From the NCBI RefSeq assembly GCF_024734405.1, contig NZ_CP059556.1, positions 3,968,001 to 4,032,000 on the forward strand: a DNA stretch of 64,000 nt. Direction: 5' to 3'. Position 1 is the first letter of the stretch. Every line of letters begins with the position of its first letter. Both the position numbers and the translations under genes were made by a program. This document shows positions 1-64,000 of this stretch, one piece after another. Below the pieces are notes generated by a model. That model worked only from the letters and a program-made list of their open reading frames with translations, ran no database searches and had not been told where the DNA came from. Source of the DNA: Saccharopolyspora gregorii (lineage in GTDB: Bacteria > Actinomycetota > Actinomycetes > Mycobacteriales > Pseudonocardiaceae).

Positions 1-2
1 AC

Positions 3-884
3 CCGCTGGTGTCCGCCGACGACGCGAAGCGGAACGTGCGCGCGAACACGATCCTGAGCCGGATCTTCCTGATCCTGCAGAACGGTCTGAAGGTCTACGA
101 CGACGCCGCCGCCGACCACGTCGACTACGTCGACGGCGACGTGGCCAGGGCCTTGGCGCACGGGGGCCGGGTCAACATCCGCATCCCGGCGCTGGGCGCG
201 GACGGACCCCCGCCGACCGCCCTGCTGGATTGGCTCGGCGTCACGGAGAACGGCGTGAACGCGCGGGAGAAGGAGGAGAAGCGGGACTACGCCACCCACC
301 ACATGGACATCCGCGGGACCGACGAGTTCGTGGAACGCGGCGGCATGGCCGCATCGGCCTCCAACGTGCTCTCCCGCCTCAGCGACGAACAGGTCCGCAT
401 GTGGGGCCTGCCCCTCGCCGCCGACGGGATGGGCGGGCACGACTTCAACGGTGACGTGATCCTCCCGGACAACTCGCACGGGCACCTGCTGCTGATCTTC
501 ACCCCGCCGCAGCAGGACCAGGACGGGGCGTTGCAGGTCGGCATCGAGACGATCGGCCCCGGCGGCAAGAGCCCCGTCGGCTACCGGCACAACGCCCTGT
601 CCACGGAGGCCACCGCGAACCCGGAATCCAGCTTCTACGGCCACAAGAAGGACAAGATCGGCGGTGGCCGGCTCAAGGACAACCAGCGCTACGTGCCGCT
701 GGCGGAGCTGCCGCTGGGCTGGGTCCGGTTCCTGGACGAGGTGAAGGAAGACTGGCAGGACCGCCTGTTCGAGGCGGGAGACGACCTCCGCTCCCGCCGA
801 GCGCTCTACGGCGAGCTGGTGGGCAGGCGCACGGGCCGGTTCGCACCCAGCACGCTGGGCGAGCGCTCCTTCCTGCTCACCTAG
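3..884 (+). CDS. unknown protein, 5' end outside window
   Basis: The reading frame is open from the first bases of the window, so the true start probably lies upstream; the first in-window start candidate is a GTG at 9. About 291 residues are visible. I do not recognise a family. The protein is hydrophilic, with no membrane segment or signal. A His/Asp-rich stretch near residues 143-165 (GGHDFNGD followed by DNSHGH and a hydrophobic strand) looks like it could bind metal, and a Gly/Lys-rich segment follows near 210-230 (GHKKDKIGGGRLKDNQR). The gene converges on the plsC-like gene and overlaps its stop by 8 bp. It could be the C-terminal part of a larger enzyme or effector; function is not assigned. 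Confidence 0.6.
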   Translation, partial: PLVSADDAKRNVRANTILSRIFLILQNGLKVYDDAAADHVDYVDGDVARALAHGGRVNIRIPALGADGPPPTALLDWLGVTENGVNAREKEEKRDYATHHMDIRGTDEFVERGGMAASASNVLSRLSDEQVRMWGLPLAADGMGGHDFNGDVILPDNSHGHLLLIFTPPQQDQDGALQVGIETIGPGGKSPVGYRHNALSTEATANPESSFYGHKKDKIGGGRLKDNQRYVPLAELPLGWVRFLDEVKEDWQDRLFEAGDDLRSRRALYGELVGRRTGRFAPSTLGERSFLLT

Positions 885-1605
885 CCGGCTCCGCCGACCT
901 GATCTCGGCGAGCTGCGCGGTGATCGCGGCCATGATGCGGTCGGTAGCCTCCCGCAGGACGGCCGCGGTGAGCGGCAGGCCGATCAGGTCGTCCAGCGGC
1001 ACCGGTGGTCCGGCGGCCAGCTCGACCGCGGTGCGCCGGAACAACCGGGGCGGGCGGCGGCGCGGCAGCAGGCGGTGCGTGCCCCAGTTCGCCAGCGGCA
1101 CCACCGGAACCCCGGTGCTCAGCGCGACGCGGGCGATGCCGGTGCGCCCGCGCGCGGGCCAGTGCGCGGGATCGTCGGAGAAGGTGCCCTCCGGGAAGAA
1201 CACCACGCATTCGCCGTCCGCGGCGGCCCGCACCGCGTCCCGGTAGGCGTCCTGGGCGCGGGCCGTGCCGCGGTGCACCGGGATGTGCCCTCCCGAGCGC
1301 ATCACGTTTCCCACCAGCGGAATCCGCCACAGGTCGGCGCGCGCCAGGTAGCGCGGGACGCGCCCGGCGGCGAGGCAGAACGCGGTGGCGGTGATCGGAT
1401 CGGCGAAGGACAGGTGGTTCGTGGCCACCAGCACCCCGCCCGCGGGCAGGCCCCCGCGCAGCCGCAACCGGGAGCTCAACGCCAGCACCGGCCACACCAG
1501 GTCGATGGCCAGCCCGAACCAGGGACCCCGGCCGCGGCGGGGGAAGCGCCGCCCGAGCCGGACGGCGTCGCGCAGGCGTTCCGAGATCAGTCGCACGAGG
1601 TCCAT
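877..1605 (-). CDS. 1-acyl-sn-glycerol-3-phosphate acyltransferase (PlsC family)
   Basis: This is a membrane-associated lysophospholipid acyltransferase that transfers an acyl chain to the sn-2 position of lysophosphatidate or a related lipid. About 242 aa. The catalytic HX4D motif is seen as NHLSFADP near residue 62, and the acceptor-binding block as FPEGTFSDD near residue 137. A hydrophobic segment (WFGLAIDLVWPVLAL) precedes the HX4D box, as in the family. I chose the ATG at 1605, which gives a compact N terminus; an upstream ATG at 1680 would add 25 Arg/Pro-rich residues, and neither has a convincing ribosome binding site. It is not in an operon. Actinomycetes carry many PlsC paralogues, so the exact lipid is unknown. 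Confidence 0.85.
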   Translation of the reverse strand: MDLVRLISERLRDAVRLGRRFPRRGRGPWFGLAIDLVWPVLALSSRLRLRGGLPAGGVLVATNHLSFADPITATAFCLAAGRVPRYLARADLWRIPLVGNVMRSGGHIPVHRGTARAQDAYRDAVRAAADGECVVFFPEGTFSDDPAHWPARGRTGIARVALSTGVPVVPLANWGTHRLLPRRRPPRLFRRTAVELAAGPPVPLDDLIGLPLTAAVLREATDRIMAAITAQLAEIRSAEPAR

Positions 1606-1768
1606 TCGTAGCCGACGCCGTACCGGACTGGTCGGCCGGCCCGGCGCGCGGGTGCTCTGGTGGACTGCCGTCCCGGGCATCCGGTGGCCAGGGCATGCGG
1701 GGGCACCGGCGCGCGAAGGCCCCGCCCGGCCCGGTCGGCCGGACGGGGCGTCCGCACCCCGCGCCGGG

Positions 1769-2245
1769 TCACATCTGCTGCGCGCCCGCCTTGATGGCCT
1801 TGCGGATGCGGGTGTAGGTGCCGCAGCGGCAGATGTTGCGGATCTCGTCCAAGTCGGCCTCGGTGATGTCGCGACCTTCTTCAGTGACCTGCCGGACCTT
1901 CGCGACCGCCGCCATGATCTGCCCGGGCTGGCAGTAGCCGCACTGGGCGACGTCCTCGTCCAGCCACGCCTCCTGCATCGGGTGCAGGTCGCGGCCGACG
2001 GTGCCGGGCAGGCCTTCGATCGTGGTGACCTCGTCGTCGGGCCCGATGTCGCCGACCCGCACCGAGCACGGGTTGAACGCCTTGCCGTTGATGTGCGAGG
2101 TGCACGCCTTGCACACGTTGATGCCGCAGCCGTACTTCGGCCCGTAGAAGCCGAGCACCTCGCGCAGCACCCACAGCAGCCGCACGTCGTCCTCGATGTC
2201 CACCGTCACCGTCTCGCCGTTGAGCCGGAAAGTGTGCTGTCCCAT
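1769..2245 (-). CDS. iorA: (2Fe-2S) subunit of a molybdenum hydroxylase (IorA-like)
   Basis: This is the small electron-transfer subunit of a xanthine-oxidase-family hydroxylase, passing electrons from the molybdopterin subunit to an acceptor. 158 aa. The N-terminal plant-type ferredoxin domain carries CGINVCKAC and a later Cys (NPCSV); the C-terminal all-helical domain carries CGYCQPGQ and CRCGTY, which hold the second cluster. The ATG at 2245 is set by a GGAGGAG ribosome binding site. It lies downstream of, and in the same direction as, the large subunit at 2555-4915, but a 309-bp gap holding repeat copy A separates them. No FAD subunit gene is adjacent, which fits the two-subunit isoquinoline 1-oxidoreductase type rather than xanthine dehydrogenase. 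The true substrate is unknown. Confidence 0.9.
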   Translation of the reverse strand: MGQHTFRLNGETVTVDIEDDVRLLWVLREVLGFYGPKYGCGINVCKACTSHINGKAFNPCSVRVGDIGPDDEVTTIEGLPGTVGRDLHPMQEAWLDEDVAQCGYCQPGQIMAAVAKVRQVTEEGRDITEADLDEIRNICRCGTYTRIRKAIKAGAQQM

Positions 2246-2366
2246 GCCGAAAGCTCCTCCCTCATCGCGCCGCGCGCGGTCGACCCGAGCGACCGCCCGC
2301 ACAAGTCCAGTTCTTGGAAAACCCCGCCGCGCACCCGAACCCCGCACGGCCCACGTCCTTCTTCTC

Positions 2367-2520
2367 GTCAGCGGCGAAGCCGCTAGCAACGACCCAGCAC
2401 TCAACCGGACCACCCGCGGGTTCTCAGCGTTCTCCTCGCGAGGACAGCGTTTTCTCCTGTGGCGGAGCCACCGGTGAAAACGATCCCGCAGCGAGGAGGA
2501 CGCTGAGGTTCCGCCACCCG
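2367..2520 (+). repeat. 155-bp nested-hairpin repeat, copy A
   Basis: First of four related intergenic elements (others at 6475, 46711 and 51212). It starts with GTCAGCGGCGAAGCCGCT, runs through CCACCCGCGGG, and then forms an outer stem (2423-2438 with 2492-2507, 15 of 16 pairs perfect). An inner hairpin (CGTTTTC with GAAAACG) sits inside it around TGGCGGAGCCA. It ends in GGTTCCGCCACCCG. It sits between iorB and iorA inside a likely operon. No gene is visible in the element itself. Confidence 0.85.
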
Positions 2521-2554
2521 CCCCGCAAAGCAGGACGACCCGCAAACACGAGAC

Positions 2555-4915
2555 TCAGTAAGCGAAGTCCAGGCCGTTGGTGGGTGATTGCGGCACGGGA
2601 GGCACCACCGGCTTCGGATCGAAGCTCAACGTCCCGTGGTTGATGGGGAAGCTCGTCGGCATCGTGCCGGTCGCCGCCCCGTAGGCGCAGGCCGTCGCCG
2701 CCATCGACGCGGGCACCCCGAACTCCCCGGCACCGCCCGGTTTTCCGGTGGTGGGCGGCATGATGATGACCCGCACGTCGGGCGGGGCGTTCCACTGCCG
2801 GGTGTAGAAGTAGTCATCCCAGCTGCCTTCGAGGAACGTGCCGTCCTTGAGGTGCAGGCTGGAGGTGAGCGCCTGCGCGATGCCGTCGGAGATCCCGCCC
2901 TGCATCTGCGCTTCCAGTCCGCGCGGGTTGAGCGCGAGCCCGGTGTCGACGGCGAGCACCACCTTCGTCACGCGCGGCCCGGTGACGGCGTTGCGGATCT
3001 GCCGGTTCACCGTCTCGGGCCGGCAGTCGATCTCCACGAGGACCGCGACGGCGCCCTTGTACTCCTTGTGCACGGCGATGCCCTGCGCGCAGCCGTCGGG
3101 CATCGACCGGCCCCACTCCCCTTCCTCGGCGACCTCGTCGAGCACCGCGATCAGGCGTTCGTCGTCGAGGAAGGAGCGGCGGAACTCGTAGCGGTCCTTG
3201 CCCATCTTCGCGGCCAGCTGGTCGACGATGAGTTCCTGGGCGGTGCGCACGTCCGGGTTGAACAGGTTCCGGTTGGAGCCGGTGGGGAACGTGTCGTACT
3301 GCATGATCTCGTTGAGCAGCTGGGTGGTGACCCCGAACTTGTAGGGCACGCCGACGGTCAGCTCGAACACCGGCACCGAGAACGCGGCGAAGTTGCCCAG
3401 CCCCAGCGGGGGCAGCCGGGCGGCGACGGACGTGATCGCCTCGGCGAAGCCCATCGTGTAGTCGGTGGCGATGCTGGTGTGCCGCTGCTCGAAGGTGAGC
3501 ACCTTGTCGTCCACGTAGCTGGCGCGGATGCGCGAGGTGCACATCGGGTGGGTGCGGCCCTGGCGGCACTCGTCGGTGCGGTGCCACATGAGCTTGACGG
3601 GCTTGCCGATCTCCTTGGAGATCTCCACGGCCTCCAGCACGACGTCGTTGAACATGCGCCGCCCGAACGCGCCGCCGCCCTGCTGGACGTGCACGCTGAC
3701 CGCTTCCTGCGGCAAGCCCAGCTTCGCGGCGACCTCCTGCTTGCACAGGATCGGCGACTGCAGGCAAGACCAGATCTCGGCGCTGCCGGGACGCACGTCG
3801 GCGACGGCGGTGTTCGGTTCCAGCGCGGCGTTGTTGCGGAAGTGGAAGGTGAATTCACCCTCCACTGTGGACCCGGTGTCCGGGACGACGAGCGGGATCT
3901 CGGAGGCCTTGATCTTCTCCAGGATCGTGTCGTCGGATTCGCCGTCGACGGTGCCGGGTTCCCAGTTCACCTCCAACGCGCGGACCGCGTCGATGCACTG
4001 GCCGAAGGTGCGGGCGCGCACCGCGACCCCGGTGGAGATCGGGACGACGTCGGTGACGCCGGGCATCCCGCGCACCTCGTCGAGGTTCACCACCGACTCC
4101 GGGCCGCCCTTGATCGTCGACGGGCGGCACACCATCGTCGGCAGCGCGTCGGGGATGTCGAGGTCCATGCTGAACTTCTTGCGGCCGGTGACGGCGTCGA
4201 GGGCGTCGACCCGGTTGTGCGGTTTGCCGAGGACGCGGAACTCGCTCTCCGGCTTGAGCACCGCCTCGACCTGCTCGGTGACGTCGCTGGCGGCCTTCTG
4301 CGCGAGGTCGCCGTAGGGCAGCTGGGTGCCCGTGACCGAGCTGATCACGCCGAGCTTGCTGGTCAGCAGGCCGACGGGTTCGCCGAGCTCGTTCGCGGCG
4401 GCCTGCAACAACCGACCACGGGCGATGGCCGCGGCCACCCGGACCGGCGTGTAGATGGAGATCGCCGTGTTGGAGCCGGCGGTGAACTGGTTGAACAGCA
4501 GCTCGGGGCGGGCGTCGGCCAGCGACACCCGGACCTTCTCCACCGGCAGGTCCAGCTCCTCCGCGATGATCATCGCGACCATGGTGGTGATGCCCTGGCC
4601 GCTCTCGGTGCGCGGCATCTCGAAGGAGGCGGTGCCGTCCTCGTGCACCTGCACCGAGATGAGGTTCGAGGTGGGCAGCGCCGACTCGGTGAGCAGGTCG
4701 TTGAGGTCGAGGATGTCGGAGGGTTCCGGCAGCGCCGCGTGCGCGGTCGCCGGATCCGCGAGCTGCCCCAGCTGCGCGGCGGCGGCCACGGTGGGCGCGG
4801 CCAGCAGCAGGCCGAGGAACCGGCGGCGGTCGAGGCCGGTGGCCCCGGGGTCCGGGCTTTCCAGGCTGCTCGGCCAGGGTCCACGGCCTGGTCGGGAGGT
4901 GCGGCGCTGGTCCAT
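2555..4915 (-). CDS. iorB: molybdopterin-binding subunit of a molybdenum hydroxylase (IorB-like)
   Basis: Large catalytic subunit of a xanthine-oxidase-family enzyme (isoquinoline 1-oxidoreductase beta type), which hydroxylates an N-heterocycle or oxidises an aldehyde using a Mo cofactor. 786 aa, usual for the type. A twin-arginine signal is visible (DRRRFLGLLLAAPTVAAAA, about residues 28-46), so the enzyme is probably exported folded. Typical blocks include QQGGGAFGRRMF in the middle, and GGISDGIAQAL and GKPGGAGEFGVP, the latter carrying the catalytic Glu near the C terminus. It is transcribed ahead of iorA and divergently from a PucR-type regulator at 5183, which probably controls it. No XdhC maturation factor is adjacent. 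Confidence 0.9.
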   Translation of the reverse strand: MDQRRTSRPGRGPWPSSLESPDPGATGLDRRRFLGLLLAAPTVAAAAQLGQLADPATAHAALPEPSDILDLNDLLTESALPTSNLISVQVHEDGTASFEMPRTESGQGITTMVAMIIAEELDLPVEKVRVSLADARPELLFNQFTAGSNTAISIYTPVRVAAAIARGRLLQAAANELGEPVGLLTSKLGVISSVTGTQLPYGDLAQKAASDVTEQVEAVLKPESEFRVLGKPHNRVDALDAVTGRKKFSMDLDIPDALPTMVCRPSTIKGGPESVVNLDEVRGMPGVTDVVPISTGVAVRARTFGQCIDAVRALEVNWEPGTVDGESDDTILEKIKASEIPLVVPDTGSTVEGEFTFHFRNNAALEPNTAVADVRPGSAEIWSCLQSPILCKQEVAAKLGLPQEAVSVHVQQGGGAFGRRMFNDVVLEAVEISKEIGKPVKLMWHRTDECRQGRTHPMCTSRIRASYVDDKVLTFEQRHTSIATDYTMGFAEAITSVAARLPPLGLGNFAAFSVPVFELTVGVPYKFGVTTQLLNEIMQYDTFPTGSNRNLFNPDVRTAQELIVDQLAAKMGKDRYEFRRSFLDDERLIAVLDEVAEEGEWGRSMPDGCAQGIAVHKEYKGAVAVLVEIDCRPETVNRQIRNAVTGPRVTKVVLAVDTGLALNPRGLEAQMQGGISDGIAQALTSSLHLKDGTFLEGSWDDYFYTRQWNAPPDVRVIIMPPTTGKPGGAGEFGVPASMAATACAYGAATGTMPTSFPINHGTLSFDPKPVVPPVPQSPTNGLDFAY

Positions 4916-5182
4916 CGCGCTCCTTCCGCCGCCTCCCCGCGCGGCGGGGACGGCGATCGATCGACGTTGATCGGTGGTGGGATCGGTGACCCATCCTGAT
5001 CAGCACCGGCCCGCGGATCGAGGGCGTTCCGCCCACCGATCCGCACCGGATCTTGTGCGGATTGCCATCACGCGCGCCGCCGGATGGCCCATCGGGTGCT
5101 CGCACGACTGGTGGACTTGCCGTGATCCGGAAATTACCCTTCCCCGAACGGCGCTCGCGGGAGCCGCAAAGGAGCGGAGCTC

Positions 5183-6427
5183 ATGACCGACGAATCCACC
5201 ACGGAACAGCCAGGTCAGGACACCGGCGGCGGGGAGCAGCGGATGCTCGCCGGGCTGGCGCGGGCCTCGCTGGCGAGGGTTCCGGAGCTCGCCGACGCGC
5301 TGGTGGACCAGACGTGGGGTTCGGTGTACACCCCGGACGGACCGGTCGCCAAGGACGACCTGTGGCGATCCTGCCGGGACAACATCCACGGCATGCTCAC
5401 GACGCTGAGCGGCACCGGCCCGTCCCGGCCGGACCTGCTGGGGCCGGCCCGCAGCACCGGCATGCGCCGGGCGCAGCAGCACTGCCCGCTGGACTGGGTG
5501 CTGCACGCGTGGCGGCTCAGCGGCCAGGTGCTGTGGGCGGACATGGCCGAGCACACCGGGGCGCACGGCCCGCGGCACCTGCGGGAGCTGGTCGGTTCGG
5601 CCGGGGAGCTGTGGGGCGTCACCGAACGGTTCTCCATCGAGATGGCGCTGAGCTACCACGCCGCGGAGCAGGAACTGCTCGGCGGTGCGGAACTGCGCAG
5701 CACGATGATCATGGATGCGCTGCTGGACGCGCGGGCCGCCGAGGTGCGCGGGGAAGCCGAGCACCTGCTCGGGCTGGGACGCGGCAAGCGGTTCGTGGTG
5801 GCCGTCGCCGAAACCTCCGGCGAGCGCCCCGCATCACCGCGCGAACTCGCCGACGGGTTGCGGCGGCGCGGCCTGGACTCCACGTGGCGGCTGCGCACCG
5901 GCTGCCAGGTCGGGATCATCGGCGTCGGCGAGGGCCAGCCCGCCGAGGTCGCGGGCGCGCTGCGCGAACGCGCGGTGGCGCGCATCGGGGTGTCCCAGTC
6001 GCTGTCGGCGCTGATGGAGGTCGGCGCCGGTTACCGGATGGCGATGCTGGCGATGACGACGCTGCCCGCGCACCGGCCCGGCGCGGTGTCGCTGGACGAG
6101 TGCCTGCCCGACGCCTTGGCGCTGAGCTCGCCGGAACTGGCGGACCGGATGGTGCTGGTGACGTTCGGGCCGGTGCTCGCGCTGCCCACCGCGGAGCGGG
6201 AGGAGCTGCTGCACACGGTGTCGGTGTGGATCCGCTCGCTCGGTTCCACGCTGCGCGCGGCGAAATCGCTGTACTGCCACCGGAACACGGTGCTCAACCG
6301 GCTGCGGCGGATGGAGTCGCTGACCCACCTGGACCTCAGCGATGTGACGGTGTGGCCGCAGATCCTGCTCGCCCTGTCCATCCTCCGCCGCGAAGGCCGC
6401 CTCCCCGCCGAACCCGACACGCCCTGA
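5183..6427 (+). CDS. PucR/CdaR-type transcriptional regulator
   Basis: DNA-binding regulator of 414 aa. The N-terminal third is an all-helical region resembling the RsbRD-type sensor domain found in this family. The C-terminal 60 residues hold the PucR helix-turn-helix (RAAKSLYCHRNTVLNRLRRMESL followed by LALSILRRE). The family typically senses purines, sugar acids or other metabolites and controls a neighbouring catabolic gene. Here it is divergent from the molybdenum hydroxylase iorB, which is its likely target. The ATG is preceded by AAAGGAGC at a usable distance. No effector can be inferred from the sequence. Confidence 0.85.
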   Translation: MTDESTTEQPGQDTGGGEQRMLAGLARASLARVPELADALVDQTWGSVYTPDGPVAKDDLWRSCRDNIHGMLTTLSGTGPSRPDLLGPARSTGMRRAQQHCPLDWVLHAWRLSGQVLWADMAEHTGAHGPRHLRELVGSAGELWGVTERFSIEMALSYHAAEQELLGGAELRSTMIMDALLDARAAEVRGEAEHLLGLGRGKRFVVAVAETSGERPASPRELADGLRRRGLDSTWRLRTGCQVGIIGVGEGQPAEVAGALRERAVARIGVSQSLSALMEVGAGYRMAMLAMTTLPAHRPGAVSLDECLPDALALSSPELADRMVLVTFGPVLALPTAEREELLHTVSVWIRSLGSTLRAAKSLYCHRNTVLNRLRRMESLTHLDLSDVTVWPQILLALSILRREGRLPAEPDTP

Positions 6428-6474
6428 CCGGACCACGACCGCAGAACCCACCCACCGAGCCACATCGTCCGCCT

Positions 6475-6629
6475 GTCAGCGGCGAAGCCGCTGAGCTGAC
6501 GACCACGCACGCAACCGGACCACCCGCGGGTTCTCAGCGCTTTCCTCGCGAGGACGGCTTTTTCCCTCGTGGCGGAGCCACTCGGGAAAAGATCCCGCAG
6601 CGAGGAAAGCGCTGAGGTTCCGCCACCCG
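6475..6629 (+). repeat. 155-bp nested-hairpin repeat, copy B
   Basis: Second copy, same orientation as copy A. The outer stem is a perfect 16-bp match (6533-6548 with 6601-6616). The inner hairpin pairs TTTTCCC with GGGAAAA around GTGGCGGAGCCAC. It lies between the stop of the PucR-type gene and the end of the sialidase gene on the opposite strand, so it sits between two convergent genes and may end transcription from both sides. Confidence 0.85.
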
Positions 6630-6660
6630 ACCCACCCCGCAACAGGAGCGGGACGCACGA

Positions 6661-7853
6661 TCACACATCGCCGGTCGCGAAATACGCTCGGCAGCGGCCT
6701 TCGTCGTCGTAGTCGGTGGCGATCTCCAGGACCTGCGCCTCCCCGACCGGCAGCAGCGAGGAGCTGTAGTTCGGGCACGGGTCGTCGCGCGCCGCCGGGA
6801 CCTCCACGGGTGCGGGGATCGGGACGGGCGTACTCGAACCCGGCTGCTCGGTGACGAACAGCGTCGCCCCGTTGCCCTCGGCGACGGTCCCGTCCGCGTG
6901 CTTGAGCTCCTGGCCGACGGTGGGACCTTCCCGTCCGGCGTCACCGTGATCTTCGGCGCGTGCGCGAAGAACCGCCCGTCCTCGGTCGCGAGCAGCGTGC
7001 CGTGCGCGGCCGGATCGCCCCAGTCCGAGCCGTCGCCGGAGAGCCGGAAGTAGGCGGCGCAGCTGTACGGGTCGCCGCCACCGCAGATCTCGTAGGACAG
7101 GTAGTGGCGGCCGTCCGGCAATGGCCGCACCACCGCCATCCCGGGTCGCAGGTCGCCTTCCGGGACCTGCACCACCGGTTCCGGCGCGCCCCAGTTCACG
7201 CCGTCGGTGGAGGTGGTGCGGTGCAGCACCTGGCTGTGGCCGGGCTGGTTCTCGTCGGCGTAGTAGCAGCCGAGGGTTCCGGCGGCGTCCACGGCCAGCT
7301 CCGGTTCCCACATGCCACCGGTGCCGGTGGCGGTCGCGCAGGTCGACAGGTACGTCCAGGTGCGACCGCGGTCCTGGCTCTGGAACACCGGCAGCCGCAT
7401 CCGCCGGTCGGTCTCCTGGTCGGCGCCCGCGCTGCCCGTCCACAGCAGCGTCCCCGCGGGCAGATCTCCCACCGGGCTCGGCAGTTCCAGCAGGGAGCCG
7501 CAGCACAGGCCGTCGCTGAAGCCGTCATCGGTGATGCGGCCGACCTCGGTGAAGGTGACGCCGTCGTCGGTGCTCTCGTAGAGGGGGACGGAACCGCCGC
7601 CGGGCCCGAAGCTCACCGTCGCCGTCAGCACCGCCCCTGATTCCTCGCCCGCGTGCCGCAGCCGGACCGTGGTCGGGTAGTAGGCCACGTCGTCGGACAG
7701 CGGGGTCCCCGTCGCGGCCGGTGCCACCGCCGATCCGGTCCCGTCCGCCGGCCCGGCCTCCCTCGCTGATCCGGCCCCCGCCGCCGATCCGGGCAGCGCC
7801 ATCGCCGCCAGCACCCCGCACAGCAGCAGCATCCCCGGTCTCGCACGCCGCAT
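6661..7853 (-). pseudogene. secreted sialidase-like protein, frameshifted near 6926
   Basis: Secreted BNR-repeat (sialidase-fold) protein related to actinomycete exo-alpha-sialidases. The signal peptide is MRRARPGMLLLCGVLAAMALPGSAAG. Asp-box-like blocks are visible (STDDGVTFTEVG, SQDRGRTWTYLS, TSTDGVNWG). The frame reads sensibly to ITVTPDGK, where the continuation moves to another frame and runs on as GPTVGQELKHADGTVAEGN to the end at 6661. Adding one base restores an ORF of exactly 398 codons. The short run CC at 6926-6927 should then be CCC, so this is either a real recent inactivation or a sequencing error. The start at 7853 has an AAGGGGA ribosome binding site. It lies just downstream of the fuconate dehydratase gene on the same strand. 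Confidence 0.8.
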
Positions 7854-7960
7854 CGGTTCCCCTTCCGCCCAGCCCACGAGCGCACCCGCTCGATGATCAG
7901 GGGGAAGTCTGCCCGTTCCGGGCGGTTCGCGGTAGCCGCCGACAGTGGCAGCCCGCGGGC

Positions 7961-9265
7961 TCACCGCCCCGCCCACTCCGGGCCGTCGGGGAAGCGGAAG
8001 CGGCGCAGCGACTCGGGCAGGATCCGCGCGCTGTAGCCCGGTGCGTCCGGTGGCAGGTAGCGCGGGCCGCGCAGCCGCACCGGGTCGGCGAAGTGCTCGT
8101 GCAGGTGGTCCACGTACTCCACCACCCGCCCGTCCATCGACCCGCTCACCGCCACGTAGTCGAAGATCGACAGGTGCTGCACCAGTTCGCACAACCCCAC
8201 TCCCCCGGCGTGCGGGCACACCGGTACCCCGCGCGCCGCGGCCAGCAGCAGCACCGCGACGGCCTCGTTGACCCCGGCGAGCCGGCACGCGTCGAGCTGG
8301 CAGACGCCGATCGCCTCCGCCTGCAGGAACTGCTTGAACATGACGGCGTTGTGCGCGTGCTCGCCGGTCGCGACGCGGGTGGGGGCGATGGCGCGCTGGA
8401 TCGCGGCGTGCCCGAGCACGTCGTCGGGGCTGGTGGGTTCCTCGAACCAGTGGACGTCGTGCTCGGCGAGGCCGCGGTGCCAGCGGATCGCCTCCGCCAC
8501 CCCGAGCGCCTGGTTCGCGTCGATCATGAGGCGGCGGTGCGGGCCGAGCTCCTCGCGGGCGATGCGGCAGCGCCGCCGGTCGTCGTCCAGGTCCGCGCCG
8601 ACCTTCAGCTTCACCGAGTCCCAGCCCGCGGCGACCGCGTCCCGGCACCGCCGCCGCAGCTTCGCGTCGTCGTAGCCGAGCCAGCCCGCGCTGGTGGTGT
8701 AGGCCGGGTAGCCGCTCTCGCGGACGCGCCGCTCCCGCTCGGCCCGGCCGGGTTCGGCGCGGCGCAGCAGGTCCAGGGCCGCCGCCGGGCTCAGCTCGTC
8801 GCGCAGGTAGCGCCAGTCCACCAGGTCCACGATGCGGTCCGGCGCCATGTCGGCCAGCAGCTTCCACACCGGCCGGTCCGCGAGCTTCGCCGCCAGGTCC
8901 CACACCGCGTTCACCACGGCGGCCGTCGCCAGGTGCAGCACCCCCTTGTCCGGGCCGAGCCAGCGCAGCTGGCTGTCGGCGGCCAGGTGCCGGGCGAAGC
9001 CGCCGAGGTCCGCGGTGATCTCCTCCACCGGCATCCCGCGGACCCGGCGGGCGACGACCTCCACGGCGGCCACGACGAGCTCGTTGCCGCGGCCGATGGT
9101 GAAGGTGAACCCGTGGCCCTCGGGGACCCGAGGGTGGTCGGTGCGCAGCACCAGGTAGGCCGCCGAGTAGTCCGGCGCCGGGTTCGTCGCGTCGGAACCG
9201 TCGAGCTCCCGCGAGGTGGGGAACCGCAGGTCCACGGTCTCGAAGTCCAGGATGCGGGCGGTCAT
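7961..9265 (-). CDS. L-fuconate dehydratase (enolase superfamily)
   Basis: 434 aa enzyme of the mandelate-racemase branch of the enolase superfamily. It is expected to dehydrate L-fuconate to 2-keto-3-deoxy-L-fuconate. Catalytic blocks are clear: KLKVG (Lys base), DANQ, FEEPTSPDD and GEHAHN (metal ligands), and CPHAGGVGL (His base). The long insert LVDWRYLRDELSP and the motif YTTSAGWLGYDD are characteristic of fuconate dehydratases. The ATG at 9265 has a GAGGAG site. The neighbouring downstream gene is a sialidase-like secreted protein, which hints at use of sugars released from glycans; no other fucose genes are in the window. Confidence 0.88.
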   Translation of the reverse strand: MTARILDFETVDLRFPTSRELDGSDATNPAPDYSAAYLVLRTDHPRVPEGHGFTFTIGRGNELVVAAVEVVARRVRGMPVEEITADLGGFARHLAADSQLRWLGPDKGVLHLATAAVVNAVWDLAAKLADRPVWKLLADMAPDRIVDLVDWRYLRDELSPAAALDLLRRAEPGRAERERRVRESGYPAYTTSAGWLGYDDAKLRRRCRDAVAAGWDSVKLKVGADLDDDRRRCRIAREELGPHRRLMIDANQALGVAEAIRWHRGLAEHDVHWFEEPTSPDDVLGHAAIQRAIAPTRVATGEHAHNAVMFKQFLQAEAIGVCQLDACRLAGVNEAVAVLLLAAARGVPVCPHAGGVGLCELVQHLSIFDYVAVSGSMDGRVVEYVDHLHEHFADPVRLRGPRYLPPDAPGYSARILPESLRRFRFPDGPEWAGR

Positions 9266-9326
9266 CGGCGGCTCCTCGCTGCGGCGGCTCCTGCTCGAAC
9301 CCACCAGATGACCCGGCCACGCGCAA

Positions 9327-9360
9327 GGAGGAATCCCGTTGCCCCGCACGGGATTCCTCC
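9327..9360 (-). terminator. 13-bp hairpin terminator after the DJ-1/PfpI gene
   Basis: GGAGGAATCCCGT at 9327-9339 pairs perfectly with ACGGGATTCCTCC at 9348-9360. It lies just past the stop of the PfpI-like gene and before the fuconate dehydratase start on the same strand, so it probably separates the two transcripts. Confidence 0.7.
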
Positions 9361-9374
9361 ATCCGGACCTGCGC

Positions 9375-10073
9375 TCAGCCCGCGCGGCGGCCGACGCGTT
9401 CGACCGCGGCGACCAGCGCGGAGCCCTGTCCGGTCAGCGCGTCGCGGAGCCGGGCGACCTGCTCCGGCCGCGCGCGCTGCGGCGTACCGGCGTCGAACGG
9501 CGGCGCCGGGTCGTACTCCAGGACGAGCTGCGCGAACTCGGCGGTCTCCGCGCCGAGCAGGCGGGCCACCAGGGTGAGCCCGAAGTCGATGCCCGCGGTG
9601 ACGCCGCCGCCGGTGATCCGGTTGCCGTCCTCGCACACCCGCTCGGCGGACACCTCGACGCCGAGCCCGGCCAGCAGCTCCCGCGTCGCCCAGTGGGTCG
9701 CCGCCCGGTGCCCGTCGAGGAGCCCCGCCGCGGCCAGCACCATCGACCCGGTGCACACCGAGGTCACGTACCCGGCGGTGCGCCCGCGATCGGCGAGGAA
9801 TTCCAGCACGGCCGCGTCGGACAGCAGGGCGCTGACGTCCCCGCCGGGCACGAACAGCACGTCCACCTCGGCCGGGCAGTCCGCGAAGGTGGCCGTCGGC
9901 TCGATCCGCGCCCCGCTGTCGCAGCGCACCGGGTCCGGCGTCGCCCCGACCAGCGACACCCGCATCCCCGCGGCGGTGAACACCGCCTGCGGGCCGACCA
10001 GGTCGAGCAGCGTCATCCCGTCGAACACCAGCATCGCGGCGGTGCGGGCGGGTGCGCCCGGGTTCTCGGTCAT
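9375..10073 (-). CDS. DJ-1/PfpI family protein (isonitrile hydratase-like)
   Basis: 232 aa class-I glutamine-amidotransferase-like protein of the DJ-1/PfpI superfamily. The nucleophile elbow is VCTGSMVLAAAGLLDG with the reactive Cys, followed by the ATTHW-like block RAATHWATRE that is typical of the isonitrile hydratase and GlxA branch. It lacks the C-terminal AraC domain of GlxA regulators, so it is more likely an enzyme than a regulator. The ATG at 10073 is preceded by GGAGGACT. It stands alone, and the substrate is not shown by context. Confidence 0.82.
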   Translation of the reverse strand: MTENPGAPARTAAMLVFDGMTLLDLVGPQAVFTAAGMRVSLVGATPDPVRCDSGARIEPTATFADCPAEVDVLFVPGGDVSALLSDAAVLEFLADRGRTAGYVTSVCTGSMVLAAAGLLDGHRAATHWATRELLAGLGVEVSAERVCEDGNRITGGGVTAGIDFGLTLVARLLGAETAEFAQLVLEYDPAPPFDAGTPQRARPEQVARLRDALTGQGSALVAAVERVGRRAG

Positions 10074-10169
10074 CAGTCCTCCGTCGTTCGATCCGATCAC
10101 CTCACGCTAGGAGCGATCGACTCCCCGGAACCGGGGTGGAACGGCCAGGTTCCGCCGGATTCCGGCCGC

Positions 10170-11768
10170 TCACCGCCGACGCGGCGCGGCCCGGTCCAGG
10201 CCGAACAGGTCGTAGAGCCGCTGCTGCACCTCGGTGCGGTCGGTGATGACCCGGCGGGTGCGCGGCCTGCCGCCGGTCGACGGGTAGCGCAGCACCGTCT
10301 CCTGGATGCCGGCGAGCTGCTCGAACAGCTCCCGCACGGACAGGTCCAGCCCGGCCTGGTTGGCCTCCTGCCGCATCAGGTGCAGCACCGACGCGGCCAG
10401 CACCGAGAGCATCCGGTCCACCGCGATCCGCTCCGGGTCCGCCCGCCCGCGCGTCTGCGGGGCGCGGAGCCTGCCGAACGTCGAGTCCAGGTGGTAGCGG
10501 GCGCGGTAGGCGGTGATCACCTCGGCGGCGGACCACGAGTCCCGGTCGGTGACCAGGAGCTGCTTGCCGAAGAACTCCGCGGCCACCCGCCTGCGCGCGG
10601 CGGTGTCGAGGTGCCAGTGCAGCCGCAGCTCCCCCGGCGCCGAGCCCCGCAGCGAGGTCACCAGCACCCGGTCCAGCCAGCGCACCCGGGTGATCCGGGA
10701 GATCTCCGCGAGCACGTGGTCCCGGGAGCGCCGGTTGCCGCCCGCGGCGAGCGCCTCGGCGAGGCCGTCGAGCCGCCGCGCCGCCTGCCCCAGCGCCTCG
10801 GTGAACCCGCGGGCCTGCGCGGCGTGCAAGGTCTCCGAGTGGGTGAGCAGCACCCGCCTGCTGACCCCGTCCACCACGGCCCGGGTGTCCAGCGCCGTCA
10901 GCCCCGGCAGCCGCCGCGGGTCCACCGGCCGCCGCGCCGTCGGCGGGTGCGCCAGCAGCTCCGGGTGGTCGCCGGGCAGCAGGCCGCCGACGAAGCCCAG
11001 CCCCGCGTCCGGGTGCGCGTGCGGATGGGTGCCGGCGTCGTGCACCACGGTGATCTCGCCGGTGCCCGCCCGTTCCCGGTGGCGTTCGGCGAGGCGCTGC
11101 GCCAGCTCCCCGTACGGTGCGCGGTCGGCCCCGCCGCACAGGTGGTCCTGGGTGAGCAGCGGGATCGTGCCGTCCCGGCTCACCAGCACGCCCATCCCGG
11201 CCGGTTCGCCGCGGTCCGGTGCGGCCGGGGAGCTCAGGTGCGGAACGTCCACGACCAGCGCGGGCAGCACGTCCGGGGCGCCCAGCTGCTCGCGCACCGC
11301 GGCGGCCACCCCGAACTCCACCTCGCGGCGCTGCTCCGGGCCGACCTTGCGCAGCGCGCGCCGCATCCGGCCCGGCTCCCACAGCTGCGCGGGCGGCTCG
11401 GGGCGGATCAGCCGGGACACCTCCGGCCACCACCGCGCCGGTTCCCGGTCCGCGGTGGCCCGGTGCAGCACGGCCAACGCCACCACGGTTCCCGCCGAGA
11501 CCGCCGCGCGCTGCCTGCCGACCGCCGCGTCCACGATCCCGGCCAGGTCCAGCCGCCGGATCGCGCCCCACACGGCGGCGACCTCGCCGAACGCGAGGTG
11601 GCGGGTGTGCTCGGGTTCGGCGGCGACCCGGTCCACCGCGGCCGCCACGTCCTCGGCGGTCCCGAGGTAGCGCTGGGCCACGATGCGCGGCTCGCCGTCC
11701 ACCCGCGCGGACTCCACCGCGTAGTAGTAGGTGCGGCCCCCGATCCGCTTGCCGACGATCGAAGCCAT
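10170..11768 (-). CDS. IS1634-like (IS4-group) transposase homologue
   Basis: 532 aa protein with the layout of IS1634-family DDE transposases. The N terminus is Tyr-rich (VGKRIGGRTYYYAVESARV). The first catalytic Asp is in LVVDVPHLSS, the second in VVHDAGTHPHAH, and the C-terminal block is LLVTDRDSWSAAEVITAYRARYHLDSTFGRLR. In active relatives the last block carries a catalytic Glu in a Y..R...E......K pattern; here the position is Asp428. I find no terminal inverted repeats or target duplication around the gene and no clear ribosome binding site. It may be a decayed or domesticated transposase rather than a live insertion sequence. Confidence 0.75.
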   Translation of the reverse strand: MASIVGKRIGGRTYYYAVESARVDGEPRIVAQRYLGTAEDVAAAVDRVAAEPEHTRHLAFGEVAAVWGAIRRLDLAGIVDAAVGRQRAAVSAGTVVALAVLHRATADREPARWWPEVSRLIRPEPPAQLWEPGRMRRALRKVGPEQRREVEFGVAAAVREQLGAPDVLPALVVDVPHLSSPAAPDRGEPAGMGVLVSRDGTIPLLTQDHLCGGADRAPYGELAQRLAERHRERAGTGEITVVHDAGTHPHAHPDAGLGFVGGLLPGDHPELLAHPPTARRPVDPRRLPGLTALDTRAVVDGVSRRVLLTHSETLHAAQARGFTEALGQAARRLDGLAEALAAGGNRRSRDHVLAEISRITRVRWLDRVLVTSLRGSAPGELRLHWHLDTAARRRVAAEFFGKQLLVTDRDSWSAAEVITAYRARYHLDSTFGRLRAPQTRGRADPERIAVDRMLSVLAASVLHLMRQEANQAGLDLSVRELFEQLAGIQETVLRYPSTGGRPRTRRVITDRTEVQQRLYDLFGLDRAAPRRR

Positions 11769-11913
11769 GCTTTAGGTAATACACGCGCCGGGAGCCGCCC
11801 ACAACCGGATGTGAGCCGCTGATCAGGGACGACACCGCCGGTGACGGACCGGTGGCGGGCGGCCGCGTTCGTGTACTGGCGAGGGTCGCCGGGGGCCGCT
11901 TAGCGTTCCCCGC

Positions 11914-14523
11914 ATGGCTTCCGACGACGTTCCCACCACCGCGGCCGCCCCGAACGCCTCCGCGATGCGCCGCGCCCTCGCCCGCGCGCGGGACGGCAAG
12001 GCGCTCGACCGCGACGAGGTCACCGTGCTGCTGCAGGCGCGGGACGCGGACCTGGACCGGTTGGCCGAGTACGCGGCCCGCACCCGCGACGCCGGGCTGC
12101 GCGACGTGGGGCGCGAGGGCGTCATCACCTACAGCCGCAAGGTGTTCATCCCGCTGACCCGGTTGTGCCGGGACCGCTGCGGGTACTGCACGTTCGTCAC
12201 CGTCCCGGGCCGCGTCGAATCGCCCTACCTGTCCCCGGACGAAGTGCTCGACATCGCCCGCAAGGGCGCGGCGATGGGCTGCAAGGAAGCGCTGTTCACC
12301 CTCGGCGACCGCCCGGAGGACCGCTGGACGGCGGCCCGCGACTGGCTCGACGCGCACGGCTACGACGACACGCTGTCCTACGTGCGGGCGATGGCGATCC
12401 GGGTGCTGGAGGAGACCGGCCTGCTGCCGCACCTGAACCCGGGCGTGATGAGCTGGCAGGAGCTGCAGCGGCTCAAGCCGGTGGCGCCGTCGATGGGCAT
12501 GATGCTGGAGACCACCGCCGCCCGGCTGTTCACCGAGAAGGGCGGCCCGCACTTCGGCTCCCCCGACAAGGACCCCGAAGTGCGGCTGCGGGTCCTGGAG
12601 GACGCCGGGCGCACCACGGTCCCGTTCACCACCGGCATCCTCATCGGCATCGGTGAGGACCACGGCGAACGCGCCGACGCGATCTTCGCGATCCGCAAGG
12701 CGGCCCGCGCCTACGGCGGCATCCAGGAGGTGATCGTGCAGAACTTCCGCGCCAAGCCGGACACGAAGATGCGCGCCACCCCCGACGCCGACCTGCAGGA
12801 ACTGGCCGCCACCATCGCGGTCACCAGGATCGTGCTCGGCCCGAAGATGCGGGTGCAGGCGCCGCCGAACCTCATCGGCGACGAGTACGCGCTGATGATC
12901 CGCGCCGGCATCGACGACTGGGGCGGGGTGTCGCCGCTGACCCCGGACCACGTGAACCCGGAGCGCGAGTGGCCGCAGATCGACGAGCTGGCGCGGCTCA
13001 CCGAGCAGGCCGGGTTCCGGTTGCGCGAGCGGCTCACCATCTACCCCGAGTACGTGCGGGCGGGCGAGCCGTGGCTGGACCCGCGGCTGAACGCGCACGT
13101 CGCGGCGCTCGCCGACCCGGACACCGGCCTCGCCAGGGAAGGCGTGCAGCCGACCGGCATCACCTGGCAGGAACCGGACGGCGGCTGGCAGAACCTCGCG
13201 GGCAGCGGGCGCACCGACCTGCACGTGGAGGTCGACACCGTCGGGCGCACCGGCGACCGGCGCAGCGACTTCGACTCGGTCTACGGCGACTGGGGTGAGC
13301 TGGCCGAGCGGGTGCCGACCGCGCCGCGCCGGATGGACGCCGACGTGCGGGCCGCGCTGCGGCGCGCCGAGCAGGACCCGGCGAACCTGCCGACCGAGGA
13401 CGCGCTGGCGCTGCTGCACGCCGACGGCGCCGACCTGGACGCGGTGACCGCGCTGGCCGACGGGCTGCGCCGGGACGCGGTCGGCGACGACGTGACGTTC
13501 GTGGTCACCAGGAACATCAACTTCACCAACGTCTGCTACACCGGCTGCCGGTTCTGCGCGTTCGCGCAGCGGCGCACCGACGCGGACGCCTACACGCTGT
13601 CGCTGTCCCAGGTCGGCGACCGGGTGGACCAGGCGTGGGAGGCGGGCGCGACGGAGATCTGCATGCAGGGCGGCATCCACCCGGACCTGCCCGGCACCGC
13701 CTACTTCGACCTGGCCGCCGAGGTGAAGCGACGGCAGCCCGGCATCCACCTGCACTCCTACAGCCCGATGGAGGTCGTCAACGGCGCCTCCCGCACGAAC
13801 CTGTCCATCCGGGACTGGCTGACCCGCGCGCACGAGTCCGGTGTGGACTCGTTGCCGGGCACCGCCGCGGAGATCCTCGACGACGACGTGCGCTGGGTGC
13901 TCACCAAGGGCAAGCTGCCCACCTCCAGCTGGATCGAGGTGGTCGGCACCGCGCACGAGCTCGGCATCCCCACCACCTCCACGATGATGTACGGGCACGT
14001 GGACACCCCGGAGCACTGGGTGGGGCACCTCAAGCTCATCGGCGAGCTGCAGCGGAAATCCCTGGAGAAGACCGGGAAGCGCGGGTTCACCGAGTTCGTG
14101 CTGCTGCCGTTCATCCACCAGAACTCGCCGATCTACCTGGCGGGGCTGGCGCGCGCGGGCACCACGCCGCGGGAGAACCGGGCGGTGCACGCGGTGGCGC
14201 GCATCCTGCTGCACGGGCTGATCGACAACATCCAGTGCTCGTGGGTGAAGCTGGGCGTGGACGGCTGCCGGGACGTGCTGGCGGGCGGGGTGAACGACCT
14301 GGGCGGCACGCTGATGGAGGAGACGATCAGCAGGATGGCCGGCGCCGACAACGGTTCCTACAAGACGATCAGCGATCTGGCGGAGCTGGTGGCGCCGACC
14401 GGGCGCCCGCTGCGGCAGCGCACCAGCCTCTACGGCAGGCCGGACGAGGAGCGCGTCGCGGCGGCCACGGCCAGCGACGGGGTGACCCCGGCGGTGCGCC
14501 GGTCGCTGCCGGTCGTGAGCTGA
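11914..14523 (+). CDS. cofGH: bifunctional FO synthase CofGH (FbiC)
   Basis: Radical SAM enzyme that makes 7,8-didemethyl-8-hydroxy-5-deazariboflavin (FO), the chromophore of coenzyme F420, from tyrosine and a ribityl-diaminouracil. 869 aa, the usual length for the actinobacterial fusion. The N-terminal CofG-like half has a CX3CX2C iron-sulfur motif (Cys85, Cys89, Cys92) and the C-terminal CofH-like half has a second one (Cys541, Cys545, Cys548). Other blocks are [14 protein letters not shown] and [13 protein letters not shown]. There is no strong ribosome binding site upstream of the ATG. It is monocistronic and ends at a strong hairpin. Other F420 genes are not in the window, as is common in actinobacteria. 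Confidence 0.97.
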
Positions 14524-14536
14524 GCCGGTTTCGAGC

Positions 14537-14566
14537 GGGGCCGGTCGCGCACGCGCGGCCGGCCCC
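14537..14566 (+). terminator. hairpin terminator after cofGH
   Basis: GGGGCCGG at 14537-14544 pairs with CCGGCCCC at 14559-14566, 14 bases after the cofGH stop. A second partial palindrome (GCGCACGCGC) lies in the loop. Confidence 0.65.
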
Positions 14567-14640
14567 GCCGCGCTTCCCGGGGAGTTCCGGAGCGCGGAAC
14601 CGCCGGAGAACGCGGGGTCTCCCGACGGCGGTCTCCCGAC

Positions 14641-14725
14641 GGCACGGGGCTTCCAGCGGCACGGGGCTTCCGACGGCACGGGGCTTCCGACCGCACAGGG
14701 CTTCCGGCGGCACGGGGCTTCCGGA
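14641..14725. repeat. 17-bp tandem repeat, five units
   Basis: Five consecutive units of about GGCACGGGGCTTCCGAC (14641-14725), with one to three differences per unit. They are preceded by two copies of GGTCTCCCGACGGC. It is non-coding and directly downstream of the cofGH terminator. There are no spacers, so it is not a CRISPR array. Confidence 0.8.
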
Positions 14726-15530
14726 AAGCCCGTGAAACGCGAACCCGGACCGGACGGTGGACCGCGAACGGTCTCGCCCGGTCTCGACGATTCACCATTG
14801 TCGAGCGCGCGGACGCGCCGTTCGTCAATTCCGCTGTCGATTTCTCGCCAAGCGAGTCGCACGACCACCCGACGGCAGCCGCACACCGCGGCGCCGAACC
14901 GGGCCGCGCCCCACGCGCATCCCGCTCCGCACCGCCATGACCTGCGGGTGAGCACTGCGACCACGGGTCCACCCGAGCCGGTGGGTGGACCGCGGCCGAT
15001 CGCATCACCGCCCTGCGCCGGCATCGCCCGCGAGACCGGGAGAGCCCTTCGGAACCGATTCCGACGACGAGCAGGGGTGAGTTAACAACACGGCAATCGC
15101 GGGGTCAAGTTCTCATCCGACGATCCGGGCGGAACTCCTTTTCCCATTCACATCTCCGGGAATTCCCGGGGCGATCTCCGGTCTTGACTTTCGGACGCGG
15201 GACCGCAGAATCATGGGAGCGTTCTCACGGGAGCGGCCACCCCACGGGCCACCCGCGAGCGACGACGAGCCGGACGAGTCCCGCGCGGACCGCCGCCCAC
15301 GTGGCGACCGCGGAACCCGTTGGACACGCCCTCGTCGGAAAGGCTCGCCGTGCCGCTCCCCCTCCGCGCAGGCCGCGCCGCGCCGACGTCCCCCGATCCC
15401 CCGCCGCCCACCGGGCCGCGGGCGCAGCACGCCGCCCCAGGAAGGAGCCCACGACACCGGACATCTCCCGCTCCCCAAGGATTCAACCGCGAGGGGTCGC
15501 AGACCCCCGCCCCGTCAGACAGGCAGCAGC

Positions 15531-17342
15531 ATGAAGATCTTCGGTAGAACCGAGACCCGCCCGCGGCAGGCGGTGCTGGCGCTGGCGACGGCGTCGGCCG
15601 TGGCCGCAGGGCTCGTCACCGTCACCGCCGCGGGGGCAGAGCCGCAGGCTCCGGCGCCGCAACCGGCGCAGGCGGTGCGCGACACCGACCCGAAGAACCC
15701 GGACTTCGGTCCCAACACCTACATCGCCACCCCGTCCACTCCCGCGGGCGAGTTGCAGGGCAAGCTCGACGAGATCGCCGAGCGCCAGCACACCAACCAG
15801 TTCGGTCCCGAGCGCGACGCCGTGCTGTTCCAGCCCGGCGACTACTCGGCCGACGTGAACCTCGGCTTCAACACGCAGGTCGCCGGCCTGGGCATGTCGC
15901 CCGACGACGTGAACCTGAACGGCCACGTGCGGGTCGAGGCGGACTGGCTGGGCGAGGGCAACGCCACGCAGAACTTCTGGCGCACCGCGGAGAACCTCTC
16001 GGTCACGCCGCCCAGCGGCGAGATCGAGCGGTGGGCCGTCTCGCAGGCCGCTCCGTACCGGAGGATGCACCTGCGCGGCCAGATGCAGCTGTGGAACGGC
16101 TACGACGGCTGGGCCAGCGGCGGCTACATCGCCGACTCCAAGATCGACGGCCTGGTCGAGTCCGGTTCGCAGCAGCAGTTCCTCACCCGCAACAGCGAAC
16201 TGGCCGGTGGCTGGGACGGTTCGGTGTGGAACATGATGTTCACCGGCACGGTGGGCGCTCCCGCGCAGCACTTCCCGGACCCGTCGCACACCAACGTGCC
16301 GGAAACCCCGAAGCTGCGGGAGAAGCCGTTCCTGAACATCGGCGAGGACGGCGGCTACAACGTGTTCGTCCCCGCGCTGCGGGAGAACACCCAAGGGGTC
16401 AGCTGGGCGAACGGCGCACCGGAAGGTGAGCAGATCTCGCTGGCGGACTTCTACGTCGCCAAGGAGGGCGACAACGCCGCGACGATCAACGCGGCGCTGG
16501 CCGAGGGCAAGCACCTGCTGTTCACCCCCGGCGTCTACCACCTCGACGACACGATCAAGGTCGACAACCCGGACACCGTGGTGCTCGGCATCGGCATGGC
16601 CTCGCTCGTCCCCGACACCGGCAAGCCCGCGGTGTCGGTGGCCGATGTGGACGGCGTGAAGCTGGCCGGGCTGTTCATCGACGCCGGTGAGCAGAACTCG
16701 CCGTCGCTGATGACCCTCGGCGAGGAGGGCGCGGACCAGAGCCACGCGGAGAACCCGACGCAGCTCTCGGACGTGTTCTTCCGGATCGGCGGCCCCGGCG
16801 TGGGCAAGGCGACCAACACGCTGACCGTCAACAGCAACGACGTGCTGCTCGACCACTCGTGGATGTGGCGCGCCGACCACGGCGACGGTGTCGGCTGGGA
16901 CGTCAACACCGCCGAGACCGGCCTGATCGTGAACGGCGACAACGTCACCGCGCACGGCCTGTTCGTGGAGCACTACCAGAAGAACAACGTGGTGTGGAAC
17001 GGCAACGGCGGCCGCACCTACTTCTTCCAGAACGAGTTCCCCTACGACCCGCCGGACCAGGCGGCGTGGGGCGGCGACGGCGGCTGGGCGGCCTACAAGG
17101 TCGCCGACGACGTCACCGACCACGAGGCGTGGGGCCTGGGCAGCTACTGCTTCTTCGACACGAACCCCGAGGTCACGGCCGCGCGTTCGTTCGAGGTTCC
17201 GGTGAACCCGGGCGTCAAGATGCACGACCTCGTGTCCGTCTCGCTGGGCGGCACGGGAACGATCGACAAGGTCATCAACGATCAGGGCGACACCGCCAAC
17301 GGTGACAACCAGATCAGCTACGTCCCGGAGTACGGCGGCTGA
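15531..17342 (+). CDS. secreted right-handed beta-helix protein (GH55-like)
   Basis: 603 aa secreted protein. The signal peptide is visible (MKIFGRTETRPRQAVLALATASAVAAGLVTVTAAGA). The rest resembles actinomycete secreted pectate-lyase-fold proteins, often mislabelled adenylyl cyclase or coagulation-factor-like. A repeated beta-helix architecture is suggested by blocks such as HLLFTPGVYHLDDTIKV, DTVVLGIGMASLVPD, VKLAGLFIDAGEQ and LLDHSWMWRADHGDG. The late NEFPYDPPDQAAW and GWAAYKV blocks are highly conserved in that group. Glycan binding or glucanase activity is plausible from fold only. The last 25 codons and the terminator are duplicated 2.3 kb downstream at the end of the LysR gene. The start at 15531 was chosen because it begins the signal peptide. 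Confidence 0.8.
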   Translation: MKIFGRTETRPRQAVLALATASAVAAGLVTVTAAGAEPQAPAPQPAQAVRDTDPKNPDFGPNTYIATPSTPAGELQGKLDEIAERQHTNQFGPERDAVLFQPGDYSADVNLGFNTQVAGLGMSPDDVNLNGHVRVEADWLGEGNATQNFWRTAENLSVTPPSGEIERWAVSQAAPYRRMHLRGQMQLWNGYDGWASGGYIADSKIDGLVESGSQQQFLTRNSELAGGWDGSVWNMMFTGTVGAPAQHFPDPSHTNVPETPKLREKPFLNIGEDGGYNVFVPALRENTQGVSWANGAPEGEQISLADFYVAKEGDNAATINAALAEGKHLLFTPGVYHLDDTIKVDNPDTVVLGIGMASLVPDTGKPAVSVADVDGVKLAGLFIDAGEQNSPSLMTLGEEGADQSHAENPTQLSDVFFRIGGPGVGKATNTLTVNSNDVLLDHSWMWRADHGDGVGWDVNTAETGLIVNGDNVTAHGLFVEHYQKNNVVWNGNGGRTYFFQNEFPYDPPDQAAWGGDGGWAAYKVADDVTDHEAWGLGSYCFFDTNPEVTAARSFEVPVNPGVKMHDLVSVSLGGTGTIDKVINDQGDTANGDNQISYVPEYGG

Positions 17343-17397
17343 CCTCCCGCTCCTCCGACCGGTGCCCGGGTGCGCGATCCGCCCCCGGGCACCGGCG
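17269..17397 (+). repeat. direct duplication, copy 1 (gene end plus terminator)
   Basis: This segment covers the last 25 codons of the beta-helix gene and its terminator. It is repeated at 19590-19708 with only a few substitutions and one 9-base gap just after the stop codon. Confidence 0.9.
17359..17395 (+). terminator. 12-bp hairpin terminator after the beta-helix gene
   Basis: CCGGTGCCCGGG (17359-17370) pairs perfectly with CCCGGGCACCGG (17384-17395). An identical hairpin follows the LysR gene at 19670-19706. Confidence 0.75.
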
Positions 17398-17447
17398 CGT
17401 TCCGGGGACGTGCGTCACCGCCGCGCGAACCGGCCGCCCTCGCCGCC

Positions 17448-18497
17448 TCACCCGGCGCGCGGGACGTAGGCGAGGCCGTGCGCGCCGGCGTCCCCGGCCT
17501 TCGCGACCCGTATCCGGGAGAGCACTCGAAGCGAATCCAGGTCGACGACGTCCACCGCGGAGTCGACGACGCAGGACGCGTAACCGAGGGCGCCGTCCGG
17601 CGAGGAGGTGATGGTGAGCGGGCTCCGGCCGATCTCCAGCTCCCCCAGCCGCTCGTGGCCGTCCGCCGCGAACACCACCAGCCGGCCGGGATCCTGCCCG
17701 GTCACGCCGGCGGCCGCGTCCGGACGCGGCCGGAGCTCCCCGACCAGCAACTTCCCGCCCGCGGTGAGGTGCACCGGCATCACCCGGTTCTCGGTCGGCA
17801 GCACCTCGGCGACGGTTCGGGTCTCCGCGTCGATGACCCGGACGCCGTTGGCGTTCGCGGAGCCGTCCTCGGTGAACGAGACGTGCGGTCCCGCGACGTA
17901 CACGCGGGCGCCGTCCGCCGACACCGCCAGCCCTTCGCTGCCCGGGACCTCCACCCGGCCCACGAGCTCGCCCGCGACGAGATCGACGACGGAGACGAAC
18001 GGCGCCTCCTTGTTGGTGGCGTACCCCGTCGTGCCGTCCGGGCCGATCGCGAACCAGTGCGGGCCGGGCGCTCCGGTGTCGATCCGGCCGAGGGGCTTGC
18101 GCGAGCCGGTGTCGACGACGACCACGCCGCCGGGCCGGCCCGGCGCGCCCTCGACGCTCACGTACAGCCGACCGCGGTCGGCGTCGAGGGCCAGCCCGTG
18201 CGGAGCGTGCTCGGGGGCGAGGTCGACCACGTCGATGATCCGCCTGCTGTCCGGGTCGATCGCGGTGATCTCGCTGCGCCGGCCCGTGTTCGCGTGGTAG
18301 TAGCCCGATCGGTAGGTGTGCGTGCACCACAGCACGCGCCGGGTCGGGTCGAACAGCAGCTCGTGCGGTTCGGGCAGCACTTCGACGACGCCGACACCCC
18401 GGTCGGACTCGGCGTCGAAGAACGACACGGTGGAACCGCTCTGGCTCACCACGGCCAGCACGTCGCCGGATCTCCCCGTCTTGGCAGGACTTCGCAT
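17448..18497 (-). CDS. YncE/YVTN-type beta-propeller protein
   Basis: 349 aa protein built of repeated beta-propeller blades of the YncE/lactonase-like type. Recurrent blocks are HGLALDADRGRLYVSVEG, HWFAIGPDGTTGYATN, EGLAVSADGARVYVAG and LTITSSPDGALGYAS. There is no signal peptide or membrane segment, so it is probably cytoplasmic, unlike many relatives. Function is unknown; relatives bind ligands or have lactonase-like folds. It is divergent from the LysR gene at 18650, the likely regulator. It converges on the beta-helix gene, whose terminator lies between them. The start at 18497 has a GAGAGGGA site. Confidence 0.8.
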   Translation of the reverse strand: MRSPAKTGRSGDVLAVVSQSGSTVSFFDAESDRGVGVVEVLPEPHELLFDPTRRVLWCTHTYRSGYYHANTGRRSEITAIDPDSRRIIDVVDLAPEHAPHGLALDADRGRLYVSVEGAPGRPGGVVVVDTGSRKPLGRIDTGAPGPHWFAIGPDGTTGYATNKEAPFVSVVDLVAGELVGRVEVPGSEGLAVSADGARVYVAGPHVSFTEDGSANANGVRVIDAETRTVAEVLPTENRVMPVHLTAGGKLLVGELRPRPDAAAGVTGQDPGRLVVFAADGHERLGELEIGRSPLTITSSPDGALGYASCVVDSAVDVVDLDSLRVLSRIRVAKAGDAGAHGLAYVPRAG

Positions 18498-18649
18498 GAT
18501 CGGTTCCCTCTCAGGACGTTTCCGAGGACGGCGCGGTCAGCGATCCGCGCCGTGCGAACACCCTCGAGCCTGGCGGGGCCGATCGATGCCGGCAATGCAA
18601 AGATCAGCACGGAATCATTTCCCTCAGCGCAAAGATGGTGGAGGTGCGC

Positions 18650-19663
18650 GTGGACCTGAACCTGCTGCTGGTGCTCGATGCCCTGCTCGCGGACAACAGC
18701 GTGACCAGGGCGGCCGAACGGCTCGGCACCTCACCGGCCGCGGTCAGCCGCAAGCTCGCGAGCCTCCGGCGGATCGTGGGAGATCCGCTGCTCGTCCGCG
18801 CCGGGCAGGCGCTGCAACCCACGGCACGAGCCCTCGAACTCCGCGGCGAGGTGCGGGCGCTCATCGAGCGGTCCGAGTCGGTGCTCACCGCCACCGACGT
18901 CCCGGATCCGGCGACGCTGCACCGGGTGTTCACCGTGCAGGCAGGCGACTTCCTGCTCGCCGGGCTCGCCGCGCCGTTGATCTCCACGCTCCGGTCGCAG
19001 GCCCCGCACGTGAGCGTCGTCTTCCTGCCGGAGTCGTTCGAGGGCACACCCGCGCTCCGGCAGGGCGTGGTGGACCTGGAACTGGGCGTGCTCGGCCACC
19101 TCGACCCGGAGACGTGCTCCGAACGGCTGATCACCACGGCACTCGTGGGCGTGGCCCGGCAGGGCCATCCGCTGTTCGACGGTCCCATCGACGCCCGCCG
19201 GTTCGCCGAAGCCGACCACATCGGCACGTCCCGCACCGGCAAGCGCCACGGCCCCATCGACACGGCGCTGGCCGAGCAGGGCCTGCGCCGCCGGGTCCCG
19301 ATCACCGTGCCCGGTCACACCAGCGCGATGCTCCTGGCCAGGACGACCGACCTCGTCTGCCTCGCCCTGCCCGGAGCTCCCGCCGCCGACTGGCTCAACG
19401 CGCTCGGGCTGCGCACCTTCCCCGTGCCGCTGGACATCCCGCCGATCGAGATCGGCATGGCCTGGCACCCGCGCAACGACGCCGATCGCGCGCACCGGTG
19501 GTTCCGCGAGCACGTCCGCGGCATGCTCGCTCGGCAGCGCCCGGCCGACCTCGTGCCCGCCACGCCGCGCGGCGCGGGAACGACCGATGAGGTCATCGGC
19601 GATCAGGGCGACACCGCCAACGGTGACGACCGGATCAGCTCCGTCCCGGAGTACGGCGGCTGA
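18650..19663 (+). CDS. LysR-family transcriptional regulator with a duplicated tail
   Basis: 337 aa regulator. The N-terminal helix-turn-helix is typical (DLNLLLVLDALLADNSVTRAAERLGTSPAAVSRKLASLR), followed by a periplasmic-binding-like effector domain. The GTG at 18650 is preferred to the ATG at 18635 because GGTGGAGGTG precedes it and the family normally starts at this point. It is divergent from the YncE-like gene. The final residues (VIGDQGDTANGD through SVPEYGG) are nearly identical to the end of the beta-helix protein at 17342 and do not belong to LysR proteins. They come from a DNA duplication that also carried the terminator. The effector domain itself looks complete, so the protein may still work. 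Confidence 0.88.
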   Translation: MDLNLLLVLDALLADNSVTRAAERLGTSPAAVSRKLASLRRIVGDPLLVRAGQALQPTARALELRGEVRALIERSESVLTATDVPDPATLHRVFTVQAGDFLLAGLAAPLISTLRSQAPHVSVVFLPESFEGTPALRQGVVDLELGVLGHLDPETCSERLITTALVGVARQGHPLFDGPIDARRFAEADHIGTSRTGKRHGPIDTALAEQGLRRRVPITVPGHTSAMLLARTTDLVCLALPGAPAADWLNALGLRTFPVPLDIPPIEIGMAWHPRNDADRAHRWFREHVRGMLARQRPADLVPATPRGAGTTDEVIGDQGDTANGDDRISSVPEYGG

Positions 19664-19708
19664 CCTCGACCGGTGCCCGGGTGCGCGATCCGCCCCCGGG
19701 CACCGGCG
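19590..19708 (+). repeat. direct duplication, copy 2 (fused to the LysR gene)
   Basis: Second copy of the 17269-17397 segment. It starts inside the LysR reading frame, gives that gene its last 25 codons and stop, and carries the same hairpin terminator. The reading frame used is the same as in the beta-helix gene. Confidence 0.9.
19670..19706 (+). terminator. 12-bp hairpin terminator after the LysR gene
   Basis: CCGGTGCCCGGG (19670-19681) pairs with CCCGGGCACCGG (19695-19706). It is identical to the hairpin after the beta-helix gene and also lies at the end of the convergent methyltransferase gene. Confidence 0.75.
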
Positions 19709-19716
19709 TCTCCAGC

Positions 19717-20874
19717 TCAGGTGGTGGGCGGCAGGGTGACGCGCTGCCGGTCCGGAGCGACGGTCCACTCCCACGCGGGCAGCGGCGGGCGGCCGCGGTC
19801 GGTCCACCACCGGTAGGCCGCTTCGGCGGCGTCCCACAACCGGCGCGGCCCGTGCTGGCGCACCGCGTACCGGCCGTCCGCGGGCACGACGGCGGCCCAC
19901 GACCCGGACAGCGGGTCGACCAGCCACGCCTCCCCCGGCCGGTCCGCGGTGCGCTCCCGCACCTCGTAGCGGCAGCCGGGCAGCGCGACCGCGATCGGCC
20001 ACCGGTGGTCGTCGGCCAGCAGCGGCACCCACGGTGCCAGCTCGGTCCACGACGACTCGGCCGGCGCGTCGTCCCGCTCCGACGGGTCGAGCTCCGCCGG
20101 AACCTCCCGCGGCGATCGCAGGTCCATGAAGGACACCCCGAGGTCCGCGATCGCGTTCCCGCGCGCCGTGCCGTCCGCGCCGACGACGAACCGCACCAGC
20201 GGTCCGGTGGCCAGGTCGGCCCGCATCGGCGCGACGATCACCCCGCCCGGAACCGCGCTCCGCACCCAGGAGTACGGAAACCGTCCGATGTGGACACCTG
20301 CGGTGACGGTGATCCGGTCGAAGCGCCGCGCACCGGCGATCGCGCTCGCCGCGTCGCCCTCGACCACCTCCACGCGGTCGTAGCCCGCCGCGCGCAGCCT
20401 CGCCCGCGCCCCGGCGGCGACCTCCGGGTCGATCTCCACGGTCGTCACCTCACCGGTCTCGCCCACGACCTCCGCGAGCAGCGCGGCGTTCCAGCCGGTG
20501 CCGGTCCCGACCTCCAGCACCGACTCCCCCGGCCGGGGTCCCAGGGCGCGCAGCATCCCCGCCACCACCGACGGCGCGGACGCGGAACTGGTGGGCCGAT
20601 GACCGAGCTCCGGCCACACCGTCGCTCCGGCGTCGAACTGAGTCACCAGCGGACGGTCCGCGTACACCGCGGCCAGCCACCGTTCCGGCGCGTCGTCCCG
20701 GCTCAGCGCCACGTCCGCGACCGCCTCGTCCGGCCGGTACCAGAACCGCTCGGGGACGAACCACTCCCGCGCGGCGGCGAGGAAGGCCGGGCCGAACGCG
20801 GCGGGCAGCGCGCCCGCCGCGTCCAGCTCGGCGACGAGCCGGCCCGGCCCGTCCGGTGCGGCGACCTCGGTCAC
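19717..20874 (-). CDS. PCMT-type (protein-L-isoaspartate) O-methyltransferase
   Basis: 385 aa SAM-dependent methyltransferase. The N-terminal half has the isoaspartate methyltransferase fold: the substrate region VTQFDAGATVWPELGHRPTSS, the SAM motif VLEVGTGTGWNAALLA, VTTVEIDPEVAAGARA and the later YDRVEVVEGDA. The C-terminal 170 residues are an extension absent from housekeeping Pcm. Extended forms like this often sit in ribosomal-peptide clusters. The GTG start at 20874 overlaps the stop of a 41-aa peptide gene by GTGA, so the two are translationally coupled. It could modify that peptide or act generally on damaged proteins. Confidence 0.85.
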   Translation of the reverse strand: MTEVAAPDGPGRLVAELDAAGALPAAFGPAFLAAAREWFVPERFWYRPDEAVADVALSRDDAPERWLAAVYADRPLVTQFDAGATVWPELGHRPTSSASAPSVVAGMLRALGPRPGESVLEVGTGTGWNAALLAEVVGETGEVTTVEIDPEVAAGARARLRAAGYDRVEVVEGDAASAIAGARRFDRITVTAGVHIGRFPYSWVRSAVPGGVIVAPMRADLATGPLVRFVVGADGTARGNAIADLGVSFMDLRSPREVPAELDPSERDDAPAESSWTELAPWVPLLADDHRWPIAVALPGCRYEVRERTADRPGEAWLVDPLSGSWAAVVPADGRYAVRQHGPRRLWDAAEAAYRWWTDRGRPPLPAWEWTVAPDRQRVTLPPTT

Positions 20875-20996
20875 CGGAACCCCTGCTCGTAGTCCTTCGG
20901 GTCGATGTCGTCCGCGGTCTTGCCGGTCTGCCCGTCGCGGCCCACGTCGTGCTGCCCGCCGTCGGTGGCGCCGGTGTCCTTCTTCTCCGTGCCCAT
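20871..20996 (-). CDS. 41-aa peptide coupled to the PCMT-type methyltransferase
   Basis: Short gene with an excellent ribosome binding site (GGAGGAGTCCC directly before the ATG at 20996), ending in a GTGA overlap with the methyltransferase start. The peptide is hydrophilic and charged, with no Cys, Ser or signal peptide. It holds two Asp-Gly pairs (residues 12-13 and 21-22) and an Asp-rich end (DDIDPKDYEQGF). Asp-Gly is the sequence at which succinimide and isoaspartate form most readily and is the known target site in PCMT-modified graspetides and lanthipeptides. It could be a precursor peptide or simply a small accessory protein. I do not recognise a family. Confidence 0.65.
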   Translation of the reverse strand: MGTEKKDTGATDGGQHDVGRDGQTGKTADDIDPKDYEQGFR

Positions 20997-21341
20997 GGGA
21001 CTCCTCCGCTCGTTCATGGTAGGAATCCGCGCGGTCGCGCGGAACCTCGTCCGCCCGCCCGCCCGCCCGCATCGGAACGGCGGTGGGCGGGGACGACCGG
21101 GACGTGTTCGGCCGTCCCCCGCTCCATCGGCACCCCGCGACGCGGACCGGTGCGAGTTCCTCCTGTCAGGGCACCGGAATGCTCCTCGCGGGTGATCACG
21201 GCCGCGTCCCGCCACCCGGTCGGCGGCGTCGCCACCGGGTCCCCCCCGGACCGGGCCGGTCGGGTCGCACCGCTCCCGGCGGCGGACCGGGCGGACGCGC
21301 CTAACCTGGGGCGGGAAGATCGGAACTAGGGCGGGGTGGGG
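20997..21341. other. 345-bp intergenic stretch with a CCCG microsatellite
   Basis: Divergent spacer between the peptide-methyltransferase pair and the two-component system. It contains a run of about five CCCG units (CGCCCGCCCGCCCGCCCG near 21051-21070) next to the peptide gene. I see no credible ORF or RNA gene. It must hold both promoters, but none is obvious. Confidence 0.5.
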
Positions 21342-22028
21342 ATGGGTTCGAGCCTGCTGGTGGTGGACGACGAGCCGACCGTGCGGGAACTGCTCGCCGC
21401 GACGTTGCGCTTCGCGGGTTTCCAGGTGACGGTCGCCGCGACCGGGGCGGAGGCCGTGCGGGCGGCGGTGGACGAGCGGCCGGACCTGGTGCTGCTGGAC
21501 GTGATGCTGCCGGACGCGGACGGCTTCGAGGTGCTGCGGCGGTTGCGGGAGGAACGCGGCGGGCAGGTGCCGGTGCTGTTCCTCACCGCCCGCGACGCCC
21601 CGCGGGACAAGGTGCGCGGCCTGACGCTGGGCGGTGACGACTACGTGACGAAGCCCTTCGACCCGGAGGAGCTGATCGCCCGGATCCACGCGGTGCTGCG
21701 CCGCTCCGGGCACGCGGCGACCTCCCGGGCGATGACCGTCGCGGACCTGGAGCTCGACCCGGACAGCCACCAGGTGCTGCGCGCCGAACAGCCGATCCGG
21801 TTGTCCCCCACCGAGTTCCGGCTGCTGACCTACCTGGTGCGCAACGCGGGCCAGGTGGTGTCGAAGCGGCAGATCCTCCACGAGGTGTGGCGGTACGACT
21901 TCGGCGGCGACCCGAGCATCGTCGACACCTACATCAGCTACCTGCGGCGCAAGGTGGACCGCGTCGAGCCGAAGCTGATCCACACCGTGCACGGGGTGGG
22001 CTACGTGCTGCGCGGGCCGCGCTCGTGA
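21342..22028 (+). CDS. OmpR-family response regulator
   Basis: 228 aa two-component response regulator. The receiver domain begins LLVVDDEP, has the phospho-acceptor Asp53 in VLLDVMLP and the conserved Lys in YVTKPF near residue 103. The C-terminal winged-helix DNA-binding domain has PTEFRLLTYLVRNAGQVVSKRQIL and DTYISYLRRKVD. The ATG at 21342 is chosen over a GTG two codons upstream. Its stop overlaps the kinase start by GTGA, so the pair is one operon. The signal is unknown. Confidence 0.95.
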   Translation: MGSSLLVVDDEPTVRELLAATLRFAGFQVTVAATGAEAVRAAVDERPDLVLLDVMLPDADGFEVLRRLREERGGQVPVLFLTARDAPRDKVRGLTLGGDDYVTKPFDPEELIARIHAVLRRSGHAATSRAMTVADLELDPDSHQVLRAEQPIRLSPTEFRLLTYLVRNAGQVVSKRQILHEVWRYDFGGDPSIVDTYISYLRRKVDRVEPKLIHTVHGVGYVLRGPRS

Positions 22029-23458
22029 TCGCCCGGATGTCGTTGCGCGCCCGGGTGCTGCTGATCGCGGTGGGGCTGCTCGCGGCGGGCCTGGCGATCG
22101 GCGGCGCGGTGGTGATCGGCGCACTGGAGCGCACCCTCGTCGGCAAGCTGGACGCGCAGCTGGCGGCGACGGCGACCGCGGGCGCGAAGATCTTCCAGGT
22201 GCCGGACGCGGGGCTGCCCGGGCCGGGCACGGTGGTGGTGCGGGACAACTTCGCGCTGCCCGGTTCCACGACGTACGCGGCACGGCTGGGCGCGGGCGGC
22301 GCGGTCACCGAGCAGGAGTGGACCGGAGAGCGGTTGCCGGGCCCGGACCTCACCGGGCTCACCGCCACCGCAGGCCCGGTGGACGTGCCGAGCCGCGACG
22401 GCACCCAGCGCTGGCGGTTGCTCGCGCAGCCCGGCCGGGACGAGCTGGTGGTCACCGCGCTCTCGCGCGCCGAGGTGGACGACACCGTCGCCCGGATGCG
22501 GGCGATCTCCGCGGGCACCGCCACCGCCCTGCTGGCGGTGCTCGCGCTGGCCGGGTGGTTCGCGGTGCGCGCCGGGTTGCGCCCGCTGCGCCGGATCGAG
22601 CGGACCTCGGCGGCCATCGCGGCGGGCGACCTCGGCAGCCGCGTCCCCGAATCGGCCGGACCGGACACCGAGGTCGGGCGGCTGTCGCGGGCGCTGAACG
22701 CGATGCTCGACCGCAACGAGGCCGCGTTCGCCGCCCGCGCCGAATCGGAGGCGCGGATGCGCCGCTTCGTCGCCGACGCCGGGCACGAGCTGCGCACCCC
22801 GCTGGCCGGGATCAAGGGGTTCAGCAAGCTGCACCGGATGGGCGCGGTGCCCGCGGGCGTGGACGCGATGTCCCGCATCGAGCGGGAATCCGACCGGCTG
22901 GAGCGGCTGGTGGACGACCTGCTGCTGCTGGCGCGGCTCGACGAGCGGCTGCCGCTGCAGCTCGCCCCGATGGACCTGCGGACCCTCGCCGCCGACGCGC
23001 TGCACGACGTGCACGCGCTCGACCCGTCGCGGCCCGCCGAGCTGACCGGACCCGGCGGTGGCCCGCCCGCCGCCGCGCCCGCGCTGGCCGACGAGGAACG
23101 ATTGCGGCAGGTGGTCACCAACCTCGTCGGCAACGCCGTGCGGCACACCCCGGAGGGCACGCCGGTGCGCATCGGCGTCGGTTCGATCGACGGACGCGCG
23201 GTGCTGGAGGTCGCCGACGACGGGCCGGGACTCGCCCCGGAGGAAGCGGAGCGGGTGTTCCAGCGGTTCTACCGGTCCGACGGGTCGCGCAGCCGGGCCA
23301 GCGGCGGAGCCGGGCTGGGGCTGGCCATCGTGCGCTCGCTGGTGGAGGCGCACGAGGGGCGGGTCGAGCTGGCGACCGCGCCCGGGGCGGGCACCTGCTT
23401 CCGGGTCGTGCTGAGCGGCGCCGGAGCGGAGTCCGCACGGCCCGCCGAGGCGGGCTGA
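22025..23458 (+). CDS. sensor histidine kinase
   Basis: 477 aa membrane kinase partner of the preceding response regulator. A first membrane helix is near residues 8-38 (VLLIAVGLLAAGLAIGGAVV). An extracytoplasmic sensor region of about 120 residues follows, then a second helix (ALLAVLALAGWFAV), a HAMP linker, the H-box DAGHELRTPLAGIKG with His254, and an ATPase domain with N (NLVGNAVRHTPEG), G1 (ADDGPGL) and G2 (GGAGLGLAIV) boxes. The GTG at 22025 overlaps the regulator stop; an ATG at 22037 is possible. A small secreted protein gene follows at 23711 and may be its target or a co-sensor. Confidence 0.93.
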   Translation: MIARMSLRARVLLIAVGLLAAGLAIGGAVVIGALERTLVGKLDAQLAATATAGAKIFQVPDAGLPGPGTVVVRDNFALPGSTTYAARLGAGGAVTEQEWTGERLPGPDLTGLTATAGPVDVPSRDGTQRWRLLAQPGRDELVVTALSRAEVDDTVARMRAISAGTATALLAVLALAGWFAVRAGLRPLRRIERTSAAIAAGDLGSRVPESAGPDTEVGRLSRALNAMLDRNEAAFAARAESEARMRRFVADAGHELRTPLAGIKGFSKLHRMGAVPAGVDAMSRIERESDRLERLVDDLLLLARLDERLPLQLAPMDLRTLAADALHDVHALDPSRPAELTGPGGGPPAAAPALADEERLRQVVTNLVGNAVRHTPEGTPVRIGVGSIDGRAVLEVADDGPGLAPEEAERVFQRFYRSDGSRSRASGGAGLGLAIVRSLVEAHEGRVELATAPGAGTCFRVVLSGAGAESARPAEAG

Positions 23459-23710
23459 CCTCGGGCCGCTCGACGAGCGGCGGTGGTGTCGGACCGCCGC
23501 CGAGCGGCACGACCTGGCGCGGGGTTGGTCTCGGCCGGATCGAATTCCTGGGAGTTCTCCGGGAGATCCACGAGCTCCGGACCACCCCGGTGATCGCGAG
23601 CTGCCGGAACGGTCCGCGGCTCCCAGGAACCTCTCAGAACCGCACCGGATCCACCGAGATCGGGCGGTCAACCTGAACGAGTCCGCAAGTTCACGAGGAG
23701 AGGAAATCCC

Positions 23711-24142
23711 ATGCGGCTCAACACCTTCCGACGCACCGCCGCCATCGCCGCGCTGGCCCTGGCGCCCGCCCTGGCCATCGGCGCCGCCGCGCAGGCCGCG
23801 ACCGGCAGCGACACCGCGCGGTCGGCCGAGGTCGCCCAGTCCGCGAGCACCGCCCAGCCCACCGGGCTGGACCGTTCCGCGGTGTCCGAGCAGGCGCCGC
23901 GCGACATCGTCGCCGAGCAGGGCGTCGTGCAGGAGCGCGGCGACGTGCAGACGCCCGACGGCGAGTTCGTCGTGTTCAAGGCGAACGCCGACGGCCTCCT
24001 GTGGGTCGTCGGCGCGGACACCGCGGTGCTGAAGGACGGGCAGCCGGTCGGCGCCGACGAGCTGCGCGACGGCGACCAGGTCACCGTCTCCGGCGTGCCG
24101 AACGGCGAGCACGCCGACGCCACCCGCGTCGAGATCGGCTGA
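23711..24142 (+). CDS. small secreted DUF5666-like protein
   Basis: 143 aa exported protein. The signal peptide ends at AAAQAA near residue 29. A low-complexity Ala/Ser linker follows, then a compact beta domain near residues 72-143 with DTAVLKDGQPVGADELRDGDQVTVSGV. This resembles the OB-like DUF5666 domain of cell-envelope proteins. The ATG has a GAGGAGAGG ribosome binding site. It lies 252 bp after the histidine kinase on the same strand, so it may belong to that regulon. No enzymatic residues are apparent. Confidence 0.75.
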   Translation: MRLNTFRRTAAIAALALAPALAIGAAAQAATGSDTARSAEVAQSASTAQPTGLDRSAVSEQAPRDIVAEQGVVQERGDVQTPDGEFVVFKANADGLLWVVGADTAVLKDGQPVGADELRDGDQVTVSGVPNGEHADATRVEIG

Positions 24143-24152
24143 CCCGAGCCCC

Positions 24153-24186
24153 GGCCGCGGAGGGTCCGAGGGGTCCCTCCGCGGCC
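24153..24186. terminator. 12-bp bidirectional hairpin
   Basis: GGCCGCGGAGGG (24153-24164) pairs perfectly with CCCTCCGCGGCC (24175-24186). It lies between the convergent stops of the small secreted protein and the DUF574 methyltransferase. Confidence 0.7.
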
Positions 24187-25022
24187 TACGGCTTGCGGGC
24201 GACCGCGGCGAAGCAGACCGCGTTCTTCGGGTTGGCGGCGGCGAAGTCGTCCACGTCGGTGAGGTCGGACCGCCATTCCGAGGTGAACGCGACGCCCGGG
24301 TCCAGCAGCTCCCACCCGGTGAAGAACCGCCGGAACTCCAGCTCGTCGCGAGCGGTGAATCCCGGGTTCTGGGTGTCCTTGTAGGAGTCGATGAAGTCGA
24401 GGGTCTGCGAGCGGACCGGTTCGGCGACGCCGTCGACGGTGGCGTGGCTGATGGCGAGCCGGCTGCCCGCGGGCAGCGCGTCCTTGTACCGCTCCAGCGC
24501 CGCCTCGGGGTGCTGCTCGCGGGGGATGAAGTGCAGCAGCGCCACGGCGAGGACCCCGACGGGCTTGGTGAGGTCGAGCAGTTCGCGGGTCGCGGCCGCG
24601 CCGAGGATCGCGTCGGGTTCCAGGAAGTCGCCCCGCACGACGGCCGTGCCCGGCACGTCCTTGAGCAGCTCCTCGGTCTGCACGACCGCGACCGGCTCGT
24701 TGTCGGCGTAGACGACGCGGGCGTCCGGGTTGGTCCGGTGCGCGATCTCGTGCGTGTTGCCCGCGGTGGGCAGGCCGGAGCCGATGTCGAGGAACTGGTC
24801 GATGCCCTCCTCGGCCATGGTCTGCACGGCGCGGCGCAGGAAGGTGCGGTTCCAGCGCGCCACGTCGGCGATGTGCGGCAGCTTCTCCTTGGCCCTGGCG
24901 AAGAAGGCCCGGTCCGCCGCGAAGTTGTGGGCGCCGCCGAGGTAGGCGTCGTACACGCGGGCCGCGCTCGGCAGCTCCACGTCGACACCCAGCGCCCGCC
25001 ACCTGTCCTGATCACCAGCCAT
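24186..25022 (-). CDS. SAM-dependent methyltransferase, DUF574 (Methyltransf_19) family
   Basis: 278 aa protein of an actinomycete-specific methyltransferase family. Signature blocks are PSAARVYDAYLGGAHNFAADR at the N terminus, FLDIGSGLPTAGNTHE (SAM loop), VVYADNEPVAV and LLHFIPREQHPE. Actinomycete genomes carry many paralogues whose substrates are mostly unknown. It is monocistronic and convergent with the small secreted protein gene. The ATG at 25022 has no strong ribosome binding site, but the conserved N terminus begins just after it. Confidence 0.9.
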   Translation of the reverse strand: MAGDQDRWRALGVDVELPSAARVYDAYLGGAHNFAADRAFFARAKEKLPHIADVARWNRTFLRRAVQTMAEEGIDQFLDIGSGLPTAGNTHEIAHRTNPDARVVYADNEPVAVVQTEELLKDVPGTAVVRGDFLEPDAILGAAATRELLDLTKPVGVLAVALLHFIPREQHPEAALERYKDALPAGSRLAISHATVDGVAEPVRSQTLDFIDSYKDTQNPGFTARDELEFRRFFTGWELLDPGVAFTSEWRSDLTDVDDFAAANPKNAVCFAAVARKP

Positions 25023-25193
25023 TCACCCAAAGTAGTGATCTTGGTGGTCGACGACAACCTCCTCCCGCACGGGAGGGCGCGTGCGGCCGCGCGGCGGGCG
25101 CGCTGTGGCCTGGGCAATCCCGGTCGGCGCGTAACGAACCTCACCAGCGACGACGGCGTTCCGGCCGAGCGCGGCGGGGATCGAGCGGTCCGC

Positions 25194-25631
25194 TCAGAGC
25201 AGGTCGGTCTCGCCCAGCCGGTGCAGCAGCCGGGCCAGTTCGGCGATGTCCGCCGGGTCCCAGCCGCCCAGCACCGCCCGCCACCGCCGCCGCTGCTCGG
25301 CGAGCTGTTCGCTGACCCGCACGCCGCCCTGCTCGGTGAGCACGACCAGCTTGGCGCGCGCGTCGACCGGGTCGGCCACGCGTTCGGCGAGCCCGATCCG
25401 CACCACCGCGTCGACCTGCCTGCTCACCGTGGACTTGTCCAGCGACAGCGCGGCCGCGATCGCCGACATGCGCTGCGCGCCCTCCTTCGCCAGCAGCACC
25501 ACCAGCGGGTAGGCGGTCGGATCCAGCTTCGGGTGCACGTCCCGTGCGAGTTCGCGGGTGCGCAGCCTGCTGCGGCGCGTCAACGCGCGCAGCTCCTCCT
25601 CCAGCGCGGGCAGTTCGTCCTCGGATGACAC
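25194..25631 (-). CDS. MarR-family transcriptional regulator
   Basis: 145 aa winged-helix regulator. The recognition helix region is RMSAIAAALSLDKSTVSRQVDAVVRIGLAERVADPVDARAKLVVLTEQG, with the typical wing Asp-Ala-Arg. The GTG start at 25631 is preceded by GGGAGGAGC. No obvious target gene is divergent except the 52-aa acidic peptide at 25812. The ligand is unknown. Confidence 0.9.
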   Translation of the reverse strand: MSSEDELPALEEELRALTRRSRLRTRELARDVHPKLDPTAYPLVVLLAKEGAQRMSAIAAALSLDKSTVSRQVDAVVRIGLAERVADPVDARAKLVVLTEQGGVRVSEQLAEQRRRWRAVLGGWDPADIAELARLLHRLGETDLL

Positions 25632-25811
25632 CGGGTGCTCCTCCCGTAGCGGACCGCGCTCATGATCTCATCCGCCGGGCCGCGCGAGCGCGTCCGGAGA
25701 TCGCGCGCCGGAACCCGCCTCCCCGCGTCCGGTGGCCGTCGCGGAACAGGCATCCTGGGGTCGGCGCCGCCCGTCCGGCGGCGCGCCCCGAGCACGCCGA
25801 GGAGGCACGGC

Positions 25812-25970
25812 ATGAGCGAGCCCGACCCGTTGACCGACCCGTCCCGCGACCCGCACCCGGGGGTCCCCGACCACGCCGCCCCCGAGGGCGCCGGCGTGGA
25901 CCCGCTGATCGACCTGTCCCGCGACCCGAACCCCGGCGTGGCGGACCACGCGAAGCCGGACGAGGACTGA
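25812..25970 (+). CDS. 52-aa acidic peptide made of two 22-residue repeats
   Basis: Small gene with a strong AGGAGG site before its ATG. The protein is two tandem copies of one unit: DPLTDPSRDPHPGVPDHAAP and DPLIDLSRDPNPGVADHAKP, with short linkers and an acidic end. It has no Cys, signal or membrane segment and is rich in Asp, Pro and His. The DNA of the two halves also aligns, so the repeat arose by duplication. It is divergent from the MarR gene and ends before a strong terminator. Function is unknown. Confidence 0.65.
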   Translation: MSEPDPLTDPSRDPHPGVPDHAAPEGAGVDPLIDLSRDPNPGVADHAKPDED

Positions 25971-25990
25971 CCTCGGGTCGTCACCGCGCC

Positions 25991-26025
25991 CGGGTGGCGG
26001 AACCGCGGACGGGTTCCGCCACCCG
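25991..26025. terminator. 14-bp hairpin between the acidic peptide gene and smpB
   Basis: CGGGTGGCGGAACC (25991-26004) pairs perfectly with GGTTCCGCCACCCG (26012-26025). It lies between convergent genes. The arm sequence is the same as the terminal motif of the 155-bp repeat elements. Confidence 0.75.
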
Positions 26026-26039
26026 CCGCGGGGCGGACC

Positions 26040-26576
26040 TCACGGGCTGTAGCGCAGCACCGGGTCGTCCGGCGGGCGGCGCCGGCCCTTCCCGTCGCGG
26101 CCGGGATGGCCCTTGAGCCGCCAACCGATGCCGCGGGCCATCTCGCGCTCGGCGTCCCGAGCGGCGATGTCGCGGCGCTTGTCCCAGTTCTTCTTGCCGC
26201 GCGCCAGCGCCAGCTCCACCTTCACCCAGCCGTCGCTGAAGTACATCGACAGCGGGACCAGCGCGTGCCCGGTCTCCTTGGACTTGCCGGTGAGGGTGCG
26301 GATCTCCTTGGCGTGCAACAACATCTTGCGGGTGCGCCGCGGGGTGTGGTTGGTCCAGCTGCCGTGCCAGTACTCGGCGATGTGCAGGTTGCGCAGCCAC
26401 ACCTCCCCGTCGTCGACGGTGGCGAACGCCTCGGCGAGGGAGGCGCGTCCGAGCCGCAGGCTCTTCACCTCGGTGCCGACCAGGACGAGCCCGGCCTCGT
26501 AGGTGTCGAGGATCGTGAAGTGGTGCCGCGCCCGGCGATTCCTCGCGATCACCGAGCGGTCGCCGTGCTGGACCAT
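26040..26576 (-). CDS. smpB: SsrA-binding protein SmpB
   Basis: 178 aa trans-translation factor that binds tmRNA and delivers it to stalled ribosomes. The conserved core is present: [60 protein letters not shown] and the basic C-terminal tail ([20 protein letters not shown]). In many actinobacteria smpB follows ftsEX and prfB; here the neighbours are unrelated and no tmRNA gene is seen nearby. The start at 26576 gives a normal N terminus; the ribosome binding site is weak. The C-terminal extension after the tail ([17 protein letters not shown]) is longer than in most bacteria. Confidence 0.95.
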
Positions 26577-26723
26577 GCCCCCGACTCTACGACCTCCGCC
26601 GGACGTCCCGCACCGAGCCGCCGCGATCATCCGTGCGGGTGATTCCGGTGCCGGGGCGGCGGAGATCGGCGGCGGAGCTGCTGAACTGTCCGGTGATCGA
26701 GTTCCGATTCCCGGAGGTCCCCG

Positions 26724-27557
26724 GTGCGACTGCCCCGCTGCCGCGACGTCGTCCTGCTCCTGCTGGTACCGGCGCTGCTCGCGCTCGGCGTCCCGCCCGC
26801 CGCCGCCGCGCCGCAGCGGAACGGATCGGAGTGCGCGCGCACCCTGGACTGCACGGCGCTGGAGCTGGACCGGCTGCCGCTGTCCGAACGGCTGGTGTTC
26901 GTCCGCGCCGTGCAGGACGAGATCGCCGCCGAGTACGTGCCCGGCTTCCGGCACTGGCGCAACATCGAGGGGATCATCCGGTTCTTCGCGGAGAACGGCT
27001 TCGGCGCCCCGGGCAGCTGGGTGTCCTACGTGGACGCGGGCATCCTGGAGGGGGTGGAGCGCGGAGCCGCCATCGCGCTGGGCCGTTCGGCGGACGACTT
27101 CGGCAATCCCGGGGCACCGCTGTGGGCCGACTACCTGCACCGCCTGCACCGCGGAGAGCTGGCGCAGCGGTGGGTGCACGACCCGGCGTGGAGCGCGGCC
27201 GAGCAGGCCTCCACCGAGCACGGGGTGCGGATCGCGCAGCGCCACGGCGCGGTGGCGAGCCGCGTGGACCAGCGGATCTTCGAGTTCTCCGAGCTCTACC
27301 GGTGGATGCTGCGCAACCCGCCCGCCGCGCTGCTCGCGTTGAACGAGGCGCTGGCCGGGAGCACGGGGATCCCGCTGGCCCCGGCCGACTTCCTGCGCTG
27401 GTTCACCGACGTCACCATCCCAGAACCGGCCTACCGCGGGGCGCACGTGGCCCGCGACGTGGCGCTGCCCGATCCGGTGGCCGCCCCGGTGAGCGCCCTG
27501 CGGCTGCTGCTGGCCTACGCGCCCGAACTCCTCGGCCCGGAGGCGGCGGCGCGGTAG
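26724..27557 (+). CDS. secreted protein of unknown function
   Basis: 277 aa exported protein with a signal peptide ([21 protein letters not shown]). The mature part is mostly helical, with two Cys close to the N terminus ([14 protein letters not shown]) that may form a disulfide. Aromatic-rich helices follow ([33 protein letters not shown]). I do not recognise a family or catalytic motif. The GTG start has a GGAGGT site. It is divergent from smpB and ends near the convergent metY gene. Confidence 0.75.
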
Positions 27558-27623
27558 GTCAGTGCACGGCGACGGCGACCTGAGCGCCACCGGGGCGCGG
27601 GTGGTCGACCAGCTGCTCGCCGA

Positions 27624-28940
27624 TCAGCCGTCCGCCGTCGCGGCGAGGGCGGTGGTGAGGTCGGCGATGAGGTCGGTGGCGGATTCGAGGCCGACGGAGA
27701 GCCGGACGAGGCCGGGGGTGACTCCGGCGGCGCGCTGCTGGTCCTCGTCGAGCTGGGCGTGCGTGGTGGACGCCGGGTGGATCACCAGGCTGCGCACGTC
27801 GCCGATGTTCGCCAGGTGGCTGAACAGCCGCAGCGCGTCCACGAACCGCTTCCCCGCCGCCAGGCCACCGGCGAGTTCGAAGGCGAGCACCGCCCCGGCC
27901 CCGCCGGCGAGGTAGTGCTTCGCGGCGGCGTGCCACGGGCTCGACGGCAGCCCGGCGTAGTGCACCCGCGTCACCTCGGGCTGGTCGTCGAGCCAGCCGG
28001 CGATGGCGCGGGCGTTCGCGACGTGCCGTTCCATCCGCAGCGACAGCGTTTCGAGGCCGTGCAGCAGCAGGAACCCGTTGAACGGCGACACCGCGGGCCC
28101 GAGGTCGCGGACCAGCCGGGTGCGCACCCGCATCAGGTAGCCCAGCTCGCCGAACTCGGTGCCGAACACCAGGCCGTGGTAGCTCGGGTCGGGCGCGGTG
28201 AGCTGCGGCCAGCGCTCCGGGTCCGCGAAGTGGTCGAACCGGCCGGAGTCGACGATGATCCCGCCGACGCCGGTGCCGTGGCCGGAGAGGAACTTCGTGG
28301 TGGAGTGCACCACCACGTCCGCCCCGTGGTCGAGCGGACGGCACAGGTACGGCGTCGCCACCGTGTTGTCCACGACCAGCGGTACCCCGGCGGTGTGCGC
28401 GACGGAGGCGACGCCTTCGACGTCGAGCACGGCGCCGCTCGGGTTCGCGATCGTCTCCCCGTACAGCGCCCTGGTCCCGGGGCGCACCGCCTCCCGCCAC
28501 TGGCCGAGGTCGTCCGGGTCGTCGACGAAGTCGACGGTGATCCCCAGGTCCGCGAAGGTGTGCGCGAACAGGTTGTGCGTCCCGCCGTAGAGCGCCGAGG
28601 ACGCGACCACGTGATCACCGGCGCGCGCGATCGCGAGCAGCGCCAGCGCGGAGGCCGCCTGCCCGCTGGCGACCGCGACCGCGCCGATGCCGTTCTCCAG
28701 GTCGGCGATGCGCTGCTCCACGACGGAGTTCGTCGGGTTGGACAGCCTGCTGTAGGCGTGCGTGTCCAGGTCCTGCAGCGCGAACGCGGCGGCGGCGTGC
28801 TCGGCGTCGCCGAAGACGAACGACGTGGTCTGGTAGATCGGGGTGGCCCGCGCCCCGGTCGTCGGGTCCGGGCGGGCACCGGCGTGCACCTGGCGGGTGT
28901 CGAACGCCCAGCGCGGTCCGGTTTCCAGCGGTCCGGTCAT
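27624..28940 (-). CDS. metY: O-acetylhomoserine sulfhydrylase-type PLP enzyme (MetY family)
   Basis: 438 aa PLP enzyme of the Cys/Met metabolism family, expected to make homocysteine from O-acetylhomoserine and sulfide. Blocks are TPIYQTTSFVF, AYSRLSNPTNSVVEQRIA, VASGQAASALALL, VDNTVATPYLCRPLDHGAD and VVHSTTKFLSGHGTGVGG, where the Lys binds PLP. The C-terminal SLVIHPASTTHAQL is typical of this group. Its ATG overlaps the stop of the upstream oxygenase gene (ATGA), so both are translated from one mRNA. The divergent promoter region holds a Zur-like box, so zinc control is possible. Confidence 0.93.
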   Translation of the reverse strand: MTGPLETGPRWAFDTRQVHAGARPDPTTGARATPIYQTTSFVFGDAEHAAAAFALQDLDTHAYSRLSNPTNSVVEQRIADLENGIGAVAVASGQAASALALLAIARAGDHVVASSALYGGTHNLFAHTFADLGITVDFVDDPDDLGQWREAVRPGTRALYGETIANPSGAVLDVEGVASVAHTAGVPLVVDNTVATPYLCRPLDHGADVVVHSTTKFLSGHGTGVGGIIVDSGRFDHFADPERWPQLTAPDPSYHGLVFGTEFGELGYLMRVRTRLVRDLGPAVSPFNGFLLLHGLETLSLRMERHVANARAIAGWLDDQPEVTRVHYAGLPSSPWHAAAKHYLAGGAGAVLAFELAGGLAAGKRFVDALRLFSHLANIGDVRSLVIHPASTTHAQLDEDQQRAAGVTPGLVRLSVGLESATDLIADLTTALAATADG

Positions 28941-29944
28941 GATCGCGCCTCCAGCACGTCGGACCACCAGCGCCGCGCCACCTCGGGGTGCGAGCGCAGC
29001 CAGCCCAGCAGCGCCTTCTCCCCGTACGCGGCCAGCAGCGGGTTGTCCGGGTCGGCGCTGATCCCGCGGGCTTCGGCGGCGAGTTCGGCGGGCAGTTCGA
29101 GGGGTTCCACCACGGCGTCCAGCCGCGGCGCGAGGAAGAACGGCACCGAGTACCGGTCCACACCGGGTTCGGGGCTGCGCACCCGGTGCCGGGTGGCGGT
29201 GAGGTAGCCGCCGGTGGCGACCTCCAGCAGTTCCCCGATGTTGACCACGAACGTCCCGGGCACCGGGTCGGCGTCGATCCAGCCGCCCGCCGCGTCCTGC
29301 ACCTGCAGTCCGGCGATCGAGTCCTGGTGCAGCAGCGCCAGGTAGCCGTAGTCCTTGTGCGCGCCGACGCCTTGGCCGCGGTCGGCCGCGCCCGGGTAGT
29401 GCACGAGCTTGAGGTGGGTGCTGGCGTCCGCGTCGAACCAGGTGTCGAAGTGGTCCTCGGGTTGCCCGAGGGCGGCGGAGAGCGCGCGCAGCACTTCGCG
29501 GCCGACGCGCAGCATCTCGGCCTGCCAGGCGAGGACGACCTCCCGCAGTTCGGGCAGCGCGGCCGGCCACTGGTTCGGCCCGATCAGCCGCTGCCACGGC
29601 GGATCGCCCGGCCCGGTGGGCACCGGCTCGCGCTCGGGGCCGATGTCGAGCTGTTCGCGCCGGTCCGGGGTGCCGCCGGTGAGCTCGTGGCCGGTGGCGG
29701 TGTAGCCGCGGAACTGCGGCGAGCGCACGTTCTCGATCTCCCGGCGCTGTTCGACGGGCAGCGCGAAGAACCGGTGGGTGACCTCGAAGATCCCGGTCAT
29801 GAGCTCGTCGGGCACGCCGTGGCCGGTGAGGTGGAAGAAACCGACGTCGTGCGCGGCTCGGCGCAGCTCGGCCAGCAGCGCCTCCCGCTCGCGGGGGTCG
29901 CGGAACCGGGAGAGGTCGATCAGCGGGAGCGCGGTCTGGGTCAT
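28937..29944 (-). CDS. isopenicillin-N-synthase-like 2-oxoglutarate/Fe(II) oxygenase
   Basis: 335 aa non-haem iron oxygenase. The N-terminal DIOX_N block is [14 protein letters not shown] with [10 protein letters not shown]. The iron site is [13 protein letters not shown] (His, Asp) and TATRHRV (distal His), with RYSVPFFL as the 2-oxoglutarate-binding Arg-X-Ser. The ATG at 29944 has a GGAGGTG site. It is translationally coupled to metY, which suggests work on a sulfur amino acid or a derived peptide, but the substrate cannot be read from the sequence. It is not a beta-lactam cluster. Confidence 0.88.
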
Positions 29945-30055
29945 GGCGGCACCTCCGGTCGGCAGCGTAGGCCGCGAAGATCCGCCGATGCCGATCTTCC
30001 ACCGCACGGGACCCGATCGGGGCACCGGTGGACACCTTCGGGAACGACACCTAGG

Positions 30056-30073
30056 TGAAAACGATTATCGATA
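30056..30073 (+). promoter_or_regulatory. Zur-like zinc box upstream of rpmJ2
   Basis: TGAAAACGATTATCGATA closely matches the actinobacterial Zur operator (TGAAAACGNTTNTCA-type). It lies 58 bp before the rpmJ2 start and about 110 bp from the divergent oxygenase-metY operon. Zur would repress when zinc is plentiful. Confidence 0.8.
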
Positions 30074-30131
30074 TCGTCTAAGCTGGGCGTGCCATCGACG
30101 AACGTCGTGTTCCGCACCGCGAGGAGGACGG

Positions 30132-30254
30132 ATGAAGGTCCGCGCATCGCTGAAGTCGCTCAAGGACAAGGACGGGTCCCAGGTCGTGCGCAGGCGCGGC
30201 AAGCTCTACGTGGTCAACAAGCGCAACCCCCGCTGGAAGGGCCGCCAGGGCTGA
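30132..30254 (+). CDS. rpmJ2: zinc-independent ribosomal protein bL36 (RpmJ2)
   Basis: 40 aa L36 protein ([19 protein letters not shown] at its start, [17 protein letters not shown] at its end). It has no Cys, so it is the C-minus form that replaces the zinc-ribbon L36 under zinc starvation. The ATG follows GAGGAGGAC. A Zur-like operator lies upstream and a strong hairpin terminator follows. This matches the known Zur regulons of Streptomyces and mycobacteria, where cysteine-free ribosomal paralogues free zinc from ribosomes. Confidence 0.95.
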
Positions 30255-30263
30255 CCGCCCCGA

Positions 30264-30303
30264 GGTGAACGGCCCACCCGCCCGGGCCGGTGGGCCGTTC
30301 ACC
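30264..30303. terminator. 15-bp bidirectional hairpin after rpmJ2 and fahA
   Basis: GGTGAACGGCCCACC (30264-30278) pairs perfectly with GGTGGGCCGTTCACC (30289-30303). It sits between the convergent stops of rpmJ2 and fahA. Confidence 0.8.
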
Positions 30304-30306
30304 TGG

Positions 30307-31479
30307 TCACGGGCGGGCGGGGAGGATGCGGCCGGCTGCGTCGCCGAAGGCGAGGCGGCCGCCGGACGCGGTGGGGGCGGTGGCGGTGAGGACGACCTCG
30401 TCGCCGTCCTCCAGGAACGTCCGCTGCTCGCCGCCGACCCGCACGGGTTCCGCGCCGCCCCAGGTGAGTTCGATGAACGCGCCCCGCTCGTGCTTGCCGG
30501 GCCCGGAGATGGTGCCGGAGGCGAACAGGTCGCCGGGGCGGCAGCTCGCGCCGTTCACGGTGAGGTGCGCGAGCATCTGCGCCGGGGACCAGTACATCTC
30601 GCGGTACGGCGGGCGGCTGACCTCCTCGCCGTTCCACCGCACGCTGAACTCGACGTCCAGGCCCCACGGGTCGTTCTCCCGCAGGTACGGCAGCGGTTCC
30701 GGGTCCTGCACCGGGGTCGGCACCCGGGCGCCGCGCAGCGCGGCCAGCGGCACCACCCACGGCGAGATCGAGGTGGCGAAGCTCTTGCCGAGGAACGGGC
30801 CGAGCGGCACGTACTCCCAGGCCTGCAGGTCGCGGGCGGACCAGTCGTTGACCAGCACCGCGCCGAACACGTGCTCCTCGAACGCGGACACCGGGATCCG
30901 CTCGCCCAGCCGCGATCCGGTGCCGACGACGAAGCCGAGCTCGGCCTCGATGTCCAGCCGCCTGCTGGGCCCGTAGCTCGGCGCTGCCTCGTCCGGCGCC
31001 TTGCGCTGCCCGCTGGGCCGCACGATCGGCGTGCCGGACGGGACGACGGTGCCCGCGCGGCCGTGGTAGCCGACGGGCAGGTGCTTCCAGTTCGGCAGCA
31101 GCGGGGCCGCGTCCGGCCGGAACAGCCTGCCGAGGTTCGAGGCGTGGTGCTCGGAGGCGTAGAAGTCCACGTAGTCGCCCACGTCGAACGGCAGGTGCAT
31201 CGTCACCTCCGCCACCGGGTGCACGGCCGCGTCGGGCACGTCGCCGTCGACGAGCGCGGTGATCCGGGCGCGCACCTCGTCCCAGCTCTGCTTGCCCCGA
31301 GCCAGGAACGGGTTTAGCGAGGGCACGGCGAACAGCGGGTCGTCCAGCGCCGCCGCCAGGTCGATCACCCGGTCGGCGAGGCGGACGCCGACGCGGGGCG
31401 TGGTGCCGGGCGTGCTGAACACGCCGTAGGGCAGGTTCTCCCGGCCGTAGCCGGAATCGGCGGGCACGTCGATGATCAC
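30307..31479 (-). CDS. fahA: fumarylacetoacetase
   Basis: 390 aa hydrolase that splits fumarylacetoacetate into fumarate and acetoacetate, the last step of tyrosine/homogentisate breakdown. Family blocks are FDVGDYVDFYASEHHASNLGRLFR (catalytic His and metal Asp), LPVGYHGRAGTVVPSGTPIVRP, LDIEAELGFVVGTGS, VLVNDWSARDLQAWEYVPLGPFLGKSF and GTISGPGKHERGAFIELTW. The GTG start at 31479 overlaps the stop of the preceding gene (GTGA). It is third in the coupled set hmgA - unknown - fahA. Confidence 0.96.
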   Translation of the reverse strand: MIIDVPADSGYGRENLPYGVFSTPGTTPRVGVRLADRVIDLAAALDDPLFAVPSLNPFLARGKQSWDEVRARITALVDGDVPDAAVHPVAEVTMHLPFDVGDYVDFYASEHHASNLGRLFRPDAAPLLPNWKHLPVGYHGRAGTVVPSGTPIVRPSGQRKAPDEAAPSYGPSRRLDIEAELGFVVGTGSRLGERIPVSAFEEHVFGAVLVNDWSARDLQAWEYVPLGPFLGKSFATSISPWVVPLAALRGARVPTPVQDPEPLPYLRENDPWGLDVEFSVRWNGEEVSRPPYREMYWSPAQMLAHLTVNGASCRPGDLFASGTISGPGKHERGAFIELTWGGAEPVRVGGEQRTFLEDGDEVVLTATAPTASGGRLAFGDAAGRILPARP

Positions 31480-32330
31480 GAGTCGGCTCCTGGGTGGATC
31501 GCGGGCAGGTCGGTGGCCAGGTGTGCGGGCAGCAGGCCGAGCGCGGCCAGTTCGGCGAGCGGTTCGGCCACGCTGCAGGTGCCGAAGGAGGTGAACCGGG
31601 CGCGCAGCTCCCGCGTCCGCTCCTCCCCCAGCGCGGCGACGCGGGCGGCGATCCCGGGCGCGTCCCGGTCGGCGAGCACGGCGGCGAGGTCGGCGACCGA
31701 GCCACCGCGCAGCGCGGCGTCCACGGCGAGCAGGATGTTCAGGAACCCGTGCTCCTCGAACCCGCGGCTGCCGCGCACCGCGTGGTGCAGCCCGGCGGTG
31801 GCCTTGAACGGGACGTCGAGGCGCACCACCTCGTGCACCGCGGCGGCCAGCTCCGCCTCGCCGGGGTGCAGGTCGGCGCGCACCCCGCCGGTGCGGAACT
31901 TCGCCCGGCAGCCGAGCGGCCCGAGCGCGGCCAGCACCGCGGCGCGGCGGTCGTCCCGGGGCACCTCCACGAACACCTCGGCGTCGGTGCTCCCCCGGAC
32001 CCGGCGCAGGGCCTCGGGCAGCTCGCCCGGGTCGTAGTCCGGCAGCGGGATCTCCAGCGCCCGCAACGGGAAACCACCCAGTTCGGCGAGCGCGGCCGGC
32101 ACGGCGGCGGGTCCGGCGGGCACCGTCACCGCCAGCGGCGCGGTCCCCGCCGGGTCGGCCCCGCGCAGCTCGGCGAGCGCGGGCGCGGCCACGACCAGCG
32201 GCCCCACCGCCGCCGAGTGCGCGGCGGTGCGGTGCCCGGCGTGCGCCCGCACGGCCTGCGGCAGCGGCAGCAGGCCGGGCGGGAACATCGCCGCGTCGTC
32301 GAGCAGCCCGGCGACCAGCGGCGGCGTCAC
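31476..32330 (-). CDS. unknown protein between hmgA and fahA
   Basis: 284 aa protein, translationally coupled on both sides (GTGA overlaps with hmgA upstream and fahA downstream), so it very probably acts in the homogentisate pathway. The sequence reads like an alpha/beta barrel: LRALEIPLPDYDPGELP, DAEVFVEVPRDDRRAAVLAALG, AKFRTGGVRADLHPGEAELAA, and VPFKATAGLHHAVRG with conserved-looking Lys and His residues. It is not a glutathione-S-transferase and not a DinB-type mycothiol isomerase. The step without a gene here is maleylacetoacetate isomerisation, so it is a candidate for that or for direct maleylacetoacetate handling. I do not recognise the family. Confidence 0.75.
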   Translation of the reverse strand: MTPPLVAGLLDDAAMFPPGLLPLPQAVRAHAGHRTAAHSAAVGPLVVAAPALAELRGADPAGTAPLAVTVPAGPAAVPAALAELGGFPLRALEIPLPDYDPGELPEALRRVRGSTDAEVFVEVPRDDRRAAVLAALGPLGCRAKFRTGGVRADLHPGEAELAAAVHEVVRLDVPFKATAGLHHAVRGSRGFEEHGFLNILLAVDAALRGGSVADLAAVLADRDAPGIAARVAALGEERTRELRARFTSFGTCSVAEPLAELAALGLLPAHLATDLPAIHPGADS

Positions 32331-33526
32331 GACCGCGGCCCCCGTCCCGCCCAGGTCCAGGCGTACTGCCCGTCGTCGCAGGCCAGCCCGCCTTCGCCGA
32401 GTTCCAGCGGCCGGAAGGTGTCGACCATGACGGCGAGCTCGTCGAAGAACTCCACGCCGATGCTGCGCTCGTAGGCACCGGGCTGGGGTCCGTGCGAATG
32501 CCCGCCGGGGTGCACCGACACCGAGCCCTGCCCGATGCCGGATCCCTTGCGCGCCTCGTAGTTCCCGCCGCAGTAGAACATGATCTCGTCGCTGTCGACG
32601 TTGGAGTGGTAGTACGGCACCGGGATGGACAGCGGGTGGTAGTCCACCTTGCGCGGGACGAAGTTGCAGATCACGAAGTTCTCGCCCTCGAAAGCCTGGT
32701 GCACCGGCGGCGGCTGGTGCACCCGCCCGGTGATCGGTTCGAAGTCGTGCACGCTGAAGGTGAGCGGGTACAGGCAGCCGTCCCAGCCGACCACGTCGAA
32801 CGGGTGCTGCGGGTACACGAGCCGGGTGCCGACGATGCCGGTGGACCCGCGGTGCTTGAGCAGCACCTCCACGTCGGTGCCCTCGCGCAGCAGCGGTTCG
32901 GCGGGCCCGTGCAGGTCCCGTTCGCAGTAGGGAGCGTGCTCCAGCAGCTGCCCGAACCGGGACAGGTAGCGCTTCGGCGGGGCGATGTGCCCGCCGCCCT
33001 CGATCGCGTAGGCGCGCAGCGGCTCGTCGCCGTGCGGCACCCAGCGGTGCGTGGTGGCGCGCGGGATCAGCACGTAGTCGCCGGAGGTCGCCTCCAGCGC
33101 CCCGAACACCGTCTCGACGGTCGCCGAACCCGATTCGACGTAGACGATCTCGTCGCCGATCCCGTTGCGGTACAACGGTGATTCCCGCTCGGCGACCACG
33201 TAGGAGATCCGCACGTCGGCGTTGCCGAGCACCAGCCTGCGCCCGGTGACCACGTCGGCGGCGGCCGCGGCCTCCGCGGTGAACAGGTCGTGCAGCTTCA
33301 GGTGCCGCGGGGTGAGCGGGTGGTTCGGGGTGGTCGTCTGGTCCGGGAGCTCCCACACCTGCGAATCGACGATCGCCGAGGGCAGGTTCCGGTGGTAGAG
33401 CAGCGAGGAGTCCGCGGAGAAGCCCTCCTCGCCCATCAGCTCCTCGAAGTGCAGCGCGCCCTGCTCGTCGCGGTGCTGGGTGTGCCGCTTCGGCGGGACG
33501 TCACCGAGTCGCCGGTAGTGCGCCAT
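32327..33526 (-). CDS. hmgA: homogentisate 1,2-dioxygenase
   Basis: 399 aa cupin-type iron dioxygenase that opens the ring of homogentisate to maleylacetoacetate. Visible blocks are HFEELMGEEGFSADSSLLYH at the N terminus, DYVLIPRATTHRWVP, PFDVVGWDGCLYPLTFSVHDFEPITGRVHQPPPVHQ and the metal region YYHSNVDSDEIMFYCGGNYEARKG and HPGGHSHGPQPG. The ATG at 33526 follows CAGGAGGCGAGAACG. It heads the hmgA - unknown - fahA set. It also lies directly downstream (132 bp) of the MFS/FAD/SDR catabolic block, so read-through is possible. Confidence 0.96.
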   Translation of the reverse strand: MAHYRRLGDVPPKRHTQHRDEQGALHFEELMGEEGFSADSSLLYHRNLPSAIVDSQVWELPDQTTTPNHPLTPRHLKLHDLFTAEAAAAADVVTGRRLVLGNADVRISYVVAERESPLYRNGIGDEIVYVESGSATVETVFGALEATSGDYVLIPRATTHRWVPHGDEPLRAYAIEGGGHIAPPKRYLSRFGQLLEHAPYCERDLHGPAEPLLREGTDVEVLLKHRGSTGIVGTRLVYPQHPFDVVGWDGCLYPLTFSVHDFEPITGRVHQPPPVHQAFEGENFVICNFVPRKVDYHPLSIPVPYYHSNVDSDEIMFYCGGNYEARKGSGIGQGSVSVHPGGHSHGPQPGAYERSIGVEFFDELAVMVDTFRPLELGEGGLACDDGQYAWTWAGRGPRS

Positions 33527-33658
33527 CGTTCTCGCCTCCTGTCCGCGGTGCCGGTCGGGCACCGCCGCGTGCTGCCATCCCGTCCGCGGTGGCGGACCGG
33601 GGCGAGGTCATTGCACCGATCAGACCCGCGCCGCACCACCGCCGAAAGCGCGAGCGGC

Positions 33659-34984
33659 TCACTCCGCCGCTCCCGCCGGTACCACCGTCCTGGCTGCCTC
33701 GTCCCGGGGCACGCGCACCGCCAGCAGCATCGCCGCGCACACCACGAGGCAGCCGATCGGGAAGTAGAGCCCTAGCGACACGTTCCCCTCGCCGGCGTTG
33801 ATCCCGATGACGTACGGCCCGAGGAACCCGCCGAGCGCGGCGATCGAGTTGATCGCGGCGAGCCCCACCGCGGTGTGCTCGCGGGACAGCACGCGCGCGG
33901 CCATCGCCCAGTACGGCGCCATGTAGCCGAGCACCCCGACGGCCACCATCGACAGGCACACCAGCGCGGGCACCGGGTCCTGCCGGAACCAGATGGTGCC
34001 CGCCAGCCCGGCCGCGGCCAGCAGCATCAGCGCCACCACGTGCCCGCGCCGCTCCCCGGTGCGGTCGGAGTTGCGGGCCACCAGCAGCATCCCGACCGCG
34101 CCGACCAGGAACGGCACCGCCCCGAGCACCCCGATGTTGGTGGCCGAGTAGGACGGGTCGAGCTGGCTGATGATCTGCGGCAGGAAGAAGGTGAAGCCGT
34201 AGAGCCCGCAGGCCGCGAACAGGTTCGCCACCGCCAGGTACAGCACCTTGCGGTCCTTGAGGATCCGCAGCTGGCCCAGGAACGTCTCGGGTTCCTCGGA
34301 CCGGTACTCGGCGCTGATCTCGCGTTCCAGCCAGGCGGATTCGGCCTTGGTGAGGAATCGGGCCTGGCTGGGCAGGTTCGGCAGGTACAGCAGGGTGAGC
34401 GCGCCGAGCAGCAGCGCAGGGGCGCCCTGCAGGATGAACACCCAGCGCCAGCCGCTGAGCCCGAACCACTGCACGTGGTCCAGGATGAACCCGCCGGTGA
34501 GGCTGCCGAGCACCATCGCGATCGGCTGCGCCAAGGCGAGCGCGGCGATGGCGCGCCCGCGTTCCCCGGTGCGGAACCACATGGTCATGTACAGCAGCAG
34601 CCCCGGGAAGAGCCCGGCTTCGGCGATGCCGAGCAGGATGCGGGCGCCGTAGAGCTGCGGCACGTTCTGCACGAACCCGGTGAGCACGGTGACCAGGCCC
34701 CAGGTGATGGCGATGCGCGCCAGCCAGAGCCGCGCACCGACCCGCTTCATGATCATGTTGCTGGGGATCTCGAACAGCACGTACACCAGGAAGAAGATCG
34801 ACGCGGCGACGCCGAAGGTCGCGGTGGTGATGGCGAGCTCGTGCTGCATGCCGAGCTGCGCGTAGCTGATGTTGGCCCGGTCCATGTAGTTGAACACGTA
34901 CAGCAGGCCCACGATCGGCAGGATGCGGGACGAGACCTTCCGGACCGTCCTCCTGCCGAGTTCGCCGTCGGCGGCGTCGGACAT
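33659..34984 (-). CDS. MFS transporter, anion:cation symporter (ACS) type
   Basis: 441 aa, about 12 membrane helices, of the tartrate/phthalate/4-hydroxyphenylacetate permease group. The N-terminal LLYVFNYMDRANISYAQ and the loop GIAEAGLFPGLLLYMTMWFRTGERGRAIA are typical of ACS permeases for organic anions. A GAGGAG site precedes the ATG. It is the last gene of the IclR-flanked catabolic block and probably imports its aromatic or alicyclic acid substrate. Confidence 0.9.
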   Translation of the reverse strand: MSDAADGELGRRTVRKVSSRILPIVGLLYVFNYMDRANISYAQLGMQHELAITTATFGVAASIFFLVYVLFEIPSNMIMKRVGARLWLARIAITWGLVTVLTGFVQNVPQLYGARILLGIAEAGLFPGLLLYMTMWFRTGERGRAIAALALAQPIAMVLGSLTGGFILDHVQWFGLSGWRWVFILQGAPALLLGALTLLYLPNLPSQARFLTKAESAWLEREISAEYRSEEPETFLGQLRILKDRKVLYLAVANLFAACGLYGFTFFLPQIISQLDPSYSATNIGVLGAVPFLVGAVGMLLVARNSDRTGERRGHVVALMLLAAAGLAGTIWFRQDPVPALVCLSMVAVGVLGYMAPYWAMAARVLSREHTAVGLAAINSIAALGGFLGPYVIGINAGEGNVSLGLYFPIGCLVVCAAMLLAVRVPRDEAARTVVPAGAAE

Positions 34985-35011
34985 GGCGTTTCTCCTCGAC
35001 GTTGAGCAGAG

Positions 35012-36427
35012 TCAGGCGGCGCGGCGCGCGGCGGACAGCCCGGCGGCGCGGCCCATGGTGATGGCGTTGGCGACGGCGTTGCCGCCGCCGACGTAGCGGG
35101 CGCCGAGCACCCCGGCCCCCGCCTCCCCGGCGGCGAACAGGCCCGGCACCCGGCCGCCGCGCTCGTCGAGCACGGCGGCGGTGGCGTCGATCTCCAGCCC
35201 GGCGTGGGTGCAGACCAGTTCGGCGGGCAGGGTGCGCACCGCGTAGAACGGGCCCTCGCCGATCGGGTCCGGTGCGGCGGTGGATCCCTTGGCGCGCAAG
35301 GTCTCGTTCCGGCCGAAGTCGGCGTCGGTGCCGTGCGGCAGCTGGTCGTTCCAGCGGGCCACTTCGGCGGTGAGCGCCGCGGCGGGCACCCCGATCAGCT
35401 CGGCGAGCTCCGGCAGCGTCGCGGCCCGCGCGGTGCGGCCGGCTTCGGCCTCGCGCAGCACCGCCGCCGCGTCCCAGTGCGCGTAGCCGGGCGGCAGCGC
35501 GCGGCGGGCCCGCTCGTCGAACACCGCCCACACCGGCCCGGGCTGGGCGTCGATGATGCCGGTGGACACCGCGTAGGAGGCGTCCTCGTCCATGAATCGG
35601 CGGCCGCGGGCGTTGACGTGGATGCGGGACTTCGGCGGGAAGCCCGACTGCCAGTGGTGCAGCCGCTGGAAGTAGGCGGTGGGCAGCATCAGCCCCCAGC
35701 CGTCCCCGGCGAGCGCGGCGCCGACCTGCGCGCCGAACCGCAGGTGGTCGCCGCGGCTGCCGTCGGCGGCGACGACGAACAGGTCCGCGCCGGCGCGGGC
35801 GGCGGCCGGGTAGTGCCGGGCCAGCAGCTCCGGGTCGCGGGCCAGGCCGCCGCTGGCGATCACGACCGCGTCGGCGCTGACCTCGACGTCGTCGGCGACG
35901 ACACCGGACACCCGGTCGCCGGTGGTGCGCAACCGCTGCACCCGGGTGCCGAGCACCGCCTCCACCCGGTGCGCGCGGCGGGCCTTGTCCAGCACCCGCA
36001 CCAGGCCGTAGCCCTGGTCCTTCGGCACGTGCCCGCGCCACACGTCCTCCACGCCCGCCCGGCACAGCCCGGGGGTGTGCGCGTCGCCGGAGATCGCGGC
36101 GGGGACCTCCACGCCGAGCCCGATCAGCCATTCCAGCGCGGCCCCGGCCCGGTCGCAGAACCCGCGGACCAGGCCGGGCCGCAGCAGCCACTGGTTGAGG
36201 TCCATGTAGTGCTGGAAGAACGCCTCCGGCGAGTCCTCGACGCCGAGCCCGCGCTGCACGGACGTCCCGGCGGCGGTGAACATGCCCGCGGACAGCTGCG
36301 TGGAGCCGCCGAGCTCGCGTTCCGATTCGAACAGCAGCACCGCGGCGCCGCGTTCGGCCGCCGACACGGCCGCGGCCAGCCCGGCACCGCCCCCGCCGAC
36401 GACGATCACGTCGTAGTGCTCGGTCAT
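35012..36427 (-). CDS. FAD-dependent dehydrogenase (fumarate reductase/KSTD-like flavoprotein)
   Basis: 471 aa flavoprotein. The N-terminal dinucleotide fold is YDVIVVGGGGAGLAAAVSAAERG with FESERELGGST. The C-terminal FAD block is GLFAAGEAGAGVLGARYVGGGNAVANAITMGR. Relatives include 3-ketosteroid dehydrogenases and 4-oxocyclohexanecarboxylate desaturases that aromatise rings. A Tat or heme domain is absent. Its ATG overlaps the SDR stop by ATGA. In this block it most likely introduces double bonds into a cyclic ketone made by the SDRs; the exact substrate is inference. Confidence 0.85.
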   Translation of the reverse strand: MTEHYDVIVVGGGGAGLAAAVSAAERGAAVLLFESERELGGSTQLSAGMFTAAGTSVQRGLGVEDSPEAFFQHYMDLNQWLLRPGLVRGFCDRAGAALEWLIGLGVEVPAAISGDAHTPGLCRAGVEDVWRGHVPKDQGYGLVRVLDKARRAHRVEAVLGTRVQRLRTTGDRVSGVVADDVEVSADAVVIASGGLARDPELLARHYPAAARAGADLFVVAADGSRGDHLRFGAQVGAALAGDGWGLMLPTAYFQRLHHWQSGFPPKSRIHVNARGRRFMDEDASYAVSTGIIDAQPGPVWAVFDERARRALPPGYAHWDAAAVLREAEAGRTARAATLPELAELIGVPAAALTAEVARWNDQLPHGTDADFGRNETLRAKGSTAAPDPIGEGPFYAVRTLPAELVCTHAGLEIDATAAVLDERGGRVPGLFAAGEAGAGVLGARYVGGGNAVANAITMGRAAGLSAARRAA

Positions 36428-37218
36428 CGCAGGTCTCCCCCGGTGTCGGCGAGGATGCGGTGGTACAGGCCGTTGGACACCAGCCCGCCGTCCACCGTCA
36501 CCTCGCTGCCGGTCAGGTACGCGGAGCGGTCCGAGAGCAGGAACAGCACCGCTTCGGTGATCTCCTCGGGGGTGCCGGTGCGCCCGGCGGGGATGCTGGC
36601 GACCGCGGCGGCCACGAACGCGTCGGCGCCGTCCAGCAGCGCGGTGCCGACCAGCCCCGGGTGCACCGAGTTGACCCGGACGCCCCAGCGGGCGAAGTCC
36701 CCGGCCGCCGACTTCGACAGCCCGGTCAGGCCCCACTTGCTCGCCGAGTACGACGGGGAGAAGTAGCCGATCTGCCCGGAGATCGAGGAGATGTTCACGA
36801 TCGATCCGCCGCCGGAGTCGCGCATCAGCCCGGCGACGGCCTGCATCCCGTGGAACGGGCCGTGCAGGTTGACCCGCAGCACCTGCTCCCACACCTCGGC
36901 GGTGGTCTCGGTGAAGCGCAGCCGCCGCGAGATGCCGGCGTTGTTCACCAGCCCGCCGAGCTCGCCGCGGCCGTCGCGGATCTCGGTGACGACGCGCGCC
37001 CAGGCGGCCGGGTCGGTGACGTCCAGCTCGTGCGCGGAGGCCGAGCCGCCCGCGGCGGTGATCTCGGCGATGACCTCGCCCGGGTCGGCCACGTCGGCGA
37101 GGCACACGTGCACGCCCCGGCGGCCCAGCGCCCGCGCGTGCGCAGCGCCCATGCCCCCGGCGGCACCGGTGATGAGCACGACCCCGGGGTAGCGGACGCG
37201 CTCGACGGCCTCAGACAT
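36424..37218 (-). CDS. short-chain dehydrogenase/reductase
   Basis: 264 aa NAD(P)-dependent SDR. Nucleotide motif LITGAAGGMGAAHA, NNAG in LVNNAGIS, catalytic Ser in NISSISG, and YSASK with the catalytic Tyr and Lys. The C terminus has VDGGLVSNG. Its ATG overlaps the end of the second SDR gene (ATGTCTGA), and its stop overlaps the FAD dehydrogenase start. It probably oxidises a ring hydroxyl or reduces a ketone in the same pathway. Confidence 0.92.
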   Translation of the reverse strand: MSEAVERVRYPGVVLITGAAGGMGAAHARALGRRGVHVCLADVADPGEVIAEITAAGGSASAHELDVTDPAAWARVVTEIRDGRGELGGLVNNAGISRRLRFTETTAEVWEQVLRVNLHGPFHGMQAVAGLMRDSGGGSIVNISSISGQIGYFSPSYSASKWGLTGLSKSAAGDFARWGVRVNSVHPGLVGTALLDGADAFVAAAVASIPAGRTGTPEEITEAVLFLLSDRSAYLTGSEVTVDGGLVSNGLYHRILADTGGDLR

Positions 37219-38037
37219 GCCGGGACCCGCCGTCCACGGCGATGCTGTGCCCGGTGATGTAGCGGGCGCTGTCGGAGAGCAGGAACAGCAGCGCGCCGAA
37301 CACCTCCTCCGGCGAGCCGATCCGGTGCAGCGGCACGGTGTCCACGGCGTGGCGCAGCGCCACCGGGTCCTCCTTGACCCAGCGGGTCATGTCGGTGTCG
37401 ATGTAGCCGGGGCGATGGCGTTGACCCGGATGCCCTGGTCGCCGAACTCGACGGCGAGCGATTCGGTCAGGTGCGCCACCGCGGCCTTCGACGTGCAGTA
37501 GGCGCCGCGCCCGCGCCGGACCCGGGTCGCCGACACCGAGGACATGTTCACGATCGCGCCGCCGGGCCCGAGGTGCCGGGCCGCGGCCTGCGCGCCGTAG
37601 AGCACGCCTTCGACGTTGACGCGCAGCACGCCGCCGAGCTGGTCCGGGCTGATCTCCGCGGCGGGGGCGAACGGGAAGATCCCGGCGTTGTTGACCCAGT
37701 GGTCGAGCCTGCCGAACTCGGCGAGGGCGGTGGCGGCGAGGCGGTCGTGCTGTTCGGCCGACGTCACGTCCACCGCGGTGCCGACGACGCGCCCCGGTTC
37801 GTCCACTGTGGACTTCAACGCGTCGTTGATCTCGTCCGCGGTGGTGGACATCCGCTCGCCGTCGAGGTCGCCGCCGACGACGTGCACCCCGCGGGCGGCG
37901 AGGCCGCGCGCGAAGACCGCGCCCATGCCGCGGGCGGCGCCGGTGATCACCGCGACCTTGCCGGGCAGGTCCGGGTAGTGCGCGCCGATCGGCCGGTGCA
38001 GCGCACCGCCGGGGCCGGTTCCGTCCGAAGTGGACAT
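37211..38037 (-). pseudogene. second SDR gene, frameshifted near 37407
   Basis: The frame from 38037 gives a good SDR (VITGAARGMGAVFA, NNAGIFPF, NMSSVSATRV, YCTSK) down to VNAIAP, then hits a stop at 37387. Adding one base at CC 37407-37408 (expected CCC) restores the conserved PGYIDTDMTRW and a normal end (HSIAVDGGSRHV) at 37211, giving 275 aa. The restored stop overlaps the next gene in the usual way, so the coding unit was intact until recently, or the missing base is a sequencing error. Confidence 0.85.
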
Positions 38038-38071
38038 GCGTTCTCTCCTCGCCTGGCTGGGCTTGCGGGGT

Positions 38072-38491
38072 TCAGCGCGCGTCGTCGCGGCGCACCTCGC
38101 GGCGGCGGACCCGCCACGTCCCGCCGTCGGCGACGAGTTCGTCGGTGAACGTGGTCATCCGCAGCAGCCGGGATTCGCCCGCGGCGGTGCGCACGATCTG
38201 CAGGTAGCCGTGCACGGTGAGCGCGCCGGGCCCGGCCGGTTCGGCGACCAGGTTGGTGATCACGTGCCGGGTGCGGGCGCCCGCGTCGCGGTCGGCGGCG
38301 GCGAAGCGCTCGGCGAACTCGACGAGGGCGGTGGTGCCGATGGCGGGTTCCGGGTAGCTGGGCGAGCGGAACTCGCCGTCGGCGGTGAACGTCGCGGCCC
38401 ACCCGGCGGCGCGACCCTCGTCGATGTGCCTGCTCTGCGCGCCGTAGAGCTGGTGGACGTGCGCGAGCACGTCGGCGCCGATCGGCTGCAC
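38072..38491 (-). CDS. NTF2-like (SnoaL/dioxygenase-small-subunit-like) protein
   Basis: 139 aa cone-shaped alpha/beta barrel protein of the NTF2-like superfamily. Blocks are VHQLYGAQSRHIDEGRAAGWAATFTADGEFRS, LVEFAERFAAADRDAGARTRHVITNL and the C-terminal strand TWRVRRREVRRDD. Such proteins act as isomerases, dehydratases or small subunits of ring hydroxylases. The GTG at 38491 is chosen for its GGGAGGG site; a longer frame upstream would run through the operator. It is the first gene of the minus-strand catabolic operon and divergent from the IclR regulator. Confidence 0.82.
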   Translation of the reverse strand: MQPIGADVLAHVHQLYGAQSRHIDEGRAAGWAATFTADGEFRSPSYPEPAIGTTALVEFAERFAAADRDAGARTRHVITNLVAEPAGPGALTVHGYLQIVRTAAGESRLLRMTTFTDELVADGGTWRVRRREVRRDDAR

Positions 38492-38512
38492 GAACCCTCC
38501 CGATCGATGTGC

Positions 38513-38537
38513 TATTATCGCACACAGCGTGCGATTA
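38513..38537. promoter_or_regulatory. putative IclR operator in the divergent promoter
   Basis: ATCGCAC (38517-38523) and GTGCGAT (38528-38534) form an inverted repeat with a short spacer, inside a locally AT-rich stretch (GCTATTATCG and GATTAATTGG). It lies between the NTF2-like gene and the IclR gene, the expected place for an IclR-type autoregulatory operator. Confidence 0.6.
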
Positions 38538-38592
38538 ATTGGTACTGTAAGCGGGCTCACGCACCGCGTCAACACTGCGCAGGAGGAACGCC

Positions 38593-39285
38593 ATGTCCGA
38601 GACCGGTGCGGTCGAGCTCGACTCCGGGATGTCGAAGACGCTGCACAACGGGCTGCGGATCCTGGAAGTCCTCGCCGAGGAGCCGCGCGGGCTCACCCTC
38701 GGCGAACTCGCCGAACGCGTCGGCGTGCACCGCACCGTCGCGCACCGCCTGGTGCGCACCCTCGAAGCGCACCGGCTGTGCCGCCGCGACGACGTCAAGC
38801 GCATCTCGCTCGGGACCGGGCTGGTGCAGCTGAGCGAACCCGTCGAGCAGGACCTGCGGACGCTGGCCCGGCCCGTGCTCGACGAACTCACCGAACGCAC
38901 CCGGGCCACCGCGCACCTCGTGGTGCAGGAGGACGAGCACCAGGTGCGGATGCTGATGATCGTCGAGCCGCGGCGCGCGCGGATGCACGTGTCGTTCCGG
39001 CCCGGTCAGGTCGATCCGATCGACCGCGGCTCGGCGGGCCTCGCGCTGCTGGCCGCCGCGCCGCCGCGCGCGGGCGAGCGGGACGCGGTGCGGGAGACCC
39101 GCGAACGCGGATTCGCCGTGTCGCACGGGGAGATCGCGCCCTCGGTCACCGGGATCTCGGCGCTCGTGCCGGGCACCGAGCGGCCGGTCAGCCTCGGGCT
39201 GTCGCTGTTCGAGGTGGACGACGTGCAGGAGCTCGGCGGCATCGTCCTGGACGCGGCGCACCGGCTCGGCACCCTGCTGCGCTGA
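38593..39285 (+). CDS. IclR-family transcriptional regulator
   Basis: 230 aa regulator. The N-terminal winged helix is LHNGLRILEVLAEEPRGLTLGELAERVGVHRTVAHRLVRTLEAHRL, followed by the IclR effector domain (DELTERTRATAHLVVQ, VDPIDRGSAGLALLA, ISALVPGTERPVSLGLS). GGAGGAAC precedes the ATG. Divergent from the NTF2-SDR-SDR-FAD-MFS operon, which it probably controls in response to an aromatic or alicyclic acid. Confidence 0.92.
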   Translation: MSETGAVELDSGMSKTLHNGLRILEVLAEEPRGLTLGELAERVGVHRTVAHRLVRTLEAHRLCRRDDVKRISLGTGLVQLSEPVEQDLRTLARPVLDELTERTRATAHLVVQEDEHQVRMLMIVEPRRARMHVSFRPGQVDPIDRGSAGLALLAAAPPRAGERDAVRETRERGFAVSHGEIAPSVTGISALVPGTERPVSLGLSLFEVDDVQELGGIVLDAAHRLGTLLR

Positions 39286-39300
39286 CCCCGGACGCCAGAA

Positions 39301-39333
39301 CGCCCCGCCCACGGGGAACCCGTGAACGGGGCG
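39301..39333 (+). terminator. hairpin after the IclR gene
   Basis: CGCCCCG (39301-39307) pairs with CGGGGCG (39327-39333), with an inner CACGGG/CCCGTG stem. It lies 15 bases after the regulator stop. Confidence 0.6.
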
Positions 39334-39580
39334 CTCGATCCGCCGGATCAGCACTCGCACGGCAGGTCTGCTCTATTCCACCGCCGCGGGAACCGGAACC
39401 GGCCGGCGCCGATCGGATGAGCCCGCCCGGGGTCCGCACCACACCCCGGACGCACGAACGCCGGGGCGGTCCACCCGGTCCTCGACCGGACGGGCACCAC
39501 CCCGGCGCCGACGTGCGTCCGCTCCGCCACCGCGCAGAGTCCCTCGACCGGGCTCCGTCCGCGGCCGGAGCCGGTGGAGC

Positions 39581-41194
39581 TCAGTCCTCCTCGTCCGGGT
39601 CCCGGACGTAGAGGGTCCTGCCGCGCAGCACGGTGCGCTGGCAGCGCGGCAGCGGCGCGCCCGGGCTCAGGTCCGGCAGCGGCGGCACGCCCGCGCGCGG
39701 ATCCGTCGACCAGCGCTGCACCCGCGAATCCGGTGCGGTGACGACGAGATCGCCCGTCTCCCACACCGCGTAGGTCGCCGGAGCACCCGGCACCAGCGCC
39801 CCCGTCACCCCGTCGTCCACCCCGGCGGCCCGCCAGCCGCCGCGGGTGTGCGCGGTGAACGCGGCGCGCGGCGAGATGCCGAACCCGTCCGTGCGGTGGT
39901 GCACCGCGGCCCGCACCGCCGCCCACGGGTCCACCGGCGTCACCGGCGCGTCCGAACCGAAGGCGAGCACGATGCCGTTCGCCGCCAACGCCGAGAACGG
40001 GTTCAGCCGCGTCCCGCGCGGCACCCCGAGCCGCCTCGCGTACATGTCCGACGGCCCGCCCCAGGCGGCGTCGAACTGCGGCTGGACCGAGGCGACCACG
40101 CCGAAGGCGCCGAGTTCCGCGGCCTGCTCGGCGGTCACCATCTCCAGGTGCTCCAGCCGGTGCCGCATGCTCGCCAGCGCGGGTACGCCGAGCACCTTCG
40201 CCGCGCGGCGGAAGCCTTCGCAGGCCTCGGCGACCCCGGCGTCCCCTATCACGTGGAACCCGGCCTGCAGGCCCTGCCGGGTGCAGTCGACGAGGTGCTC
40301 GGCGACGGCCTCGGCGTCCAGGTACAGCACGCCAGAGGTCGTCGGATCGTCGGCGTAGGGCGCGCCGAGCGCCGCGGTGCGCGAACCGACCGCGCCGTCG
40401 ACGAACAGGTCGCCGCCCAGCCCGCGCACGCCGAGCTCCCGCGCGGTCTCCAGGGCACCCAGCTCGCCCCAGTAGCCGACGACCTCCGGCACGTCCCCGC
40501 GAGCCGACAGCTCCAGCAGGTCCCGCAGGTCGTCCGCGCCGGAGATGTCCGGGCCCGCGCACTCGTGCACGGCCGCCACCCCGCAGGAGGCCGCGTGCCG
40601 CAGGAACGCCAGCTGCGCCTCCCGGCGCTGCGCCAGGCCCAGCGATTCGCGGGCGGCGCTGCGCGCGTGGTGGTGCGAGACGCGGGTCAGCGGCCCGTCC
40701 GGGCTCCAGCCCTCGGTGTCCTTGGCCAGCGGGGCGCGCTCGATCAGCGCGCTGGAGACCAGCGCCGAGTGCACGTCGATCCGGGACAGGTAGACGGGCG
40801 CGCCGCCGCAGGCGTTGTCGATCTCCGCGCGGGACGGCGGGCGGCGCTCCGGCCACCAGGTCTCGTCCCAGCCGTGGCCCCAGACCAGCGCGCCCGGATG
40901 TTCCTCGACGTGGTCGCGCAGCGCGTGCAGGAATTCGGTCAGCGAAGCGCAGCCGGTCAGGTCCAGGCCGTTGATCAGCAGACCGGACGAGGTGGCGTGC
41001 ACGTGCGCGTCGACGAACGCGGGGGCGACGAACGCCCCGCCGAGCTCGACGACCTCCGCCTCGGGATGCAGTGCACGGCCGACCCTGTCGGAACCGACCC
41101 AGGCGATGGTGCCATCGATGACGGCCATCGCGGTGGCGTCGGCATCGGCGGGCGAATGGATCCGGCCGCCGAGCAGCAACGTGGTCTCGGACAT
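39581..41194 (-). CDS. YtcJ-like metal-dependent amidohydrolase
   Basis: 537 aa amidohydrolase-superfamily protein. The first metal site is VDAHVHATSSG, and later blocks are HECAGPD, GLQAGFHVIGDAGV, RLEHLEMVTAEQ and FGSDAPVTPVDPW. This is the YtcJ/exoenzyme-regulatory AepA-like group, whose substrates are mostly unknown amides or N-formyl compounds. It stands alone, with nearly 400 bp upstream to the end of the fxsA gene. No signal peptide is seen. Confidence 0.88.
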   Translation of the reverse strand: MSETTLLLGGRIHSPADADATAMAVIDGTIAWVGSDRVGRALHPEAEVVELGGAFVAPAFVDAHVHATSSGLLINGLDLTGCASLTEFLHALRDHVEEHPGALVWGHGWDETWWPERRPPSRAEIDNACGGAPVYLSRIDVHSALVSSALIERAPLAKDTEGWSPDGPLTRVSHHHARSAARESLGLAQRREAQLAFLRHAASCGVAAVHECAGPDISGADDLRDLLELSARGDVPEVVGYWGELGALETARELGVRGLGGDLFVDGAVGSRTAALGAPYADDPTTSGVLYLDAEAVAEHLVDCTRQGLQAGFHVIGDAGVAEACEGFRRAAKVLGVPALASMRHRLEHLEMVTAEQAAELGAFGVVASVQPQFDAAWGGPSDMYARRLGVPRGTRLNPFSALAANGIVLAFGSDAPVTPVDPWAAVRAAVHHRTDGFGISPRAAFTAHTRGGWRAAGVDDGVTGALVPGAPATYAVWETGDLVVTAPDSRVQRWSTDPRAGVPPLPDLSPGAPLPRCQRTVLRGRTLYVRDPDEED

Positions 41195-41569
41195 GTCCTG
41201 TGTTCCCTGTCCTGGGGATTCCCCCCGGCTTCGGCTTGCTGGCGGCGCAAGGCGTGACGAGCTGTTCCGCCCGGCCCCCGCGCGTCGGCGCGAGCCCCTC
41301 CGCTCCGGGTCGCACCGACCTGCTCGGTCGGCGGCGGACCGCGTCGGGTGGCTCGGCCGCCCGGTCCCCGTGTCCGCCCGCTCCGTCCGGAGCCGGGTGG
41401 ATCACCTTACGCGGAGCACCGCGACCCCGGTGGATCGAGGTCCGCGCCGAGGTGAACCTCGCCATGCGCCACCGTGGCCGGAGTCGGGAGTGCCGCTCCC
41501 GGCTCCGGCCACGATCGTTCGCCGAAGCTTACCCGCAGTGCTCGCACGAGCGGCGCCACGCCGGGCGGT
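41195..41569. other. 375-bp intergenic stretch
   Basis: Lies upstream of the amidohydrolase and downstream of fxsA. Apart from the strong hairpin at 41473-41513 I see no gene or repeat. It should contain the amidohydrolase promoter. Confidence 0.5.
41473..41513 (-). terminator. 18-bp hairpin terminator after fxsA
   Basis: CGTGGCCGGAGTCGGGAG (41473-41490) pairs with CTCCCGGCTCCGGCCACG (41496-41513) with a single mismatch, 57 bases past the fxsA stop. Confidence 0.75.
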
Positions 41570-42148
41570 TCACCGCGGCGAGCCGCCGTCCGGGCGCTCT
41601 GCCTGCGACGACGTTCCCAGCGGCGGGTGCTGGCGGGGGACGTCGTCCTCACTGACCGACACCACTTCACCGTCGATGACGTCCCCGTCAATTCTCCCCG
41701 CACCGCGCCCGGCACCGGGGGAACCCGCTTTCGGGAAGCCCGCGGGGAACCCGACGCCACCCGCATGGGCCCAGAACCGCTGCTGCACCTGCTCGGCGTG
41801 GCGTTCGGCACGTCGAGCCAGCCAGCGGCGCACCAGCGCCCGCGTCGGCGGCAGCAGCAGCACCAGTCCCACGACGTCGCTGACGAACCCGGGCAGCGCG
41901 ATCAGCAGGCCGCCCGCCACGACCAGCACCCCGTCCGCGACCTCCCGCTCCGGTGGCTTGCGCTGCATCGCGGCCTCGTTGAACGCCTGGAGGGAGCGGC
42001 GCCCTTCCCTGCGCAGCAGCCAGCTGCCGAGGAACGCGCCCCCGAACAGCAGTCCGATCGTGGGCAGCACGCCGATGGCGCTGCCGACCAGCACCAGCAC
42101 GCTGATCTCCACGACGCCGATGGCCAGGAGCAGCAGGAGAATGGGCAA
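41570..42148 (-). CDS. fxsA: FxsA family membrane protein
   Basis: 192 aa inner-membrane protein. The conserved N-terminal three helices are MPILLLLLAIGVVEISVLVLVGSAIG, LPTIGLLFGGAFLGSWLLRREG and GVLVVAGGLLIALPGFVSDVVGLVLLLPPTR. The cytoplasmic tail is Gly/Asp-rich and variable. In E. coli FxsA sequesters a phage exclusion protein; the general role is unclear. A GGAGGTCG site precedes the ATG. It is divergent from the SGNH hydrolase gene. Confidence 0.92.
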   Translation of the reverse strand: MPILLLLLAIGVVEISVLVLVGSAIGVLPTIGLLFGGAFLGSWLLRREGRRSLQAFNEAAMQRKPPEREVADGVLVVAGGLLIALPGFVSDVVGLVLLLPPTRALVRRWLARRAERHAEQVQQRFWAHAGGVGFPAGFPKAGSPGAGRGAGRIDGDVIDGEVVSVSEDDVPRQHPPLGTSSQAERPDGGSPR

Positions 42149-42301
42149 AACGACCTCCGGGACAAATCCGCCTCACCCCGTCCAACGCACGGGATGCCCG
42201 ATTTTCTCCCGCGCGCCCGGACCGGTTTCCACGTGGTGTTGCGCTCACCACCGCCCGGTACCGGCCGTGGTCGCGCGCGGGTGCTCATAGACTGATCGGC
42301 G

Positions 42302-43390
42302 ATGCGGGCGCACATGTCGAGATTCCTCGCACTGCTGGCGATCTGCGGCGTCCTGGCGCTCGCGGTCCTGGTCAGTGATCAGTACCTGCCGAGCCTGCCG
42401 CAGCAGCCCGAACGGCTGCCCGCCGCGGTGGTCACGCTCGGCGACAGCACGCTGTCCGGCGAGGGCGGCGGTCACTACGAGGCGGGCACCAACGGCGAGG
42501 GCGGCAACTGGTGCCACCGCTCCCCGGCGGCCCCGGTGCACCAGCTGCGGCTGCCGCCGGACGTGACGCGCATCAACCTGGCGTGCTCCGGCGCGCAGGC
42601 CGCGGCCATCGGGGCGGACGGCGACGCCGAGGGTTCCCAGGCCGCGCGGCTGGCCGAGCTGACCCAGCGGTTCCGGATCACCGACGTCGTGGTGCAGGTC
42701 GGCGCGAACGACGACCCCGCCTTCACCGACGTGGTGAACCGGTGCGTGGAGGCGTGGGCGACCCGGGTGCCCGGCGGCTGCGCCGAGCAGATGCGGGACC
42801 TGTGGCCGCAGCGGGTCGCGGCGATGCGGCCGAAGGTCGCGTCCGCGCTGCGCGAGGTGCGGGCCGCGATGGAGCGCTCCGGGTACACGCCCGCCGCCTA
42901 CTCGCTGGTGGTGCAGTCCTACGCGTCGCCGGTGGGTCCCGACGTGGACCCGCGGCTGAACAACCTCTCCGGCTGCCCGTTCCAGCCCGGTGACCTGGAA
43001 TGGATCCGCGACACCGGGGTCCCGCAGCTGTCCGAGGGGCTGCGCGCGGCCGCCGACGAGGTGGGGGCGCGGTTCCTGGACCTGTCCCGCGCCGGGATCG
43101 GCCGGGAGGCCTGCACCGCGGACACCGCCGAGGACACCCCGGCCGGGCAGGTGCCCTCGCCGCGGGACGGTGAGCAGGAGTGGTTCACCCGGCTCACCGT
43201 GGACTGGGGCAGCCTGCAGGACGACTACCGGGCGCCGCACGCGATGCAGGAGTCGTTCCACGCCAACGCGGCCGGGCACCGGGCCCTCGCCGGCTGCCTG
43301 AGCGAGTTCCTGGCGGGCACCGAGGAGCGGGCCGCCTGCGCGGCCGACGAGACGGGCGAACTGCACGCCGTGCCCGCCCCGCAGCCCTGA
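42302..43390 (+). CDS. secreted or membrane-anchored SGNH/GDSL hydrolase
   Basis: 362 aa esterase-fold protein. A single N-terminal hydrophobic segment (FLALLAICGVLALAVLVSD) exports or anchors it. SGNH blocks: Ser in VTLGDSTLSGEG, Gly in LACSGAQ, Asn in VGANDDPAF and His in ESFHANAAGHRALAG. Six or more Cys suggest disulfides (CHRSP, GGCAEQM, SGCPF, GREACTADT). The acyl or acetyl substrate is unknown. It is followed by the convergent GtrA gene. Confidence 0.88.
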   Translation: MRAHMSRFLALLAICGVLALAVLVSDQYLPSLPQQPERLPAAVVTLGDSTLSGEGGGHYEAGTNGEGGNWCHRSPAAPVHQLRLPPDVTRINLACSGAQAAAIGADGDAEGSQAARLAELTQRFRITDVVVQVGANDDPAFTDVVNRCVEAWATRVPGGCAEQMRDLWPQRVAAMRPKVASALREVRAAMERSGYTPAAYSLVVQSYASPVGPDVDPRLNNLSGCPFQPGDLEWIRDTGVPQLSEGLRAAADEVGARFLDLSRAGIGREACTADTAEDTPAGQVPSPRDGEQEWFTRLTVDWGSLQDDYRAPHAMQESFHANAAGHRALAGCLSEFLAGTEERAACAADETGELHAVPAPQP

Positions 43391-43426
43391 TCCCGGGAAC
43401 GCGACCGCCCGCGTGCGCCGGACCGC

Positions 43427-43921
43427 TCAGGCCGCCGCCGGGATCGGGCGTTCCCCGGCCGGCCGGCGCCGGTCGCGGTGGAAGACCCAGAGGCGGAGCG
43501 CGGTGAACCGGGTGATGCCGCCCGCGACGCTCATCACCGCCACGGCGACCGCTTCGGCCACGCTGCCCGCATCCGCGTCGACGAGCCGCAGCAGGGCCAG
43601 CGCCGCGCTGCTGGAGACGCAGTAGAACAGGAACGTCGCCGCCGTCTGCAGGTGCATCCGCAGCCGCCGCTCCGGCAGCCCGGTGAACACGAACCGCCGG
43701 TGCAGCGCGCTGGAGCCGATCGTGGTCACCAGCAGCGCCAGCACGTTCGCGGGCCCGGTGGCGAAGGTGCCGCGCAGCAGCAGGTAGAGCAGCGCGTTCA
43801 CCGCCGTCGTCGCACCCCCGACCGCGGTGAACAGCACGGCCCGCCCGGTCGTGCCGCCGCGCAGCGCCGCGAGCGCCCGGCTGGTCCGCTCCGCCCACGA
43901 CGGTCGTCGATCACCGCGCAC
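43427..43921 (-). CDS. GtrA family membrane protein
   Basis: 164 aa protein with four membrane helices (AVLFTAVGGATTAVNALLYLLLRG, VLALLVTTIGSSALHRRFVFTG, FLFYCVSSSAALALL, AVAVMSVAGGITRFTALRLWVFH). GtrA proteins flip or transfer polyprenyl-linked sugars for envelope glycans. The GTG start follows GGAGGTGAGC. No glycosyltransferase is adjacent. Confidence 0.9.
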   Translation of the reverse strand: MRGDRRPSWAERTSRALAALRGGTTGRAVLFTAVGGATTAVNALLYLLLRGTFATGPANVLALLVTTIGSSALHRRFVFTGLPERRLRMHLQTAATFLFYCVSSSAALALLRLVDADAGSVAEAVAVAVMSVAGGITRFTALRLWVFHRDRRRPAGERPIPAAA

Positions 43922-44095
43922 CGCTCACCTCCGGCTCGGTCGCCCGCATCGATTCGCTGTCGACGCTAGGTGAGCAGTGCGTCCGCCCGCGTTGAGGAAC
44001 CTGGGAATCAGCTGGGAACCGGCGGACGGGGCGCTCGGACCCGCGCACCCGGTGGGACGATCTCGGCAGTACCGGAACCGTCGAGGGGAGTCGTG

Positions 44096-46381
44096 ATGGC
44101 CGCAACACCGGAGACCGGAGTGGGCGGAGCCGGCGACGTCGCGGGGCTGCTGCGCTCGCTGACGCTGGAGCAGAAGGTGGCGCTGCTGGACGGCACCGAC
44201 TTCTGGCGCACCGAAGCGATCTCCGACGCGGACGTTCCGTCGATCATGCTCACCGACGGCCCGCACGGGCTGCGCAAGCAGCGCACCGGGGGCGATCACC
44301 TCGGGTTGGCCGACAGCGTGCCCGCGACCTGCTTCCCCACCGCCGCCGGACTCGCCGCCACCTGGAACGAGGAGCTGCTGCACGAGATCGGGGCGGCGCT
44401 GGGCGCCGAGTGCCGCGCGGAGGACGTGGCGGTGCTGCTGGGCCCGGGCGTGAACATGAAGCGCAGCCCGTTGTGCGGCCGGAACTTCGAGTACTTCGCC
44501 GAGGACCCGCTGCTGGCCGGGCGGCTGGCGGCGGCGCTGGTGCGGGGCGTGCAGTCCCGCGGGGTGGGCACCTCGGTGAAGCACTTCGCGGTGAACAACC
44601 AGGAGACCGACCGGCTCACCGTCTCCGCCGAGGTGGACGAGCGGACCCTGCGCGAGATCTACCTGCCCGCGTTCGAGCACGTGGTGCGGGAGGCGCGGCC
44701 GTGGACGGTGATGTGCTCCTACAACCGGATCAACGGGGTGCACGCGGCGGAGAACCGGTGGCTGCTGACCGAGCTGCTGCGCGAGGAGTGGGGCTTCGAC
44801 GGCCTCGTCGTGTCGGACTGGGGCGCGGTCGGTGATCGGGCCGCGAGCCTGCGCGCCGGGCTCGACCTGGAGATGCCGTCGTCCGGTGGCGCCGGGAGCG
44901 CGGTGGTCCTGGCGGCGCTGCGGGCCGGGGAGCTCGACGAGCGGGACGTGGACGCGGCCGCCGAGCGGGTGCTGCGCCTGGTGCGGCGGGCCACCACCGA
45001 GCCGCCCGCCGCGGACGGCTTCGACGCGGCCGAGCACCGAGCGCTGGCGGAGCGCGCCGCGGTGGAGAGCGCGGTGCTGCTCAAGAACGAGGACGACGTC
45101 CTGCCGCTGGATCCGCCGCGGACCCGGGTGGCGGTGCTGGGCGAGTTCGCCCGCACCCCGCGCTACCAGGGCGCGGGCAGCTCGCAGGTGGTGCCGACGC
45201 AGCTGGACGACGCCCTCGGCGCGCTGCGCGCGGCCGGGTTCGCCGCGCTGGAGTTCGCGCCCGGCTACGAGGTGGAAGCCGAGGCCGCGGATCCCGAGCT
45301 GATCGCCGAGGCGGTGGAGCGGGCCGCGGTGGCCGAGGTGGCGGTGCTGTTCCTGGGCCTGCCGCCGTCGGCCGAGTCCGAGGGCTACGACCGCGAGCAC
45401 CTGTCGCTGCCCGAACCGCAGCTGCGGCTGCTGCGGGAGGTGGCGGCGGTGAACGAGCGCGTCGTGGTGGTGCTGGCCGGCGGCTCGGTGGTCACGGTCG
45501 CCGAATGGGAGCGGCACGCGCAGGCGGTGCTGCACGGCTGGCTGCCCGGGCAGGCCGGCGGCCGGGCGCTGGCCGCGCTGCTCACCGGGGCCGCGAACCC
45601 GTCGGGACGGCTGGCGGAGACGATCCCGGTGCGGCTGGCGCACGGCCCGGCGACCGGCGCCTTCCCCGGCGAGCACGGGTCGGTGCGCTACGGCGAGGGG
45701 CTGCTGATCGGCTACCGCTGGTACGACGCGCACGAGCTGCCGGTGAGCCACGAGTTCGGCGCGGGCCTGTCCTACACGACCTTCGAGCAGTCGGACCTGT
45801 CGGTCGAGGTGGTCGAGGACGGACCGGACCCGCGGGTGGTGGTCTCGCTCACCGTCACCAACACCGGTGCGCGCGCCGGGCAGGAGGTCGTGCAGCTCTA
45901 CGTGGCCGACCCGCGCTGCTCGGTGTCCCGGCCGGAGCAGGAGCTCAAGGCGTTCGCCAAGGTCGCGCTGGAACCCGGCGCGGAGACCCGGGTGGTGCTG
46001 GAGCTGGACCGCCGCGCGTTCGCCTTCTGGCACACCCCGCTGGGCCGCTGGGTGGTGGAGGGCGGCGAGTTCGAGCTGCGCGCCGCGGCGTCCTCGCGGG
46101 ACGTCCGGCTGACCTCGACGATCCGGCTGGCCGGGGAGCCGGTGACCGACCCGCTGACGCCGCGGTCCGAGCTGGGCGCCTGGCTGGACCACCCGGTGGC
46201 GGGCGAGCTGCTGCGGGAGGCGCTGGCGGCGAGCCCGATGGCGGAGCTGGCCGCGGACCCGCAGCACGCGATGATGCTGCGCCCGTTCCCCGCGGACCGG
46301 ATCACCCGCTTCCCCGGCGTCCCGCTGACGGTGGAGCAGCTGGAGCGGTGGGCGGAGACCGCGAACACCGCCCAGCGGTAG
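44096..46381 (+). CDS. beta-glucosidase, glycoside hydrolase family 3
   Basis: 761 aa GH3 enzyme with the standard order: TIM barrel, alpha/beta sandwich and fibronectin-III-like C-terminal domain. The nucleophile Asp is in LVVSDWGAVGDR; the substrate loop has TSVKHFAVNNQETDR. The sandwich domain has AVLLKNEDDVLPL and VLFLGLPPSAESEGYDREHLSLP. The Fn3-like end has FGAGLSYTTFEQSDL and VTNTGARAGQEVVQLYVADP. The ATG at 44096 follows GAGGGGAG. No signal peptide, so it probably cleaves imported oligosaccharides in the cytoplasm. A strong terminator follows. Confidence 0.95.
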   Translation: MAATPETGVGGAGDVAGLLRSLTLEQKVALLDGTDFWRTEAISDADVPSIMLTDGPHGLRKQRTGGDHLGLADSVPATCFPTAAGLAATWNEELLHEIGAALGAECRAEDVAVLLGPGVNMKRSPLCGRNFEYFAEDPLLAGRLAAALVRGVQSRGVGTSVKHFAVNNQETDRLTVSAEVDERTLREIYLPAFEHVVREARPWTVMCSYNRINGVHAAENRWLLTELLREEWGFDGLVVSDWGAVGDRAASLRAGLDLEMPSSGGAGSAVVLAALRAGELDERDVDAAAERVLRLVRRATTEPPAADGFDAAEHRALAERAAVESAVLLKNEDDVLPLDPPRTRVAVLGEFARTPRYQGAGSSQVVPTQLDDALGALRAAGFAALEFAPGYEVEAEAADPELIAEAVERAAVAEVAVLFLGLPPSAESEGYDREHLSLPEPQLRLLREVAAVNERVVVVLAGGSVVTVAEWERHAQAVLHGWLPGQAGGRALAALLTGAANPSGRLAETIPVRLAHGPATGAFPGEHGSVRYGEGLLIGYRWYDAHELPVSHEFGAGLSYTTFEQSDLSVEVVEDGPDPRVVVSLTVTNTGARAGQEVVQLYVADPRCSVSRPEQELKAFAKVALEPGAETRVVLELDRRAFAFWHTPLGRWVVEGGEFELRAAASSRDVRLTSTIRLAGEPVTDPLTPRSELGAWLDHPVAGELLREALAASPMAELAADPQHAMMLRPFPADRITRFPGVPLTVEQLERWAETANTAQR

Positions 46382-46390
46382 CCCTGCCAC

Positions 46391-46417
46391 CCGGTGCCCG
46401 GCCGGGCCGGGCACCGG
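46391..46417 (+). terminator. 13-bp hairpin terminator after the GH3 gene
   Basis: CCGGTGCCCGGCC (46391-46403) pairs perfectly with GGCCGGGCACCGG (46405-46417). The loop is a single base, so a few inner pairs would open. Confidence 0.65.
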
Positions 46418-46469
46418 GGCGCCGCGCCCCGCATCGAGCCGGTTCCGGGGCGCCCGGCACACTGGGGGT

Positions 46470-46676
46470 GTGGAGACGGTGAAGAACGCGCGCCCCCGGC
46501 TGGAAGCCCCATCGATCGCGGTCTGCGCGCACGTGGGCATCGGGGCGGACGACGCGGTGACGCGGGCGGCCCGCGACCGGTTGGGCAACGCCGTGGCGAA
46601 CTACCGGCGCCGCTGGACGACCGCGGACGGCGACCGCCCGGTGGAGAACCGACTCCTCCCCGGCGACTCCGCCTGA
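46470..46676 (+). CDS. possible 68-aa protein of unknown function
   Basis: Small ORF with a GTG start and a GGGG run just upstream. The sequence reads as a plausible soluble protein (PSIAVCAHVGIGADDAVTRAA, then NAVANYRRRWTTADGDRP), with a balanced composition unlike the Arg/Pro-rich shadow frames around it. I do not recognise a family. It lies between the GH3 terminator and repeat copy C. Confidence 0.45.
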   Translation: METVKNARPRLEAPSIAVCAHVGIGADDAVTRAARDRLGNAVANYRRRWTTADGDRPVENRLLPGDSA

Positions 46677-46710
46677 CCTGCCGTCTTACCTCTCGATCTG
46701 CATAGCACTG

Positions 46711-46865
46711 GGGTGGCGGAACCTCAGCGGTCCCCTCGCTGCGGGATCTTTTTCCCGAGTGGCTCCGCCACGAGGGAAAGAGCCGTCCTCGCGAGGGAAC
46801 CGCTGAGAACCCGCGGGTGGTCGGTCTGCGTGCGTGGTCGTCGGCTCAGCGGCTTCGCCGCTGAC
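46711..46865 (-). repeat. 155-bp nested-hairpin repeat, copy C (inverted)
   Basis: Third copy, in the opposite orientation to A, B and D, and closest in sequence to copy B. The outer stem (46723-46738 with 46792-46807) pairs at 15 of 16 positions; the inner hairpin pairs TTTCCC with GGGAAA around GTGGCGGAGCCAC. The motif GGTTCCGCCACCCG recurs beyond the core at 46911-46924, so this copy is flanked by GGGTGGCGGAAC and its complement like terminal inverted repeats (46711-46924). Confidence 0.85.
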
Positions 46866-46943
46866 AGGACGCGGAGACGACCCGCCGGGCGGGTTCAGGG
46901 CAGGCAGTGCGGTTCCGCCACCCGATCCCGAAGCGCCTGAAGT

Positions 46944-48269
<1,326 letters not shown>

Positions 48270-48421
48270 CAGTTCGACACTCCCGCGCGGCCGCGCTGCG
48301 CGCCGACCCGATCCGTTCCGTTCCGTTCCACCGGGGAGGGCCGTGCGGCCGCCGCCGCACGCCTACCCGCGGCGCCCGGAGCAGTACACCAGCTCGCCCG
48401 GGACCACCCGGGACCGGCCGG

Positions 48422-49417
48422 TCAGCGCTGCATGGCCGCCGCGAACAGCGGCACCACGCGATCGAGGGCGTAGGAGGTGCCGACGACGGTGGCGCTGGCG
48501 AAGGACTGCGACACCACCTCGTCGGTGAACACCAGGTCCCGCCCGTCCCGCACCGACGGCACCGACCGGTACAGCGGATCGTCGATGAGGTCCTGCGGGT
48601 CGTAGCCGATGGTGGTCATCACGGTCAGGTCCGCGTCGAGCAGGTCCAGCCGCTCGTTCGAGATCGGCACCGAGAACGCGCTGGTCGCCAGTTCCTCCAC
48701 CCGCGGCGAGTTGCGGAAGCCGAGGGCCCGCATGAAGTCGATCCGGCTGGTGCCCGCCCGGTAGGCGCCGAAGCCGCGGACGGTGCGCGCACCGACGACG
48801 TTGGTGGCGTCGGCGAACTCGGGGTGTTCCTGCCTGGCCCGCGCGAACTTCGCGTCCAGGTCGGCGCGCAGCCGCTGCGCCTCCTGCTGCTCGCCGAGCG
48901 CAGTGCCGATCAGGTCGAGCTGCTGCTGCCAGGAGGTGGTGTACTGCTCGGCACCTTCGGGGATGCTGACCACGGGCACGCCGAGCCCGGCGAGCTGGTC
49001 GTAGCGGTCCCGCGTGCCGCTGGCCCTGGTGTCCAGGATCAGGTCGGGGGCGAGTCCGGCGAGCCGTTCCATGTTCACTTCGAGGGTGCCGAGCATCGGC
49101 GGCGGCGCGGGTTCGTAGCGCTGCTGCACCCACTCCCCCAGTCCGTCGCCGCCGACGCCGAGCCAGTCCGCGGTGCCGATGGGCTGCACGCCGAGCGCGA
49201 GCGCGACCTCGGCGTCGCCCCAGCCGAGGGTGACGACCCGCTGCGGCCGCTTCGGGATGGTGACCTCGCCGAAGGCGGTGGACACGGTGACCGGGTCCCA
49301 CCCGTCGTCGCCGTCGGTCCCGCCGGGCGCGGGCGGTGCGGCCGAGCAGCCCGCGACGATCAGGAGCGCGCTGAGCAGGGCGGTGACCAGGGCGGCACCG
49401 CGGGGACGGGCAGGCAT
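48422..49417 (-). CDS. iron-siderophore ABC transporter substrate-binding lipoprotein
   Basis: 331 aa binding protein. The signal peptide ends in a lipobox (LLIVAGC, lipid Cys near residue 24). The FepB/BtuF-type fold is visible: VTIPKRPQRVVTLGWGDAEVALALGVQPIG, LAPDLILDTRASGTRDRYDQLAGLGVPVVSI and FVFTDEVVSQ-like end. The ATG at 49417 follows AGAGGAG. Directly upstream lies an iron-box-like sequence. No permease or ATPase gene is adjacent, so it must share a transporter encoded elsewhere. Confidence 0.9.
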   Translation of the reverse strand: MPARPRGAALVTALLSALLIVAGCSAAPPAPGGTDGDDGWDPVTVSTAFGEVTIPKRPQRVVTLGWGDAEVALALGVQPIGTADWLGVGGDGLGEWVQQRYEPAPPPMLGTLEVNMERLAGLAPDLILDTRASGTRDRYDQLAGLGVPVVSIPEGAEQYTTSWQQQLDLIGTALGEQQEAQRLRADLDAKFARARQEHPEFADATNVVGARTVRGFGAYRAGTSRIDFMRALGFRNSPRVEELATSAFSVPISNERLDLLDADLTVMTTIGYDPQDLIDDPLYRSVPSVRDGRDLVFTDEVVSQSFASATVVGTSYALDRVVPLFAAAMQR

Positions 49418-49434
49418 GAGCAACTCCTCTGGAC

Positions 49435-49453
49435 TTAACTTCGCCTACCCTAA
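49435..49453 (-). promoter_or_regulatory. DmdR/IdeR-like iron box
   Basis: On the minus strand TTAGGGTAGGCGAAGTTAA matches 15 of 19 positions of the actinobacterial iron box TTAGGTTAGGCTAACCTAA. It lies 17 bases before the start of the siderophore-binding lipoprotein gene, where iron-loaded repressor would block transcription. Confidence 0.75.
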
Positions 49454-49493
49454 CTTCCTGATCAGCACCGCCGTAGATGAAGGCGGTCACACG

Positions 49494-50489
49494 TCAGGCG
49501 GTGGTCACCACGTTGCGCAGCGGTTCCCCGGCGGCCAGCCGCCCGATGTTGGCGACGACGTCCTGCGCACGCCCGGCGAAGGTCTGCCGGGTGAGCCCGG
49601 AGGAGTGCGGGGTCATCAGCACGTTGCCGAGTTCGTGGAAGGGCAGCGAGCTCGGGTGCTTCACCTCGCCGGGCGCCGGGTAGTCGTACCAGACGTCGAT
49701 GGCCGCGCCGCCGATCGCGCCGTCGCGCAGCGCCTCGTACAGCGCCCGCTCCTCGACGACGGGTCCGCGGCCGACGTTGACGAGCACCGCGTGCTCGCGC
49801 ATCCGGGCGAGTTCGGCGGCGCCGATCAGCCCGGTGGTCTCCGCGGTCAGCGGGACGGAGAGCACCACGACGTCGGCGGCCTCCAGCAGCGCGTCCAGCC
49901 GGTCGATGGTGGCGGCCCACTCCAGCCCTTCGGCGGCGGCGTCCACCTCGCCGCGGCGGGTGACGGCGACGCCCGCGGCTTCGAATGCCTGGAACCGCCG
50001 CCAGGTGAGCTGTCCGATGTGGCCGAAGCCGACGAAGCCGACGGTGGCGCCGGTGAGCGAGTCGAGCCACGGCGCCCGCTGGTCGTAGACCGGGGTGGCC
50101 CAGCGGCCTTCGCGCAGCGCCGCGTCCTGCACGCGCAGTTCGCGGCGGACGACGGTGGTGGCGGCGACGACGTGCTCGGCGATGGACTTCTCGTGGTGGA
50201 AGGTGTTCGCGACGACCGTCCCGGCGGGCAGCGCGCCGGTGGCGATGCCGTCGGTGCCCGCGCCCGCGGCGTGCACGAGCTTCAGCCGGGTGCCGTGCGC
50301 GGCGAGCTCGGCGGGGAGGTCGCCGGAGACGTAGACGTCGGCGTCGGCCAGCGCGGCGCGCATCGCCGCGTCGTCCTGCCGGTCGGGCCAGTGCGCGGTG
50401 GCGCCGGCGGGGAGCCCGGCTTCGATCTCGGCGCGCAGCGGCAACAGGTTCGTGTCGGCGATGACGACGTTCAGGCCGGGGGCGGTCAT
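49494..50489 (-). CDS. D-isomer-specific 2-hydroxyacid dehydrogenase
   Basis: 331 aa NAD(P)-dependent dehydrogenase. The Rossmann motif is TVGFVGFGHIGQLTWRRF, the catalytic Arg is in LVNVGRGPVVEERALYEALR, and PHSSGLT holds the catalytic His. The catalytic Glu is in the DVWYDYPAPGE region. A likely ATG at 50489 follows GTGAGGAGA. The substrate (glyoxylate, hydroxypyruvate or other 2-oxoacid) is not shown by context; it is divergent from the DUF4442 gene. Confidence 0.92.
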   Translation of the reverse strand: MTAPGLNVVIADTNLLPLRAEIEAGLPAGATAHWPDRQDDAAMRAALADADVYVSGDLPAELAAHGTRLKLVHAAGAGTDGIATGALPAGTVVANTFHHEKSIAEHVVAATTVVRRELRVQDAALREGRWATPVYDQRAPWLDSLTGATVGFVGFGHIGQLTWRRFQAFEAAGVAVTRRGEVDAAAEGLEWAATIDRLDALLEAADVVVLSVPLTAETTGLIGAAELARMREHAVLVNVGRGPVVEERALYEALRDGAIGGAAIDVWYDYPAPGEVKHPSSLPFHELGNVLMTPHSSGLTRQTFAGRAQDVVANIGRLAAGEPLRNVVTTA

Positions 50490-50715
50490 GCGGTCTCCTC
50501 ACTGGCACCGCCACCGCGGAGGGGCGGTGCCGCTGATCGGGCGGCGCGGCCCATCTTCGCAGTCCAGCGAGGTCTTCCGGCCGGAACCGGGCGAGGATCA
50601 CGTGCCGCTCGGCCCCCGGCTGGTCCGCTGTGGACGGTGCACCCGGTTGACCGGAGGACGCACCGGCACATAGGTTACCGGCGAGTAATGCAACGAGCCC
50701 CGGAGGAGATCGCCG

Positions 50716-51192
50716 ATGCCCTCGACGCTGGAGCTGTGGCGCAGGCTCTCGCCCCGCCCGCTCGGGACCAGGCTGTTCTCCTGGGGCGTCTGCCTGCGCG
50801 CCCCGTACTTCCGCACGGTCCGCCCGCACGTCGTCCGGCTCGAACCGGGCCGGTGCGAGGTGCGGGCGAAGAAGCGCCGCGCGGTGCACAACCACCTCGG
50901 CACCTTCCACGCGATCGCCGCGTGCAACGTCGCCGAGATCGCCGCCGGGGTGCTCGCCGAGGCGAGCGTGCCCGCCACGCACCGCTGGATCCCGGTCGGG
51001 ATGCAGGTGCGCTACGTGGCGAAGGCCGCGACCGACGTGCACGGCATCGCCGAGCTGGACCCGCTGCCGGAGGCCGGCGAGGAACCGGCCGAGTGGGTGG
51101 TGCCGGTGCGCATCCTCGACACGGCGGGTACCCCGGTCGTCACCGCGGACATCACCCTGCGGGTCTCCCCGAAGAAGAAGCCCACCCCCTGA
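50716..51192 (+). CDS. DUF4442 hot-dog-fold thioesterase-like protein
   Basis: 158 aa protein of the hot-dog superfamily. Blocks are VRLEPGRCEVRAKKRRAVHNHLGTFHAIAACNVAEIAAGV and HRWIPVGMQVRYVAKAATDV, as in DUF4442 proteins. The Asn-His-Leu-Gly helix start is the usual acyl-CoA pocket. GGAGGAGATC precedes the ATG. Repeat copy D starts 20 bases after the stop. Confidence 0.9.
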   Translation: MPSTLELWRRLSPRPLGTRLFSWGVCLRAPYFRTVRPHVVRLEPGRCEVRAKKRRAVHNHLGTFHAIAACNVAEIAAGVLAEASVPATHRWIPVGMQVRYVAKAATDVHGIAELDPLPEAGEEPAEWVVPVRILDTAGTPVVTADITLRVSPKKKPTP

Positions 51193-51211
51193 CCACCCCG
51201 CCTCTCGGCCT

Positions 51212-51366
51212 GCCAGCGGCGAAGCCGATGCGCAGCGACCACCAGAGCGACCGGCACCGCCGCGCGTTCTCAGCGCCCTCCTCGCGAGGACGGCGTTCTC
51301 TCCTGCGGCGGAGCCACCGGTGAGAACGATCCCGCAGCGAGGAGGGCGCTGAGTTCCGCCATCCCG
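51212..51366 (+). repeat. 155-bp nested-hairpin repeat, copy D
   Basis: Fourth copy, same orientation as A and B. The outer stem is a perfect 16-bp match (51269-51284 with 51338-51353), and the inner hairpin pairs CGTTCTC with GAGAACG. Compared with copy A the inner stem has T-A changed to C-G in a paired position. It lies between the DUF4442 gene and the convergent MFS gene. Confidence 0.85.
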
Positions 51367-51508
51367 TCCCCAAGCAACAGGAGCAAACTCGGCGGCTCCC
51401 CGGGCGGGGCTTCGACGATCAGGTGGCGCCCTGATCGGGAAGGGTCCCGCGGCCGGGAAGCCGCCGAGGTCTCCGCCACCGCGTCAGCGGCGGGCGGGCG
51501 TGCGGAGG

Positions 51509-52837
51509 TCAGTGCGCGACGACGGTGTTGTCCTCGGGCAGCGCCGCGGCCTCGCGCTGCGCCTCCTCGTTGGGGGTGCGGATGATCAGGGCGAGCACGC
51601 TGCTGGACAGGTGCAGCACGGCGTAGATCCACATGACGCCCTGGATGCCGATGATGCCGATGAACGCGGTGCCGATGGCCGGGCCGACGGCCTGGCTGGC
51701 GCCGGCGCCGAGGGTGTAGGTCGACATGACCTGGCCCTTGCGGCCGGGGGCGTGCTGGGTCATCAGCGGGGGCAGCGGCACGTAACCGGCGAGGCCGACG
51801 CCGAAGACGGCCACCACGATCGCGACCGGGATGTAGCTGTGCCCGACGGCGTTCGGCACGTAGTACAGGCCGAGGCAGGACACCGCGCCGAGCACACCGC
51901 CGAACCAGACGATGGTCTTGTGCCTGCTCCACCGGTCGCCGAGGGCACCGAAGGCGACCACGCCGGCCAGGTTCGAGCCCATCATGATCATGAGCAGCGT
52001 GGACCACTCTTCGGAGTTGAACCCGACCTGCTCGATCAGGTACAGCGGGGTGAACACCCACACGCCGAACTGCGAGGTCGTGTTGATCAGCCGGGTGAGG
52101 GCGCCGAGGCCGACCTTCGGCCGCTCGAACATGATCGTCACGCAGCCGACCAGGGTCTTGACCATGCTGGAGCCGTCGGCGGCCAGCGGCTCGAACCCGG
52201 AGCGCTCCTTGAGCATCGTGAACACGATGAACGAACCGGCGGCGATCAGCGCCAGCGAGACCCACAGGGTCGGGTAGAAGCCGAGCGCCGGCTTGAGCCC
52301 GGCGACCAGGGCGGAACCGAGGACCGGGTAGCCCATGGTGAAGGAGAACCAGTACCAGCCGAGCGCCTTGCTGATCTGCTTCTCCGGCGCCCCGACCATG
52401 ATCCAGACGAGGAAGCCGTAGGCGAACAGCGGGTAACCGAGGCCGCGGACGCCGTAGGTCAGCAGGATCAGCACGTAGTTGCTGGTGGGGATGCCGATGG
52501 TGAGCATCAGCACGTGGCAGATCGCCCACAGCGCGGCGCCCACCATCATGACCTTGCGCGGGCCCCACCGGTCGGACAGGCCACCGGCGAGGAAGGCGCC
52601 GACGGCCGCGGCGAGGCCGTAGACGGTGAAGACGACACCGACGCTGGACTCGGCGAAGCCCAGGTCGACCTTGAAGTAGGTGGAGAGATAACTGGTCTCC
52701 ACCCCGTCGCCGATCATGAACAGCAACATGCCGACGTAGCCCCAGAGCAGGACTCGCGGGATGCCGATGCGATCGAAGAACGTCATACCGCCGCCGGACG
52801 ACGCGGACGCGGGCGGTTCGTGGCCGGTTGATACCAC
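51509..52837 (-). CDS. MFS transporter, polyol permease type
   Basis: 442 aa with about 12 membrane helices, resembling the ribitol/arabinitol permease group (CsbX, DalT, RbtT). Starts FFDRIGIPRVLLWGYVGMLLFMIGDGVETSYLSTYF. The loop GGLSDRWGPRKVMMVG is the MFS signature. The GTG at 52837 follows AGGAGGTCAGC. It is divergent from a DeoR-family sugar regulator whose likely operators lie between them, so sugar-alcohol import is the best guess. Confidence 0.88.
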   Translation of the reverse strand: MVSTGHEPPASASSGGGMTFFDRIGIPRVLLWGYVGMLLFMIGDGVETSYLSTYFKVDLGFAESSVGVVFTVYGLAAAVGAFLAGGLSDRWGPRKVMMVGAALWAICHVLMLTIGIPTSNYVLILLTYGVRGLGYPLFAYGFLVWIMVGAPEKQISKALGWYWFSFTMGYPVLGSALVAGLKPALGFYPTLWVSLALIAAGSFIVFTMLKERSGFEPLAADGSSMVKTLVGCVTIMFERPKVGLGALTRLINTTSQFGVWVFTPLYLIEQVGFNSEEWSTLLMIMMGSNLAGVVAFGALGDRWSRHKTIVWFGGVLGAVSCLGLYYVPNAVGHSYIPVAIVVAVFGVGLAGYVPLPPLMTQHAPGRKGQVMSTYTLGAGASQAVGPAIGTAFIGIIGIQGVMWIYAVLHLSSSVLALIIRTPNEEAQREAAALPEDNTVVAH

Positions 52838-53009
52838 GGTGCTGACCTCCTGGCGGGCTTCGGTGCCCGGGTAGGTGGAGCCGGATCCCCGCGCCTGAGC
52901 TCGGCGATCCGAATGTTTTTCCTGGTCACCGCCTCGCGGTGGTGACTGCGGCACGTCCGGCCGGTCGCGGTGGTCGCGGCGGACAGCCGGGTGTGTGAGA
53001 ACAAGATGC

Positions 53010-53094
53010 TAGATATCTCAGATCTTTTCAAGATCTTCACGCAAAATATGAGATAACTAGGGGGTCACGGGCCTGGTGGGATGTGGGATAACTA
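53010..53094. promoter_or_regulatory. three TGRGATAWCTA operator-like sites
   Basis: The motif occurs at 53010-53020 (minus strand, TGAGATATCTA), 53049-53059 (TGAGATAACTA) and 53084-53094 (TGGGATAACTA), in an unusually AT-rich divergent promoter. The spacing is 39 and 35 bp. An extra palindrome AGATCTT/AAGATCT lies at 53020-53036. DeoR regulators typically bind several spaced sites. Confidence 0.65.
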
Positions 53095-53113
53095 GGAGAC
53101 CGAGGGGAGAGCG

Positions 53114-53911
53114 ATGTCCATCCGGAAGTCCAAGGCGGAAGTCGAGCAGCGCCGCCAAGCGGTGCTGCGCCACGTCAGCAAGGGCGGGGAGGTGCGCATC
53201 GACGACCTCGCGGCCCGGCTCGGCGTCAGCCTGATGACGATGCACCGCGACCTCGACGACCTGCACGAGCGCAAGCTGCTGCACAAGCGGCGCGCGGTCG
53301 CCATGGCGCTGTCCACCGTGGACATCGAGAGTTCGCTGCAGTTCCGGGAGAACATGCACCGCGAGGCCAAGACGGCCATCGGCGACGAGCTGCGCAACCA
53401 CGTCTCCCCCGGCAGCACCGTGCTGCTCGACTGCGGCAGCACGCTGTTCCCGCTCGCCCGGCTGCTCGGCCAGAGCGAGCACAACCACGTGATCACGAAC
53501 TCGCTGCGGGTCGCGTACCTGCTGGCCGACTCGACCGCGCAGGTCACGCTGCTCGGCGACCGGTTCTACCCGGAGTTCGAGTCGTGCGCGGGCCTGGAGG
53601 TGCTGCGCCAGCTCGACCGGTTCCACATCGACGTCGCGTTCCTCACCGCGACCTGCGTGCACGAAGGCAGGCTCTCGCACCCGGTGCGGGAGTACGCCGA
53701 CAACAAGGCCGCCTTCGTCTCCGCCGCCGACCGGGCCGTGCTGGCCGTGGACAACAGCAAGTTCGGCCGGTCCGCCACCTACGCGTACGGGGACCTCAGC
53801 GGCTACGACACGCTGATCACCGACGACGCGGCGCCGCCCGGCGAGACCGCGCTGGCGCAGGCCCTCGGCGTGCAGGTCCACGCCGTCGCCCAGACCTGGG
53901 AGGACGGCTGA
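53114..53911 (+). CDS. DeoR-family transcriptional regulator
   Basis: 265 aa sugar-phosphate-responsive repressor. The N-terminal helix-turn-helix is RQAVLRHVSKGGEVRIDDLAARLGVSLMTMHRDLDDLHERKLL; the C-terminal DeoRC domain has STVLLDCGSTLFPLARLL and RAVLAVDNSKFGRSATYAYGDLSGYDTLITDD. Divergent from a polyol-type transporter, probably its target. GAGGGGAGAG precedes the ATG. A hairpin terminator follows. Confidence 0.93.
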   Translation: MSIRKSKAEVEQRRQAVLRHVSKGGEVRIDDLAARLGVSLMTMHRDLDDLHERKLLHKRRAVAMALSTVDIESSLQFRENMHREAKTAIGDELRNHVSPGSTVLLDCGSTLFPLARLLGQSEHNHVITNSLRVAYLLADSTAQVTLLGDRFYPEFESCAGLEVLRQLDRFHIDVAFLTATCVHEGRLSHPVREYADNKAAFVSAADRAVLAVDNSKFGRSATYAYGDLSGYDTLITDDAAPPGETALAQALGVQVHAVAQTWEDG

Positions 53912-53949
53912 GCACCGCGGGTGCCCGGCCCGTTCGCCGGGCGCGGTGC
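53912..53949. terminator. bulged hairpin between deoR and the GH18-like gene
   Basis: GCACCGC pairs with GCGGTGC at the ends, and GCCCGGC (53923-53929) with GCCGGGC (53936-53942) inside, separated by a four-base bulge. It lies between convergent stops. Confidence 0.6.
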
Positions 53950-53951
53950 GG

Positions 53952-54905
53952 TCAGGCCCCGGGGGCGAGTTCCGCCAGCCACCGCCAGCGGTCGGTGCCG
54001 TCGGCCGGAGCGGCGTTGAAGTACTCCCAGCCGGTGATGCCGCCGAACTCCGGGTACTTCGCGCGCAGCTCCGCGAGCACGTCCCGCAGCGTCGCCGCGT
54101 CCACGTAACCGGAACCGCCGTTGCCCCCGTTCGTCAACGCCGTCACCGCGATCCGGTCGGCGGGGATCACCCCGCGCTCGACGATTGCGTCGAAGTCCGA
54201 TGTGGACGAAGCATCGCCCCAACCGTTGTAGAACTGGGCGTTGAAGAAGGCGATCTCGTCGCCGACGTCCCGGTAGAGCCGGTCGTAGTCGAAGCCGGAC
54301 AGGTTGCCGCCGCCGGACAGCGCGCTGGCCACCGGCCCCATCGAGATCACGAAATCGGGCCCGAAGTCGGCGCGCAGCGCGGTGATGACCCGCTCGATGC
54401 CCGCCAGGGACATCTCCTCCTCGACGTTGAGGTCGATCCCGTCCAGCCGGCGCTCGGCGACCAGGTCCCGCAGCAGCGGGTAGTAGGTGTCGAACTCGGC
54501 GTCCAGCCGCTGGAAGCTGCCGTGCCCGGCGCCGCCGACCATGCCGAGCACCCGCACGCCCTCGTCCTGCACCGCCGCCAGGTCCGTCCACATCGGATCG
54601 AACTTGGGGTCGTCCGGCGGGTCGTCGTTGAGGTGCACCTCGGTCGGCGAGTTCAGGTGGATCGCCCCGACGATCAGGTCGGTGACGGGCACGTCGTGCT
54701 CGATGAGCTCGCGCGGCGAGACGTAGCGGTCGCCGTCGTACTGGGTCTGGTAGTACATCGCGGCGTGCTCGCCGCCGGCGGCGTCGGCCCGCGGCCGCAC
54801 CTCCACGACGAGCGCGAGCACCACGGCCAGCACGACCGCGGTGGCCGCGACCAGCACCGCGCGCCGGACGCCGACGCGGTGGGGCGCCGGGAACTGGAGA
54901 CTCAT
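53952..54905 (-). CDS. exported GH18-like (chitinase-fold) hydrolase
   Basis: 317 aa protein with an N-terminal membrane or signal segment (AVLVAATAVVLAVVLALVVEV). The body is a GH18-type barrel: VRVLGMVGGAGHG, the active-site strand LDGIDLNVEEEMS (the family DGxDxDxE, here DGIDLNVEE, retaining the catalytic Glu), FVISMGPVASAL, and IAFFNAQFYNGWG with YPEFGGITGWEYFNA near the end. One of the motif Asp residues is Asn, seen also in some lysozyme-like or endo-glucosaminidase members. The start at 54905 gives a normal signal; a longer frame adds 26 residues. Substrate unknown. Confidence 0.82.
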   Translation of the reverse strand: MSLQFPAPHRVGVRRAVLVAATAVVLAVVLALVVEVRPRADAAGGEHAAMYYQTQYDGDRYVSPRELIEHDVPVTDLIVGAIHLNSPTEVHLNDDPPDDPKFDPMWTDLAAVQDEGVRVLGMVGGAGHGSFQRLDAEFDTYYPLLRDLVAERRLDGIDLNVEEEMSLAGIERVITALRADFGPDFVISMGPVASALSGGGNLSGFDYDRLYRDVGDEIAFFNAQFYNGWGDASSTSDFDAIVERGVIPADRIAVTALTNGGNGGSGYVDAATLRDVLAELRAKYPEFGGITGWEYFNAAPADGTDRWRWLAELAPGA

Positions 54906-55005
54906 CCGCACATTCCTCGTTTCCCTCGCCCGCGCACCTGGCGGGACCATTCGACCCCGCGCGACCCGGTCGGTCAACGCCACGAACGGAGCAACGCGCT
55001 CCCGT

Positions 55006-56352
55006 TTACCGTTCGCCGGTCGCGTCCCGATCGGTGGTGAGGTCGCGGTCCCGCGTCTCCGGCGCCAGCCAGGTGGCGAACCCGCTGACCAGCGCCGCCA
55101 CCGACATGTACACCGCCACCGGGATCCAGGAACCGGCGAACGCGGCGACCAGCGCGGTGCACACCAGCGGCGCGATCCCGCCGCCCAGCATCGAGGAGAA
55201 CTCGCGGCCCAGCGTGACGCCCGCGTACCGGTAGCGGGTGCCGAACAGCTCGGGGAAGTAGCTCATCTGCACCCCGACCAGGCCGTGGCAGGCCAGCACG
55301 AAGCCGAGCACGACCACCACCACGACCGCCGCGGTGGAGCCGGTGTTCAGCGCGATGAAGCTCGGCCCGGGCAGCAGCACCAGGGCGGCGAAGATCAGCC
55401 CGGACACGGGCCTGCGGCCGAACCGGTCGGACAGGCGGCCGAAGGCGAACGCGGCGACCCCGCCGCACAGGGCGCCGACCAGCAGCACCTTCGGCACCAG
55501 GTCCGCGTCCACCCCGACCGAGGACACCAGGTAGGAGGCCATGAACACCTGGTAGGTGTAGGACTGGGTGCTCACGCCGAGGTTCATCAGGAACACCAGC
55601 AGCAGCGGGCGCCTGCCGCGCCGGAACACCTCGGCGACGGGGCGGCGCGGTTCGGCCTCCTGCTCGCGCAGCTCCTGGAACACGGGGCTCTCGGCGAGCC
55701 TGCGCCGCAGCACCAGGGCGGCGACGGTGACGAACAGGCTGCTGGCGAACACGAGGCGCCAGCCCCAGCTCATCAGCTGGTCCGGCGGCAGCAGCTGCGC
55801 CAGCACCCACGCGACCGCGCCGACGGCGGTGCCCAGCGCCGCACCGGTCATCACCAGCGCGGCGAGCCGCCCGCGGCGCCCGGGCGCGGCGGTCTCGGTG
55901 AGCAGCGTCGCTCCCCCGGCCTGCTCGGCTCCCGCGCCGAGCCCCTGCAAGCAGCGGCACAGCAGCAGCAGCACCGGCGCGAGTAGCCCCACCTGGTCGA
56001 AGGTGGGCAGCAGCCCGATGGCCAGCGTCGACCCGCCCATCAGCAGCAGCGTCGCCACCAGCACCCACTTGCGGCCCAGCCGGTCGCCGAGCCGGGAGAA
56101 GATCAGGCCGCCGAGCGGGCGGGCGGCGAACCCGACGGCGTAGGTGCTGAAGCTGGCCAGCAACCCGGCGGCCGGGGAGATCCCGGGGAAGAACAGCTCG
56201 CTGAACACCAGCGCGGACGCGGTGCCGTAGATGACGAAGTCGTACTGCTCCAGGGCGGTGCCGATCAGGCCGGCCCAGGCCGCGCGGCGCACCGAGCGCT
56301 GGTCGGGTTGCGGCTGCGCGGGAGCGCTCTCGGGTGCTGCGGTGCTGTCCAT
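55006..56352 (-). CDS. MFS transporter of the metabolite:H+ symporter (MHS) type
   Basis: 448 aa, about 12 helices, of the ShiA/ProP/citrate-permease group. Blocks: GLIGTALEQYDFVIYGTASALVF, FAARPLGGLIFSRLGDRLGRKWVL, CRCLQGLGAGAEQAGGATLL and RLSDRFGRRPV. The N-terminal Asp-Arg and Gly-Arg rich loops are typical. It lies downstream of the mannitol dehydrogenase-type gene on the same strand with 50 bp between, so it is probably part of the sugar-acid operon. Confidence 0.9.
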   Translation of the reverse strand: MDSTAAPESAPAQPQPDQRSVRRAAWAGLIGTALEQYDFVIYGTASALVFSELFFPGISPAAGLLASFSTYAVGFAARPLGGLIFSRLGDRLGRKWVLVATLLLMGGSTLAIGLLPTFDQVGLLAPVLLLLCRCLQGLGAGAEQAGGATLLTETAAPGRRGRLAALVMTGAALGTAVGAVAWVLAQLLPPDQLMSWGWRLVFASSLFVTVAALVLRRRLAESPVFQELREQEAEPRRPVAEVFRRGRRPLLLVFLMNLGVSTQSYTYQVFMASYLVSSVGVDADLVPKVLLVGALCGGVAAFAFGRLSDRFGRRPVSGLIFAALVLLPGPSFIALNTGSTAAVVVVVVLGFVLACHGLVGVQMSYFPELFGTRYRYAGVTLGREFSSMLGGGIAPLVCTALVAAFAGSWIPVAVYMSVAALVSGFATWLAPETRDRDLTTDRDATGER

Positions 56353-56402
56353 GCGTCCTCGGATGGATCAGGTCGCGTGCGGTGCGACGGGCGGGTCGGA
56401 GT

Positions 56403-57881
56403 TCAGCCGGCGCAGGCCGCCGCGGCGGCGGCCTTCGGTCCGTGCCGGACGAGGAGGTCGAGCAGTTCGGCGACGCGGGCGGTGAAGTCGGCGTGCCCGG
56501 CGAGTTCCGGGCCGAGCAGCCCGCGTCCGAGCACCTCGTCCACAGTGGACTCCGACGACGCGCCGCGCCGCATCGAGTCCACGATGGACTCGCGCGCCGG
56601 GTCGGACATCGCCGCCGCGTGCGGACCCGCGTCGGCCCCGCCGCCGAGGCAGCGCAGGTAGGCGGCGACGGTCAACGCCAGCTGCTGCGGCATCCGGCCG
56701 GCGCGCAGGTGCGCCAGCGCCGGATCCGGCACCCGCTGGGCGAGCTTGACCGAACCGTCCGAGCCGACCTGGCGGGTGCGGTGGCCCAGCGCCGAGTTCG
56801 CCCAGCGCTGGAAGAGGCTCGCGATGTAGTCCTCGGCGTCGACGGCGGCGGGCACCGCCAGCGTCGGCAGGTAGTCCGCGCGCAGCGCCCGGTCGGCGGC
56901 CTCGGCGATGAACGGGCGGGCGATCGCCTCCGGGATCGTGTCGCAGCCGTCGAGCGCGCCCAGGTAGGCGATCAGCGAGTGGGTTCCGTTGAGCAGCCGC
57001 AACTTCAGCAGCTCGTAGGCCTCGACGTCGTCGGCGAACAGCACGCCGGAACGCTCCCACGCGGGACGGCCAGCGGCGAAGTCGTCCTCCAGCACCCACA
57101 TGCTGAACGGTTCGGCGGGCACCGGCACCGCGTCGCGCACCCCGAGCAGCTCCCGCACCTCGGCGCGGTGCGCGTCGGTGGTCGCGGGCACGATGCGGTC
57201 CACCATGCTGTTCGGGAAGGTCACCGAGGCGTCCGTCCAGCGCTGCAGCTCCTCGCGCTCGGGCGCGGGCAGTTCGGCGGTGAACTCCCGCACCAGCCGC
57301 GCGGTCTGCCGCCCGTTGCCGCCGAGGTTGTCGCAGCTGAGCACGGTGATCGGCCCGGACCCGGCGCGCATCCGGCGTTGCAGGCCGCGCACGATCCGGC
57401 CGGTGGTGGTCCGCGGCGGCGCATCGCCGCGCAGGTCGGCGCGCACCAGCTCGGAATCCAGGTCCAGCGAGCGGGTGCGCGGGGAGTAGGTGTAGCCGCG
57501 CTCGGTGACGGTGATCGTCACGATCCGCGTGTCGGGGGCGGCGATCGCGTCGAGCACCGCCTCCGGCTCGTGCGCGGCGACGAGCGCGCCGGTGTGCACG
57601 CCGGGAACGGTGGCGGTGCTGCCCGCGGGCGAGGATTCGAGCACGGCGTAGCGCAGCTCCTGCTCCCGCATCGCGGTGGCCACGGAGGTGGAATTCCCCG
57701 CCACGCCGAGGATTCCCCACGGCCCGTCGGTGTGCGCGAGCGCTCGGGCGGTGTGCACGGCCTGGTGCGCGCGGTGGAAGTTGCCCAGTCCCAAGTGGAC
57801 GATGCCGGTGCGTTCCGGCGGAGCCGGGCGCAGCAGGGCGTGCGCGGGGGCCGTGGCGGCGCCGAGCCGGGGCGTGGTCAT
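56403..57881 (-). CDS. uxuB: mannitol dehydrogenase-family oxidoreductase (fructuronate reductase-like)
   Basis: 492 aa long-chain dehydrogenase. The nucleotide motif is IVHLGLGNFHRAHQAV, followed by VLSCDNLGGNG, FPNSMVDRIVP, and the catalytic Lys in LLKLRLLNGTHSLIAYLGAL. In this context, directly after a mannonate dehydratase-like gene, it most likely interconverts D-fructuronate and D-mannonate; mannitol or arabinitol oxidation is the alternative. Start at 57881 lies 5 bases after the manD stop. Confidence 0.85.
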   Translation of the reverse strand: MTTPRLGAATAPAHALLRPAPPERTGIVHLGLGNFHRAHQAVHTARALAHTDGPWGILGVAGNSTSVATAMREQELRYAVLESSPAGSTATVPGVHTGALVAAHEPEAVLDAIAAPDTRIVTITVTERGYTYSPRTRSLDLDSELVRADLRGDAPPRTTTGRIVRGLQRRMRAGSGPITVLSCDNLGGNGRQTARLVREFTAELPAPEREELQRWTDASVTFPNSMVDRIVPATTDAHRAEVRELLGVRDAVPVPAEPFSMWVLEDDFAAGRPAWERSGVLFADDVEAYELLKLRLLNGTHSLIAYLGALDGCDTIPEAIARPFIAEAADRALRADYLPTLAVPAAVDAEDYIASLFQRWANSALGHRTRQVGSDGSVKLAQRVPDPALAHLRAGRMPQQLALTVAAYLRCLGGGADAGPHAAAMSDPARESIVDSMRRGASSESTVDEVLGRGLLGPELAGHADFTARVAELLDLLVRHGPKAAAAAACAG

Positions 57882-57885
57882 CTGC

Positions 57886-59106
57886 TCACCAATCCGTCAT
57901 CGAACCGTCGCGGCGGCGCGCGACGGGCAGGTAGGCGGGTTCGTACGGGAACTTCGCGGCGGCGGCCTCGTCGACGGTGACGCCCAGGCCCGGTTCCTCG
58001 CCGGGGTGCAGGTGGCCGTCGGCGTAGCTCCAGGCGTGCGGGAACACCTCGTGCACCCGCTCGGCGTAGCCCATGTACTCCTGGATCGCGAAGTTCGGGG
58101 TGCTCATCCCGACGTGCAGCGAGGCGGCCAGCGCCACCGGCGACACGTCGGACGGCCCGTGCGGTCCGAGCCGCACCTGCCAGAGCTCGGCGAGCGCCGC
58201 GATGCGCCGCAGGTGCGTGATGCCGCCGGCGTGGGTGACGCAGGTGCGCACGAAGTCGATGAGCTGCTCGGTGATCAGCGACTGGCACTCCCAGACGGTG
58301 TTGAACACCTCGCCGATCGCCAGCGGCGCCGTGGTGTGCGCGCGGACGCGGCGCAGCACCTCCTGGTTCTCGGCCGGGGTGACGTCCTCCAGCCAGAACA
58401 GGTCCACCGGTTCCAGCGCCCGCCCCAGCCGCGCCGCCTCGCCCGGGGTGAGCCGGTGGTGGGCGTCGTGCAGCAGGTGCAGCTCCGGGCCGACGTGCTC
58501 GCGCACCGCGGACAGCACCCGCGGGGCGTGCCGCAGGTAGGCGGCGGTGTCCCACACCTCCTCGGCCGGGGCGGCACCGCGACCGGCGGGCTCGTAACCG
58601 CTGCCGCCGCGGTGCACCCCGTAGACGGTGTCGAGCCCCGGCACCCCGGACTGCGCCCGCACCGCCAGGAATCCCTCCGCGCGGCGCGCGTCCACCGAGT
58701 CCAGCAGTTCCGGCACGTCCCAGCCGGTGGCGTGGGTGTAGGTCAGCACCCGGTCGCGGACGGCGCCGCCCAGCAGCTGGTACACCGGCAGCCCCGCGGT
58801 CTTGCCCTTGACGTCCCACAGCGCCAGGTCCACCGCGCCGATCGCGGTCATCGTGACCGGGCCGCGCCGCCAGTACGCGCCGCGGTACAGGTACTGCCAG
58901 GTGTCCTCGACGCGCGCCGGGTCCCGGCCGATCAGCAGCGGCGCCACGTGGTCCCGCAGGTAGGCGGCGACGGCCAGCTCGCGGCCGTTGAGCGTGGCGT
59001 CGCCCCAGCCGACCACGCCGTCCGCGGTGGTGATCTTGAGGGTGGTGAAGTTGCGGCCCGGGCTGGTGAGCAGCACTTCGGCGGCGACGATGCGGTCCCG
59101 GCTCAT
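57886..59106 (-). CDS. manD: D-mannonate dehydratase (ManD/RspA, enolase superfamily)
   Basis: 406 aa dehydratase converting D-mannonate to 2-keto-3-deoxygluconate. Catalytic and metal blocks: [70 protein letters not shown] and [14 protein letters not shown], then [19 protein letters not shown]. The [12 protein letters not shown] insert is typical of the ManD group, which ranges from active mannonate dehydratases to low-activity RspA proteins. The ATG overlaps the LacI stop (ATGA). It forms the core of the operon lacI - manD - uxuB - MHS. Confidence 0.92.
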
Positions 59107-60092
59107 GCTGTCTCCTCGCGGACGGGACCCGTGGTGCCGCGCACCACGAGCTGGGTGGGCAGGCGCAGGGTGCGCGGCAGGGTCCGCTGCCCGGCGACGG
59201 CGCGGCCCAGCAGCTCCAGGCTCACCGCCCCGGCGCGCTCGATCGGGGCGGCGATGCTGGTCAGGGCCGGGTGGGTGATCTCGGCGAGCGGGATGTCGTC
59301 GAAGCCGACCACGCTGAGCCCGTCCGGGGCGTGCACGCCCAGCACGCGGGCGCCGGAGACGACGCCGAGCGCCACCAGGTCGTTGTGCGCGATCACCGCG
59401 GTCGCCCCCGCCGCGAGCACCCCCGCCGCCGCGGCGGTCCCGCCCGCCACCGTCTCCGCCTGGTGGCCCAGCACGTCCAGCCGCGCGCCCGCCTGCTCGG
59501 CGAGCGCGGTGACGATGCCGAGGCGGTGCGCGTTCGACCAGGACCGCGCCGAACCCTGCACGTAGGCGAGGTGGCGGTGGCCCAGCGCGGTCAGGTAGTC
59601 CACCGCCTGCCGCAGCCCGTCGGTGGCGTCGGAGAGCACGCAGTCGACCCCGGTCGCCGCCCGGTTCACCAGCACCGCCGGGGTCCGCCCGCACAGCGCC
59701 AGCAGTTCCGCCGCGTCCAGCCGCGGCGAGCACACCACGATCCCGTCCGCGCGGCCCCGCAGGTGGGCGAGCACGTCGCGCTCCCGGTCCGGGTCGAACG
59801 CGGTGTCGGCGAGCAGCACCGTCTGCGACCGGTGCCATCCCTCGGCCTGGGCGGCCTTCACGAAGGCGCCGAACACCGGGTTCGCGATGTCCGGCACGAC
59901 GACGGCGACGGTGCCGCCCCGCGGGGGCGCGGGGTGGCGGGTGCGGCCCGGGTCGTAGCCGAGTTCCTGGGCGGCGGCCAGCACCTTGCGCAGGGTGTCC
60001 GCGCCGAGCCTGCCGGGTTCGCTGAACGCGCGGGAGGCGGTGGACAGGGCCACCTCCGCGTGCTTCGCGACCTCGGTGAGCGTTGCCGCCAC
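59103..60092 (-). CDS. LacI-family transcriptional regulator
   Basis: 329 aa repressor. The helix-turn-helix is [44 protein letters not shown], with the hinge and periplasmic-binding-like domain following ([45 protein letters not shown]). The GTG at 60092 follows GAGGAGGAGAC. It is first in the operon with manD, uxuB and the MHS transporter. A palindrome CTTGCGCAAG lies upstream and is a probable autoregulatory operator. Confidence 0.93.
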
Positions 60093-60142
60093 GTCTCCTC
60101 CTCGCCGCCGCACGTCGCCGGTGATCGGTGCGGGTGCGAGCC

Positions 60143-60172
60143 ATCGAACGGCATCTTGCGCAAGGTTGTCAA
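60143..60172 (-). promoter_or_regulatory. promoter with LacI-type operator
   Basis: On the minus strand TTGACA (60172-60167) is followed after 17 bases by GTTCGA, a plausible -35/-10 pair. The palindrome CTTGCGCAAG (60155-60164) sits between the two, an ideal place for repression by the LacI protein encoded just downstream. Confidence 0.6.
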
Positions 60173-60230
60173 CGAGTTGCCGAGAGCTTGCCGGGCGATC
60201 CCGGTGACCGGCCGGGCACGCGTTGTAGTC

Positions 60231-61100
60231 CTATGTGGACACGTACGGCGCCGCCGGGAGGCCGCGTCCCGCGCCGCGGACCACGAACAGCGCCCCCGAC
60301 TCCGGGTACGCGCGCAGGTCCACCTCCTGCCGGGACGTCGTGATGTACAGGTCCGCGAGGTCCGGGCCGCCGAAGGTGCAGGCGGTGACGCGCGGGACCG
60401 GCAGCTCCACCACCGCCAGCAGCGCGCCCTCCGGCGAGTAGCGGTGCACCGCTCCCCCGCCCCACAGCGCCACCCACGGGCAACCCGCCGCGTCCACGGT
60501 CAGCCCGTCCGGCGCACCGAACTCCGGGGCGATCCGCACCAGCTCGCGCCGGCGGGTGAGCTCGCCGCCGCGGTAGTCGAAGGCGTCCACCCGCTGCGTC
60601 GGGGTGTCCGCGTAGTAGGCGGTCGTGCCGTCCGGGCTCCACGCCAGGCCGTTCGAGATCGTCACCCCGGCCAGCACCACCTCGACGTTCCCGGCGCCGT
60701 CCAGCCGGTGCAGCGCGCCCGCGCCCGGCCTCGCGTCGTAGGCCATCGAGCCGCAGTAGAAGCGGCCGTCCGGGTCGCACCCGCCCTCGTTCATCCGCAC
60801 GCCCGGGTCCGTCCACAGCGGACTCATCGGCCGGACCTCGGTGAGCTCGTCGTCGGCGAACGCGAACCCGCGCTCCACCGCCAGCACCGCGCCACCGCCC
60901 GCCTTCGGCCGCAACGCCGCCGCGACCGACCCCACGTGCGAGCGCCGCACCGCACCGCCCGGCAGCAGGGTGAGCACGTCGCCGGCGAGCATGTCCACCC
61001 ACCGCAGCCCCGGCCAGCCGTCGTGCCACACCGGCCCTTCCCCGTGCTCCGCGCACGCACCGGTCACCTGCTCGGCCCGGAACCGCTCGACCCCGCCCAT
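60231..61100 (-). CDS. SMP-30/gluconolactonase-family lactonase
   Basis: 289 aa six-bladed beta-propeller. Metal ligands fit the family: Glu in GEGPVWHD, Asn in MNEGGCDPDGRFYCGSM, Asn in TISNGLAWSPDG and Asp in APDGLTVDAAG. It should hydrolyse a sugar lactone, feeding the dehydratases nearby. The ATG at 61100 follows GGAGGTGCG. It is the last gene before the LacI promoter on the same strand and is preceded by palindromic GAACG...CGTTC sites. Confidence 0.9.
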   Translation of the reverse strand: MGGVERFRAEQVTGACAEHGEGPVWHDGWPGLRWVDMLAGDVLTLLPGGAVRRSHVGSVAAALRPKAGGGAVLAVERGFAFADDELTEVRPMSPLWTDPGVRMNEGGCDPDGRFYCGSMAYDARPGAGALHRLDGAGNVEVVLAGVTISNGLAWSPDGTTAYYADTPTQRVDAFDYRGGELTRRRELVRIAPEFGAPDGLTVDAAGCPWVALWGGGAVHRYSPEGALLAVVELPVPRVTACTFGGPDLADLYITTSRQEVDLRAYPESGALFVVRGAGRGLPAAPYVST

Positions 61101-61117
61101 CGCACCTCCACTCCGAA

Positions 61118-61133
61118 GCGAACGACCGTTCGC
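61118..61133. promoter_or_regulatory. palindromic GCGAACGACCGTTCGC site
   Basis: GCGAAC and GTTCGC form an inverted repeat 18 bases before the lactonase start. It shares the GAACG...CGTTC core with the larger palindrome at 61245-61291, so both may be bound by the same regulator. Confidence 0.55.
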
Positions 61134-61244
61134 CACCACCGCCGGACAGGCGGCCCGCCCACTTCCACGCCCCGGCGCCGGGTGCACGGCCCGTCCGCCC
61201 ACGTGGATCGGCCCCGCTCCCCGACCGATCCCACCCACCTCGCG

Positions 61245-61291
61245 AGTGAACGGACCGTTCGACCAACTAGATCGGACGAACGGTCCGTTCA
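61245..61291. repeat. 17-bp inverted repeat with GAACGGACCGTTC cores
   Basis: AGTGAACGGACCGTTCG (61245-61261) is the exact reverse complement of CGAACGGTCCGTTCACT (61275-61291). Each arm is itself a palindrome. It overlaps the end of the zinc dehydrogenase gene. It could act as terminator of that operon or as a double operator for the lactonase gene. Confidence 0.75.
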
Positions 61292-62310
61292 CTCCCCGAC
61301 CCGGGGGTCAGGAGGATCTTGCCCACCTGTGAGCCGGAGTCGGTGAGCAGATCCAGGGCGGTCGCGGCGTCGGCCAGGTCGAACTCGTGGGTGATGATCC
61401 GTCCCGGATCCAGCACCCCGGCGGTGAACAGCCGCACCACGTGCGTCCAGGCCCGCGACGGCGCGCCGAACACGGTGTGCAGGGTGAGCTGCGCGGAGAC
61501 GAGCCGCGCGGTCACCAGCGAGTCCGATTCCGGTGGCAGCCCGGTGAGCGCGACCCGCCCGCCGCGGCGGGCCAGCCGGGTCGCCAGGTGGGCGGCGCCC
61601 GGTGTTCCCGCGGTCTCCAGCACCGCGTCGAACCGCCCGCAGCGACGTACCGCTTCGAGCGGGGTGAGCACCGCGGTGGCCCCGCACGCCTCGGCGAGCT
61701 CCTCCCGCCCGGCGCGGGGTTCGACCACGACGAGTTCGGCGGGCCCGGTGGCGCCGAGCAGCTGCGCGCCGAGCAAGCCGAGGCTGCCGCCGCCGACGAC
61801 GGCGACCCGCTCCCCGGCGACACCGCCGAGCCGCAGGCACGCCTCGCCGACGCAAGCGGCGGGTTCGAGCACGGCCGCGGCCCGCAGGTCGGCTTCGGGT
61901 GGCAGCACGTGCAGCAGCCGCGCGGGCAGCAGCAGGTGGTCGCACCAGGCGCCGGGCGAGGTGAACCCGGTTTCGGCGTACCCGGTGCTGCACAGGTTGT
62001 TCTCGCCGCGCCGGCACGCGTCGCAGGACTGGCAGCCGCGGAACCCCTCGCCGACGACGTGGTGCCCGAGGTAGTCGGCGGGAACGTCCGGTCCGACGGC
62101 GAGCACGGTGCCGGACCACTCGTGCCCGGGCACCACCGGGTAGCGGACGAACCCGTCGGGTCGCCCGCCGGTGAACAGTTCCCGGTCGGAGCCGCAGATG
62201 CCGCTCCAGGCGATGCGGACCAGCGCTTCGCCCGGCCCGGGTTCGACGGGATCGGCGGCGGCGACGCGGAGTTCGCCGGGCCGGTCGATGACGACGGCGC
62301 GCGCGGTCAC
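61267..62310 (-). CDS. zinc-dependent alcohol/sugar-acid dehydrogenase (MDR family)
   Basis: 347 aa medium-chain dehydrogenase. Catalytic zinc region SGICGSDRELF with GHEWSGTVLAVG; structural zinc Cys cluster CQSCDACRRGENNLC; Rossmann motif VAVVGGGSLGLLGAQLLG. Resembles RspB and L-threonine/gulonate-type dehydrogenases. The GTG start overlaps the stop of the dehydratase gene (GTGA). The last codons are formed by the palindrome at 61275-61291, giving an unusual SERTVRPI end. Confidence 0.9.
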   Translation of the reverse strand: MTARAVVIDRPGELRVAAADPVEPGPGEALVRIAWSGICGSDRELFTGGRPDGFVRYPVVPGHEWSGTVLAVGPDVPADYLGHHVVGEGFRGCQSCDACRRGENNLCSTGYAETGFTSPGAWCDHLLLPARLLHVLPPEADLRAAAVLEPAACVGEACLRLGGVAGERVAVVGGGSLGLLGAQLLGATGPAELVVVEPRAGREELAEACGATAVLTPLEAVRRCGRFDAVLETAGTPGAAHLATRLARRGGRVALTGLPPESDSLVTARLVSAQLTLHTVFGAPSRAWTHVVRLFTAGVLDPGRIITHEFDLADAATALDLLTDSGSQVGKILLTPGSGSERTVRPI

Positions 62311-63464
62311 CGGCCGCTCCCGGTGCCGCGGAACTGCCAGTCCTGGGCGTAGAGGTCGAAGTGCGCGCTCTCCGGCGGGTGCTCGCGCACGAAGTCCACG
62401 TCGAGCTCGACGCCGAGCCCGGGCGCGGTGGGCAGCGCGAAGTACCCGTCCACGACCTCGGGCAGCCCGGGCGCGGCCTGCTGCACGTGCCGGTCGGCGA
62501 AGTCGTTGAAGTGCTCCTGGATCTTGAAGTTGGTGGTGGCCGCGGCGAGGTGCAGGTTCGCGGCGGTGAGCACCGGTCCGCCGACGTTGTGCGGGGCCAC
62601 GAGCACGTAGTGGGTCTCGGCGGTGGCGGCGAGCTTGCGGGTCTCCTGGATGCCGCCGAGGTGCCCGATGTCGGGCTGGATGATGTCCGCGGCGCGCCGC
62701 TCGAACAGCTCGCGGTACTCGATGCGGTCGTGCACGCGTTCCCCGGTGGCGACCGGCACGTCGACCTTCTCGGCCACTGTGGACAGTGCGGCGAAGTTCT
62801 CCGGTGGCACGGGCTCCTCGATCCAGCTGGGCGAGTACGGCACGAGTTCCCCGGCGATGCGGACGGCTTCGGCGGGGGTGAACCGGCCGTGCATCTCGAC
62901 GAGCAGTTCCACGTCGGGCCCGACGGCGTCGCGGACGGCTTCGACGAGCGACACCGAGCGGCGGCGTTCGTCGGCCTCCAGCTCCCAGCGGCCGGGACCG
63001 AACGGGTCGAACTTGAGCGCGCGGTACCCGCGGTCGACGACTTCCCGCGCCGCGGCGTGGAATTCCTCGGGCGTCCGCTCCACGGTGTACCAGCCGTTGG
63101 CGTAGGCCTTGATCCGGTCCCGCACTTTGCCGCCGAGCAGCCGCCACACCGGCTGGCCGAGCGCTTTGCCGATGATGTCCCAGCAGGCCATCTCGACGCA
63201 GGCGATGCCGGACATGGCGATCTCGCCCGCCCGCCCGTAGTCGCCGTGCTTCATCCGCCACACCAGCGATTCCAGGTCGAACGGGTCGGTGCCGACGAGG
63301 TGGCGCGGTTCGGCTTCGCGCAGGTAGCCGAGCAGCGCCTGGGTGTGCCCGAGCATCCGGGTCTCGCCGACGCCGACGAGCCCGTCGTCGGTGTGCACCC
63401 GCACGTAGGTGAGGTCGCGCCACGGGGTGCCGAGCACGAAGGTGTCCAGGTGGCTGATCTTCAT
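62307..63464 (-). CDS. galactonate-dehydratase-like enzyme (enolase superfamily)
   Basis: 385 aa mandelate racemase/muconate lactonizing-type enzyme. Catalytic and metal residues: Lys in ALKFDPFG, Glu in LVEMHGRF, Glu in WIEEPVPPEN, Glu in ATGERVH, Asp/His in QPDIGHLGG and the late His in APHNVGGPVL. The EMHGRF and GERVH pattern fits the D-galactonate/galactarate dehydratase group; the exact sugar acid is not certain. ATG at 63464 follows CGGAGAAG. Coupled to the zinc dehydrogenase downstream. Confidence 0.88.
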   Translation of the reverse strand: MKISHLDTFVLGTPWRDLTYVRVHTDDGLVGVGETRMLGHTQALLGYLREAEPRHLVGTDPFDLESLVWRMKHGDYGRAGEIAMSGIACVEMACWDIIGKALGQPVWRLLGGKVRDRIKAYANGWYTVERTPEEFHAAAREVVDRGYRALKFDPFGPGRWELEADERRRSVSLVEAVRDAVGPDVELLVEMHGRFTPAEAVRIAGELVPYSPSWIEEPVPPENFAALSTVAEKVDVPVATGERVHDRIEYRELFERRAADIIQPDIGHLGGIQETRKLAATAETHYVLVAPHNVGGPVLTAANLHLAAATTNFKIQEHFNDFADRHVQQAAPGLPEVVDGYFALPTAPGLGVELDVDFVREHPPESAHFDLYAQDWQFRGTGSGR

Positions 63465-63507
63465 CCGTCGTCTTCTCCGATCCGTTCGCGGCCCGGGAGG
63501 AACCCGC

Positions 63508-63807
63508 TCATTCCGCGGGAGGTTCGTGGCGCAACGGGCGGATCCGCTGCCACAGCAGGAAGAACGCCCCGACGAGCAGCATCGACGCCCCGGTCCACAG
63601 GTTGATGTTGATGCCCTGCGCCTTGGCGATCGCGGCTTCACCGGCGAACAGCCCGGCCCCGCCGATGAGCAGTCCGTAGAAGACGAACAGCCCGCCGATC
63701 ACGCTGCGCACGTCGAACAGCCGGGCCGCGGTGCCGGATCCGCGCTCCAGCTCCGCCACGTCGGCGGCGTGCTCGTCGGGCGTGCCGTGCGGTTCCGGTT
63801 CGGTCAT
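63508..63807 (-). CDS. small two-helix membrane protein next to an SSS symporter
   Basis: 99 aa protein with an acidic N-terminal cytoplasmic segment and two membrane helices (VIGGLFVFYGLLIGGAGLF and NINLWTGASMLLVGAFFLLW). The ATG at 63807 follows AAAGGAGG. It lies 35 bp after the end of the sodium:solute symporter gene on the same strand and is probably an accessory of it. I do not recognise the family, though small membrane proteins next to SSS symporters are common. Confidence 0.75.
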   Translation of the reverse strand: MTEPEPHGTPDEHAADVAELERGSGTAARLFDVRSVIGGLFVFYGLLIGGAGLFAGEAAIAKAQGININLWTGASMLLVGAFFLLWQRIRPLRHEPPAE

Positions 63808-63842
63808 GGCGGCCTCCTTTCCGTTGCACATCAGGGGAGAAC

Positions 63843-64000
63843 TCAGAACGAGAACGGCAGGTAGCACAGCGCGGCGAGCACGATCGCGCCCCAGCCGAGC
63901 AGCGCCGGGCGGCGGTACCAGGCGGAGTCGCCGGGCAGCACCTCACCGGCGTCGGCGGCCGCGGCGCGGGAGTAGACCAGGCCGCGCAGCTCGTGGTCCG
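63843..64000 (-). CDS. C terminus of a sodium:solute symporter (SSS family), start outside window
   Basis: The frame ending at 63843 encodes 51 residues: HELRGLVYSRAAAADAGEV, then WYRRPALLGWGAIVLAALCYLPFSF and stop. The ELRGLVYS motif followed by a tail helix is the usual end of SSS-family sugar or solute symporters. The gene starts beyond the window edge. It probably heads the sugar-acid operon. Confidence 0.7.
   Translation of the reverse strand, partial: DHELRGLVYSRAAAADAGEVLPGDSAWYRRPALLGWGAIVLAALCYLPFSF

What the first reader, a model, noticed from the sequence alone, without database searches (positions are those of the whole stretch)
2367..51366. Four-copy 155-bp intergenic element with nested, covarying hairpins
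Copies at 2367-2520, 6475-6629, 46711-46865 (inverted) and 51212-51366 share head (GTCAGCGGCGAAGCC), middle (CTCAGCG...CCTCGCGAGGAC, TGGCGGAGCCA) and tail (GTTCCGCCACCCG), and have almost the same length. The 16-bp outer stem is perfect in B and D and has one mismatch in A and C, although its middle six bases differ in every copy. The inner stem also changes in pairs (CGTTTTC/GAAAACG in A, CGTTCTC/GAGAACG in D). Selection therefore acts on the fold, not just on the sequence. All copies lie just after stop codons. This could be a non-autonomous mobile element, a REP-like family, or a dispersed RNA or terminator module.
Basis: partly seen in the sequence, partly recalled or inferred. Interest (0 to 1): 0.75.

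Follow-up and report, generated by a model that had tools for sequence, protein, structure and literature searches.

The report
Mobile stop-codon element with conserved fold
A small piece of DNA without any gene has copied itself over a hundred times to sites near gene ends in a soil bacterium, and it keeps a precise hairpin fold even though the ends that let it jump have largely worn away, which suggests that the fold itself does something useful.

Summary
The window carries four of at least 127 well-scoring copies in this Saccharopolyspora-like genome.

The element was found in 38 of 150 sampled genomes of its family and, among 296 sampled genomes of the class, only in the home genome (few candidates scored per genome). 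In S. rosea, 18 of 30 loci read have terminal inverted repeats, 15 of them 229-231 bp apart, with CTNAG direct repeats; some are nested in other copies. An IS5-type insertion sequence of 960 bp has ends that begin with the same 13 nt. It is therefore a MITE.

At home the stop of an opposing gene lies 16-41 nt from the core in 91 of 106 copies with such a neighbour. The terminal repeats are near chance level there and no DUF4096 transposase was found, yet cores are 93% identical. G·T pairs are favoured on one strand (35:1 distinct arm pairs in other taxa).

Best reading: an orphaned, stop-codon-inserting MITE whose structured core is maintained. Mobility is well supported; an RNA function is inferred.

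The parts
2367..2521 (+). Copy A, structured core (head hairpin, linker, long hairpin)
   Evidence: 168 bits
2368..2385 (+). Copy A, head hairpin (TCAGCGGC-GAA-GCCGCT..)
2423..2439 (+). Copy A, 5' arm of the outer stem (middle six bases vary between copies)
2491..2507 (+). Copy A, 3' arm of the outer stem; one T·G pair
2554..2558 (+). CTCAG beyond the 3' end of copy A, containing the stop codon (TCA) of the opposing molybdopterin-binding subunit gene 2555-4915; lies where the direct repeat of a complete element is expected
   Evidence: expectation
6475..6629 (+). Copy B, structured core; opposing ORF 6661-7506(-) ends 31 nt beyond it
   Evidence: (176 bits)
46711..46865 (-). Copy C, structured core (inverted); opposing 68-aa ORF 46470-46676(+) ends 34 nt beyond it; one T·G pair in the stem
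   Evidence: (173 bits)
51212..51366 (+). Copy D, structured core, more diverged (135.5 bits); left gene 50716-51192(+) stops 19 nt before it, no opposing stop near its 3' end

Best explanation
The element is a non-autonomous DNA transposon (MITE), about 230 bp when complete. It was spread by an IS5-type DDE transposase (DUF4096 + DDE_Tnp_1) that recognises ends beginning TGCCTGTCTTTGA and duplicates a CTNAG target. In these GC-rich genomes such targets often are stop codons (C-TGA-G). Insertion there duplicates the stop and leaves the gene whole, so copies end up in 3' ends and between convergent genes. Its interior is a head hairpin, a linker and a long two-stage hairpin with a strongly conserved internal loop. 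This fold is selected on one strand, most likely as RNA in or opposite the 3' end of the neighbouring genes (3'-end formation or mRNA decay). In the home genome the family is orphaned: the terminal repeats are near chance level and no DUF4096 transposase was found, but the cores are kept and their arms evolve in compensating pairs. Shown: the copies, terminal repeats and direct repeats (in S. rosea), nested insertions, IS with similar ends, stop-codon position, covariation, strand asymmetry. Inferred: mobilisation in trans by that transposase, transcription of the core, and its molecular effect.
For: Complete ends: 18 of 30 S. rosea loci read have both terminal repeats (<=4 of 15 mismatches), 15 of the 18 at 229-231 bp; 7 of 18 have a perfect 5-bp direct repeat, 8 differ at one base, 3 are worse. 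Nested insertions at CGCTGAG^GTTCCGCC of another copy: L354, L363 and L368, also L181 and L203 (partly the same places). An IS of 960 bp with 20-nt terminal repeats, the first 13 nt as in the element, sits inside copies in L169 and L235. Four of five close relatives of it in G017 are also inserted in copies, with CTNAG repeats. Stop codons: a right-hand opposing gene in 106 of 127 home copies, its stop 16-41 nt from the core in 91 of these 106; 29 of 31 in G001 (20-42 nt) and 60 of 68 in other taxa (24-59 nt) (126 copies, 117 with both neighbours called, measured from a point ~3 nt upstream, not fully de-duplicated). In S. rosea the stop lies inside the repeat itself in L361, L364, L366, L370, L374, L375. 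Core kept, ends lost: terminal-repeat identity 0.60 at each end against 0.54 and 0.59 for shuffled flanks (127 copies), core outside the covarying arms 0.93 (114 of 127). Covariation. One-strand wobble: middle stem GT 41, AC 8 cells at home; other taxa GT 79, AC 10, distinct arm pairs with only GT 35, only AC 1 (85 copies). Turnover: 3 of 43 G001 copies share a site with a home copy.
Against: No relative of the S. rosea transposase was found in the home genome or in five congeners at E<=1e-30, so mobilisation there is historical inference; other DDE families were not searched. The 5' terminal repeat at home is slightly above chance (0.60 against 0.54), so 'decayed' is not 'gone'. Outside the middle six pairs the home copies show no wobble asymmetry (26 GT, 27 AC, leaving out two positions fixed as G·T and one ill-paired position), and G001 copies are almost all Watson-Crick (0 GT, 1 AC). 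Distinct arm pairs are not independent events. The strand that favours G·T is antisense to the gene whose stop abuts the 3' end, so a simple 3'-UTR hairpin of that gene is not what the asymmetry predicts. Both strands fold well. A palindromic target does not explain why the 3' end rather than the 5' end faces the stop (tandem contexts 84 to 30 pooled over three sets). Copies at shared sites differ in leader and stems, which gene conversion or re-insertion would also give. No expression data were available.
Confidence: 0.6

Rival explanations
1. A purely selfish MITE without function in the host. The arms look compensated because hairpin arms are corrected against each other by template switching during replication.
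For: Mobility is well supported; arm correction would give paired changes without selection on RNA; a replication-direction bias exists (93 of 127 copies with the origin at dnaA).
Against: Arm correction should not favour T·G over C·A on one strand, yet distinct arm pairs with only GT outnumber only AC 35 to 1 in other taxa, and at home the GT excess is seen in both replication orientations (27:7 and 14:1). Cores stay 93% identical while the terminal repeats are near chance level, and the internal loop is strongly conserved across genera.
Confidence: 0.17
2. The core is an old host 3'-end element (terminator or mRNA stabiliser) that multiplied by recombination. The IS5-type ends in S. rosea were acquired later and are not how the family spreads.
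For: Tight 3'-end position across genera; a second end type (CTAG|CGCGTGTTTT...GAAACACTCC|CTAG) carries the same core in 3 of 30 S. rosea loci; ends near chance level at home; the three terminator-like sites found lie inside cores.
Against: 12 of 127 home copies have CCTGTCTTCGAA (<=2 mismatches) in the 5' flank against 0 in control flanks, 20 of 127 match a looser form and copy 3409553 has GTGAG on both sides; nested insertions with direct repeats; low sharing of sites between congeners (3 of 43).
Confidence: 0.13
3. A REP/RAYT-type or IS200/IS605-type element moved as single-stranded DNA by a Y1 transposase.
For: Hairpins with strand-specific features, intergenic position, orientation bias relative to replication in own (93/127), G001 (42/65), G003 (15/20), G018 (15/20), S. 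rosea (46/70), G080 (7/9) (outside the home genome the origin was assumed at coordinate 0).
Against: No Y1_Tnp found in the home genome; terminal inverted repeats and direct repeats; in the majority orientation the strand that favours G·T would be the leading-strand template (my inference), the opposite of what PMC5371812 (passages) reports for IS200/IS605; G005 shows no bias (7/14).
Confidence: 0.05
4. The cores act as landing pads that draw CTNAG-specific insertion sequences away from genes; the conserved CTCAG/CTGAG in both stem arms is kept for that.
For: ISs sit in the CTGAG of cores in two S. rosea loci and in four of five close G017 copies, and one G018 copy (L319) has next to it the sequence of a core's 5' arm.
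Against: Does not explain compensating changes next to the CTNAG motifs, the one-strand wobble, or conservation in genomes where no such IS was found.
Confidence: 0.05

Closest known systems
RUP of Streptococcus pneumoniae (MITE paired with IS630-Spn1; PMC2229807, passages read)
   Same: 108 intergenic copies, non-coding, terminal repeats similar to those of an IS, target duplication, insertion into other mobile elements.
   Different: TA target and IS630 partner; here CTNAG and an IS5-type partner. The passage reports no structure/function signature for RUP beyond its ends; here a 154-nt core is found in 13 of 46 sampled genera of a family.
ERIC and YPAL elements of enterobacteria (PMC2229807, passages read)
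   Same: 127-168 bp intergenic elements forming long RNA hairpins; ERIC affects upstream mRNA stability in an orientation-dependent way.
   Different: No CTNAG repeats at stop codons are described in the passages; sequence similarity was not sought. ERIC function is measured, ours is not.
REP/RAYT systems (PMC3733652, passages; PMC2817692, search listing only)
   Same: High copy number, intergenic, downstream of genes, foldable; also targets for ISs (recalled).
   Different: REPs are 20-40 bp with a GTAG or CGTC tag and, for GTAG types, a Y1 transposase; none of these is met here.
IS5-family insertion sequences with DUF4096 and DDE_Tnp_1
   Same: Ends that begin with the same 13 nt and CTNAG repeats in S. 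rosea.
   Different: The element has no transposase gene and carries an unrelated structured core.

Membership tests
MITE (non-autonomous DNA transposon) | Terminal inverted repeats | tested here: met
   18 of 30 S. rosea loci; only 20 of 127 home copies keep a 5' repeat with <=3 mismatches in 14, home average near chance
MITE (non-autonomous DNA transposon) | Target-site duplication | tested here: met
   CTNAG-like direct repeats: 7 perfect, 8 with one mismatch, 3 worse among 18; nested insertions show the empty site
MITE (non-autonomous DNA transposon) | Autonomous partner with the same ends | tested here: met
   IS in L169 and L235 of S. rosea shares the first 13 nt and the CTNAG repeats; no relative found in the home genome
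MITE (non-autonomous DNA transposon) | Short and non-coding | tested here: met
   15 of 18 at 229-231 bp; none of 127 home cores lies inside a gene called with my own simple caller
MITE (non-autonomous DNA transposon) | Mobilised in trans by the partner's transposase | not testable with these tools
   needs a transposition assay
REP/RAYT | Y1 (HUH) transposase gene in the genome | tested here: not met
   PF01797: 0 in the home genome, rings in 5 of 14 control genomes; not searched in the other element-bearing genomes
REP/RAYT | 20-40 bp palindrome with GTAG or CGTC tag | tested here: not met
   Core of 154 nt, complete element ~230 bp, ends TGCCTG...CAGGCA; definition from PMC3733652 (search listing abstract and passages)
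Intrinsic terminator | Hairpin followed directly by a T tract | tested here: inconclusive
   1 and 2 terminator-like sites in two stretches, shuffles 1.7 and 0.9; all three lie inside copies A and C and use the T run of the inner stem; no T tract follows the head or the long hairpin as a whole
Known Rfam RNA family | Match at the gathering score | tested here: not met
   0 matches in the window; below-threshold hits for copy A are two miRNA models and rpsB, far under their cut-offs

The most novel reading that the evidence does not exclude
The core is a mobile structured RNA in its own right. One conserved, strand-specific fold has been carried through a bacterial family on at least two kinds of transposon ends (CTNAG-type and CTAG-type), is delivered to stop codons, and is then kept by selection in place after its ends decay. 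It could be a transposon-borne 3'-end regulatory RNA that hosts have domesticated about a hundred times per genome, or an RNA that takes part in transposition.
Probability: 0.27. Interest if true: 0.85.

Novelty: new variant of a known kind. Interest (0 to 1): 0.62.

Why it matters
MITEs are usually defined by their ends, and their interiors are often taken as dispensable (recalled). Here the interior is what persists: it covaries, is found in 13 of 46 sampled genera of a family, rides on two kinds of ends, and seems to outlive them. That makes the old question of whether small bacterial repeats do something for their host directly testable, with about 90 natural replicates in one genome at a near-fixed distance from stop codons. 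The stop-codon target is also a neat way for a transposon to insert without breaking genes. Saccharopolyspora and Amycolatopsis include industrial antibiotic producers in which, to my knowledge, 3'-end control is poorly known.

Tried and rejected
Rfam: nothing credible. Plasmids and phages by distant blastn with copy A: no match. Y1 transposase: none. Clean empty sites between congeners: genes align but intergenic DNA is too diverged, so site differences are seen (L054 against L016, in both directions) but not exact boundaries; nested copies in S. rosea solved this. 5'-truncated, retroposon-like insertion was considered because 3' ends are tight and 5' ends loose at home; I set it aside because the stop codon lies where the terminal repeat predicts and because S. 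rosea copies are full length at both ends. A conserved terminal motif at home, aligned on the stop codon: none, only a purine-rich stretch. Replication bias explained by gene direction: not enough, since convergent pairs alone give 53 of 75 (counts, p). Literature: nine searches, two of which returned nothing; no listed title or abstract describes this repeat. PMC3610266 (abstract and passages) has S. erythraea RNA-seq and reports 190 putative intergenic ncRNAs; the passages do not name a repeat and its tables were not available. PMC1590033 and PMC10969869 (passages) give general context.

Limits: the gene caller is mine (codon log-odds trained on window ORFs). The genome searches scored a capped number of candidates per genome: 150 at home and in S. 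rosea, 74, 20, 10, so copy numbers are lower bounds and absences are weak for genomes with few or diverged copies. G001 copies came from the top of the model's ranking, as did the G003, G005, G018 and G080 lists, where the origin was assumed at coordinate 0. It includes S. rosea loci, so it overlaps the S. rosea group, and it is not fully de-duplicated. From then on, 13 of 127 copies with cores outside 145-162 nt were left out of the core alignment. That GNA/GNNA loops are stable folds and the genome-size identity of G017 with S. erythraea are recalled. The ends of Amycolatopsis copies were judged by eye only.
Full report
Observation. The outer stem is perfect in B and D; the single departures in A and C are both T·G pairs. 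The consensus structure of 32 copies has a head hairpin, a ~30-nt linker and a long hairpin with an outer stem, a conserved internal loop (GAGGACAGC / GATCCCGCA), an inner stem and a small terminal hairpin. Six pairs in the middle of the outer stem change on both sides in 7-14 of 32 copies, while their neighbours have no two-sided change in those 32. The covariation score is 0.160, against 0.054 in shuffles (0 of 500 as high) and at most 0.068 when partners are slid. On 99 of 127 copies, in an alignment fitted to the model, it is 0.168 against 0.062 and 0.067. RNA folding of copy B gives z = -6.2 on the + strand and -5.1 on the other, whose minimum energy is even lower, so folding energy does not tell the strands apart.

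Number and range. A covariance model finds 145 matches in the 6.34-Mb home genome at E<=0.01; only 150 candidates were scored, so this is a lower bound. I used the 127 with at least 70 bits. The model matches 38 of 150 sampled genomes of the family, in 13 of 46 genera (20 candidates scored per genome), and among 296 sampled genomes of the class only the home genome (10 candidates per genome). In the closest 41 genomes it matches 10. Copy A had no match in plasmid or phage records, and the window no Rfam family at gathering score.

It moves. In S. rosea (a complete genome with 71 model matches) 18 of 30 loci read have terminal inverted repeats TGCCTGTCTTTGAAC / GTTCRAAGACAGGCA with up to 4 mismatches of 15; 15 of the 18 are 229-231 bp long, three are 221, 275 and 284. 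They are flanked by 5-bp direct repeats of the form CTNAG: 7 perfect, 8 with one mismatch, 3 worse. Some copies are inserted in other copies at CGCTGAG^GTTCCGCC, which shows the empty site directly (L181 and L203; L354, L363, L368). Two loci hold, at that same place, an IS of 960 bp with 20-nt terminal repeats that begin with the same 13 nt; its protein has DUF4096 and DDE_Tnp_1 domains, an IS4/5-type transposase. Relatives of the protein (E<=1e-30) occur in 9 of 60 genomes. The close ones in G017 and most of those in G018 have similar ends and CTNAG repeats, and four of five in G017 are inserted in copies of the element. A second end type in S. rosea, CTAG|CGCGTGTTTT...GAAACACTCC|CTAG, carries the same core in 3 of 30 loci.

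Where it lands. In the home genome none of 127 cores lies inside a called gene, 75 lie between convergent genes and only 6 between divergent ones; convergent pairs are 13 of 55 in the window (Fisher p = 1e-5). The striking feature is the distance from the core's 3' end to the stop codon of the opposing gene: 16-41 nt in 91 of the 106 copies that have such a gene, while the distance on the other side is broad. My caller missed the ORF next to copy B, which therefore counts among the 15 exceptions. The same holds in G001 (29 of 31 at 20-42 nt) and other taxa (60 of 68 at 24-59 nt). This is where the direct repeat should lie, given the S. rosea ends. In S. rosea the stop codon is inside the repeat in at least six loci (L361, L364, L366, L370, L374, L375). 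In the window, copy A is followed by C-TCA-G at the predicted place, the stop of a molybdopterin-binding subunit gene. So insertion at C-TGA-G duplicates the stop and spares the gene. Orientation is not random: among tandem contexts the 3' end faces the stop 31 to 15 at home, 15 to 8 in G001 and 38 to 7 elsewhere. I have no full explanation for this.

Replication bias. With the origin at dnaA (position ~1), 93 of 127 home copies point against the fork (p = 2e-7); convergent contexts alone give 53 of 75. The bias recurs in G001 (42/65), G003 and G018 (15/20 each), S. rosea (46/70) and a short G080 list (7/9), not in G005 (7/14); there the origin was assumed at coordinate 0. Orientation bias relative to replication is reported for several IS families whose transposases bind the sliding clamp (PMC5371812, passages), so this fits a transposon and does not need a special mechanism.

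The core outlives the ends. At home the terminal repeats are near chance level (0.60 identity at each end against 0.54 and 0.59 in shuffled flanks), while the core outside the covarying arms is 93% identical. A minority keep the 5' repeat: 12 of 127 match CCTGTCTTCGAA with <=2 mismatches, against 0 in control flanks, and 20 match a looser form. No protein like the S. rosea transposase and no DUF4096 domain was found in the home genome; other DDE families were not searched. Only 3 of 43 G001 copies share a site with a home copy. At one site shared with G003 (L071/L111), where the 3' flank aligns, the stem differs at three pairs, all compensated. Compensation in place is the simplest reading; gene conversion from another copy is the alternative. 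At the three sites shared with G001 leader and stems differ more widely, so re-insertion is possible there too.

Which strand. In the middle six pairs of the outer stem G·T exceeds A·C at home (41 to 8 cells; 13 to 4 distinct arm pairs, p = 0.049). Elsewhere at home there is no excess (26 to 27). Over the whole variable part of the stem it is 20 to 1 in S. rosea and 79 to 10 in other taxa, with 35 to 1 distinct arm pairs (the two sets overlap, and related arm pairs are not independent). G001 copies are almost all Watson-Crick and say nothing. The home excess does not flip with replication direction. Arm-against-arm repair or strand-blind selection should give equal numbers. In the head hairpin the loop is GNA or GNNA in 107 of the 113 copies of other genomes in which a head was found (of 126, G001 included), again a feature of this strand. 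I take this as selection on the + strand as a folded nucleic acid, most likely RNA. That strand is sense to a left-hand + gene but antisense to the gene whose stop abuts the 3' end, so it must be made by read-through from the left gene or from a promoter I did not find.

Verdict. It is a MITE by every feature I could test, with an IS5-type partner; REP/RAYT membership is not supported, and a terminator role is open rather than shown. What sets it apart is a covarying, strand-specific core that is spread over a family, rides on two kinds of ends and persists where the ends have nearly gone, and its stop-codon placement. None of nine literature searches listed a description of it, in a library that lacks most subscription journals.

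Noticed in passing
L216, L234, L222, L159 (inside or next to the inner hairpin): About 60 nt of a second repeat (GCGTCCGTGAGGGGTGGTGGTCGGGCTGGCGGGTGGG, with variants) is inserted in cores of Amycolatopsis, S. rosea and Halosaccharopolyspora; possibly another small mobile element that targets these hairpins.
   Followed up: no
L180, L200, L202, L218, L226, L230, L232 (Saccharopolyspora sp. NFXS83): A subfamily with a different head (such as TATGCGC..GCGCATA) preceded by CTTGCGGCCGAAGGCCGTGCCTG or close variants, i.e. the same long hairpin joined to another 5' module.
   Followed up: no
L235 4551-4962: Two cores in head-to-tail tandem with a 185-bp period next to the IS, joined at CTGAG|TGCCTGTC; looks like recombination or repeated insertion at the same CTGAG.
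   Followed up: partly
L289 against L013, L293 against L017, L316 against L115: Home and G001 both carry a copy at the same gene end, but with different leader and stems: independent insertion at the same stop codon or conversion of the whole element.
   Followed up: partly
window 17225-17346 and 19546-19667; palindromes 17359-17395 and 19670-19706: A 122-bp stretch repeated at 89% identity, each followed by the same 37-bp inverted repeat CCGGTGCCCGGGTGCGCGATCCGCCCCCGGGCACCGG.
   Followed up: no
window 14630-14723: Tandem repeat with a 17-bp period (GGCACGGGGCTTCCGAC).
   Followed up: no
window 1769-4915: Copy A lies between a molybdopterin-binding large-subunit gene and a 2Fe-2S subunit gene downstream of it on the same strand, i.e. 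possibly inside one operon.
   Followed up: partly
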